From: Candidatus Accumulibacter necessarius
GTDB lineage: Bacteria > Pseudomonadota > Gammaproteobacteria > Burkholderiales > Rhodocyclaceae
Assembly (NCBI GenBank): GCA_017302435.1
Contig: JAFLDL010000045.1
Span: 1 to 35,942, forward strand
Length of the DNA stretch: 35,942 bases
Direction: 5' to 3'
Made by a program: the position numbers and the translations under genes. Every line of letters begins with the position of its first letter. The first letter of the stretch is position 1. Of this stretch, positions 1-35,942 are shown one piece after another. The notes beneath the pieces were generated by a model that was not told the DNA's origin, searched no databases, and worked only from the letters and a program-made list of their open reading frames with translations.

Positions 1-238
1 TCTCGCGGTCCAGGGCTCGCACATAGGCGATGCGATACTCGGCGGAAGACGGATCCAGTGCCAGCGCTTCCTGGATCTTGGCCAGTCCGGCATCGACCTG
101 GTCTTCGGCGAGCAGCGTCTGCCCCTCCCGGTAGGCGTTCTGGGCCGCGCAGCCGGCCAGCAGCAGCCCCGCCAGAATGCTCAGGCAGAAAAGCCGCCAG
201 CCTGTAAAGCCGGCCTTGCCGGATCTCCCCTTCGACAC
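1..238 (-). CDS. Lipoprotein N-terminus, probable T2SS secretin (GspD), partial
   Basis: This is the first 79 codons of a gene that runs off the left edge. The GTG start lies in a TAGTG junction, overlapping the stop of the GspC-like gene by one base. The N-terminus has a hydrophobic stretch ending in a lipobox (LLLAGC, cysteine 30), so the product is likely an outer-membrane-directed lipoprotein. The next residues (about 33-79) look like one TPR-type helical pair (EGQTLLAEDQVDAGLAKIQEA). Position at the end of a gspG-F-E-L-N-M-C-like operon makes the secretin the expected product, and some betaproteobacterial GspD-like secretins carry an N-terminal TPR-like region. The secretin domain itself is outside the window, so a separate TPR pilotin-like lipoprotein is the main alternative. 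Confidence 0.6.
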   Translation of the reverse strand, partial: MSKGRSGKAGFTGWRLFCLSILAGLLLAGCAAQNAYREGQTLLAEDQVDAGLAKIQEALALDPSSAEYRIAYVRALDRE

Positions 239-810
239 TATTGCGCTCCTCCGATCGAGATGGCCTGCGACTGCTTCAGCGGCAGGTACACCAGGGTCAA
301 CGTCGGCGGGCTGATATTCTTGACCTGGTAGATGCCCTCCAGCTTCATGCCCTCGCGAACGATCAACAACTGTTCGCCGCGTCCGAGATAGACTTCCCAT
401 TGCCCGCCTTCGAGTTTCTTGCCAAGGAATGTAAAGGGCACCGGTGGCGCCATCGGTGGTGGTGGCTTGGCCGGTGGCGGTGGCTTTGGCGGCGGCGGCG
501 TCCAGCTCAGCGCCGGGAACAGATCGGGATGCTCCTGGCCTTCGCCAGTCTCCGGAATCAACTCGTCACGGGGAATCAGCGCCGCCACTTCGAGCTCGGC
601 AGGCCGCTTGCCACCGACACTGGCGGCAGCCGCCGGCCGGGTCTCGCGAGCAGGCGGCGATGAGGGCTCGCTGGCGGCGCGACCACCCGCCGGTGCCGCC
701 GCCTCGACGACCTCGCCGGTCGCCGGCTCGGAGGGCGTCTTGTCGCCAAACAGCGCCAGCCACATCGCCACGATCAGCAGCGACAGCAGGACCAGACGAC
801 GCGCGCTCAT
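238..810 (-). CDS. GspC/PilP-like inner-membrane protein of the T2SS
   Basis: A 190-residue protein with one N-terminal membrane segment (about residues 5-20), an Ala/Pro/Glu-rich periplasmic linker, a run of proline-lysine repeats (about 97-120) and a C-terminal beta-rich domain (about 124-190) of the homology-region type, which in GspC and PilP contacts the secretin. The visible pattern is FLGKKLEGGQWEVYLGRGEQ followed by REGMKLEGIYQVKNISP, that is, a small barrel with the usual reuse of charged turns. ATGA overlap with the upstream PilO-like gene and TAGTG overlap with the downstream secretin-like gene show translational coupling. In the family it links the inner-membrane platform to the outer-membrane channel. 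The family assignment is by architecture and context; sequence similarity to classical GspC is low. Confidence 0.65.
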   Translation of the reverse strand: MSARRLVLLSLLIVAMWLALFGDKTPSEPATGEVVEAAAPAGGRAASEPSSPPARETRPAAAASVGGKRPAELEVAALIPRDELIPETGEGQEHPDLFPALSWTPPPPKPPPPAKPPPPMAPPVPFTFLGKKLEGGQWEVYLGRGEQLLIVREGMKLEGIYQVKNISPPTLTLVYLPLKQSQAISIGGAQ

Positions 811-1412
811 GGGTCCACGTAGCCGGTCGGTGTCCCGCCGGCGCTACCTGCCGGCCGGTACCAGATCGTCAGGCGAACCTTGGCCTCGATCTGGTTCACG
901 CCGATGTCCTCGCGCTTGAAGCCAAGCTCATTGACCGCTACAAAGGCCTGCGTCGCCAGGATTTCCTCGACCCATTGCCGGACATCGGTGTAACGCCCTT
1001 TCACCGGAACAGTCATCTGCAGGGTCTCCGCCTGTGCATTGGCATCTCGCCCGCGCAGGTACTCGGCACGCGTGGCGATCAACTGATGGCTGGCTGCTGC
1101 ATCGAGAATCGCCTGCAGGGTCCGCAGGACCTGCTCCTCGTCGGCCAGGGTCGCGCGAAAGCGATGGTAGTTGTCGACACTGGTTGAGGTGGCCGCAGCC
1201 ACCGGCAGCGGCTGGCTCGCCCGTGCCTGCAGGTCGCCGAGCATCGCCTGCTGCCTGGCCAGCTCCGTTTGCCGCCCCGGTATCACCAGTAGGGCCAGGG
1301 CCAGCAGCAGCAGGATCAGGACCGCGAGCAGCAGCCACCATGGACCATGCCGGTGGAGCCAGATGTCGGCCGCCAGCCGGACACGGTCGCTGTTCAGCCT
1401 GAACTCGTTCAT
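807..1412 (-). CDS. PilO/GspM-like T2SS platform protein
   Basis: A 201-residue bitopic protein starting at MNEFRLNSDRVRLAADIW. A longer open frame exists upstream, but the ATGA overlap with the preceding gene at 1409-1412 and the membrane-segment position support this start. A cytoplasmic tail (1-24) is followed by a strong transmembrane helix (about 25-43), a coiled-coil-like segment rich in Gln/Ala/Leu (about 45-65), and a ferredoxin-like periplasmic domain ending in ALVNELGFKREDIG-like and KVRLTIWYRP strands. This is the architecture of GspM/PilO, which pairs with the PilN/GspL periplasmic domain in the assembly platform. The order gspE-L-N-M-C in this operon matches that role. Confidence 0.65.
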   Translation of the reverse strand: MNEFRLNSDRVRLAADIWLHRHGPWWLLLAVLILLLLALALLVIPGRQTELARQQAMLGDLQARASQPLPVAAATSTSVDNYHRFRATLADEEQVLRTLQAILDAAASHQLIATRAEYLRGRDANAQAETLQMTVPVKGRYTDVRQWVEEILATQAFVAVNELGFKREDIGVNQIEAKVRLTIWYRPAGSAGGTPTGYVDP

Positions 1413-1999
1413 CCGTCGTCCCCAGCCGGGGCACTGGCTGCCGCGTCGGCAATGGCGGGCTCTTCGAGCAGCGCCTCGAACATGAAGCGCAGCGGCCGGT
1501 TCACATCTTTCTCGTTGATTTCCTGTTTTCTCACCATCGCGCCGGCGAAAGGATCTACCGCGCCGAGCACCGCCAGGTAGAGCAGCATCTGCTGATGATT
1601 CTTCGCCTCGGCAATGCCCTTCACCAAACCCCGGCGGTGGTCCGGCTCGATCTGCAGCAAGGCGATGTCGGCAGTTGCGACGCGCTCGAAGCCGTCGAGA
1701 ACCGCCGGCCACGGGGTATTGAGCTGTGCGATGGCGCTGTTGGTCGCCCGGACCTGCAGCTCGGAGAGCAGCAGCGGCGGCGCTGGCGGCGGCGTGCGCT
1801 GCACCAGTTCCTGACGGGCAACGGCGATCGCCTGCTTCGCTTCGTCAATCTCGCGCGCCGTCTCGAGCCAGTGCCAGGCCAGCGCCACGCCGGCGAGCGC
1901 GGCCAGCGCGCTGAAGGCGAGCAGGATCCGCCGGTCGCGCCCCGCCACCGGCAGGCGCCAGAGCGGTGGCTGAACGAAGTCGATGCGCAAGCGCCTCAT
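1409..1999 (-). CDS. PilN-like T2SS platform protein
   Basis: A 196-residue bitopic membrane protein starting at MRRLRIDFVQPPLWRLP. The start is chosen from the ATGA overlap with the upstream gene (1996-1999) and from the PilN-like N-terminus, in which a basic 'RxDF' patch precedes the membrane helix (about 27-45). The periplasmic part has a coiled coil (about 48-65), a proline-rich turn (TPPPAPP) and a ferredoxin-like fold region. In type IV pilus and PilMNO-style type II systems, PilN binds cytoplasmic PilM by its N-terminus and pairs with PilO. In classical T2SS this piece is fused to GspL; here it is separate. It has ATGA overlaps on both sides, so it is coupled within the operon. Confidence 0.6.
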   Translation of the reverse strand: MRRLRIDFVQPPLWRLPVAGRDRRILLAFSALAALAGVALAWHWLETAREIDEAKQAIAVARQELVQRTPPPAPPLLLSELQVRATNSAIAQLNTPWPAVLDGFERVATADIALLQIEPDHRRGLVKGIAEAKNHQQMLLYLAVLGAVDPFAGAMVRKQEINEKDVNRPLRFMFEALLEEPAIADAAASAPAGDDG

Positions 2000-2850
2000 C
2001 CGCACGCTCCGGCCAGCGCCAGCTGCCAGGCCGCTGAGCGATCGCCGGCTGCGGCCTCCACCGGCACGCGAATGACGCGCGAAGCGAGGCCGACAATCGT
2101 CGCCGCTGCCGGCAGCCAGTCGGCGCCGCCGGCCCACAACAGCGCCTGCGGCGAGCGCCCGTCACCCGGCACCGGGGTCCGCAACTGCTCCTGCTCGAGC
2201 AGCATCTCGAGTTCGGCGACGTCGGGCGCGCCCGGCAGGTGCAGGGTTCGCACGTCGGCCACCTGATCATTGCAGGTATGAACCACGGTCAGCGTCTGCC
2301 CATAGCCGACCAGCAGCCAGCCGTCGGCCGGAATCGACCGTTGCACGTGGTTCCAGACCCGGATCAGCGCCGGGCACACCGAGTCCAGTCGCCAGCGCTG
2401 CCGCCCGGCGAGTTCCTCGAGCGCGCCAAACAGCTCCCGCGGCAGAGCACAGGCAACGAATGGCACGGTCACCTGCCAGTCAGCGGCGAGTCGCCATTGC
2501 TCGGCCGACTCGCCATAGAGCGCGGCAAAGCGTGCCGCCGCACACGCCTGCAGTTCGCGCAAGCCGTGGGCCCCGCTTGGCGGGGTCACGACAAAGCTGC
2601 GCGTCAGGCCGTCATCGAGCGTCACCGACAGGCCGGTCGTGCCGCGAGCCGGCGGCGGCGCGCCAGCTTCGAGGCCCTGCAGGACGCCACACAGGTTCGC
2701 CACGGCAGCGTTGCCCCCGGCGGTTATCGGCAGCGCGACGAGCGTCTCAACCAGGCTGGTCGCGACCGTTGGCGTCGTCGGCGCCGACAGCAAGGCGATG
2801 CTGCCGGCACTGCCGCCAAACAGCAGGCGCCTAGCCGGAGAGCGTGACAC
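1996..2850 (-). CDS. PilM/GspL-like actin-fold cytoplasmic protein
   Basis: A 284-residue protein without obvious membrane segments, lying between the GspE ATPase and a PilN-like gene. It starts inside the end of gspE (20-nt overlap). Segments such as LSVTLDDGLTRSFVVTPP (about 74-91), VPFVACALPRELFGALEELA and DGWLLVGYGQTLTVVHTCND resemble the strand-turn phosphate-loop layout of the actin-like PilM and cytoplasmic GspL domains. Family members bridge the cytoplasmic ATPase and the inner-membrane platform. Key nucleotide-binding residues cannot be confirmed by eye, so the assignment rests mainly on operon position, length and fold-like pattern. Unlike classical GspL it has no C-terminal membrane helix, which fits a split PilM+PilN arrangement. 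Confidence 0.55.
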   Translation of the reverse strand: MSRSPARRLLFGGSAGSIALLSAPTTPTVATSLVETLVALPITAGGNAAVANLCGVLQGLEAGAPPPARGTTGLSVTLDDGLTRSFVVTPPSGAHGLRELQACAAARFAALYGESAEQWRLAADWQVTVPFVACALPRELFGALEELAGRQRWRLDSVCPALIRVWNHVQRSIPADGWLLVGYGQTLTVVHTCNDQVADVRTLHLPGAPDVAELEMLLEQEQLRTPVPGDGRSPQALLWAGGADWLPAAATIVGLASRVIRVPVEAAAGDRSAAWQLALAGACG

Positions 2851-4531
2851 GGCGCAACTCTTCGAGCGTGGTTTCGCCCCGTGCCACCAGGCGCAGGGCG
2901 GCTTCGGTCAGACTACGGGTTCCGTTCCGGTAGGCCACTTCCTTCAACTGCCGAATCGGTCGCTTTTCGATGATCAGTTCGCGCAACTCATCGTTCAGAT
3001 TGAGGATCTCGGCCACCGCCTTGCGGCCGCGATAGCCGGTGCCGCGACAGTCACCGCAGCCGTTACCGCGCCGGAAGGCGAAGCGCGCCAGGTCGCCGGC
3101 GTCGAGATGGAAGCGCTCGATTTCGGCCTCGCTCGGCGTGTAGGGTTCACTGCAGCGCAGGCAATTGACCCGCAGCAGGCGCTGCGCCCAGATGCCATTG
3201 AGCGCCGAGGCAAAGGCGTAGGGGTCGATGCCCATGTGTGTGAAACGACCGAAGACGTCAAAGACGTTGTTGGCGTGTACCGTAGTCAGCACCAGATGCC
3301 CGGTCAGCGCCGACTGGACGGCGATTTCGGCGGTTTCGCGGTCGCGGATCTCCCCGACCATGATCTTGTCCGGATCGTGACGCAGGATCGAGCGCAGGCC
3401 GCGCGCGAAGGTCAGCCCCTTCTTGTCATTGACCGGAATCTGCAGGACGCCGGGCAACTGGTATTCGACCGGGTCTTCGATGGTGATGATCTTGTCGCGA
3501 CCGTTGTTGATCTCGGAGATCGCCCCGTAGAGCGTCGTCGTCTTGCCCGAACCGGTCGGTCCGGTAACCAGCAGCATGCCGTAGGGTTCCTCGACCAGCC
3601 GCCGCAGCGCTTTCAGCGACAGCTCGTCAAAGCCCAGCGAATTCAGCGTCAGCGAACCATGCGCCTCGATCACGCCGCGCTTGTCGAGGATACGCACGAC
3701 CGCGTCCTCGCCGTGGATGCAAGGCATGATCGACACCCGCAGGTCGATGTCCCGCCCCGCCACCTCGACCCGGAAACTGCCGTCCTGCGGCGTTCGCCGC
3801 TCGGCAATATCGAGTTCGGCAAGGACCTTCAGTCGGGAAATCACCTGCTCGGCGAGCGCCACGCCGCTGATCTGCGCCACCGTATCGAGAACACCGTCGA
3901 GGCGGTACTTGATGGCGATGCCGCCGGGGGTGCTTTCCAGGTGGATGTCGCTTGCCGCCGCTTTGACCGCGTCATAGACGGTGGAGTTGACCAGCTTCAC
4001 CGCCGGGCTCGAGGCTTCGCTGACCGAAGCGAAACTGAGGACCTCGGCCGTGCGGCGCTCGGGCGCGTTGCCCGCCTCGTGCACCAGCGAACGCACCGCG
4101 TGCACGGACTCCTCATGCTTCGACAGGTAGGCCTGGATGTCTGCGGCCAGCGCCAGGCAATAGTGCACCGGCGTGCCGGCCAGGCTGCTCAGCCAGACCA
4201 TGCAGTCGGTATCGAAGGGGTCCGGGATGACGCCGATGATCTGACTGTCGGCAGCCGCCTGCGGCGAGCGCAGCAACACGCAGCCACGCGTCTGTGCCTT
4301 GACCATCGGCAGCAGGTCGAAAGCCGGCGCGCAGGCCAGCATCGCCGTGGTATCCATCACCGCGAGGCGAAAACGCTGCGCCAGATGATCAACCACCTGC
4401 CGCGGCTCGATCCCGGTCAGCGCCTCGAGTTCGGTGACCACCGGCCGCCTCGATGCCAGCGCCAGACGCCTGGCCTGCTGCAGAACTGCGTCATCGAAGC
4501 TGTCGCGGACGCCAAGACCGGGTGCGTTCAT
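2831..4531 (-). CDS. gspE: Type II secretion ATPase GspE
   Basis: A 566-residue secretion ATPase of the GspE/PilB family, which powers pseudopilus assembly from the cytoplasmic face of the inner membrane. An N1E-like domain (about 1-130) is followed by the N2E region and the catalytic domain. The Walker A motif GPTGSGKT is at residues 324-331, the Asp box around IITIEDPVEYQ (348-358), Walker B VGEIRD at 392-397 and the His box GHLVLTTVHANN at 411-422. Four cysteines (457, 460, 492, 495) form the CxxC...CxxC zinc-binding element typical of GspE. The ATG overlaps the stop of gspF in ATGA. Length and motifs are complete, so this should be an active enzyme. Confidence 0.95.
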   Translation of the reverse strand: MNAPGLGVRDSFDDAVLQQARRLALASRRPVVTELEALTGIEPRQVVDHLAQRFRLAVMDTTAMLACAPAFDLLPMVKAQTRGCVLLRSPQAAADSQIIGVIPDPFDTDCMVWLSSLAGTPVHYCLALAADIQAYLSKHEESVHAVRSLVHEAGNAPERRTAEVLSFASVSEASSPAVKLVNSTVYDAVKAAASDIHLESTPGGIAIKYRLDGVLDTVAQISGVALAEQVISRLKVLAELDIAERRTPQDGSFRVEVAGRDIDLRVSIMPCIHGEDAVVRILDKRGVIEAHGSLTLNSLGFDELSLKALRRLVEEPYGMLLVTGPTGSGKTTTLYGAISEINNGRDKIITIEDPVEYQLPGVLQIPVNDKKGLTFARGLRSILRHDPDKIMVGEIRDRETAEIAVQSALTGHLVLTTVHANNVFDVFGRFTHMGIDPYAFASALNGIWAQRLLRVNCLRCSEPYTPSEAEIERFHLDAGDLARFAFRRGNGCGDCRGTGYRGRKAVAEILNLNDELRELIIEKRPIRQLKEVAYRNGTRSLTEAALRLVARGETTLEELRRVTLSG

Positions 4532-5730
4532 TGAAGCGTCCCCGCCAGGTCGAAAATCGGCATGTAAAGCAGGATCACGATCAGGCCGACCAGGAGACCG
4601 ATGGCAGTCATCAGCACTGGCTCGAAAACCTTCGTGAAGCGCTCGATCCAGCGCGAACTCTCGCCTTCGTAGAACAAGGCGGAGCGGGTCAGCATGGCTC
4701 CGAGTTGACCCGATCGCTCACCGACGCGCAACATGCGCAGGGCAATCGGCGTCGCCAGACCGCTGCTCTCGAAGCCCTGCGACAGTGTGCCACCGTCCGA
4801 AATGATGCCGCGCGCGGCGAGCAGGCCCGCGCGCGTGTTCGGTGACACGGTGTGGCCGACGATATCGAGCGCCGCCAGGATGGGAATGCCGCCTTCGAGC
4901 AGCATGCCGGTGGTCAGGTACAGGCGCGACAGCTCGATGATCCGGACGCGTTCGCCGATGCCGGGCAACCGTGTCAGGAAAACGATCCAGCGGCCACTGC
5001 CAATGAAGCGTCGCAGCCAGTAAGCGGCCGCCAGCGCGAGCAGCAGCACGGTCGTGAAAACGGTATCGGTATGCTGGCCAACGAACTGACCCCAGTCGAG
5101 CAGCAACTGCGACAGCCAGGGCAGGGAACGGCCACTGCCCTGATACACCCCCGCGAAGCGCGGTACGACGTAGCCCATCAGAAACAGGGTCACGCCGCAG
5201 CCGACGACCAACAGGATGATCGGGTAGATCGCAGCACTGACCACCCGGTTGCGCACCGTTTCGAGCCGTGTCTGGTAGTCGATGTAGCGCGACAGGGCGC
5301 GCGGCAGGTCGCTGGTTCCCTCGGCGGCCCTTACGATGCCGACGTAGAGCGGCGGGAAGACGTCGGCCTGCCGAGCCAGCGCGGCCGAGAAACGCAGGCC
5401 CTCGCGCAGGTCGCGCATCAGGCGTTCGAGCACCGAACGCGCGGTCGGCGAGGACTCCTTCTCGAGCAGCGCCTCGAAGGCCTCGACCAGACTCAGCCCG
5501 GCTTCCAGCAGCGCCAGCAGTTCGGCGCTGAACAACAGCAGCGAGAACGACTTGTTGCTGCGACCCGGAAACGCTGCCGACTGGCTGGCTGACCCGCGGG
5601 CGGCCGTGATCGACAACGGCTGCAGTCGCTTCTGCTCGAGCAGCCTGCCCACTTCCCCCGCGTCCGACGCCTCGACGCTGTGCGTCTCGATCAGGTTGTC
5701 GGCCGACAGGGCACGAACTTCAAAGCGCAT
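4528..5730 (-). CDS. gspF: Type II secretion inner-membrane protein GspF
   Basis: A 400-residue polytopic protein of the GspF/PilC family, the integral core of the assembly platform that GspE drives. It has the usual two cytoplasmic repeat domains: the first with LLEAGLSLVEAFEALLEKE (about 94-112), the second with LTTGMLLEGGIPILAALDIV (about 269-288). Three transmembrane helices are visible: IYPIILLVVGCGVTLFLMGYV-like segment near 169-189, a second near 222-240, and a C-terminal helix (about 371-391). Motifs such as LRMLRVGERSGQLGAML (331-347) match the family. It starts 18 nt after the gspG stop and ends in an ATGA overlap with gspE. Confidence 0.93.
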   Translation of the reverse strand: MRFEVRALSADNLIETHSVEASDAGEVGRLLEQKRLQPLSITAARGSASQSAAFPGRSNKSFSLLLFSAELLALLEAGLSLVEAFEALLEKESSPTARSVLERLMRDLREGLRFSAALARQADVFPPLYVGIVRAAEGTSDLPRALSRYIDYQTRLETVRNRVVSAAIYPIILLVVGCGVTLFLMGYVVPRFAGVYQGSGRSLPWLSQLLLDWGQFVGQHTDTVFTTVLLLALAAAYWLRRFIGSGRWIVFLTRLPGIGERVRIIELSRLYLTTGMLLEGGIPILAALDIVGHTVSPNTRAGLLAARGIISDGGTLSQGFESSGLATPIALRMLRVGERSGQLGAMLTRSALFYEGESSRWIERFTKVFEPVLMTAIGLLVGLIVILLYMPIFDLAGTLQ

Positions 5731-5748
5731 GACGGCTCCAGCGCACGC

Positions 5749-6270
5749 TCATTGATTGCTGACGTCGGCCGCATCGCCGGTACCACCGGGCTGGCCATCC
5801 TTGCCATAGGAGGTGATGTCGAAGTCGCCGTTGGCGCCCGGAGCGCGGTACACATACGCCCGGCCCCAGGGATCCAGCGGCACGGCTTTCTGCAGATACG
5901 GCCCGTTCCACTTGGCGGCATTCGCCGGCTTGGTCAGCAGCGCGTTGAGGCCCTCTTCGGTGGTCGGATAATGACCGACATCGAGCCGATAGGTGTCGAG
6001 TGCGCGCGCAAAGGCCTCGACCTGCGCCTTGGCCACCCCCTGCTCCGATTTGCCCAACTGCGAGAAGTATTTCGGGCCGACGTAGGCTGCCAGCAGGCCG
6101 ATGATCGTCACCACCACCAGCAGTTCGAGCAGCGTGAAGCCACGGGCGCGGCGCCCACCGGCGCGGTAGCTTCGGCCCGCGCCAGCAGCAGCCGGGTTGC
6201 CCGGGTGCGCGACCGCTTCTTCACTGTTCCGCCAAACAGTCCACAAGTCACCGTTTACTGATCTATTCAC
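5749..6270 (-). CDS. gspG: Major pseudopilin GspG
   Basis: A 173-residue prepilin. The processing site is RARG|FTLLELLVVVTIIGLL, with cleavage after Gly44 by a prepilin peptidase, Phe45 as the first mature residue and the conserved Glu49 at +5. The hydrophobic assembly helix follows (about 45-65). The mature part has the GspG hallmarks: DTYRLDVGHYPTTEEGLNAL, WNGPYL, DPWGRAYVYR and NGDFDITSYGKDGQPGGTG, the last holding calcium-site Asp residues. The only in-frame start that fits is GTG at 6270, which gives an unusually long 44-residue leader; a later TTG (codon 9) is possible. It heads the operon and lies 289 nt after eboD on the same strand. Confidence 0.93.
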   Translation of the reverse strand: MNRSVNGDLWTVWRNSEEAVAHPGNPAAAGAGRSYRAGGRRARGFTLLELLVVVTIIGLLAAYVGPKYFSQLGKSEQGVAKAQVEAFARALDTYRLDVGHYPTTEEGLNALLTKPANAAKWNGPYLQKAVPLDPWGRAYVYRAPGANGDFDITSYGKDGQPGGTGDAADVSNQ

Positions 6271-6365
6271 TGCGTTCGTCCCGTGCTGATGCCGGCAGAA
6301 CTGCCGGCAGATGGCGCATCGTCTCGCGATTCGGCGGCCGGCACTCTCCGTTACGGCCGCGCCCT

Positions 6366-6402
6366 GGCCGGCATTATAGGCCTACCGGGCAAGGGCGAGC
6401 TC
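6366..6402 (-). promoter_or_regulatory. Possible sigma-70 promoter of the T2SS operon
   Basis: On the minus strand a perfect TATAAT lies at 6378-6373, about 100 nt before the gspG GTG start. No good -35 hexamer lies 16-18 nt upstream (the sequence there is near AGCTCG), so this is a -10 match only. A near-palindrome, TGCCGGCA-GTTC-TGCCGGCA (6309-6290), sits in the leader and could form a hairpin just before the start. No sigma-54 GG-N10-GC pair was seen in this gap, so the T2SS operon does not appear to share the eboD/PEP-CTERM promoter type. Confidence 0.35.
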
Positions 6403-6558
6403 ATCCCGATGCTGATTTAGCGAACTTTTGCCGTGTCGTTGCCCGGCTGCGACGTTCCGGGCGGCAGCGTCACGCTGGCTGAACCCGCAGCACGCAGACT
6501 TGCCGGGCATCCCTGGCAGTTTGCCAGTAGCTCCCTCCGAGCTGCTTGCCAGCGTCTG

Positions 6559-7779
6559 CTACGAGGACAGCGCGCGCCCCGCGTACGCCTGGCCGAACGC
6601 ATTCGCCGGGAAAGCCTGCCTGACTCCCTGGCCCGCCCGGCCGGCAGTACGCTCGCCGAGCAGCGTGATGCAGCGCTTCATCAGCGGGATATCGATTTCG
6701 TGCGCTTCCACCTTCCGGCCGATCCCCTCCAGCAGGGGGATCGAGAGAACGCCACCGAGATGTTCGCGGAACTCGCAGAGCGCTTTCTCGACATCCAGCC
6801 AGGACAGCGCCGGATGGCTGAGCGTAAAGCCCAGGGTGTCCAGCAGCGTCAGAATCCGATGCAGATCGATTTCGCCGAGGATGCCCAGATGCTGGGAGTA
6901 CAGCGAGTCGAGCGCGATGCCGATGGCGACCGCCTCGCCGTGCTTGACTTCGCTGGCCGACAGTTCCTCCAGCCGGTGAGCCAGCCAGTGGCCAAAGTCC
7001 AGCGGCCGCGACGAACCGGTCTCGAAGGCGTCGCCACCGTGGCCAATGTGTTCGAGGTGCAATTCGGCGCAGCGGACGATCATTTTGTGCATCGCCGCCG
7101 GTGCGAAGCGGGCCAGGCTGGCACGTTCGTCATAGAGGAAATCGAAGAAATCGCGATCCCGGATCAGCGCCACCTTGACCGCTTCGGAAATACCTGCGCG
7201 CAGGTCACGCTCGGACAGCGTCTGCAGGAAGGTCGCGTCGTTGATGACCGCGAACGGCGGCGCAAAGGTCCCGAGGAAGTTCTTGCGGCCGAAGGCGTTG
7301 ACGCCGTTCTTGACTCCGATGCCGGCATCGTTCTGGGCAAGCACGGTGGTGGGCAGGCGGATCAGTCGCACACCCCGGTGCGCGGTGGCAGCAGCGTAAC
7401 CGGCAACGTCCAGCACGGCGCCGCCGCCGATCGCGATGATGAACGAGTGGCGGCAGATCTTGTGCCGCTCGACGAGCGCGTGAATGCGCTCCATCTCGGT
7501 CGGCTCATGTTTGCAGATTTCACCGCCGCGGATCTGAAACGGCGGGCTGACGAAGGACATGACCGATCCATACGCCTCACCGTACTGGCTGATTCGCTCC
7601 AGCAAACCCGGGGTCAGGCGCACGACCTCGCTGTCGATGACCACCAGCGCACGGTTGTGCTCGTGGCCACCCTGGCGGATCACGTCGGCCAGCAAGGAGT
7701 TATGCAAGTCAAAGACATCCTCGGCAAAAATGACCGGGAAAGAGTAATTGACGCTGAATTGCTGCTGGAGGACTTGCAT
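6559..7779 (-). CDS. eboD: EboD-like sugar-phosphate cyclase (3-dehydroquinate synthase superfamily)
   Basis: A 406-residue NAD- and metal-dependent cyclase of the dehydroquinate synthase superfamily. It starts at MQVLQQQFSVNYSFPV, a start typical of EboD, with GGGGAAA a few bases upstream. Motifs: the nucleotide-binding glycines IAIGGGAVLDVAGY (116-128), PTTVLAQNDAGIGVKNGVN (143-161), SEAVKVALI (198-206) and the metal ligands Glu199, His264 (DFGHWLAHRLE) and His280 (VKHGEAVAIG). The family converts a sugar phosphate to a cyclic polyol; the exact substrate of EboD cannot be told from sequence. It is separated by 17 kb from the other ebo genes and is transcribed from a sigma-54 promoter. An in-frame ATG 43 codons upstream (at about 7908) gives a non-conserved extension and is less likely. 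Confidence 0.85.
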   Translation of the reverse strand: MQVLQQQFSVNYSFPVIFAEDVFDLHNSLLADVIRQGGHEHNRALVVIDSEVVRLTPGLLERISQYGEAYGSVMSFVSPPFQIRGGEICKHEPTEMERIHALVERHKICRHSFIIAIGGGAVLDVAGYAAATAHRGVRLIRLPTTVLAQNDAGIGVKNGVNAFGRKNFLGTFAPPFAVINDATFLQTLSERDLRAGISEAVKVALIRDRDFFDFLYDERASLARFAPAAMHKMIVRCAELHLEHIGHGGDAFETGSSRPLDFGHWLAHRLEELSASEVKHGEAVAIGIALDSLYSQHLGILGEIDLHRILTLLDTLGFTLSHPALSWLDVEKALCEFREHLGGVLSIPLLEGIGRKVEAHEIDIPLMKRCITLLGERTAGRAGQGVRQAFPANAFGQAYAGRALSS

Positions 7780-7826
7780 GGCTTTCCCCAAAGGCGGAGG
7801 ATCGGACCCGACAGGGTCACAGGCTT

Positions 7827-7884
7827 GGGCCAGGCGCAGGGGGCCCAGGATGGGGGCGGTTTGGTGAACGGCTGCGCCTCGCCC
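7827..7884 (-). promoter_or_regulatory. Long inverted repeat in the eboD leader
   Basis: In the minus-strand transcript, GGGCGAGGCGCAG (7884-7872) can pair with CTGCGCCTGGCCC (7839-7827): 12 of 13 positions pair, with one G-G mismatch, enclosing a 32-nt loop. It lies about 50 nt before the eboD start inside a leader of roughly 220 nt. A smaller hairpin (ACCC-TGTC-GGGT, about 7818-7807) follows. There is no U-tract, so it is not a classical terminator. It could regulate translation or simply reflect GC-rich sequence; an open frame in phase with eboD also crosses it. Confidence 0.35.
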
Positions 7885-8010
7885 AACCAACAACTTGACT
7901 CTGATCATGATTGACTTCCCGGCCGTGCGTCGGCGTCGAGGTAGCGATGCCTGCGTACGCGGGCCATGATCCCGGATCACCCCATGGCAGGGCGACTCAC
8001 CAAGCACGAA

Positions 8011-8116
8011 GCATGGATCGTGCCAAAAATATAAAACGCCATTTTATTAGGGGCCTACGACGCGAGCTCGGGAAATGGACCGGGCCGGGTACAAGTGACT
8101 GTAAGAAAAATCGACA
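8011..8116 (-). promoter_or_regulatory. Sigma-54 promoter and upstream activator motif of eboD
   Basis: Read on the minus strand, TGGCACGATCCATGCTT holds the -24/-12 pair GG (8024-8023) N10 GC (8012-8011), close to the sigma-54 consensus TGGCAC-N5-TTGC. Upstream, TGTCGATTTTTCTTACA (8116-8100) matches the motif found at the three PEP-CTERM modules. The gap between the motif end and the GG is 76 nt, the same as at those modules (76, 75, 76). Sigma-54 promoters need an enhancer-binding activator; in PEP-CTERM systems PrsR has this role. Binding by PrsR here is inference. Confidence 0.8.
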
Positions 8117-8232
8117 CTCCCGGCAGCGTCCTGCGGTTCTCAGATGCTGGGACCGGCAGAACCCTGTGTCAACGCGTCGGCGTTTGAGTCGGCCCTGAAG
8201 CCCGCGACTGGGCGACAGCGAGTTTCCGAAGA

Positions 8233-8262
8233 TTGACCGTCGCTCGGGCGAGAAGCTATACT
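8233..8262 (+). promoter_or_regulatory. Sigma-70-type promoter of the methyltransferase operon
   Basis: TTGACC (8233-8238), an 18-nt spacer and TATACT (8257-8262) form a good housekeeping promoter on the plus strand. Transcription would start near 8269 and give a leader of about 160 nt before the methyltransferase at 8431. The same two hexamers with the same 18-nt spacing occur upstream of the ebo operon at 24424-24453. Confidence 0.6.
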
Positions 8263-8430
8263 CGCCGCGCTGCCAACGAAGCCTGATCCAGCCTTTTTCC
8301 GTCATGAGGTCGCCAGACACCCGCTGTCGATGCCCGATCAGGCTCACGAGGCCATCCTCGAGAGCGGGCGGCCGGTCGCTACCATCGGCCCGTGGACGGG
8401 TTTAATGCGGGGTCTATTCGGAGTCGCTCA

Positions 8431-9423
8431 ATGCTGAAACCTGATCGCATCATCGGAATGACGAGTTCCTTCTTCGATTCCTGCGTGCTGTTTACCGCCT
8501 CGGATCTCGGCGTCTTCGCCAGCCTGGCTGAGTCGGGCCCGATGGATTCAGCCAGCCTGGCCTCGGCACTGCAACTCGATCAGCGGGGAACACGTCTGCT
8601 GCTCGATGCCTGCGTGGCGCTGGAACTGCTCAACAAGGAGGCGGAGATCTACTCGAATACCCCGGAGACCGCCATCTTCCTCGTGCCCGGATCGCCCGGC
8701 GATCTGTCCGCGGCGATTCGCTACAATCGCGACGTCTATGCCGCCTGGGGCAAACTCAATACGCTGGTCAGGACCGGCAAACCCGTTGAGAAACCGGAGT
8801 TCCACCTCGGCCAGGATGCGGAACGGACGCGAACCTTCGTTCTCTCCATGCATCATCGGGCGCTGGCCATCGGTCGGGCAGTCCTCGAAGAACTCGATCT
8901 GACCCAGTGCAAAACCCTGCTTGATGTCGGCGGTGGTCCCGGCACCTACTCCGTCCTGATTGCACGACGGCATCCGGCCATCGCCTGCACCGTTCTCGAC
9001 CTGCCGGATGTGGTCAAGGTGGCGGAAGAACTTATCGAGCAGCAGGGCTGCGCGGCACAGGTCAGGACGCTTGCCGGAGACTATCGCAGCACGCCTTTCC
9101 CTGCCGGCAACGATGTCATCAACTTCTTTGGCATGTTCCACCAGGAGTCGCCGGACAGCATCCGTGCGCTTCTTGGCAAGGCCTATGCCGCCCTGAAGCC
9201 CGGCGGCATCGTCAATGTGATGGACATGATGACCGACAGCAGCCACACCAGGCCCAAGTTCAGCGCGCTGTTCGCGGTCAATATGGCGCTGACCACCGAA
9301 AACGGCTGGGTGTTTGCCGATTCGGAATTGACCGGCTGGCTGCAGGAGGCCGGGTTCACCGACATCCAGGTGAAACCCTTGCCGCCGCCGATGCCGCACA
9401 GTTTCGCCACCGCCCGCAAGTAG
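8431..9423 (+). CDS. SAM-dependent O-methyltransferase
   Basis: A 330-residue class I methyltransferase of the plant-type/acetylserotonin O-methyltransferase-like family, which methylates hydroxyl groups of small molecules. The N-terminal winged-helix dimerisation domain (about 10-90, TASDLGVFASLAESGPMDSA...) precedes the Rossmann domain. The SAM motif LLDVGGGPGTYS is at 163-174, VLDLPDV (188-194) carries the acidic residue that binds ribose, and a probable catalytic His237 lies in GMFHQESPDSIRALL. The ATG at 8431 has GGAG 9 nt upstream; a start 13 codons earlier is less supported. It leads a likely operon with a YdjY-domain protein and a PT-repeat protein, next to eboD, which suggests (but does not prove) tailoring of the same metabolite. 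Confidence 0.85.
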   Translation: MLKPDRIIGMTSSFFDSCVLFTASDLGVFASLAESGPMDSASLASALQLDQRGTRLLLDACVALELLNKEAEIYSNTPETAIFLVPGSPGDLSAAIRYNRDVYAAWGKLNTLVRTGKPVEKPEFHLGQDAERTRTFVLSMHHRALAIGRAVLEELDLTQCKTLLDVGGGPGTYSVLIARRHPAIACTVLDLPDVVKVAEELIEQQGCAAQVRTLAGDYRSTPFPAGNDVINFFGMFHQESPDSIRALLGKAYAALKPGGIVNVMDMMTDSSHTRPKFSALFAVNMALTTENGWVFADSELTGWLQEAGFTDIQVKPLPPPMPHSFATARK

Positions 9424-9495
9424 TCGGCGAGACGCCGCTCCCTTTCGTCTGCCGAACAGGCAACACCCCCCGAGTTTACGCGACCAGGAGACCCC

Positions 9496-10212
9496 GTGAA
9501 GCCCGTCAGAATCGCCGTCAGCGCACTCCTGCTCAGCGGCGTCATCGCCTCCCTCTCATGCCGCGCTGCCGATGCCGCGGCGCCGGCAGCGCCCGCCGGC
9601 CCGGGGGACGCAGGCGCGCAGCTTGCCCCGGTCGAAACCGCCAAGGGCGTTTTTCGAATCGGTGACGTCCTGATCAACAAAGCCGAGCGCTCGATCAGCT
9701 TTCCCGCCGAAGTCAACATGGACAAAGGCATGCTCGAGTACCTGCTCGTGCACCGCAAGGGAAAAACGCATGAAAGCCTGTTGCGAACATCGGTCGAGCC
9801 CTACAACCTGAAGGTCGCTTTTCTCCTGCTGGGCTTCGAGCCGACGGACCAACCGCTGGCCGGGCAAGGCGATCCCGCAACGCCCAGCGGTGAGCGCGTC
9901 CGCATCACCCTCAGCGCGGATACCGGCTCCCGCAAGGAGGTCATCCCGGTTGAAAAATGGTTGATCAACCGCTTCGGCGGTGTTGCGCGAGACGTCGAAC
10001 CCCTGAACTGGGTCTATAGTGGGTCTATTCTTCATCAGGGCCGCTTCATGTCCCAGGAAACCGGCCAGATCGTCGCGATCTGGCATGACCCGGTCGCGAT
10101 GATCGACAATGCGTCGCAGGGAGGCCACAGCAACGCCATCTGGTTTGTCAAAGAGGGAACTGCGCCCGCCGTCGGAACCCCGGTCCAGGTGATCATCACC
10201 CCTGCCAAGTAA
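9496..10212 (+). CDS. Secreted YdjY-domain protein
   Basis: A 238-residue exported protein starting at GTG, with CAGGAG 5 nt upstream. A signal peptide (about 1-26) is followed by an Ala/Pro-rich linker and a YdjY-type domain: GDVLINKAERSISFPAEVNM, GMLEYLLVHRKGKTHESLLRT, NLKVAFLLLGFEP, NWVYSGSILHQGRF and GQIVAIWHDPVAMIDN. YdjY domains occur in periplasmic proteins, often in gene neighbourhoods with iron-sulfur or secreted-protein genes; the biochemical role is not known. It lies 72 nt after the methyltransferase and 20 nt before a PT-repeat protein, so it likely works with that secreted partner. Confidence 0.75.
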   Translation: MKPVRIAVSALLLSGVIASLSCRAADAAAPAAPAGPGDAGAQLAPVETAKGVFRIGDVLINKAERSISFPAEVNMDKGMLEYLLVHRKGKTHESLLRTSVEPYNLKVAFLLLGFEPTDQPLAGQGDPATPSGERVRITLSADTGSRKEVIPVEKWLINRFGGVARDVEPLNWVYSGSILHQGRFMSQETGQIVAIWHDPVAMIDNASQGGHSNAIWFVKEGTAPAVGTPVQVIITPAK

Positions 10213-10232
10213 CCCCCCCACTGGAGATTCTC

Positions 10233-11408
10233 ATGCGAAAGTACTCGGTCCTGTTGCCTCTAGCTGTGATGGCGTTCCTGCCCCTGGGCTCGATCGCCGC
10301 CGAAAAGGTCGTCGCACAAACCACGCCGGACCTCTCCCTGCGAGTCGAGGTCGAGAATTCGATCGGCAAGGGGCTCACCTGGCTGGCTGGCAAGCAGAAC
10401 CCGGAAGGTTACTGGGCCCAAAGCGAGCACCCGGCGGTGACCGCGTTGATCCTTACCGCTTTCCAGGGCGACCCCTCGAAGTTCTACCAGAAGAAGTACC
10501 AGAAGAACATCAAGGCGGGCTATGACTATCTGGCCACCAACGTCAAGCCTGACGGCAGCATCTACAGCAAGGGCCTGCCAAACTACAACACCGCGATTTC
10601 GATGACGGCATTCATGGTGGCGAACAACAAGGCCTACGAGCCGATCCTGAAGAATGCTCGCAAGTATCTGATCAGCCAGCAGGACGACTTCGGCGAGAAG
10701 GGGATGGGCGATCATCCGCTGGATGGCGGCGTCGGCTACGGCGGCCGCGGTGCCAAGAATTCCGACATCAACAACACCACCGCCGCCCTCGAGGCGCTGT
10801 ACTACACCCGCTACCTGAAGAGCGACGTGGCCAATGATCCGGACGCCAAGGACCTCAACTGGAAGGCCGCCGCGCAGTTCATCACGCGCAGCCAGAACCT
10901 GCCGGGCCAGAATGACCAGCCCTGGGTCAGCGGCGATGCCGAAAACAAGGGCGGCTTCATTTACTTCCCCGAGAACAGCAAGGCGGGAGAAATGCCGGTT
11001 GCCGATGGCAAGGTGGCTTTCCGCTCCTATGGCAGCGCGAGCTACAACGGTCTGCTAAGTTTCATCTACGCCCAGATGGACAAGAACGATCCGCGCGTCG
11101 TCGCCGTCAAGGAATGGCTGACCCGCAACTACTCGCTCAACGAGAACCCGGGCCTCGGCAAGGATGGGCTGTTCTATTACTACCACACGATGGCCAAGGC
11201 GCTCACCATTGCCGGCATCGATACCCTGGTGATGAAGGACGGCAGCAAGGTCAACTGGCGTCAGGAACTGGCCAAGCGTCTGCTCAATCTGCAGAATGCC
11301 GACGGTTCGTGGGTGAACAAGGAGAGCGCCCGCTACATGGAAAGCGACCCCCATCTGGTCACCGCCTACGCGACGCTGACCATGGAAATCCTCTATCGCG
11401 GCCTGTAA
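10233..11408 (+). CDS. Secreted prenyltransferase/squalene-oxidase-repeat protein
   Basis: A 391-residue exported protein (signal peptide about 1-22) made of about six alpha/alpha repeats of the prenyltransferase/squalene oxidase type. Examples: GLTWLAGKQNPEGYWAQS, GYDYLATNVKPDGSIYSKG, ARKYLISQQDDFGEKG, VKEWLTRNYSLNENPGLG and LLNLQNADGSWVNKE, each followed by a helix with T/S-A-L pattern. This is the alpha/alpha-barrel fold of terpene cyclases and protein prenyltransferases, but the cyclase DxDD acid motif and the zinc ligands of protein prenyltransferases are not visible. A binding or structural role is therefore as likely as catalysis. The start has GGAG 7 nt upstream. Unlike the three later paralogues it has no calcium-repeat tail. 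Confidence 0.8.
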   Translation: MRKYSVLLPLAVMAFLPLGSIAAEKVVAQTTPDLSLRVEVENSIGKGLTWLAGKQNPEGYWAQSEHPAVTALILTAFQGDPSKFYQKKYQKNIKAGYDYLATNVKPDGSIYSKGLPNYNTAISMTAFMVANNKAYEPILKNARKYLISQQDDFGEKGMGDHPLDGGVGYGGRGAKNSDINNTTAALEALYYTRYLKSDVANDPDAKDLNWKAAAQFITRSQNLPGQNDQPWVSGDAENKGGFIYFPENSKAGEMPVADGKVAFRSYGSASYNGLLSFIYAQMDKNDPRVVAVKEWLTRNYSLNENPGLGKDGLFYYYHTMAKALTIAGIDTLVMKDGSKVNWRQELAKRLLNLQNADGSWVNKESARYMESDPHLVTAYATLTMEILYRGL

Positions 11409-11413
11409 GTCTC

Positions 11414-11450
11414 TGACGGCCCGGAGCGATCCCGCCAGCTCCGGGCGTCA
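11414..11450. terminator. Hairpin between convergent genes
   Basis: TGACGGCCCGGAGC (11414-11427) pairs with GCTCCGGGCGTCA (11438-11450), a 13-bp stem with one bulged G, 6 nt after the PT-repeat stop and just before the radical SAM stop. It could end both convergent transcripts, though it lacks a U-tract. The right arm is nearly repeated at 11460-11476 (GCTCCCGGCGTCAGCCC), which encodes the last residues of the radical SAM protein. Confidence 0.5.
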
Positions 11451-11456
11451 GCCCAA

Positions 11457-12698
11457 CTAGCTCCCGGCGTCAGCCCGATCGACGTCGCACTCCAGTTGCA
11501 TCGCGGCACAGCGGTGGCACATGAAGCCGTCCCAGATGTGCAGCCCGTGTTTCCGGCGGATGGCGTGACAGCCCAGGTTCAGGGTTTCGAAGTACTGGTG
11601 CAGGCGGTCAAGATAATCGGGATGATCGCGTCCGCCGACCGGCCAGTACAGCGAGTAGATCGGAATGATGCCGCGCGAGCACAGGGCTTCGGCGCCTTCC
11701 AGTGCCAGCGCTACCGCCTGCTCTCCGGACATCCCGTGCTCGGGTTCCAGTTCGATGCCACCGACCATCGCGCTATAGACATGCCCCGCCCCCCAGAGCG
11801 CCACAGCCTGCTCGAGCGCGCGGATCCAGCGGTCATAGCCGACGAAATGGTGCTTGCCCGGAGAGATTTTGGCGAACAGGGCTTCTGACCAGACCTCCAG
11901 GTTGAAGCAGACATTGTCGACCAGTTTCTCGGTGTGCAATTCCTTCAGGATATCCTCGGGCAGGGCGCCGGAGCCGCACGACACCGGAATTCGCCGCTGA
12001 TTGACCGCCTGCACCTGCCGGGCCACTTCCAGGTAACGGCGGCCCTCCTGACGCCAGTCCGGCAATGCCCCGCCGACCAGGTAAAGGTGGCGGATGTCGC
12101 TCTCGGCCAGCACGGCGCGCAGGGTTTCCTGCATGCGGGCATAGGTTTGCTCGGGCAAGGAAACCTGGCCCGTCTTCTGGCCGAGATGCGCCACCCGTTC
12201 GTCAGGCGCGCCGTAGGCGCAGAAGGCGCAGCGCATCGAAACGCCGTCGATCTTGTGCAGAAAATACTCGCAACCGGGCGCCAGGTTGATCACCGCCATG
12301 TCACCAAGGAGTTCGATGCCGGTCCGGGCCATCGGAAAGCCGTCGCTGGTCTCGGCCTGCATCCAGCGCGGCAGCGGCGTAAACTGCACCGGCACCGGCA
12401 CCGCTGGCTCGCCGTCCTTGCACAGGCGGTAGCCCGCCTCCCGGTCGCCGCTCACCACCCAGGGCGAGTCACCGTTGCCCTTGATGCGGATCAGCGTGTC
12501 ATCCTCGAGGGTCAGCAGGTAGGGAATGCTGGCCTTGCCAGTGCCGGTGGGATCGGGTTCGCCCGGCTGAAAGCGGTAGGGATAATAGTTAGGGAAGGCA
12601 TGCTCGGCTGCCTTGCCCAGCGCCGCGCTGTAGCGGATCCCGTGAAACATCATCTCCAGCTTGAAGCGAGCGGAAGGGGGTAAAGTGCTGAGCGTCAT
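11457..12698 (-). CDS. Radical SAM protein with CX13CX2C cluster motif
   Basis: A 413-residue protein with a radical SAM-like core. The probable iron-sulfur ligands are Cys143, Cys157 and Cys160 (PGCEYF...MRCAFCAYG), spaced CX13CX2C rather than the common CX3CX2C. Supporting core features are the following strand HLYLVGGALPDW (about 204-215), which has the GGxP-type turn, and later strands IPVSCGSG and NVCFNLEVWSEALFAKISPG. The N-terminal 130 residues form a separate domain. The C-terminus has three more cysteines (394, 397, 404, in MCHRC...EC) that could hold an extra cluster. Reaction and substrate are unknown. It is convergent with the PT-repeat gene and stands alone on its strand. Confidence 0.7.
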   Translation of the reverse strand: MTLSTLPPSARFKLEMMFHGIRYSAALGKAAEHAFPNYYPYRFQPGEPDPTGTGKASIPYLLTLEDDTLIRIKGNGDSPWVVSGDREAGYRLCKDGEPAVPVPVQFTPLPRWMQAETSDGFPMARTGIELLGDMAVINLAPGCEYFLHKIDGVSMRCAFCAYGAPDERVAHLGQKTGQVSLPEQTYARMQETLRAVLAESDIRHLYLVGGALPDWRQEGRRYLEVARQVQAVNQRRIPVSCGSGALPEDILKELHTEKLVDNVCFNLEVWSEALFAKISPGKHHFVGYDRWIRALEQAVALWGAGHVYSAMVGGIELEPEHGMSGEQAVALALEGAEALCSRGIIPIYSLYWPVGGRDHPDYLDRLHQYFETLNLGCHAIRRKHGLHIWDGFMCHRCAAMQLECDVDRADAGS

Positions 12699-12785
12699 GC
12701 TGCGCCTCGCTATCCAGGGTTAACGGTTGCTGTTAGAATCGCTGACGCTTTGCGTTGAGATGACTGCGGGAAACCGGCCCACCCC

Positions 12786-13397
12786 ATGCCTGCGCGTTTG
12801 CGTCTGATTATAGTCGTTTTGCTGGCCGTGCTGATTCCGGTCGTGCCCTTCGTCCTGCTCGGCGAATTGCCGGGCGAGCGCTGGCTGTCGGCCGCCGACG
12901 ACAACGCGCTGCAGTTCGCGTTGACCGGCGCCGGTTTGCTCGCCGCCGACGCGCTGCTGCCGGTCCCTTCCAGCATCCTCGGCACGCTGCTCGGCGCCCG
13001 CCTCGGTTTCCTCGCCGGCGCGCTCTCGGCCTGGCTTGGCATGCTCGCCGGCAATCTCCTCGCCTACGCCGGCGGCCGCTTGTTGTTGGGCCGCCTGCGG
13101 ACGCCCCTGCCGGAGACGCCGACCCTGACGGTGCTATTTCTCAGCCGACCGGTGCCGGTGCTGGCCGAAGCCGCGGCTATCGCCGCGGGGGCGGAACGCG
13201 TCGCGTTCTGGCCCTTCGTCGGCGCCTGCGCCGCCGGCAACGCGATCTACGCGGTGGTACTCGCCGGCAATGGCGCCGCTCTGCTGCCCGGCGCGCTGGC
13301 CGGTCCCGGCCTGCTCATCCCGATGGCCCTGCCGGCAGTCGCCTGGTGGCTGTGGCGGCGAAGAGCGCGCACCGTCAAGGTCGCAACATCCGACTGA
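12786..13397 (+). CDS. VTT/DedA-type membrane protein
   Basis: A 203-residue inner-membrane protein with an N-terminal helix (about 6-27), a re-entrant region ALLPVPSSILGTLLGARLGF followed by AWLGMLAGNLLAYAGGRLL (about 58-98), a second conserved element LFLSRPVPVLAEAAAIAAGA (about 116-135) and two C-terminal helices, ending in a basic tail. This is the VTT (SNARE-associated) domain layout of the DedA/TVP38 superfamily; members act in membrane lipid or undecaprenyl-phosphate translocation and in membrane homeostasis. The exact substrate cannot be told. It is followed 23 nt later by a small DUF3303-like gene, probably in one transcript. Confidence 0.75.
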   Translation: MPARLRLIIVVLLAVLIPVVPFVLLGELPGERWLSAADDNALQFALTGAGLLAADALLPVPSSILGTLLGARLGFLAGALSAWLGMLAGNLLAYAGGRLLLGRLRTPLPETPTLTVLFLSRPVPVLAEAAAIAAGAERVAFWPFVGACAAGNAIYAVVLAGNGAALLPGALAGPGLLIPMALPAVAWWLWRRRARTVKVATSD

Positions 13398-13420
13398 CCA
13401 ATCCTCCTGGAGACACCCAC

Positions 13421-13687
13421 ATGTTCTATATGCTGATCAGCCGCACCCGCCCCGGCCTCACCGCCGACGATTTCGCGCAACTTGGCAAGCTGGCGCAGGG
13501 CTTCTACGATGGCATCCCACCCGGACTGGTGCTGCACAAGGACTGGGCGGCCAACGACGGATCGCGCACCTTCGCGCTGCTCGAAACCGAGGACCCGGCC
13601 CTGCTGGAAGAGATTCAGGCGCCGTTTCGGCCCTATGTCGATATGGAACTCGTGCCGGTAACGCCGGTGACCGGGTGGACCAAGTAG
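13421..13687 (+). CDS. DUF3303-like small protein (dimeric alpha-beta barrel type)
   Basis: An 88-residue protein starting at MFYMLISRTRPG with CTGGAG upstream. An upstream frame extension begins inside the membrane-protein gene and is rejected. The pattern is a first strand (FYMLISRTRPG), a helix (DDFAQLGKLAQGFYDG), a second strand with LHKDWAANDGSRTFALLETED, a helix (LLEEIQAPFRPYV) and a last strand DMELVPVTPV. This resembles DUF3303 and the wider dimeric alpha-beta barrel family. The function is unknown. It is likely co-transcribed with the VTT protein. Confidence 0.6.
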   Translation: MFYMLISRTRPGLTADDFAQLGKLAQGFYDGIPPGLVLHKDWAANDGSRTFALLETEDPALLEEIQAPFRPYVDMELVPVTPVTGWTK

Positions 13688-13931
13688 CGCCGTTCGGATC
13701 AAGGACACTCTGCATCGAAAGATAACGACGCAGTCACGCCGGTACCGTACCTGATCGAGCATTTCGCCCACCTGCTGCCTGAAGTGGCCGCGCTGGTCTC
13801 GGTGATCTTGGCGACTCCATTGGTATAACCATGCGGGTCATTGTGTCCCGCTGGCCGATGATGATCGGCGCCCCTTGGAATTACCTCTACTGTCCCTTTA
13901 TTTCCTTTAATTCCATTGATTCGTTGACAAC
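13688..13931. other. Intergenic stretch before the toxin-antitoxin pair
   Basis: No gene with a plausible start was found. A short open stretch ending at about 13829 (reading VPYLIEHFAHLLPEVAALV) has no start codon or ribosome site and may be a remnant. GC content drops after 13870 (AT-rich run of CCTTTATTTCCTTTAATTCC), as often seen before toxin-antitoxin promoters. Confidence 0.4.
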
Positions 13932-13977
13932 TTGACGAGACGAGCTGCCAGTGGATAATGTAGTACTCAACACTACA
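13932..13977 (+). promoter_or_regulatory. Promoter and palindromic operator of the Phd-VapC operon
   Basis: TTGACG (13932-13937), a 16-nt spacer and GATAAT (13954-13959) make a clear promoter. The inverted repeat TGTAGT-N7-ACTACA (13959-13964 and 13972-13977) overlaps the end of the -10 and the expected start site. This is the usual place for the operator to which a Phd-type antitoxin (with its toxin) binds for autorepression. Confidence 0.7.
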
Positions 13978-13991
13978 AACTGGTGGCCTTT

Positions 13992-14228
13992 ATGAGAATC
14001 GTTTCAGCAGGGGATGCCAATCGCCAGTTTTCCAGAGTCCTACGTGAGGTTGCCCAAGGTGAGGTGTTTACCGTACTCTCGCGTGGCAAACCAGTGGCGA
14101 CGATTTCACCGGCACGTTCAGACGACGTTCAACGCCAGGGAGCGAGGCGCAACCTGCTCGAACGACTGCGCCAGAAAGAAGCCATCGGCGCACGAGGCTG
14201 GATGCGTGAAGAGCTCTACGAGCGCTGA
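13992..14228 (+). CDS. Phd/YefM-family antitoxin
   Basis: A 78-residue protein starting at MRIVSAGDANRQFSRVL; a GTG three codons upstream is also possible. The N-terminal Phd/YefM DNA-binding fold is visible: SAGDANRQFSRVLREVAQGEVFTVLSRGKPVATISP (about 4-40), with the typical 'GxPVAxI' strand. The C-terminal part (RRNLLERLRQKEAIGARGWMREELYER) is the flexible toxin-binding segment. It neutralises the PIN toxin encoded two bases downstream and should repress the operon through the palindrome at 13959-13977. Confidence 0.85.
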   Translation: MRIVSAGDANRQFSRVLREVAQGEVFTVLSRGKPVATISPARSDDVQRQGARRNLLERLRQKEAIGARGWMREELYER

Positions 14229-14230
14229 CG

Positions 14231-14674
14231 ATGCGAGTCGCACTCGATACCAACATCCTGGCCTATGCCGAAGGGGTTGGCGACGAGCTTCGTTGCCGCA
14301 TGGCCTTCCAACTCATCGAGCGCTTGCCGGCCAATCGGGTTCTGCTGCCCGCTCAGACGCTCGGCGAACTCGCCCGTGTGCTCACGGGAAAAGCCGGGCA
14401 ATCTCCGGCAGCTGCCCGTGAGGCAATTCTCGCCTGGGCCGACAGCTTCGAGGTAGCTGACTCGACGTGGCCGTCGTTCCAGGCCGCTTTCGACCTGACT
14501 GTTGACCATCGACTGTCGATCTGGGATGCGGTGATTCTTGCGGTCGCTGCCGAAAACCGCTGCCGCCTGCTCCTGAGTGAAGATTTCCAGAATGGATTTG
14601 TTTGGCGCGGCGTGACAGTGGTCGATCCTTTTGCCTCTCCAGCCTCAACGTTGCTCGTAGACTTGCTGCTCTGA
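14231..14674 (+). CDS. vapC: VapC-type PIN-domain toxin
   Basis: A 147-residue PIN-domain ribonuclease starting at MRVALDTNILAYAEG, two bases after the antitoxin stop. The acidic metal-binding residues are present: Asp6 (LDTN), Glu46 (LGELARVL), Asp99 (IWDAVILAVAAE) and Asp118 (LLLSEDFQ). VapC toxins cleave RNA, usually tRNA or rRNA, when the antitoxin is lost. All catalytic positions are intact, so the toxin should be functional. The C-terminus runs into an AT-rich repeat region that borders a transposase remnant. Confidence 0.88.
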   Translation: MRVALDTNILAYAEGVGDELRCRMAFQLIERLPANRVLLPAQTLGELARVLTGKAGQSPAAAREAILAWADSFEVADSTWPSFQAAFDLTVDHRLSIWDAVILAVAAENRCRLLLSEDFQNGFVWRGVTVVDPFASPASTLLVDLLL

Positions 14675-14728
14675 AGGAAATCGCGGCCGTCAACTGGCGC
14701 AATTGGCAATTCGGCAATTCGCAATTCC

Positions 14729-15166
14729 AATTCGGGGACAGTATATTTAACTCTACCCACAGTGCCGATCAGAAGGAAACGCGCTACTCGCCGGTTTCCG
14801 ATCTCAGCTTTGGACCGCGCTTCTGCGGCCACAGCCTGCGGTCGAGCTGCGCTCACTGATCGCACTTCGCAGCCCATCGGAATGCTGCGGCACCATGATC
14901 AGGTGGACATGGTTCGGCCATCAGGCAGTAAGCCCAGACCTCCGTCCCGGTACGCGCGCACGAAGCTGACCTCAGCGCAAGTACTCGCGACAATCGTCCT
15001 CGGAGAAAAAGTCTGCTGGCACCGGTTACCCCGCTGTGTCACGTGATGCGGACAGCCCGATGCCACTACCCTCGTAATTCTCGCCACCGTCGTCGTCCTG
15101 GCCGTGTTTGTCATTCCGGGGAGTTGAATATACTGTCCCCGAATTTCAATATACTGTCCCCGAATT
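14729..15166. mobile_element. Degraded REP-associated element with 19-nt inverted repeats
   Basis: A perfect 19-nt sequence, AATTCGGGGACAGTATATT, at 14729-14747 reappears as its exact reverse complement AATATACTGTCCCCGAATT at 15127-15145 and again at 15148-15166. Between them lies a broken transposase of the REP-associated tyrosine (Y1/HUH) type. Outside, both ends carry short AATT-rich repeats (14699-14730, 15162-15190). The layout suggests a transposase gene or its REP-like flanks that inserted next to vapC and decayed. Confidence 0.7.
14850..15114 (-). pseudogene. REP-associated tyrosine transposase, fragmented
   Basis: The minus strand encodes ARITRVVASGCPHHVTQRGN (from about 15084), the conserved N-terminus of REP-associated tyrosine transposases. 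The frame breaks at a T-run (A-run 15006-15010 on the plus strand), where one base fewer would be needed to continue as FFSEDDCREYLR. After a second break the frame resumes as VWAYCLM, then, past an extra G, as PNHVHLIMVPQHSDGLRSAI, which holds the HUH motif HVH. Most of the middle and all of the C-terminus, with the catalytic tyrosine, are missing. It is therefore inactive. Confidence 0.75.
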
Positions 15167-15194
15167 TCGAATTTCGAATTTCCAATTTCCTGAC

Positions 15195-15300
15195 TGTCGG
15201 AAAATCTTACAGTTCAGTTCGGTGTCTCTGCAGAGCCACTTCAGCCTTTTATCTAAATCAATTACATAGAAGTCGAAGAGCAATTAGGCATGAAACGTGC
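15195..15300 (+). promoter_or_regulatory. Sigma-54 promoter and activator motif, module 1
   Basis: TGTCGGAAAATCTTACA (15195-15211) lies 76 nt upstream of GG (15287-15288) N10 GC (15299-15300). The -24/-12 core reads AGGCATGAAACGTGC, a fair sigma-54 match. Transcription would start near 15312, at the beginning of a conserved leader, about 93 nt before the PT-repeat start codon. The same arrangement occurs at modules 2 and 3 and at eboD. Confidence 0.75.
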
Positions 15301-15313
15301 GTGGTTTTTTGGG

Positions 15314-15373
15314 AGCGCCGGTTACGTGCCCTGGCGGAGCGACGACGCGGGAACGCTGCCCATCAGGGCGGTC
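15314..15373 (+). ncRNA. Conserved 5' leader element, module 1
   Basis: A roughly 60-nt sequence between the sigma-54 start site and the PT-repeat gene, shared with modules 2 and 3. A first hairpin GCCGG...CCTGGC (about 15317-15335) has an 8-nt loop. A second, CTGCCC-ATCA-GGGCGG (15356-15371), is present in all three copies. The segment GACGACGCGGGAAC between them is invariant in modules 1 and 2. A competing pairing between the upstream GGCGG and CTGCC is weaker here than in the other copies. It matches no riboswitch class that I can name. Confidence 0.5.
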
Positions 15374-15404
15374 TTGAAAAGAAAGATTTGAGAGGGTACT
15401 TGTC

Positions 15405-17042
15405 ATGAAACAAAGAAGCATCACCAAGGCGCTGGTCGCCGCGTTCCTTTTCGCGGGCGCGACGGGCGCACAGGCCGATTACCAGGCCTTCAAGGACGAC
15501 GTGAACGCCGCCATCGACGATGGCATTCAATACCTGCGCGCCAACAACCGCTTCACCAACGGAAATGAAGGCACAGGCCTAGCTCTGCTCGCTTTGCTCG
15601 AGAAGGAAACCATCCCGGCGGGCTACAACGGCTTGTCGGCCAGTGACCAGCTTCTGGCGCAGAATGCGGCCTGCATCCTGATTGACAGCGGCTCCTTTGG
15701 CGACCGGGCCGGCTTCTACTCCTACTACGACGGCCAGGTCATGATGGGGCTCTCAGTCTATCTCGCCACCGGCGGCCCAGACACACCGACCGCGTCGGCC
15801 GGCTACAACTGCACGGGACGTTCGGCGCGGGCCACCATCGACAAGGTCGTCGATCGCACCCTGCTCGCGCAATCCCCGGAGGCGCCCGCCTACCAAGGTC
15901 GGGGCGGCTACTGGGATTACACCGGGTACGGCCAAGACTCCTCCACCACCCAGCTGACGCTTGCCGGACTCTCCGCCGCCAAGGGGTTCTACGCGGGCAT
16001 GGGCGAGTCGCTGGACAAACCTCGCCTCCCGGGGATCACCACCGCCCTCAACAAGACCTCTCTGGCCTACTCTCTCAACGGAAAGCAGAACACCGGCGCG
16101 CAGTTCGATACCTGTGGCGCCGGTTGCTTCGGGCACGGCTATCAGTCCAATTACGGCGCCGCCAACAACAGCTCGCAGCAGACTGCCTCGGGAACGTGGG
16201 GCCAACTGGCGGGCGAGGGCAAGACCGTCAACGACCCGGCCATCCAGGGCTATCTGCGTTGGTTGCAGAACGCCTATAGCTACACCACGAACATCCGTCC
16301 GGATAGCTGGCCACCCGCCTACTTCTACTATCTATGGTCGTCTTCCAAGGCCTATAACATTATCGAGCATTCCGGTGTAGCCCCGGCACTGGGCAACATC
16401 GGCCCGACGAGCATCGGGACTCTGCCGGTCGTCGCGGGTCGGGAAGAGAACAGGGTTCCGGCCAACGATACCCGTCCCGCGCCACGAGGAGTGGGGGCCG
16501 CAGGCTACTACAACGGCACGCCCAAGGGTTGGTATTACGACTACGCTTATCGGCTGATGTCGCTACAGAACGCCGCCGGCCTATTCCCGAACCCTAATGG
16601 TTCGTGGAACTCGGGCTACGCGGATCAACCCTACGCCATCCTGGTCCTGCAGCGCTCCCTCGGCGGTGCCTGCGCCGACAGCGACGGCGACGGCGTGTGC
16701 GATAACGTGGACAACTGCCCGAGCAAGGCTAACCCGAACCAAGACGACAAGGACAAAGACGGTGTCGGCGATGTTTGCGACAACTGCCCGACCGTACCGA
16801 ATCCCGATCAGAAGGACAGCAACGGCAACGGCGTCGGCGACGTCTGCGAGGCAACGTGCGACGTGGATAACGACGGCGACGTCGACCAGAACGACCTCAG
16901 CCTGATCAGCAGGAATCGCGGCAAGCTGCCCCCGGGCATTTATGACACGAACAAGAGCGGCAAGGTTGACCCCGCCGACGTCAAGTTCTGCATCCCGCTG
17001 TGCACACGGCCCAACTGCGCCACCTCGCTGACTGCCCCGTAA
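15405..17042 (+). CDS. Secreted PT-repeat protein with TSP3 and dockerin-like tail, module 1
   Basis: A 545-residue exported protein. Signal peptide 1-24 (MKQRSITKALVAAFLFAGA...AQA). Residues about 30-420 form a prenyltransferase/squalene-oxidase-repeat-like helical domain, with GGYWDYTGYGQDSSTTQLTL as the best QW-type segment and AYFYYLWSSSKAYNII. From about 424, DSDGDGVCDNVDNCP and two more units are thrombospondin type 3 calcium repeats. Then CDVDNDGDVDQNDLSLI and DTNKSGKVDPADVKF form two dockerin-like EF-hand loops, before a Cys-rich end (CIPLCTRPNCATSL). No PEP-CTERM motif is present, so it is released or held by a partner; the co-transcribed PEP-CTERM protein is the obvious candidate. 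The start has GAGAGGG upstream. Unlike its two paralogues it lacks the Cys pair in the YWCY...C segment. Confidence 0.82.
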   Translation: MKQRSITKALVAAFLFAGATGAQADYQAFKDDVNAAIDDGIQYLRANNRFTNGNEGTGLALLALLEKETIPAGYNGLSASDQLLAQNAACILIDSGSFGDRAGFYSYYDGQVMMGLSVYLATGGPDTPTASAGYNCTGRSARATIDKVVDRTLLAQSPEAPAYQGRGGYWDYTGYGQDSSTTQLTLAGLSAAKGFYAGMGESLDKPRLPGITTALNKTSLAYSLNGKQNTGAQFDTCGAGCFGHGYQSNYGAANNSSQQTASGTWGQLAGEGKTVNDPAIQGYLRWLQNAYSYTTNIRPDSWPPAYFYYLWSSSKAYNIIEHSGVAPALGNIGPTSIGTLPVVAGREENRVPANDTRPAPRGVGAAGYYNGTPKGWYYDYAYRLMSLQNAAGLFPNPNGSWNSGYADQPYAILVLQRSLGGACADSDGDGVCDNVDNCPSKANPNQDDKDKDGVGDVCDNCPTVPNPDQKDSNGNGVGDVCEATCDVDNDGDVDQNDLSLISRNRGKLPPGIYDTNKSGKVDPADVKFCIPLCTRPNCATSLTAP

Positions 17043-17054
17043 CCTTCTCTGCCT

Positions 17055-17075
17055 CCCCCCGGCCCCGCCGGGGGG
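17055..17075 (+). terminator. Intercistronic GC hairpin, module 1
   Basis: CCCCCCGGC (17055-17063), loop CCC, GCCGGGGGG (17067-17075): a perfect 9-bp stem in the gap between the PT-repeat and PEP-CTERM genes, with no U-tract. It is repeated at the same place in modules 2 and 3. It may protect the upstream message or cause partial termination, setting the ratio of the two proteins. Confidence 0.6.
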
Positions 17076-17109
17076 GATTACAGGACTCAACCTTTAAGGA
17101 GCTTCTCTC

Positions 17110-17835
17110 ATGAAAAAGACTCTTCTCGCCCTGGCCTTGGCGGTCGCCGCCGGCGGCGCCCAGGCCATTGGCGCCAACCCGATAACCCTGGATGCCCTGA
17201 TCAATGGCGGCAGCATCAGCGCTGGCGACAAGCTGTTCAGCAATTGGTCGCAGACATTCTTCGGCGCGTCCAATCCTCAGGGTGCAATCGACCCCACCCA
17301 AATCCTCGTGACACCACTTTCCGACGGCGGAGACAACCCCGGACCGGGCATCAATATCGACTTCAGTAACCAGATGACGGTGACCGGCGACGGTGTCTAC
17401 GCCTATCGCGATTTCACGATCGAATTCAACGTATCGACGATCGGGGACAAGCAGATCAAGGACAACTCGCTCGACTTCGGCGATCTTCCCAGCGTCCTGA
17501 CGTGGACCGTTGACGGCCTCAACGACTTGGGCATCGCTGTCGAGGAGTGGGTCTACGACCTCCAGGGCAACCAGCTGGCCCACAAGTTCATCGAATTCAG
17601 CGTATTGGACGACGTGCAGACTCGCAACTGGCCAGACTCGGCGGCGTTCGCGCCACAGGACGAGATCCGGGTCAAGAAGAACTTCCTTGTCTGGTCCGTC
17701 GATGACACGGACACGGCCACCTTGGGTGGGATCAAGCAGCGCTTCTCGCAGCAGGACATCCCCGAGCCGGCATCGCTCGCCCTGCTGAGCCTGGGTCTGG
17801 TTGGCCTGGGTGTTGCTCGCCGGCGCCGGAGCTGA
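17110..17835 (+). CDS. PEP-CTERM surface protein, module 1
   Basis: A 241-residue exported protein with signal peptide 1-19 (MKKTLLALALAVAAGGAQA) and strong AAGGAG ribosome site. The body (about 20-215) looks beta-rich: ISAGDKLFSNWSQTFF, DGGDNPGPGINIDF, MTVTGDGVYAYRDFTIEFNV. The C-terminus is a complete PEP-CTERM signal: the PEP triplet in DIPEPASLALL, a hydrophobic helix (LLSLGLVGLGVA) and a basic tail (RRRRS). Exosortase recognises and cleaves this signal to anchor or release proteins linked to exopolysaccharide; no exosortase gene lies in this window. It follows the PT-repeat gene by 67 nt in one transcript. Confidence 0.92.
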   Translation: MKKTLLALALAVAAGGAQAIGANPITLDALINGGSISAGDKLFSNWSQTFFGASNPQGAIDPTQILVTPLSDGGDNPGPGINIDFSNQMTVTGDGVYAYRDFTIEFNVSTIGDKQIKDNSLDFGDLPSVLTWTVDGLNDLGIAVEEWVYDLQGNQLAHKFIEFSVLDDVQTRNWPDSAAFAPQDEIRVKKNFLVWSVDDTDTATLGGIKQRFSQQDIPEPASLALLSLGLVGLGVARRRRS

Positions 17836-17854
17836 TCCCGCCGTTGTTCGAAGT

Positions 17855-17881
17855 GCGGCGCGCCAGCTTCGGGCGCGCCGC
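17855..17881 (+). terminator. Terminator-type hairpin, module 1
   Basis: GCGGCGCGCC (17855-17864) pairs perfectly with GGCGCGCCGC (17872-17881), 20 nt after the PEP-CTERM stop. A U-tract is absent, but the same hairpin follows the stop codon in modules 2 and 3. The rest of the gap up to 17975 holds no gene. Confidence 0.7.
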
Positions 17882-17975
17882 CCGCGCTGCCGGCTTGTCC
17901 GGTCCCTGCCTGGCCCTGATCCCGACCCCGCGCCGCAGCCGCCACCTCCCACTGGGCGTTTGAAGAGCAAAGAAA

Positions 17976-18080
17976 TGTCGGAAAATTTTACACTTGCCCG
18001 GGCGCCGCTTCGGACGGAATTTGACTTGCTCGTTAAATCAAACGCATGGATAGCTATGGCGAGCCAGGTGCGAAACTTGC
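17976..18080 (+). promoter_or_regulatory. Sigma-54 promoter and activator motif, module 2
   Basis: TGTCGGAAAATTTTACA (17976-17992) lies 75 nt upstream of GG (18067-18068) N10 GC (18079-18080); the core reads AGGTGCGAAACTTGCTT. Transcription would start near 18092, at the conserved leader and about 93 nt before the start codon. Confidence 0.8.
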
Positions 18081-18093
18081 TTGGGATACCGGG

Positions 18094-18153
18094 AGCGCCG
18101 GTTACGTATCCGGGCGGTGCGACGACGCGGGAACACTGCCCACGAGGGCGGAC
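18094..18153 (+). ncRNA. Conserved 5' leader element, module 2
   Basis: Copy 2 of the leader RNA. GGGCGGTG (18112-18119) can pair with CACTGCCC (18134-18141) as an 8-bp stem around CGACGACGCGGGAA. Alternatively CTGCCC (18136-18141) pairs with the downstream GGGCGG (18146-18151) around loop ACGA. The two structures use the same CTGCCC and exclude each other. The leader after this element differs from modules 1 and 3. Confidence 0.5.
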
Positions 18154-18184
18154 TTCAGCATCAGGGACAGAAAGGGTCAATACA

Positions 18185-19795
18185 ATGAAATCAACTTTGA
18201 AGATAAGTGCGCTTGCGGCCGCCGTTTTACTGACGGTGGGCAGCACCGCTAACGCCGTGGTTACCAACTTCAGCACAGACGTCGCCGCATCGATCGACAA
18301 GGGGCTCGTCTGGCAGGATGCCAACGGCGCGTACACCGGCAGCGCCGGGGATGCCAGCGGGTTGTCGCTGCTGGCTCTGCTCGAGAAGCGCCAGGGTGCC
18401 GATCCCAATGCCCTGAGCCAGGGCTACGCCGCTGCGTCGGTGGCCGACAAGGCACGCATGGACAGTGCCGTGGCTTTCATTCTGGCTAGCCACGTGCCGG
18501 CAGGCTTTTATGCCTACCGTGACGGGGCGGACATGATGGCCCTGTCGGTCTACCTGCTAACCGGCGGCCCCAATCCGGGTGTTCCGGCGGCCATCAATAC
18601 CATCTTCGATCGGACCATTCTCAACCAGGGTGGGCACGGTTATTGGTGCTACACGGACGGTAGTTGCCTGGACTCCTCCACCACCCAATTGGTCGTGGCG
18701 GGCTTGGCGTCAGTGCGCAGTGTTTATTCCTCCGTGGCCCATGCCGACGCTGCCAGGCTGGCTCAGCTGAATACAGCGGCTACCGCGGCCAAGAATGCCT
18801 ACGTGGCCAATGGCCTCGCCGGGGAAGTCTGCTCGGCGGGCGGGATACTGACCGCGACGGAGCGTGGCCATGGCTATAACGTCGGATCGTGCAACTCCCC
18901 CCAACAGACTGCCTCCGGAACCTGGATTCAACTCGTTGGCGGGTCCACGCTGAACGACCCCAGCATTCAGGGCTACCTGGAGTGGCAGCGCAACCGCTAC
19001 CGCTATACGAGCACGGGCCCGTCCGACTCAGACGGTTGGCCGTCCTATTGGTATTACCTGTGGAGTTCCTCCAAGGCCTACTCTTTCATCGAGGATTCCG
19101 GCGCGACGCCGATCCCTCCCACGAACCTCACCCCGGCCAAGATCGGCATTCTGCCACCCGGCGATGCGCCAGCCTTTGCCGCTCGCGAAGTCCATCTCGA
19201 TTGTGCTGCCATACCGCGCGTGCCGCTGTTCGGTGCCGGTGCTGCCGGCTATTACTGCGATCCGGCTGAGCCAAAGAGGGTTTACTTCGACTACGCTTAC
19301 ACGATCCTGACTCACCAGGTGGCGAGCGGCCAGTACATCGACTTTGGCGGTACGAGCCGCTGGAACGATTATTCGGCCCAGGCCTATGCCCTGCTCGTGC
19401 TCCAGCGCTCGGTTGGTGGTGGCTGTATCGACAGCGACGGCGACGGCGTGTGCGACTCCGTCGACAACTGCCCAGCCAAGCCCAACCCCGACCAGAAAGA
19501 TACTGACGGCGACGGCGTCGGCGATGTCTGCGACAACTGCCCGACCGTGCCGAATCGCGATCAGAAGGACAGCAACGGCAACGGCGTCGGCGATGCGTGC
19601 GAGGCCACGTGCGACGTGGATAACGACGGAGATGTCGACCAACTCGACCTCAGCCTGATCAGCAGGAATCGTGGCAAGCCGGTGCCCAGCATCTATGACA
19701 CGAACAAGAGCGGCAAGATCGACCCCGCCGACGTCAAGTTCTGCGTCCCGCTGTGCACACGGCCGAACTGCGCCACCTCGCTGACTGCCCCGTAA
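18185..19795 (+). CDS. Secreted PT-repeat protein with TSP3 and dockerin-like tail, module 2
   Basis: A 536-residue exported protein starting at MKSTLKISALAAAVLLTVGS (signal peptide 1-24), with AAAGGG upstream. The open frame continues 128 codons further upstream but would cross the sigma-54 promoter, so the later start is right. The helical PT-repeat-like domain (about 28-410) includes GYWCYTDGSCLDSSTTQLVV, where two cysteines may form a disulfide, and YWYYLWSSSKAYSFIE. TSP3 repeats begin near 415 (DSDGDGVCDSVDNCP), followed by the dockerin-like pair DVDNDGDVDQLDLSLI and DTNKSGKIDPADVKF and the same Cys-rich end. The signal peptide differs from modules 1 and 3 while the C-terminal 120 residues are almost identical, a mosaic pattern. 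Its partner is the PEP-CTERM gene 66 nt downstream. Confidence 0.82.
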   Translation: MKSTLKISALAAAVLLTVGSTANAVVTNFSTDVAASIDKGLVWQDANGAYTGSAGDASGLSLLALLEKRQGADPNALSQGYAAASVADKARMDSAVAFILASHVPAGFYAYRDGADMMALSVYLLTGGPNPGVPAAINTIFDRTILNQGGHGYWCYTDGSCLDSSTTQLVVAGLASVRSVYSSVAHADAARLAQLNTAATAAKNAYVANGLAGEVCSAGGILTATERGHGYNVGSCNSPQQTASGTWIQLVGGSTLNDPSIQGYLEWQRNRYRYTSTGPSDSDGWPSYWYYLWSSSKAYSFIEDSGATPIPPTNLTPAKIGILPPGDAPAFAAREVHLDCAAIPRVPLFGAGAAGYYCDPAEPKRVYFDYAYTILTHQVASGQYIDFGGTSRWNDYSAQAYALLVLQRSVGGGCIDSDGDGVCDSVDNCPAKPNPDQKDTDGDGVGDVCDNCPTVPNRDQKDSNGNGVGDACEATCDVDNDGDVDQLDLSLISRNRGKPVPSIYDTNKSGKIDPADVKFCVPLCTRPNCATSLTAP

Positions 19796-19807
19796 ACGTC
19801 TCTGCCT

Positions 19808-19828
19808 CCCCCCGGCCCCGCCGGGGGG
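19808..19828 (+). terminator. Intercistronic GC hairpin, module 2
   Basis: CCCCCCGGC (19808-19816), loop CCC, GCCGGGGGG (19820-19828), identical in stem and loop to modules 1 and 3, between the PT-repeat stop and the PEP-CTERM ribosome site. Confidence 0.6.
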
Positions 19829-19861
19829 CATCACGGATTCAACCTTTAAGGAGCTTCTCTC

Positions 19862-20581
19862 ATGAAAAAAACTCTTCTCGCCCTGGCCCTGGCGGTTGCC
19901 GCCGGCGGCGCCCAGGCCGTTGACACACAAACTACCCTGACCGCTTTGTTAAATGGCGGCACCATCACCGCCGGCGACAAGCTGTTCAGCGATTGGTCGC
20001 GGATATTTTTCGACTCGTCTGACCCTGCTCGCACACTCAATACCGACAATGTCGAGGTGTCGGCACTCAACGACGGGGGCTTGAACCCCGGTCCCGGCCT
20101 GAAGTTCAACATCCTGAATAACGAATTCAGCGTCACCGGTAACGACCTCTATGCCTACCTCGACTTCACGTTCGGCTTCAAGGTGAGCGTCCTCGATCCG
20201 AACCTGCGCGTAAAGGATAATTCGTTGCAGATGGACAGTGCATTGCTCACCAATTTCGGCGACAACGGATCCTTCATTCTTGAGACCATCGGGACCGCAG
20301 CCGGTCTGGATGACCTCGGAACAAAGGATGTCGAGTTCAGCTATCTTGAAGGATCGGGAATAACCCAAAGGACAAACGATAGTGCCGACTTTCCACCACA
20401 AAGCGAGATCTGGGTGACCAAGAACATTCTCGTCTGGGCCAGTGGCGCTAATGAGCAGGCAGCCCTCTACGGTTTCAGCCAGCGCTTCTCCCAGATTGCG
20501 GACATCCCCGAGCCGGCATCGCTTGCCCTGCTGAGCCTGGGTCTGGTCGGCCTGAGTATCGCTCGCCGGCGCCGGAGCTGA
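19862..20581 (+). CDS. PEP-CTERM surface protein, module 2
   Basis: A 239-residue paralogue of the module 1 PEP-CTERM protein, with the same signal peptide (MKKTLLALALAVAAGGAQA), AAGGAG ribosome site and PEP-CTERM tail (DIPEPASLALLSLGLVGLSIARRRRS). The body shares ITAGDKLFSDWSRIFF, NDGGLNPGPGLKF and FSVTGNDLYAYLDFTFGFKV with its relatives but then diverges, with an insertion-rich segment LQMDSALLTNFGDNGSF. The conserved ends and variable middle suggest a common sorting and partner-binding frame with changed surface. Anchoring by an exosortase outside this window is expected. Confidence 0.92.
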   Translation: MKKTLLALALAVAAGGAQAVDTQTTLTALLNGGTITAGDKLFSDWSRIFFDSSDPARTLNTDNVEVSALNDGGLNPGPGLKFNILNNEFSVTGNDLYAYLDFTFGFKVSVLDPNLRVKDNSLQMDSALLTNFGDNGSFILETIGTAAGLDDLGTKDVEFSYLEGSGITQRTNDSADFPPQSEIWVTKNILVWASGANEQAALYGFSQRFSQIADIPEPASLALLSLGLVGLSIARRRRS

Positions 20582-20598
20582 TCCCGCCGTTGTTCGAA

Positions 20599-20629
20599 GT
20601 GCGGCGCGCCAGCCTCTGGCGCGCCGCAC
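20599..20629 (+). terminator. Terminator hairpin, module 2
   Basis: GTGCGGCGCGCCAG (20599-20612) and CTGGCGCGCCGCAC (20616-20629) form a perfect 14-bp stem with a 3-nt loop, followed by TTGCTTT. It stands 17 nt after the PEP-CTERM stop and is the strongest of the three module terminators. Confidence 0.8.
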
Positions 20630-20720
20630 TTGCTTTCGGGTGGCCGGTCCCGGCCTTGCCCTGATCCCTACCCCGCGCCGCAGCCAACGCCTCCCACTGG
20701 GCGTTTGCAGAGCAAAAAGT

Positions 20721-20826
20721 TGTCGAAGAACTTTACACTTGTGTCGCGTGCCGCTGGGGACTGATTCGGACTTCGTCCGTAAATCAATCACCTGCGTGTC
20801 TTTGATGAATCAGGCACAAACCTTGC
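20721..20826 (+). promoter_or_regulatory. Sigma-54 promoter and activator motif, module 3
   Basis: TGTCGAAGAACTTTACA (20721-20737) lies 76 nt upstream of GG (20813-20814) N10 GC (20825-20826). The core AGGCACAAACCTTGCTTT is the best sigma-54 match in the plus strand of the window. The leader RNA begins about 12 nt later. Confidence 0.82.
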
Positions 20827-20839
20827 TTTAGCAACTGCA

Positions 20840-20899
20840 AGCGCCGGTTGCGTATCCGGGCGGTGCGACGACGCCGGAACACTGCCCATCAGGGCGGTC
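20840..20899 (+). ncRNA. Conserved 5' leader element, module 3
   Basis: Copy 3 of the leader RNA. GGGCGGTG (20858-20865) can pair with CACTGCCC (20880-20887), or CTGCCC (20882-20887) with GGGCGG (20892-20897) around loop ATCA. Downstream, TTTGAGAGGGTACT just before the start codon is shared with module 1, including the ribosome site. Confidence 0.5.
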
Positions 20900-20927
20900 T
20901 TGAAAACAATTTGAGAGGGTACTCACT

Positions 20928-22634
20928 ATGAAACAACGCAACATTACCAAGGCGCTGGCCGCCGCGTTCCTTTTCGCCGGTGCGGCCAGCGTGCAGGCCG
21001 CCACGCCGTTCGAAATGGACGTCGGTACCGGCATCGATCGCGGTATCGAGTGGCTGGCCAACAACGGCGCCTTCAACAACCCCAGTTCAGCTGGCGATGC
21101 CCATGGCCTGCCGATGCTCGCCCTGCTCGAGAAGCGCGCCAGCGGCGACCCGAACGATCCACCCCAAGGCTACACCGGCGCCAGCGCGACCGACCAGGCC
21201 CGCCTGCGCACTGCCGCGGCCTACATCCTGGACAGGGTGAACGAAACCGGCTTCTACTCCTACCGGGACGGCAACTTCATGATGGCGCTGTCGCTCTACG
21301 CCCTCACTGGCGGCCCGGACAGGGCGGCGCTCGGACTCGCGGGTCCGGACTACCAGACGATCAAAGAGGCCATGGATGCCCTCGTCGACCGCACTGTGGC
21401 AAATCAGCGCCAAGCCCCCGCCTATCCCAATGCGATCAATCAGGGGTACTGGTGCTATAGCAACAATGGCTGCGAAGATTCGTCCACCACGCAGTTCGCC
21501 GTGGCCGGTCTGGCTGCGGCCAAGGCGTTCTACTCCGAAGCGGCCAATGCCGACCCCGTCCGGTTGGCAGCCATCAATGCGGCCCTCTTGCGCGCCAAGA
21601 CGGCGTATGAGCTCAATGCGGCGACCGGGTCGGACAATGGCAGCTGCAACGTCCTGACGGCAACGGAACGTGGTCACGGCTACAACTCTTTCAACTCGAG
21701 CGGCTACAAGCCCTCGCTGCAGCAGACGGCCTCGGGCGTCTATATCCAGCTCTTCGGCGGTTCGAACGTCAACACGGCGTCGGTGCAGAACTACCTGGAG
21801 TGGCTGCGCAACCGCTACCGCTGGCAGGATCTCGACAACCTGGGCAACTTCTGGTCGGGCAATTCCTACTGGTACTACCTGTGGAGTTCATTCAAGGGCA
21901 TGGAGCTGATGCGGCTCTCCGGCATCAACCCAACCGGTACCAACCTGGGTCCCGATAGTCTCGGCACGCTACCGGCGGCGAATGCACCCGCCTGTGTCGT
22001 TCGCCAGGAGCACAAGGACCTCGCGACGTTCCCGCGTGTGCCGAGCTTCGGCGCAGGTGCTGCGGGGTATTACGCGGGTGAGCCGAAATCGCAGTACTCG
22101 GACTACGCGCACCAGATCCTGACGCACCAGTGCTTCGATGGCGCGGCACCGATCAACGGTAATGATGGCTTCTTCGGCTGCAACGTGGCACCCGGACGGT
22201 GGGACAACTACGCTTCACAGGCCTACGCCCTGTTGGTGCTGCAGCGCGCCACCGGCGGCGCCTGCGTGGATACCGATGGCGACGGCATTTGCGATGATAA
22301 GGACAACTGCCCGAGCAAGGCAAACCCCGACCAGAAAGATACGGACGGCGACGGCGTCGGCGATGTTTGCGACAACTGCCCGACCGTACCGAATCGCGAT
22401 CAGAAGGATAGCAACGGCAACGGCGTCGGCGACGTTTGCGAGGCCACGTGCGACGTGGATAACGACGGCGACGTCGACCAGAACGACCTCAGCCTGATTA
22501 GCAGGAATCGCGGCAAGCTGCCCCCGGGCATTTATGACACGAACAAGAGCGGCAAGGTTGACCCCGCCGACGTCAAGTTCTGCATCCCGCTGTGCACACG
22601 GCCCAACTGCGCCACCTCGCTGACTGCCCCGTAA
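20928..22634 (+). CDS. Secreted PT-repeat protein with TSP3 and dockerin-like tail, module 3
   Basis: A 568-residue exported protein, the longest of the three. The signal peptide (1-24) is nearly that of module 1. The helical PT-repeat-like domain (about 30-440) includes GIEWLANNGAFNNPSSAGD, GYWCYSNNGCEDSSTTQFAV with a Cys pair as in module 2, and YWYYLWSSFKGMELMR. TSP3 repeats start near 447 (DTDGDGICDDKDNCP), followed by dockerin-like loops DVDNDGDVDQNDLSLI and DTNKSGKVDPADVKF and the Cys-rich end, which match module 1 almost base for base. The fold suggests binding or processing of a polyisoprenoid or polysaccharide-type ligand; no cyclase acid motif is seen. It is paired with the PEP-CTERM gene 67 nt downstream. 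Confidence 0.82.
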   Translation: MKQRNITKALAAAFLFAGAASVQAATPFEMDVGTGIDRGIEWLANNGAFNNPSSAGDAHGLPMLALLEKRASGDPNDPPQGYTGASATDQARLRTAAAYILDRVNETGFYSYRDGNFMMALSLYALTGGPDRAALGLAGPDYQTIKEAMDALVDRTVANQRQAPAYPNAINQGYWCYSNNGCEDSSTTQFAVAGLAAAKAFYSEAANADPVRLAAINAALLRAKTAYELNAATGSDNGSCNVLTATERGHGYNSFNSSGYKPSLQQTASGVYIQLFGGSNVNTASVQNYLEWLRNRYRWQDLDNLGNFWSGNSYWYYLWSSFKGMELMRLSGINPTGTNLGPDSLGTLPAANAPACVVRQEHKDLATFPRVPSFGAGAAGYYAGEPKSQYSDYAHQILTHQCFDGAAPINGNDGFFGCNVAPGRWDNYASQAYALLVLQRATGGACVDTDGDGICDDKDNCPSKANPDQKDTDGDGVGDVCDNCPTVPNRDQKDSNGNGVGDVCEATCDVDNDGDVDQNDLSLISRNRGKLPPGIYDTNKSGKVDPADVKFCIPLCTRPNCATSLTAP

Positions 22635-22646
22635 CCTTCTCTGCCT

Positions 22647-22667
22647 CCCCCCGGCCCCGCCGGGGGG
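22647..22667 (+). terminator. Intercistronic GC hairpin, module 3
   Basis: CCCCCCGGC (22647-22655), loop CCC, GCCGGGGGG (22659-22667), the third copy of the hairpin between the PT-repeat and PEP-CTERM genes. Confidence 0.6.
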
Positions 22668-22701
22668 CATTACAGGACCCAACCTTTAAGGAGCTTCTCT
22701 C

Positions 22702-23430
22702 ATGAAAAAGACCCTTCTCGCCCTGGCCCTGGCGGTTGCCGCCGGCGGCGCCCAGGCCATTGACACTCAGACTACCCTGAAAGCACTGCTGGAAAACAAT
22801 GGCAGCATTACCGTCGGCGACAAGCTGTTCAGCAATTGGACGGACAAACCGGTCATTTCGTCTGATGGCCGCTCCGTCAACACCGCCAACATCAGCGTTA
22901 CAAGTCTTGACGACGGCGGTGACTATGGCCTGCGTTTCTCGATCTCGGGCAGTGACTTCTCCGTAACCGGCGATGGCGTTTATGCCTTCGTTGACTACTC
23001 GTTCGGTTTCATGGTGACCGCGCTCGACGCCAGCCTGAAAATCGCGGGCGTCTCCATGGACAACCTTGGGGCTAGCTATGGCTTTTCCGCGCCAGGTCAG
23101 GGCAATGAGGATGCCGGCAGTTTCATCCTGGAGTCGGTCGGTACCGCCGCCGGGTCGGACGATCTGGCTGTCATCGACGTCGAGTTCAGCGATCTGGACG
23201 GGCAAGGTCAGACGGCCAAACTGCAAGACGCCAAGTCCTTCGCCCGGCAGAGCTCGGTCTATGTCACCAAGAACATTCTGGTGTGGGCTACGGCTGGGAC
23301 CGAAAATGCCAACCTTTTCTCCTTTGACCAGCGCTTCTCCCAGACCGCTGACATCCCCGAGCCGGCATCGCTTGCCCTGCTGAGCCTGGGTCTGGTCGGC
23401 CTCGGTGTCGCTCGCCGGCGGAAGAGCTGA
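22702..23430 (+). CDS. PEP-CTERM surface protein, module 3
   Basis: A 242-residue paralogue with the same signal peptide and a PEP-CTERM tail DIPEPASLALLSLGLVGLGVARRRKS. Shared body segments are ITVGDKLFSNWTDKPV, LDDGGDYGLRFSISG and FSVTGDGVYAFVDYSFGFMV; SFILESVGTAAGSDDLAVIDVEFSDL is close to module 2. Modules 2 and 3 are thus more alike than either is to module 1 in this gene. The AAGGAG ribosome site is conserved. Expected location is the outer surface, after exosortase processing. Confidence 0.92.
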   Translation: MKKTLLALALAVAAGGAQAIDTQTTLKALLENNGSITVGDKLFSNWTDKPVISSDGRSVNTANISVTSLDDGGDYGLRFSISGSDFSVTGDGVYAFVDYSFGFMVTALDASLKIAGVSMDNLGASYGFSAPGQGNEDAGSFILESVGTAAGSDDLAVIDVEFSDLDGQGQTAKLQDAKSFARQSSVYVTKNILVWATAGTENANLFSFDQRFSQTADIPEPASLALLSLGLVGLGVARRRKS

Positions 23431-23446
23431 TCCCCTCGTCCCGGAC

Positions 23447-23469
23447 GCGGCGCGCGCTTCGCGCGCCGC
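23447..23469 (+). terminator. Terminator-type hairpin, module 3
   Basis: GCGGCGCGC (23447-23455) pairs with GCGCGCCGC (23461-23469) around GCTTC, 17 nt after the PEP-CTERM stop. No U-tract follows. Confidence 0.65.
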
Positions 23470-23535
23470 CCGCTACCCGCGCCATCCACCACTCCCGCCC
23501 GCCTGTCCTGGCTGGCTTTGCCTGACCCCGACGCC

Positions 23536-24222
23536 ATGCACACGCCAATGCTCCGCCACACCCACCGTATCTGCCGCCTGATCGCCCTGGGGCTGGCATT
23601 CGCCAGCGGCACGGCAGTAGCTGCGGGCAGCGATCCGTCGGGGATACGCCTCACCGGCGTGGTGATGGTGCCAGGCGAGTCCGAATGGGCGGTAATCGAG
23701 TTTCCGAATGGCGAACAGCAGATCGTCCGGGCCGGCGACAAGCTCCCCCAGATCGGCTCGGTCGCGAAGATTCTGCCCACCGGTATTCGCCTTGACACAC
23801 CGAAGGGACCCCGGGTCGTGGAGCTCGAGTGGGGAGCCGGTGGCGGCACGCCGCCGATGGCAGCCGCTGCCGCCCCGGTCCCGTCCCAGCCGGAGGGCCA
23901 TATCACCGCGGGTTCGATCCAGGCAACGCCCGAAGTCCTGAGCGCGATCGGTCGCGTCGCCGCCCGCGCTGCGGCCAGCGACGCCGACCTGACTCACGCG
24001 CTGGTCCCCTTGCTCGATTTGCCGCGCGATGCCCGCGTGTCGGGCTTCTTCCCGGGCGAACCCGAGCGTGAGGCGAAAGGACCAGCCGAGGTCAACGCGA
24101 GCCTGGCACGAGGGGAAGTCGTCCGCCTGAACGTCGAGGCAGGCGGGAAAAAGCAGACGGTCTACATGATGCCAGGTCAGACCGCCGGGACGAGCCCGAC
24201 CGGCAGTGTGCCCAGGAAATAG
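23536..24222 (+). CDS. Orphan GspC-like periplasmic protein
   Basis: A 228-residue exported protein. The ATG at 23536 is chosen (a second is at 23548); no strong ribosome site is seen. A signal peptide or N-terminal membrane anchor (about 9-31) is followed by a small beta domain, IRLTGVVMVPGESEWAVIEF...EQQIVRAGDKLPQIGSVAKILPTGIRL (about 37-85), which has the layout of the GspC homology region (repeated strand, 'VRxGDxL', 'VxxIxPxxVxL'). An Ala/Pro linker and a C-terminal domain of about 110 residues follow, without recognisable motifs. It lies 106 nt after the third PEP-CTERM gene, beyond its terminator. A link to the secretion of the neighbouring proteins is possible but unproven. Confidence 0.55.
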   Translation: MHTPMLRHTHRICRLIALGLAFASGTAVAAGSDPSGIRLTGVVMVPGESEWAVIEFPNGEQQIVRAGDKLPQIGSVAKILPTGIRLDTPKGPRVVELEWGAGGGTPPMAAAAAPVPSQPEGHITAGSIQATPEVLSAIGRVAARAAASDADLTHALVPLLDLPRDARVSGFFPGEPEREAKGPAEVNASLARGEVVRLNVEAGGKKQTVYMMPGQTAGTSPTGSVPRK

Positions 24223-24607
24223 CCGGATGGTGAGGCCGGCCGGGTCGCCCGCCTGCCCGCACGCCGTTTAGGGGCTCCGCGTTTCTTCCCTGGAGGCCGG
24301 GGCTGCATTGGCCGCAGGAAAGGCTCCTGGCCGCTGATCGACCGGCGCGGTGGCGCTGCAAAGTGGATGCTCAGCGCCGTCCGGGCGTCGGGCCCCGTCG
24401 CAGGCCTCGGCTTCGCCGCCTGATTGACCGCAGTCTTCGCCGCAGCATATACTTTTGCCCGCGTGATCGAATTTCCCATGCTTCACGCCAGACAACCACC
24501 ACGCCGTTGACGGCCGTGAGCCGCCTTCCAACTGCGGGTTTCATTTCCGGGGTGACCCGCCGACCACGGCCTGCAGCGTCGGACCACACTGCCCAAGGAG
24601 AACCCAG
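24223..24607. other. Intergenic region before the ebo operon
   Basis: I see no gene in this 385-nt gap. Open frames on the minus strand here have no start context or recognisable domain. The only clear signal is the promoter at 24424-24453. No sigma-54 pair or TGTCGR-N6-TTACA motif was found. Confidence 0.5.
24424..24453 (+). promoter_or_regulatory. Sigma-70-type promoter of the ebo operon
   Basis: TTGACC (24424-24429), an 18-nt spacer and TATACT (24448-24453). Transcription would start near 24460, about 148 nt before the first gene. Hexamers and spacing are the same as those before the methyltransferase operon at 8233-8262. Confidence 0.6.
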
Positions 24608-24919
24608 ATGAATGACCCCTACCGTCCGCTGACGGCGCCTCAAGTGCTCGATCTCTATTTCATCGAGAACCGCTCGCGAGTGCTCGATATCGCCTCGTTT
24701 CTCGACCGGATCGACCGCTATGCGGGCGCTGACGAGGCCCGGGCCGAATACCGCTACCAGGCGTTGATGCGAACGCTGCGATTGCTCGTAGAGTCGCCGG
24801 GCGACCGGACCAGGGAGATTCAGTTGTCGCTCAGCGACCCGACCAGCGAGCCGCTCGACAGCGCGGTTGGGCTGAAGGCCTGGGGCGCGTGGGAGGGAGT
24901 ACCACATGAAGGCAATTGA
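24608..24919 (+). CDS. Small protein of unknown function heading the ebo operon
   Basis: A 103-residue soluble protein with a good ribosome site (AAGGAG 8 nt upstream of the ATG). It is mostly helical by composition, with LDLYFIENRSRVLDIASFLDR (about 14-34) and YRYQALMRTLRLLVES (about 49-64) as the clearest helices. I do not recognise a family. It occupies the position where eboA often stands but is much shorter than EboA proteins, and I see no clear similarity to them, so it may be a different accessory protein. It overlaps eboB by 14 nt, which argues for a coupled function. Confidence 0.7.
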   Translation: MNDPYRPLTAPQVLDLYFIENRSRVLDIASFLDRIDRYAGADEARAEYRYQALMRTLRLLVESPGDRTREIQLSLSDPTSEPLDSAVGLKAWGAWEGVPHEGN

Positions 24920-25709
24920 CCCACACATTCACATGGTTTCGCGGACCACCGATGACTATCTGAAGATGGCCATCAGTGGCATCCACACCGTCGCCGAACC
25001 GGCTTTCTGGGCGGGGTTTGACCGCAGTTCGGCCGACAGTTTTCGCGACTATTTCCATCAACTGACGGTGACCGAGCCGGCGCGGGCAGCGCGCTTCGGG
25101 GTCCGGCACTATTGCTGGATCGGCCTGAACTCCAAGGAGTCGGAGAACCTGAAGCTCGCCGAAGACGTGCTGGCGATCATGCCGGAGTTCATCGACCGGC
25201 CGACCGCGCTGGGCATCGGCGAGGTCGGGCTGAACAAGAACAGCCGCAACGAGATCGCGGTGCTGGAGAAACAGCTGGCGCTGGCCGCCGAGCGCAACGA
25301 ACTGATCCTGATCCACACGCCGCACCTCGAGGACAAGCTGAAGGGGACGCGGATCATCATGGACATCATCCGCGCGGACGCCAGAATCGATCCGGCTCGC
25401 GTGCTGATCGATCACGCCGAGGAACATACCATTGGCGAGATCAAGGACCGTGGTTTCTGGTTCGGGCTGACCCTGTACCCGAATTCCAAAGGCAGTCCCG
25501 AGCGGGCGATCGACGCCGTCGAAATCTACGGTACCGACCGGATCTGCATCAATTCCTCGGCCGACTGGAGCGTCAGCGATCCGCTGTCGGTTCTGAAGTG
25601 TGCGAACGAAATGCGTCGCCGCGGACATCCCGAGCCGGCGGTCAACCAGGTCTTCTACGAGAATCCCAAGAGCTTCCTTGGCCAATGTCCAAAATTCCAG
25701 GCCGACTGA
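24906..25709 (+). CDS. eboB: EboB-like TatD-family metal-dependent hydrolase
   Basis: A 267-residue TIM-barrel amidohydrolase of the TatD type. Metal-binding features are His7 and His9 (IDPHIHM), Glu106 (GIGEVGLN), His137 (LILIHTPH), His170 (VLIDHAEE) and Asp220 (NSSADW). TatD enzymes are hydrolases or nucleases; in ebo clusters the EboB substrate is not known to me. The ATG lies within the end of the preceding gene and the stop lies beyond the eboE start, so these genes are translationally coupled. Confidence 0.85.
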   Translation: MKAIDPHIHMVSRTTDDYLKMAISGIHTVAEPAFWAGFDRSSADSFRDYFHQLTVTEPARAARFGVRHYCWIGLNSKESENLKLAEDVLAIMPEFIDRPTALGIGEVGLNKNSRNEIAVLEKQLALAAERNELILIHTPHLEDKLKGTRIIMDIIRADARIDPARVLIDHAEEHTIGEIKDRGFWFGLTLYPNSKGSPERAIDAVEIYGTDRICINSSADWSVSDPLSVLKCANEMRRRGHPEPAVNQVFYENPKSFLGQCPKFQAD

Positions 25710-26812
25710 TCACCTACTGCAGCAACATCCATCCCGGCGACAGCTGGGTGGAAACCTTCACCGCCTTGCGACAGCACGTGCCGGCGGTGAAGGCAGCGGT
25801 GTCACCTGAACAGCCGTTTCCGATCGGCCTGCGGCTTTCGCAGCGGGCGGCAGTCGAACTGACCACCGGGGAAAACCAGCGCTTCACCGACTGGCTGTGC
25901 GAGAACGACTGTTTTGTCCCGACGGTCAACGGTTTCCCCTACGGTTCCTTCCACGGCGAACGGGTCAAGGAACAGGTTTACCTGCCGGACTGGCGGCGTC
26001 CGGAACGTGCGGCGTATACCATTTGCCTGGCCGACCTGCTCGCCGGATGGTTGCCGGAGGGCATGACCGGGTCGATCTCGACCGTCCCGGTCGGCCTCAA
26101 GGGCGCCTTCAGCAAGCAGGACTTGACGGCGGTCAGACAACAGATCCTCACCGTGCTCAGCCATCTGCAGGCGCTGCGCCGGGCCCGGGGAGTGCGGATC
26201 GTCCTCGCCCTGGAGCCGGAACCCGGATGCCTGCTGGAAACCACCGACGAGGTCTGCGACTTCCTTGCCGCGCTCGCTCTGCCGCCCGACCTGCGTGACC
26301 TGATCGGCGTCTGCTATGACTGCTGCCATCAAGCCGTGGAATTCGAGACGCCCGCCGCTTCGCTGGCGCGGCTGGCGGCTGCCGGGGTCCGGATCGCCAA
26401 GGTCCAGGTTTCCTCGGCACTCAGGCTCCTGGCGCCCACGCCGGCAACGCTGAAACCTTTCGACGAGCCCCGCTATCTGCATCAGGTGGTGGTCAGAAGC
26501 CGGAACGGCGACCTGTCGCGTTACCAGGATCTGCCCGAGGCGATTGCCGGGCACCCGGTGGCGACCGGCGACGAATGGCGCTGCCATTTCCACGTGCCGA
26601 TCTTTGTTGCCGAGGCCGGTGGCCATGGCACCACGCGTCCATTCATCGAGGAGATCCTGCCGCTGCTGCCGCCACAGCTGCTGCTGGAAGTCGAAACCTA
26701 TACCTGGGAGGTCCTGCCGCCCGAGCTCCGCAGCGGCTCGGTAACGGCGTCGATCATTCGCGAACTTCACTGGCTGGAGGCGCAGCTTGATGCACCGCAC
26801 AGTCGTCCTTGA
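25685..26812 (+). CDS. eboE: EboE-like sugar-phosphate isomerase/epimerase-type TIM barrel
   Basis: A 375-residue protein of the xylose isomerase-like TIM-barrel superfamily. It starts at MSKIPGRLITYCSNIHPGDSW, overlapping eboB by 25 nt; a longer frame upstream lies inside eboB and is rejected. Features are the EboE-type N-terminus (YCSNIHPGDSWVETF), NGFPYGSFHGERVKEQVYLPDW (about 78-99), the metal-type strands VLALEPEPGCLLET and IGVCYDCCHQAVEFE, and CHFHVPIF...THGTTRPF-like C-terminal motifs (HFHVP near 299). EboE has been linked to movement or processing of the pathway metabolite; its exact reaction is not established from this sequence. Confidence 0.85.
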   Translation: MSKIPGRLITYCSNIHPGDSWVETFTALRQHVPAVKAAVSPEQPFPIGLRLSQRAAVELTTGENQRFTDWLCENDCFVPTVNGFPYGSFHGERVKEQVYLPDWRRPERAAYTICLADLLAGWLPEGMTGSISTVPVGLKGAFSKQDLTAVRQQILTVLSHLQALRRARGVRIVLALEPEPGCLLETTDEVCDFLAALALPPDLRDLIGVCYDCCHQAVEFETPAASLARLAAAGVRIAKVQVSSALRLLAPTPATLKPFDEPRYLHQVVVRSRNGDLSRYQDLPEAIAGHPVATGDEWRCHFHVPIFVAEAGGHGTTRPFIEEILPLLPPQLLLEVETYTWEVLPPELRSGSVTASIIRELHWLEAQLDAPHSRP

Positions 26813-28160
26813 CGTCGTCGGGCTCAGCCGGCGTCTGCTCAGCGGCCAGCAGACGCCGCGGCTGTCGGCCCTGCTTCCGAACAGCGCGCCGATCCGGACC
26901 ATCATTCCGGCGGTGACCTGTTCGGTCCAGTCGACCTACCTGACCGGGCGGCTGCCGTCGAGCCACGGCATTGTCGCCAATGGCTGGTATTTTCGCGACC
27001 TTGGCGAAGTGCTCTTCTGGCGCCAGTCGAATCGCCTGGTCCAGGGGGAGAAGCTGTGGGATGAAGCGCGCCGTCGCGATGCGGCCTTCACCGTGGCCAA
27101 CACCTTCTGGTGGTACGCCATGAACACCGACGCCGACTACACCGTCACGCCACGCCCGCTGTACTGCGCGGACGGCCGCAAGCTGCCCGACTGCTACAGC
27201 TTTCCGCTGGACTTGCGGGCGCGCTTCACCAGCGACTTCGGTCCCTTTCCCCTCTTCCAGTTCTGGGGGCCAGCCACCTCGATCGCTTCCAGCGAGTGGA
27301 TCGCCAGGGCGGCCATGGCCATCGAAGAGCAGTTCCGGCCGAGCCTGCAACTGGTCTACCTGCCGCACCTGGACTACGGCCTGCAGAAATTGGGACCACA
27401 AGGCGACATCGCCCAGGACCTGGCGGAGATCGACGCGCTTTGCGGCCGCCTGCTCGACTTCTTCGAGGAGCGCCACTGTCGCGTGGTGATCCTCTCCGAA
27501 TACGGCATCACGCCGGTCAGCCGGCCGATCCATCCGAACCGCATTCTCCGGGAGGCCGGACTGATCTCGCTGAAGGTCGACCTCGGCCGGGAGACCCTCG
27601 ACCCCGGGAGCAGCCGCGCCTTCGCCGTTGCCGACCATCAGTTGTGCCATGTGTACGTGCGCGACCGGAAGGACATCGCGCGCGTTCGCGAGCTGTTCAC
27701 CGGGCTGCCGGGCGTCGAACAGGTGCTCGACGACGCCGGCAAGCGAGCCCACGGCCTTGACCACGAGCGCTCCGGCGAGTTGGTACTGCTGGCGGCCGCG
27801 GATAGCTGGTTTACCTACTATTGGTGGCTGGCCGACGCGATGGCGCCGGACTATGCCCGGACGGTGAACATCCACGCCAAGCCGGGTTACGACCCGTGCG
27901 AGCTGTTCCTCGATCCGGCGATCGCTTTTCCCCGGCTGAAGATCGCCACGACGCTGGCCAGGAAGATGCTGGGCTTCCGCTATCTGATGGAAGTGATTCC
28001 CCTCGATGCGACGCTGGTCAAGGGCTCGCACGGCCGCCTCACCGACGATGACGCCGACGGACCGCTGCTGATGAGCAGTGCCCCGCAACTGCTGCACAAG
28101 GACGTGATCGCTGCCACTGACGTTCATGATCTGCTGCTGCGCCATGTCTTTTCCGCTTAG
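26790..28160 (+). CDS. eboF: EboF-like phosphodiesterase/nucleotide pyrophosphatase
   Basis: A 456-residue protein of the alkaline phosphatase/nucleotide pyrophosphatase superfamily. The N-terminal metal Asp is in VVLDVVGLSRRLL, the probable nucleophile Thr in IPAVTCSVQSTYLTG (about 39-53), followed by LPSSHGIVANGWYFRD, typical of type I phosphodiesterases. Further metal-site candidates are in LPHLDYGLQK, LSEYGITPV and the C-terminal GSHGRLTDDD. It would hydrolyse a phosphate ester or diester in the Ebo pathway. The ATG overlaps eboE by 23 nt; a TTG one codon earlier is possible. Confidence 0.85.
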   Translation: MHRTVVLDVVGLSRRLLSGQQTPRLSALLPNSAPIRTIIPAVTCSVQSTYLTGRLPSSHGIVANGWYFRDLGEVLFWRQSNRLVQGEKLWDEARRRDAAFTVANTFWWYAMNTDADYTVTPRPLYCADGRKLPDCYSFPLDLRARFTSDFGPFPLFQFWGPATSIASSEWIARAAMAIEEQFRPSLQLVYLPHLDYGLQKLGPQGDIAQDLAEIDALCGRLLDFFEERHCRVVILSEYGITPVSRPIHPNRILREAGLISLKVDLGRETLDPGSSRAFAVADHQLCHVYVRDRKDIARVRELFTGLPGVEQVLDDAGKRAHGLDHERSGELVLLAAADSWFTYYWWLADAMAPDYARTVNIHAKPGYDPCELFLDPAIAFPRLKIATTLARKMLGFRYLMEVIPLDATLVKGSHGRLTDDDADGPLLMSSAPQLLHKDVIAATDVHDLLLRHVFSA

Positions 28161-28163
28161 CCG

Positions 28164-28871
28164 ATGAACTCGTTCAAGGCCTATCTGGCACTCTGTCGGG
28201 TCAGCAACCTGCCGACGGTATGGACCAATGTCCTGGCCGCCTGCCTGCTCGCCGGCGGCGGCTGCGAGGCCGCGTCGTTCATGCTGCTGGCGCTGGCGCT
28301 GTCCTGCTTCTACCTGGCGGGGATGTGCCTCAACGACCTCTGCGACGCCGGGCATGATCGGCAGCATCGACCGGGTCGGCCAATCGCTTCCGGTCGGGTG
28401 TCGCTGAATGGCGCGCGCCTGCTCACGTTGACGCTCTTTGCCGCCGGTTTCCTGCTGCTCGCGGCCGCACCGAAGCCGAGCGGCCTGGCGGCCGCAGTAC
28501 TCCTGCTGCTGGCGATCGTGGCCTATGACTTTCACCACAAGGGCAACCCCTTCAGCGTCCTGCTCATGGCTCTCTGCCGCCTGCTGGTCTTCGTCGTCGC
28601 CGCCCTCGCGCTGACCGGCGAGCTGGCGCCACCGGTCCTGGTCGCCGGCGGCATCCAGTTCGTCTATGTCGTCCTGATCAGCCTCGTTGCACGGCATGAG
28701 AACGCTCGTCCGACCCCCTTCGCGTTTCCGGTCATCCCGGCCATGCTGGCCGGCATCTCGCTGGTGGACGGCATTGTCATCGCCAGCCTGGTGTCGTTTC
28801 CCTGGTTGCTCGCCGGTATAGCGGGCGCGCTGCTCACCTGGGCCGGTCAGCGATTCGTTCGCGGGGATTGA
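28164..28871 (+). CDS. eboC: EboC-like UbiA-family prenyltransferase
   Basis: A 235-residue polytopic membrane enzyme of the UbiA family, which transfers a prenyl group from a polyprenyl diphosphate to a small acceptor. The first Asp-rich motif is NDLCDAGHD (Asn57, Asp58, Asp61, Asp65), followed by RPGRPIASGRVS; the second, variant motif is YDFHHKGN (121-128). About seven transmembrane helices are predicted by eye. It is shorter than most UbiA proteins (about 280-300). It starts 3 nt after the eboF stop and closes the ebo operon. With EboD making a cyclic polyol, it would give a prenylated cyclitol-type product (inference). Confidence 0.85.
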   Translation: MNSFKAYLALCRVSNLPTVWTNVLAACLLAGGGCEAASFMLLALALSCFYLAGMCLNDLCDAGHDRQHRPGRPIASGRVSLNGARLLTLTLFAAGFLLLAAAPKPSGLAAAVLLLLAIVAYDFHHKGNPFSVLLMALCRLLVFVVAALALTGELAPPVLVAGGIQFVYVVLISLVARHENARPTPFAFPVIPAMLAGISLVDGIVIASLVSFPWLLAGIAGALLTWAGQRFVRGD

Positions 28872-28918
28872 CAAGCACCTTCCGTCGGAATGAACAGCGC
28901 TCACGCTCCTGAACCCGG

Positions 28919-28984
28919 ATAACACCCACACAACACCCACACAACACCCACATAACACCCAAATGCCACCCAGATACCACCCGG
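28919..28984 (+). repeat. Six tandem 11-bp repeats before the MoxR-Bat operon
   Basis: The units are ATAACACCCAC, ACAACACCCAC, ACAACACCCAC, ATAACACCCAA, ATGCCACCCAG and ATACCACCCGG, with CACCC constant at an exact 11-nt period, about one helical turn. The array sits between the eboC stop and the moxR start, 44 nt before the latter. The period would place a repeated binding site on one face of the helix. A TTGACA at 28869-28874 lies upstream but without a clear -10. Confidence 0.8.
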
Positions 28985-29028
28985 CAAGCCAGCCGCGACT
29001 GGGCCGGCCACTCCCCTGAAAACAAAAG

Positions 29029-30021
29029 ATGACTATCGATATTGAAACCGTGACCGCCGAGGTGCAACAGGAGGCTGCTTTCCTGGGCCGGATCATGGCT
29101 GCCCTGGAAACGGTGATCGTCGGTCAGCGCTTTCTCGTCGAGCGGATCCTCGTCGCCCTGCTGACCAATGGGCACGTGCTCATCGAAGGGGTGCCCGGAC
29201 TGGCCAAGACCAAGGTGGTCAAGGGCCTGACCAAGCTGGTCGACGCCCGTTTCCAGAGAATCCAGTTCACGCCCGACCTGCTTCCCGCCGACCTCATCGG
29301 CACCCTGATCTACAACCCGAGAGACGGTCTGTTCACCACCCGCAAGGGACCGATCTTCGCCAACGTCGTCCTCGCCGACGAGATCAACCGGGCACCCGCC
29401 AAGGTGCACAGTGCGCTCCTCGAAGCCATGGAAGAGCGGCAGGTAACGATCGGCGACAGCTCGTACCCGCTCGACGACCTGTTCCTGGTCCTGGCGACGC
29501 AGAACCCGATCGAACAGGAAGGGACCTACCTGCTGCCGGAAGCGCAGATGGACCGCTTCATGCTGAAGATCGTCATCACCTACCCCTCGCGCGACGAAGA
29601 GCGCGAGATCATGCGTCGCGCGGGTCGCACGGGCAAGCCGGCCGAACTGACGCCGCTGATTCATCCCGACGACATCATCCGCATGCGGGCACTGGTCGAT
29701 ACCATCTACCTCGACCCGAAGATCGAGAAATACATCATCGACCTCGTCTTTGCCACGCGGCAGCCGGCGGACTATGGATTCGCCGAACTCGCGCGCTTCA
29801 TCACCTACGGTGCATCGCCGCGGGCGAGCATCAATCTGGTCCTTGCCTCCCGCGCGATGGCCTTTCTGCGCGGCCGCGGCTATGTCGTCCCCCAGGATGT
29901 CAAGGACATCGCGCCTGAAGTCCTGCGCCACCGGATCATCCCGAGCTACGAAGCCGACGCCGAGGGGATCACGGTCGACTGGCTGATCAACCGGCTGCTG
30001 GCCGAGACCGAGGTACCGTGA
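29029..30021 (+). CDS. MoxR-family AAA+ ATPase
   Basis: A 330-residue MoxR ATPase, a chaperone-like AAA+ protein that works with von Willebrand factor A-domain proteins. The Walker A motif GVPGLAKT is at 54-61, Walker B VLADEINRAP at 114-123, and sensor-type ATQNPIEQEGTYLLPEAQMDRF lies around 162-183. The lid domain follows. It heads a seven-gene operon (MoxR, DUF58, DUF4381-like, BatA, BatB, BatC, BatD). The ribosome site is weak. MoxR-Bat systems act at the inner membrane and periplasm in envelope stress or protein maturation in several bacteria; the target here is unknown. Confidence 0.92.
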   Translation: MTIDIETVTAEVQQEAAFLGRIMAALETVIVGQRFLVERILVALLTNGHVLIEGVPGLAKTKVVKGLTKLVDARFQRIQFTPDLLPADLIGTLIYNPRDGLFTTRKGPIFANVVLADEINRAPAKVHSALLEAMEERQVTIGDSSYPLDDLFLVLATQNPIEQEGTYLLPEAQMDRFMLKIVITYPSRDEEREIMRRAGRTGKPAELTPLIHPDDIIRMRALVDTIYLDPKIEKYIIDLVFATRQPADYGFAELARFITYGASPRASINLVLASRAMAFLRGRGYVVPQDVKDIAPEVLRHRIIPSYEADAEGITVDWLINRLLAETEVP

Positions 30022-30025
30022 GCCG

Positions 30026-30928
30026 ATGGCCAGGAGCCAGCAGCCCCGCGAAGTAGCGTCCTGGTCGGCGGCCGACGTGCGCCGTCTGGAGATGCTTTCA
30101 TCCCACCTGGTGACGAGCATCTTTGCCGGCGCGTATCGCAGCGTTTTCCGCGGACGCGGGATCGAGTTCGAGGAGGTCAGGGAATACCAGCCAGGGGACG
30201 ACATCCGCAGCATCGACTGGAACGTCACGGCCCGCTGCGGCCGACCGTTCGTCAAGCGCTTCGTCGAGGAGAGGGAAATGACCGTCATGATCCTCCTCGA
30301 CCAGTCCGCCTCGCTCGATTGCCGTACTCCCCGGCGAGCAAAGAGTTCGCTGGCCGCCGAAATCTGTGCCCTCCTGGCGTTCGTCGCCGTGCGCAGCAAC
30401 GACCGGGTCGGGCTGATCACCTTCACCGACCGCATCGAGCGCTACATCCCGCCGGCCAAGGGTTCGCGCCACGCGCAGCGACTCGTCGCCGCGCTGCTGC
30501 AAGCCCCGGGCGGACAGGGAACCGACGTCGCCGCAGCCCTCGGCTACCTCGAACGTGTGCAACGGCGTGGCTCCCTGCTCTTTGTCGTCTCGGATTTTCT
30601 CGCGGCCGATTTTCGCCTGCCGCTGGCCGCGGTTGCCCGGCATTACGAGGTGATCGCCGTTTCGGTGAGCGACGCGAGCGATGACCAGTTACCGGCGGTC
30701 GGCCTGCTGCGCGTCGCCGACCCGGAGAGCGGCACCCGGCATCTGGTCGACACCGCTGCGGCCGAGGTACGCGAGCGCTATCGGCAGCATGCGGTGACGC
30801 GACGTGGCCAGTTGAACCAGGTCTTTGCCGATACCGGCGTCGAGCACCTGATCGTCGACAGCGTCGTGCCGCCGCTGCAGGCCCTCGGCCGCTTCTTCCA
30901 CAGTCGCCGGCAGCGGCTGAGTCGCTGA
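30026..30928 (+). CDS. DUF58 protein
   Basis: A 300-residue DUF58 protein with the diagnostic segment FEEVREYQPGDDIRSIDWNV (about 49-68) followed by RPFVKRFVEEREMTVMILLDQSASL, a VWA-like fold with a DxSxS-type metal site (LDQSASL). It starts 4 nt after the moxR stop, as is usual for the MoxR-DUF58 pair. The role is coupled to MoxR; the mechanism is unknown. Confidence 0.9.
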   Translation: MARSQQPREVASWSAADVRRLEMLSSHLVTSIFAGAYRSVFRGRGIEFEEVREYQPGDDIRSIDWNVTARCGRPFVKRFVEEREMTVMILLDQSASLDCRTPRRAKSSLAAEICALLAFVAVRSNDRVGLITFTDRIERYIPPAKGSRHAQRLVAALLQAPGGQGTDVAAALGYLERVQRRGSLLFVVSDFLAADFRLPLAAVARHYEVIAVSVSDASDDQLPAVGLLRVADPESGTRHLVDTAAAEVRERYRQHAVTRRGQLNQVFADTGVEHLIVDSVVPPLQALGRFFHSRRQRLSR

Positions 30929-30930
30929 CC

Positions 30931-31509
30931 ATGCGGCGCTTTCTGATCCCGCTGGTGTTTGCGGCGGCCAGCCTCGGCGCCGCCGAAAGCCCGCCGGGCA
31001 CGCCCGCGCCACCCGCGGCGGCAGCCATCCACGACATCCGCGGGCCGGTGGCGGTGGACAGTCTGCCGCCTTTCGCCCTGACCGGCGGCGCCCTGCTGTT
31101 CGCCGGCGGCGTGTTCTGGCTGCAACGCAAGCTGCGCCGCCGGCAAGCCACCGTCCGGTCGCCTGGGGCGGACGGGCAACCCGAGGCCAGCGCGGTGCTG
31201 GCACGCCTTGCGGCCGACTACCGACGGGGCGCCTGCTCAGGCAGCCAGTTGATCGTCTGCCTCGACGACCTGCTGCGCAGCACGCTCGCCGACCGGACCG
31301 GCATCGCGGCGCAGCGGCTCACTTCATGCGAACTGCTGCCGCAGGCCGCCGCTTTCCTCGACGAGCCGGGACAAGGCTTGCTCAAGCCCCTCGTGGCGCT
31401 CGGCGACCGGGTCAAGTTTGCCGCCCATCAACCCGATGCGAGCGAAATCGACGGCGCGCTGACTTCAGCCGCCAGGCTGTTCGACGGCTCGCTGGCAGGA
31501 CCGGCCTGA
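30931..31509 (+). CDS. DUF4381-like single-pass membrane protein
   Basis: A 192-residue protein with a signal peptide (1-18), an Ala/Pro-rich linker with IHDIRGPVAVDSLPPF (about 33-48), one transmembrane helix (about 49-63), a basic patch (RKLRRRQ) and a cytoplasmic helical domain (about 83-190). The 'I..I..P........PF..' lead-in and gene position between DUF58 and the first VWA gene match DUF4381 proteins of Bat operons. The stop overlaps the start of the next gene by one base (TGATG). Confidence 0.7.
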   Translation: MRRFLIPLVFAAASLGAAESPPGTPAPPAAAAIHDIRGPVAVDSLPPFALTGGALLFAGGVFWLQRKLRRRQATVRSPGADGQPEASAVLARLAADYRRGACSGSQLIVCLDDLLRSTLADRTGIAAQRLTSCELLPQAAAFLDEPGQGLLKPLVALGDRVKFAAHQPDASEIDGALTSAARLFDGSLAGPA

Positions 31510-32528
31510 TGCGCTTCGCCGACCCCCAGATGCTCTTCCTGCTGCTGCTGCTGCCGCCCTGGGCGCTGCTGCGCCGCCGCCGGGAGCGCACAGCGCCTTC
31601 CCTTCTGCTGGCGGCCGGTGCCCGGATCGAGGCGCTGCCCAATACGCTGCGCGCACGCTGCGCGCGAGCGCTTCCTCTGCTGCGCCTTCTGCTGCTGACG
31701 CTGGCGATCGTGGCGCTGGCCCGACCGCAATTGATCGAACGCGAAGTCAAGGTGCACAGCGAGGGGGTCGACCTGGTGGTGGCACTCGATCTGTCGACCA
31801 GCATGCTGGCCGAAGACCTGGCTGGCGGCGAACCGCGGAAGAACCGGCTGACGATCGCGAAGGAGGTCCTGGCCGGCTTTCTGCAGGGCCGGCGGGGCGA
31901 CCGGATCGCCCTCCTCGCCTTTGCCGCCCGCCCCTACCCGGCGGCACCGCTGACGCTTGACCATGACTGGCTGCAGAGCGCGGTGGCGCAACTGCAGACC
32001 GGAGTGATCGAAGATGGTACGGCCATCGGCGACGCGATGCTGGCGGCGCTGAACCGCCTGCGCAGCGCGGCGAGCGAGGGCAACGCCGGGCAGGCGCAAA
32101 GCCAGGCGATCATCCTGCTGACCGACGGCCGCAGCAACGCCGGCAGCAGTACCCCCGAGCTGGCGGCGGCGGCAGCGAGGACGCTGGGGGTCCGGGTTCA
32201 TACCATCGGTATCGGTGCCAGCGGTCCGGCGGTGATCCCGGTCGACGACCCCCTGGGCGGAACAAGCTACCGGGCGGTGCAGGCCGACCTCGACGAGAGC
32301 ACGCTGCGCGAGATCGCCAGCAGCACCGGCGGCAGCTATTTCCGGGCCGACGATCGGGACGTCCTGGCGAAAGCGTTTGCCGACATCGACCGGCTAGAAA
32401 AGCGGCGCATCGAAGAGAAGGTCTTCTTTTCGTACGAGGAGATGTTCCCCGCGCTGCTCCTCGTCGCGCTGGCGCTCGGCGTGGCCGAACTGGGCCTGCG
32501 CACGACCCTGCTGCGGACCCTGCCCTGA
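31509..32528 (+). CDS. batA: BatA-like VWA-domain membrane protein
   Basis: A 339-residue protein. An N-terminal helix (about 8-21), a second (about 56-71), a VWA domain with MIDAS residues DLSTS (94-98), Thr in EDGTAIGDAM and Asp in LLTDGRSN, then a C-terminal helix (about 313-330). The start MRFADPQMLFLLLLLPPW is typical of BatA; a longer upstream frame lies inside the preceding gene. The periplasmic or cytoplasmic VWA domain is expected to bind partners via Mg2+. It is followed after one base by BatB. Confidence 0.88.
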   Translation: MRFADPQMLFLLLLLPPWALLRRRRERTAPSLLLAAGARIEALPNTLRARCARALPLLRLLLLTLAIVALARPQLIEREVKVHSEGVDLVVALDLSTSMLAEDLAGGEPRKNRLTIAKEVLAGFLQGRRGDRIALLAFAARPYPAAPLTLDHDWLQSAVAQLQTGVIEDGTAIGDAMLAALNRLRSAASEGNAGQAQSQAIILLTDGRSNAGSSTPELAAAAARTLGVRVHTIGIGASGPAVIPVDDPLGGTSYRAVQADLDESTLREIASSTGGSYFRADDRDVLAKAFADIDRLEKRRIEEKVFFSYEEMFPALLLVALALGVAELGLRTTLLRTLP

Positions 32529-32529
32529 G

Positions 32530-33501
32530 ATGAACTGGGCCGACCCTGCCTACGCCTGGCTGTGCCTGCTGCTCGTGCCGGCAGCGATGCTCCTGCGCCG
32601 GACGGCCCGACGGCGACGGCTGGACCTGCTTCAGCTGGCCGGCGACGATTCGCCGGCACAGCGCCCAGCCTGCCGACCTGTCCTCGTCGCCCTGTTGCCG
32701 GCGGCTGCCTTCCTGTTGATCGTTGCCGCGCTTTGTCGCCCACAGTGGGGGCTGATCACGCTGCCGCAGCCGAGCACCGGGCTGAACATCCTGGTGGCGC
32801 TCGACGTTTCCCGCAGCATGCTGGCCGAGGATCTGCAGCCGACCCGGCTGGCGGCGGCCAAGGACGCGGTGACCGGATTGCTCTCGCAGTTGCAGGGCGA
32901 CCGGATCGGCCTGATCGCGTTTGCCGGCAGCGCCTTCCTGGTCTGCCCGCTGACCAGTGATTACGGCACTTTCGCCGCGATGCTCGCCGACGCCGGCCCG
33001 GACACCCTTCCCCTCGGAGGCACCTCGCTGGGCAGCGTCATCAGCGAGGCCAGGCGGGTCTTTGCTGCCAATCAGGGCAGCAGCAACACCTTGATCGTGG
33101 TCAGCGACGGCGAAGACCACGGCGGTGATCTCGGCAGCGTTGCCGGCCTGCGCGACGCCGGCATCACGGTGCACGGCATCGCCGCCGGCACGCCGGCGGG
33201 CAGCGTGATCCGGCTTGCCGACGGCCAATTCGTCAGGAACCGCCAGGGCACGCTGGTCAGGACCCGTCTGCAGACCGAAGCCCTGCAGCAACTCGCCGCT
33301 GCCGGCGGCGGCCGCATCTTCGACCTTGCCGCCGACCCGAAAGCACTCGAGACGCTCTACCGCAACGAACTGGCCGCCAGCGAGAAGCAGGAAAGCTCGA
33401 GCACGCGCCAGCAACTCGCCGAGCGTTTCCAGTTCCCACTCGCTCTGGCCTTGCTCCTGTTGCTCGGCGAACCTCTGCTCACCTGGCGCCAGAAGCCATG
33501 A
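32530..33501 (+). CDS. batB: BatB-like VWA-domain membrane protein
   Basis: A 323-residue paralogue of BatA, with helices near 8-22 and 53-69, MIDAS DVSRS at 92-96, GGTSLGSVI and VSDGEDHGGDL, and a C-terminal helix. The segment LDVSRSMLAEDLQPTRL is shared with BatA. It overlaps the TPR gene by 4 nt (ATGA). Confidence 0.88.
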   Translation: MNWADPAYAWLCLLLVPAAMLLRRTARRRRLDLLQLAGDDSPAQRPACRPVLVALLPAAAFLLIVAALCRPQWGLITLPQPSTGLNILVALDVSRSMLAEDLQPTRLAAAKDAVTGLLSQLQGDRIGLIAFAGSAFLVCPLTSDYGTFAAMLADAGPDTLPLGGTSLGSVISEARRVFAANQGSSNTLIVVSDGEDHGGDLGSVAGLRDAGITVHGIAAGTPAGSVIRLADGQFVRNRQGTLVRTRLQTEALQQLAAAGGGRIFDLAADPKALETLYRNELAASEKQESSSTRQQLAERFQFPLALALLLLLGEPLLTWRQKP

Positions 33502-34307
33502 TGCGGGCGCTCACAAACACGCTGCTGGGCCTGGTGGCGGTGGCCGGACTGACCGTCACGCTGCGCCAGGACCTCAGCAACCTGGCCTTGTCTCAGGGCA
33601 CGGCACGCCTGCAGTCCGGCGACCCGAGCGGCGCCGAGTCGGCGTTCAATCGGGCGATCAGCCTTGGCAGCGACGCCGCGCCGCTGGCTTACAATCTGGG
33701 CGTCAGCCTCTATCGCAAGGGGGATTTCGTGCGCGCGCAACAGCAGTTTGCCACCGCCCTCGCCACGGCTGGCCCTGATCTGTCCGCAGCCATCCACTAC
33801 AACCGGGGCAACAGCCGGTTCCGCCAGGCCGAGCTTCTCGCGGCCAGTGATCCGCAGGCCGCCAGGAGTTTGCTGAGCGAAGCCATGGCCGACTATGGCC
33901 AGGCGCTGGCCGGCGAGCCGGACGCCACCGATGCTGCCGGCAATCTCGCCGCGGTCCGGCTGCGGCTCGCGGCACTGGACAAGCAAGTCTCGCCGGAAGG
34001 CAGCCGCCGGCCGCCGACAAGCGACGAAAAACCGGCCAGGGAAGCGGCCAAAAACCAGGACAGCAAGGCCGCGGGCGAGCGGACAAAGGCGGATTCGTCC
34101 AGCCCGCCGCAGGCAACGACGGCGGACGCCGCGCAAGCGGCTGACGGCGCCGATGATGCGCTCGGCAAGGGGAAACCACGCCGGGATCTGACGCAGCCGG
34201 AGGTCGAACGTCTGCTCAATGAGGCCCGCGGGCGAGAAAGGCCGGCAGGCATGCCGCATGCCGGGAATCCCGCCGGCAAGCTGGCGCAACCGGACAAGGA
34301 CTGGTGA
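33498..34307 (+). CDS. batC: BatC-like TPR protein
   Basis: A 269-residue protein with an N-terminal signal or membrane helix (about 1-18), TPR units LQSGDPSGAESAFNRAISLG and AYNLGVSLYRKGDFVRAQQQF (about 35-85), a third near IHYNRGNSRFRQAELLA, and a long charged, low-complexity C-terminal part (about 165-240) ending with LTQPEVERLLNEARGRERPAG, a segment typical of BatC proteins. It probably scaffolds the VWA proteins. Confidence 0.83.
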   Translation: MMRALTNTLLGLVAVAGLTVTLRQDLSNLALSQGTARLQSGDPSGAESAFNRAISLGSDAAPLAYNLGVSLYRKGDFVRAQQQFATALATAGPDLSAAIHYNRGNSRFRQAELLAASDPQAARSLLSEAMADYGQALAGEPDATDAAGNLAAVRLRLAALDKQVSPEGSRRPPTSDEKPAREAAKNQDSKAAGERTKADSSSPPQATTADAAQAADGADDALGKGKPRRDLTQPEVERLLNEARGRERPAGMPHAGNPAGKLAQPDKDW

Positions 34308-34311
34308 AGCA

Positions 34312-35706
34312 ATGAGTCGATGGCGGAGCGGGAGGGTAATTCGCGCCATGCTCGTGGCGCTGCTGCTTGGCACAGGCCCGTTCGGCCAGAGCGCCGCGGC
34401 GGCATCGGCGAGCGATGCGCCCGACGATCACTTCATCCTCGAGGTCCTTCCGAAAAAAAGCCGGGCTTATGTGCACGAAGCGGTGCCGCTGACCGTGACC
34501 CTGCTCGCCGGCCCGGTGTCGATTCGCAACGTCCAATATCCCCGGCTGGTCGGAGAGGCCTTCCGGACCGCCGACTATGCCCCCCCGCGACAGGCCAGCA
34601 CCACCCGCAACGACCGCGAATACGCGGCCTACCAGTTTTCGACGACGCTGGTGGCAAGCCGCAGCGGAGAAATCGAACTTGGGCCGGCCGAGTTGCAGTT
34701 TGACCTGCTGGCACCGGGCAGCGGTGCGGCCGCCTTTTTCGGTGACAGCGAGCCCCGCCCGGTGACCGTCCGCTCGCAGCCGGTCCGTTTTACCGTCCTG
34801 CCGCTGCCGGCGAAGGGAAAGCCCGCCGATTTTTCCGGCGCGGTCGGGCGCTTCACCCTGGCCAGGGAAGTCTCGCCGAAGGCGATCCAGAGTGGCGATC
34901 CCGTCACCCTGACGACGCGCATCGAAGGGGCCGGAAATATTGACAGTTTCTCCTGCCCGGCGCTTTCCTTGGCGGGCGTGCGCGCTTATCCTCCGGTTGC
35001 GAGTTTGACCGCAAGCAGCCTGGTCTGTGAGCAGGTGCTCATTCCCGAAACGGCCACGGCGGTCGAGATACCGGTGCTGAGCGTCAGCTACTTCGACCCT
35101 CGGCGCGAGCGCTATCAGACGCTGACGAGCCAGGCGATCGAGATCCCGATATTGCCAGCGACGAGCCCGGCGAGCGCTGCCCCGCCAACCGCAGTCACCG
35201 CCGCAGCCGCCGCCGCCGTGGCGCGGGAAACCAGCGACCCACCGCCGGTCAGCGCAGCGCCCTGGGCACCCCTGGCCGCCGTTACGGCAGCCGTCGTCGC
35301 CGCTGTGCTCCTGCTGATCGTCGTCATTCAGCGGGCGAGGCGTCGATCAGGGCACTCCCGCCAGCCACCGCCGGTCGCCTCGGCAGCACCAGGACCGTCC
35401 GTCGCAGACTGGCTTGCCGAGGCCGAACGCGGGCTCGCGGCGAACGACCCGGCCGCCTTTCATACCGCGGTGTTCCGTGCGCTCCAGGGGCATCTGGCTG
35501 CCCGCCATGGCGTCCACCCAGCGGCCATCACCGAAGAGATCGTGGCCCGCGTCCTGCGCCCGGCAGGGGTCGATGACCGCCGCCTGGAAGCGTACGCTAT
35601 CCTGTTCGCCATCTGCAACCACTCGCGCTATGCGCCCGGGGCAACGGCAGCGCAGCCGATGCCGGAAACGCTGCGCCGCGCCCGGGAAGCGCTCAGAGAA
35701 AACTAG
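34312..35706 (+). CDS. batD: BatD-like membrane protein
   Basis: A 464-residue protein with signal peptide (about 1-28; the start MSRWRSGRVIRAMLVALLLG is 4 nt after the BatC stop), beta-rich periplasmic domains (about 35-310) of the BatD oxygen-tolerance type (LEVLPKKSRAYVHEAVPLTVTLL, ISPKAIQSGDPVTLTTRIEGAGNI-like segment), an Ala/Thr linker, one transmembrane helix (about 352-370) and a cytoplasmic helical domain (WLAEAERGLAANDPAAFHTAVFRALQGHL). It ends the operon. Function in envelope maintenance is inferred from the family. Confidence 0.85.
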   Translation: MSRWRSGRVIRAMLVALLLGTGPFGQSAAAASASDAPDDHFILEVLPKKSRAYVHEAVPLTVTLLAGPVSIRNVQYPRLVGEAFRTADYAPPRQASTTRNDREYAAYQFSTTLVASRSGEIELGPAELQFDLLAPGSGAAAFFGDSEPRPVTVRSQPVRFTVLPLPAKGKPADFSGAVGRFTLAREVSPKAIQSGDPVTLTTRIEGAGNIDSFSCPALSLAGVRAYPPVASLTASSLVCEQVLIPETATAVEIPVLSVSYFDPRRERYQTLTSQAIEIPILPATSPASAAPPTAVTAAAAAAVARETSDPPPVSAAPWAPLAAVTAAVVAAVLLLIVVIQRARRRSGHSRQPPPVASAAPGPSVADWLAEAERGLAANDPAAFHTAVFRALQGHLAARHGVHPAAITEEIVARVLRPAGVDDRRLEAYAILFAICNHSRYAPGATAAQPMPETLRRAREALREN

Positions 35707-35758
35707 AGCGGCGAGAGGGGCAAGGCCGGCGGCTGCTTCATCGCGCGGGAAGCAATGG

Positions 35759-35942
35759 TCAAGGGGTGCGCTCCGTGGCACCCGGCGGAAGCAGCGGGTC
35801 GCCCTGTGTGGCGCTGGCTGGCGACAGGAGCTGTCGATTGACCGCCGCGCCCTGCGGCGAGCCGAGCGCCGCCGGTGCCGACGAGGCCGGGTTGTTCTGC
35901 CCGCCGGCGGCTGTCGGTGCTGTGCCAGGTGCCGCGGCGGCA
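35759..35942 (-). CDS. C-terminal end of an unknown protein, partial
   Basis: The minus strand ends an open frame whose last 60 residues are Ala/Pro/Gly-rich (APTAAGGQNNPASSAPAALG ... GDPLLPPGATERTP, then TGA). The codon use is GC-rich and the frame has no stop to the window edge. The sequence is low in complexity and no family can be named. It converges on batD with a gap of 52 nt. Confidence 0.45.
   Translation of the reverse strand, partial: AAAAPGTAPTAAGGQNNPASSAPAALGSPQGAAVNRQLLSPASATQGDPLLPPGATERTP

Follow-up and report, generated by a model that had tools for sequence, protein, structure and literature searches.

A predicted PrsR-type/sigma-54 promoter shared by eboD and three PEP-CTERM modules in Candidatus Accumulibacter necessarius

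Introduction

The PEP-CTERM box, as given in the relevant section of Haft et al. (2006), is a 17-nt motif ending in TTTACA, which is followed by a spacer and a sigma-54 motif; the spacer between box and sigma-54 motif had a mean of 62.8, an SD of 10.6, and a range of 32–92 (PMC1569441). Transcription of a PEP-CTERM gene has been reported to depend on RpoN (PMC9850573), and five predicted PEP-CTERM targets were enriched in vitro by a PrsR-type regulator (PMC3333781). In the pertinent parts of the literature, it is settled neither what Ebo produces nor what finally accepts the proteins processed by exosortase. The window analysed here is the whole 35,942-nt stretch of contig JAFLDL010000045.1 of Candidatus Accumulibacter necessarius (GCA_017302435.1), in which eboD was originally predicted to share a sigma-54 regulon with three PEP-CTERM modules.

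Results

PrsR-type boxes and sigma-54 cores in the window

Four TGTCGR-N6-TTACA boxes had been predicted in front of GG-N10-GC cores in the same orientation, and all four were confirmed as exact matches, one before eboD and one before each module (Table 1). The offsets from the first T of the box to the first G of the core were 92, 92, 91, and 92 nt, which leaves 74–75 bases between the box and GG; the spacing of 75–76 nt given originally corresponds to these values by the present count. The 17-nt boxes and sigma-54 motifs of the window lie within the published spacer range (32–92). Allowing up to two mismatches, the window contained 15 box matches, 4 of them exact, against a chance mean of 6.9 and maximum of 12 in 100 shuffles. 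With matrices built from the sites of the genome, box and core were paired at these four places only, and three weaker box-like matches in the window had no core.

Each module was composed of an MtsC-like or thrombospondin-type-3-repeat protein, presumably surface-located in module 1, and a PEP-CTERM protein. The TIGR02595 model scored over its cut-off at the C-terminus in 3/3 modules and in 5/5 proteins of relatives. The MtsC-like queries against the relatives were in the correct frame for modules 1 and 3, while that of module 2 was taken from 18171, in the wrong frame, and none of the conclusions depends on it.

Table 1. Coordinates of the features in the window
Feature	Position	Strand	Basis
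eboD, sugar-phosphate cyclase, 406 aa	6559–7779	-	NF004852 557.7 bits (cut-off 333); start by orthologues; tree
sigma-54 core TGGCACGATCCATGC of eboD	8011–8025	-	GG 92 nt after box start
PrsR-type box TGTCGATTTTTCTTACA before eboD	8100–8116	-	exact match; matrix score 30.0
methyltransferase of extended ebo cluster	8431–9423	+	PF00891/PF08100; 80% identical in L044 and L047
YdjY-domain protein	9496–10212	+	NF040466 135.8 bits (cut-off 50)
squalene/hopene-cyclase-like region protein	10233–11408	+	PF13243 31.9 bits; TIGR01787 under cut-off; conserved beside eboD
PrsR-type box, module 1	15195–15211	+	exact match; matrix
sigma-54 core, module 1	15286–15300	+	offset 92
thrombospondin-type-3-repeat protein, module 1	15405–17042	+	PF02412; NF047638 MtsC partial, 66 bits (cut-off 350)
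PEP-CTERM protein, module 1	17110–17835	+	TIGR02595 25.1 bits (cut-off 16)
PrsR-type box, module 2	17976–17992	+	exact match; matrix
sigma-54 core, module 2	18066–18080	+	offset 91
MtsC-like protein, module 2	18185–19795	+	NF047638 partial; ORF 17801–19795, likely ATG 18185
PEP-CTERM protein, module 2	19862–20581	+	TIGR02595 26.0 bits
PrsR-type box, module 3	20721–20737	+	exact match; matrix
sigma-54 core, module 3	20812–20826	+	offset 92
MtsC-like protein, module 3	20928–22634	+	NF047638 partial
PEP-CTERM protein, module 3	22702–23430	+	TIGR02595 25.4 bits
weakly GspC-like protein	23536–24222	+	NF041515 18.7 bits, under cut-off 150
small 103-aa protein at EboG place	24608–24919	+	conserved between eboD and eboB in relatives
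eboB, TatD-like hydrolase	24906–25709	+	PF01026 34.9 bits
eboE	25709–26812	+	NF035939 428 bits (cut-off 250)
eboF, type I phosphodiesterase	26787–28160	+	PF01663 199.9 bits
eboC-like, UbiA superfamily	28164–28871	+	NF035940 95.8 bits, under cut-off 250; PF01040
Bat-like operon: AAA ATPase, two VWA proteins, TPR protein, BatD, others	29029–35706	+	conserved beside ebo in relatives

Genome-wide sites and regulators

The whole genome contained 18 exact boxes, compared with 1 match for the reversed control pattern. A sigma-54 core followed 17 of them, one of which (L003) had AG in place of GG, and no sigma-54 core was found downstream of the remaining box (L002). The 17 offsets were 67, 81 (four sites), 82 (five), 91, 92 (four), 93, and 103. 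The first ORF downstream carried a PEP-CTERM-like tail, as judged by eye, at 9 of the 18 boxes, in addition to the three modules of the window. The constant geometry of about 76 nt, originally read as the mark of a special gene set, was rejected as such because the promoter-type sites of the genome fall into discrete spacing classes, and 91–93 is one of several. The phasing test used 29 offsets (32 values minus one repeat and minus 59 and 148, which were outside the range) and a flat null, with one spacing class dominating; in the 65-box set behind the offset list, two boxes were counted twice since two loci overlap.

The promoters of modules 2 and 3 were 78% identical over 261 bp, and that of module 1 matched them with 82–87% identity over 84–87 bp. 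Since the three promoters are paralogous, their equal spacing represents partly one event. The upstream region of eboD matched the other fetched sites of the genome by blastn only at the box (19–21 bp), and an origin by recent copying from a different PrsR promoter was thereby rejected. The genome had one exosortase, and a single locus encoded PrsR (732 bits, cut-off 502.6), PrsK (851), PrsT (897), and an EpsB2-type transferase (514).

The eboD gene and its leader

The eboD product is a sugar-phosphate cyclase distinct from AroB, with 212.5 bits to the aroB model (cut-off 305), and by synteny in relatives its gene is clustered with eboB/E/F. The reading frame was open to 8007 and the conserved start lay at 7779. 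The latter is most likely the true start, rather than 7908 or 8007, because window residue 44 is where the orthologues begin, and the closest of them (L042) is preceded by the same GGGAAAGCC. The transcript was predicted to start at about 8000 and to carry a leader roughly 220 nt long. The idea that the leaders contain an RNA element was rejected; the sole Rfam match in the window (E up to 1) was at 14188, far under the gathering score, and the four leader stretches folded no better than shuffles (z −1.1 to 0). A second gene, 35% identical to eboD, was located at C16 of the genome, and no eboD match was found in 27 other genomes of the genus (E ≤ 1e-80). GspG, GspF, and GspE form a type II secretion or pilus-like row downstream of eboD on the minus strand (6270–2831).

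The extended ebo cluster

The remaining ebo genes were present in the same window, and eboD was therefore rejected as a solitary gene. The ebo cluster of the window is extended and split; it consists of eboD, a methyltransferase–YdjY–cyclase-like row, an eboG-like/B/E/F/C-like row, and Bat-like genes, to whose proteins we presume the MoxR and DUF58 labels apply. The N-terminus of the cyclase-like protein resembled a signal peptide by eye. The EboC-like protein was named only as such because it missed the curated EboC cut-off and belonged to the UbiA superfamily. The EboG name was taken from PMC5133447 and applied by position. In L190, a protein with a similarly weak GspC match (25.1 bits for the L047/L190 protein) is flanked by the giant gene and the methyltransferase, and the window protein and this counterpart gave no mutual match (tblastn, 1e-6). 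No PrsR box of their own was found before the methyltransferase row or the eboG–C row of the window, which had sigma-70-like sequences in front; direct control in the window may therefore be confined to eboD among the ebo genes.

Ebo clusters in relatives

The ebo cluster was collinear in relatives of other families and phyla. A PrsR-type box with a core was located upstream of eboD on the same strand in 6 of 17 ebo stretches of other genomes (0.08–0.23 expected), by a rule that was fixed after the first scan of these stretches, and none was found on the opposite strand of the 17. The rule gave 1 match per 3.80 Mb of Markov sequence and 1 per 1.40 Mb of reversed sequence, with 0.32 Mb examined. 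The comparison that was proposed for eboD orthologues thus held in part: the motif recurred upstream in the 6 stretches, but in 52 loci the first kilobase ahead of eboD contained no box with core (4 of these loci are too short to cover the full 1 kb), and a position directly before eboD was rejected for the relatives. In the extended clusters, eboD was an internal gene of its row, with any box located at the head of that row. Five of the six boxed rows had forward ORFs from box to eboD, including a PEP-CTERM gene over the TIGR02595 cut-off. With the reverse strand checked as well, one locus (L206) had the giant gene and YdjY 545 nt apart, possibly with a reverse ORF in between.

Box and core were found in 6/9 genomes with PrsR over the cut-off and in 0/8 where PrsR was not found (Fisher p 0.009), counts that are not independent because the genomes are related and the clusters partly inherited, with PrsR looked for in some genomes only and its absence in MAGs possibly due to incompleteness. 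Three genomes with PrsR and an extended cluster (G472, G478, and G479) had no box with core in the stretch, which counts against the link between PrsR and ebo. Box and PrsR did not track each other perfectly, because one genome without PrsR over the cut-off (G469) had 7 boxes (control 0) and a PrsR-bearing genome (G475) had 4 boxes against 8 in the control. In Citrifermentans bremense, the XrtA/PrsK/PrsR locus adjoined the Bat/cyclase/eboD row, and no box with core was found in that stretch. Strain R1 is an isolate with the exosortase/PrsK/PrsR locus and ebo in one stretch. Control of ebo clusters in general by PrsR was not supported, since none of the 16 classical stretches (48–53% identical) had a box with core; four of these came from genomes with PrsR over the cut-off, and two had almost no upstream sequence.

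Discussion

Proposed regulation

The original prediction of an Ebo-type sugar-phosphate cyclase gene under a PrsR/sigma-54 signal was supported by the sequence and by the comparison (6/17 stretches). From these promoter motifs, PrsK, PrsR, and RpoN quite likely couple the expression of exosortase-sorted surface proteins to the production of an envelope metabolite that depends on Ebo. The histidine kinase PrsK would activate PrsR, an NtrC-type activator, which would bind TGTCGR-N6-TTACA at about −116 to −100 relative to the transcript start and thereby switch on RpoN (sigma-54) polymerase sitting at the GG-N10-GC core. The eboD gene would then be turned on along with the MtsC-like/PEP-CTERM modules. 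The ancestral extended cluster (methyltransferase, YdjY, cyclase-like, eboD, eboG/B/E/F/C) was probably one transcription unit with a PrsR/sigma-54 promoter at its head, often with a PEP-CTERM gene inside. In the window, the cluster appears to have been rearranged, and eboD, inverted and separated, would still stand behind a PrsR/sigma-54 promoter of its own. Through this joint switching, the Ebo-dependent small molecule would be made and exported while the exosortase-sorted surface proteins are laid down.

It is unlikely that the PEP-CTERM and surface genes are the sole meaningful targets, with the ebo genes of relatives being downstream bystanders and the eboD of this genome having kept or caught a PrsR promoter at the cluster break-up without a functional tie. 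The PEP-CTERM gene between box and eboD in five of the six stretches, the rearranged cluster of the window, and terminator-like stems between the surface genes and the YdjY–cyclase–eboD part in two of the six (L190 and L191) are consistent with such bystanders. However, no PEP-CTERM gene lies between box and ebo genes at the eboD of this genome or in L044/L196, where the box directly precedes methyltransferase–YdjY–cyclase–eboD, and PEP-CTERM and ebo genes are repeated neighbours across genomes with the labels Thermodesulfobacteriota, Myxococcota, Nitrospirota, and Pseudomonadota. The GspG/GspF/GspE row, on the same strand with about 290 nt from eboD to the GspG-like gene, is an improbable main product of a real eboD signal: eboD is the first gene and intact, and the GspE/F/G proteins of the window found no counterpart among those loci and stretches of relatives that were searched. 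Eight further regulators of the genome scored at least 297 bits with the PrsR model, under its cut-off, and one of these NtrC-family activators could read the eboD box instead of PrsR; this is quite improbable, as the box matches in type the ones before PEP-CTERM genes, and a genome in which PrsR was not found (G275) had 0 boxes. A chance match, to which the single hit of the reversed pattern in the genome would point, is very improbable for a box paired with a near-consensus core at one of the preferred spacings, a combination that arises about once per 1.4–3.8 Mb, and for a link that recurs in relatives.

With joint control of eboD and the modules as the preferred reading, the shared switch and the shared rows with a sorted surface protein suggest that the Ebo and exosortase systems act together at the cell surface. 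The shared promoter type and gene rows in several phyla provide a direct tie between the two systems, and a surface-protein regulon would be extended to a metabolite pathway.

Comparison with known systems

The box and core architecture at eboD and the modules is the already published PEP-CTERM box. This genome resembles that regulon in motif architecture and has PrsR, PrsK, PrsT, and an exosortase, whereas it has a metabolite pathway among the predicted targets and the relevant section of Haft et al. names none (PMC1569441). Compared with the eboG variant of the ebo operon (PMC5133447), eboB, E, F, a C-like gene, a small gene at the eboG place, and a clustered or nearby eboD are shared. The present cluster differs in its additional methyltransferase, YdjY, and cyclase-like genes, its Bat-like operon, its PrsR-type/sigma-54 promoters, and its detached and inverted eboD.

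The Nostoc scytonemin system (scy/ebo and cyanoexosortase B) is cyanobacterial and has a known product, and the relevant sections of its reports refer to other sigma factors, with no mention of a PrsR/RpoN box (PMC12188702, PMC6282210). According to the same sections, the PEP-CTERM proteins ScyD, E, and F, Ebo, and the exosortase serve one extracellular metabolite there. By analogy, and only tentatively, Ebo and exosortase might form one envelope module in phototrophs and non-phototrophs, in which an Ebo-made lipid-like carrier exports a small molecule to the periplasm. There, exosortase-sorted (PEP-CTERM) surface proteins and others of the PKD or thrombospondin type might finish it, hold it, or themselves become modified by it, the part that ScyD/E/F play for scytonemin. 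Where bacteria have PrsR, one two-component system would switch the whole module, so that ebo would supply a product or an acceptor to some of the exosortase substrates.

Promoters in the window

The four promoters that the original prediction had assigned to eboD and to three PEP-CTERM modules were borne out at their positions in the window sequence. Each was composed of a PrsR-type box (TGTCGR-N6-TTACA) and a sigma-54 core (GG-N10-GC), and matrices built from the genome's own sites gave no further pair in the window. The three module promoters were related to one another, and the eboD promoter had the box alone in common with the other fetched sites of this genome. The leaders of the three modules shared a conserved stretch around GCGACGACGCSGGAACRCTGCCC, which was found only at these leaders among the genome's loci L001–L038. 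The predicted folds of the leaders were no better than those of shuffled sequences. A strong terminator-like stem was located between module 2 and the module 3 promoter, and was the only plus-strand site up to 29100 in the terminator scan.

Features of the window and of the compared loci (offset, distance from box start to the GG of the core)
Feature	Location	Strand	Detail
Box of eboD	8116–8100	minus	offset 92
Box of module 1	15195	plus	offset 92
Box of module 2	17976	plus	offset 91
Box of module 3	20721	plus	offset 92
Module leaders	15311–15404, 18091–18170, 20837–20927		conserved stretch
Terminator-like stem	20600–20628	plus	strong
TTGACC-N18-TATACT	8233–8262	plus	ahead of methyltransferase row
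TTGACC-N18-TATACT	24424–24453	plus	ahead of eboG–C row
Small protein	24608		at the place of eboG
EboE, EboF, EboB, EboC-like	24906–28871		EboE 428 bits
LuxR-type regulator	L024:1479–2914		box and core
127-aa protein	L022:5517–5900		box
Exosortase A/PrsK/PrsR locus running into Bat/ebo row	L193:3654–11010		Citrifermentans bremense R1
Tandem boxes	L197:12207–12239 (strand-flipped)	minus	Geobacter
Two eboB-like genes	L044:8837–9763, 10162–10956		42% and 90% identical to that of the window

The regulon in the genome

The genome (4.56 Mb, 88 contigs) contained 18 exact boxes, compared with 1 in the control, and a core was present at 17 of the 18. Nine single genes, whose products had a PEP-CTERM-like tail as judged by eye, were located downstream of boxes, together with the three profile-tested MtsC-like/PEP-CTERM modules and eboD. 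Four other boxes were found at the LuxR-type regulator, at the 127-aa protein, and at loci L021 and L030, where no clear downstream gene was found. The LuxR-type regulator was weakly EpsA-like, below the cut-off, and its position behind a box and core makes a cascade possible. The 127-aa protein, which starts MSETSSERNEQRRKLLKRAAVAPG, had no NCBIfam match. PrsK, PrsR, PrsT, and an EpsB2-type transferase were encoded at a single locus, and the genome had one exosortase. Each of 27 same-genus genomes contained 15–29 boxes, with 0–4 in the controls.

Box and core at ebo clusters of other genomes

Seventeen stretches of 13–20 kb around eboD were searched for a box with at most one mismatch and a core scoring at least 9 at 60–115 nt. 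The pair was present in six of them (L190, L191, L192, L194, L196, and L206), always on the eboD strand and upstream of eboD. Applied to Markov sequence (3.80 Mb) and to reversed sequence (1.40 Mb), the same rule gave a single match each time; the stretches examined amounted to 0.32 Mb. A second box was located 150–360 nt farther upstream in L190, L191, and L206. The box followed a BatD match in five of the six, by 0.1–0.6 kb in four and by 1.4 kb in L206; Bat genes were not found in the L194 stretch.

In L190, L191, L192, L194, and L206, forward ORFs, including a PEP-CTERM gene and a giant gene, extended from the box through to eboD, and in L196 the box was immediately ahead of methyltransferase–YdjY–cyclase–eboD. 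Five of the six had no uncovered reverse ORF of at least 100 aa in the interval from box to eboD; in L206, a possible one spanned a 545-nt gap. Terminator-like stems were present only in L190 and L191 among these six. Pfam comparison of the giants in L042, L045, and L047, from the same genomes as L206, L191, and L190, respectively, identified PKD domains.

The pair was found in six of nine genomes with PrsR over the cut-off and in none of the eight where PrsR was not found over it. The match between box and PrsR was imperfect: G469, in which PrsR was not found over the cut-off, had 7 boxes elsewhere, and G475 had PrsR with fewer boxes than its control. None of 16 classical ebo stretches contained the pair. 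In Citrifermentans bremense R1, XrtA, two more genes, PrsK, and PrsR were directly upstream of the Bat/cyclase/eboD row, and the stretch had no box and core. In a Geobacter ebo cluster, two exact boxes were arranged in tandem just past eboC, without a core.

Box-to-core spacing

Offsets in the genome clustered at 81–82 and 91–93, with single cases at 67 and 103. Across 59 loci from other genomes, including genomes of the same genus, a core accompanied 32 of the 65 boxes (two counted twice) and was present in 11 of 258 background windows; the offsets of the boxes were mostly near 70, 79–82, 91–92, 101–105, and 113–114. Spacing in steps of about one helical turn (near 70, 81, 92, 103, and 113) was supported in this genome and its relatives, with R values of 0.83 (n = 15) and 0.69 (n = 29), and of 0.64 (n = 21, p 0.0002) without the modal class. 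Such steps would suit an activator that has to bind always to one face of the helix. At two of the six ebo promoters of relatives, the offsets (67 and 95) fitted these classes poorly.

The ebo cluster and its probable origin

In the window, methyltransferase–YdjY–cyclase-like genes lay beside eboD, and Bat-like genes were downstream of the eboB/E/F/C-like row. When compared with L190, eboD was inverted beside methyltransferase–YdjY–cyclase, three duplicated modules were present, and the Bat genes were at the far end; eboD had its own predicted PrsR-type promoter. The sigma-70-like sequence TTGACC-N18-TATACT preceded both the methyltransferase row and the eboG–C row, and the latter row may be read either from module 3 or from this sequence at 24424. 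In L044, a small eboG-like gene was flanked by two eboB-like genes.

In the relatives set of 121 genomes, four, this genome among them, had eboD at E ≤ 1e-80, and none of the 27 same-genus genomes did. At the order level, 19 of 399 genomes, own included, had eboD at E ≤ 1e-90, 16 of which were of the classical type, 48–53% identical. In a tree of 70 EboD sequences, the EboD of this genome was one of a 17-member clade (support 99/98) that also contained sequences labelled Thermodesulfobacteriota, Myxococcota, Nitrospirota, Thiobacillaceae, Hydrogenophilales, and Methylococcaceae. Acquisition by lateral transfer is likely.

Comparison with known systems

Haft et al. (2006, PMC1569441) described the PEP-CTERM box as a 17-nt motif ending in TTTACA, followed by a spacer (mean 62.8 nt, SD 10.6, range 32–92) and a sigma-54 motif. 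Of 167 proteobacterial PEP-CTERM genes, 99 were reported to be preceded by this arrangement, with possible repeats of the motif and a few sites ahead of non-PEP-CTERM genes, and PrsR was put forward as the activator. Transcription of Aquincola pepA is RpoN-dependent (PMC9850573), and for DVUA0057, a regulator predicted for PEP-CTERM genes, five of five predicted targets were enriched in a DAP-chip assay (PMC3333781).

EboD has been suggested to form a cyclitol from sedoheptulose 7-phosphate, and EboC to prenylate (Yurchenko et al., PMC5133447); farnesylation by an EboC homologue has been shown (PMC9235831). The Ebo-dependent molecule may be one that sorted proteins use. In titles and abstracts of the open-licence literature, no report of a link between Ebo and PEP-CTERM, PrsR, or RpoN was found apart from that on Nostoc (PMC12188702), according to which scytonemin requires an exosortase and PEP-CTERM proteins are encoded in the scy locus. 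The ebo genes have been linked to export of the scytonemin precursor, in an analysis described as not including eboD itself (Klicki et al., PMC6282210). The predicted promoters described here would provide a second link between Ebo and exosortase, a regulatory one, now in non-phototrophs.
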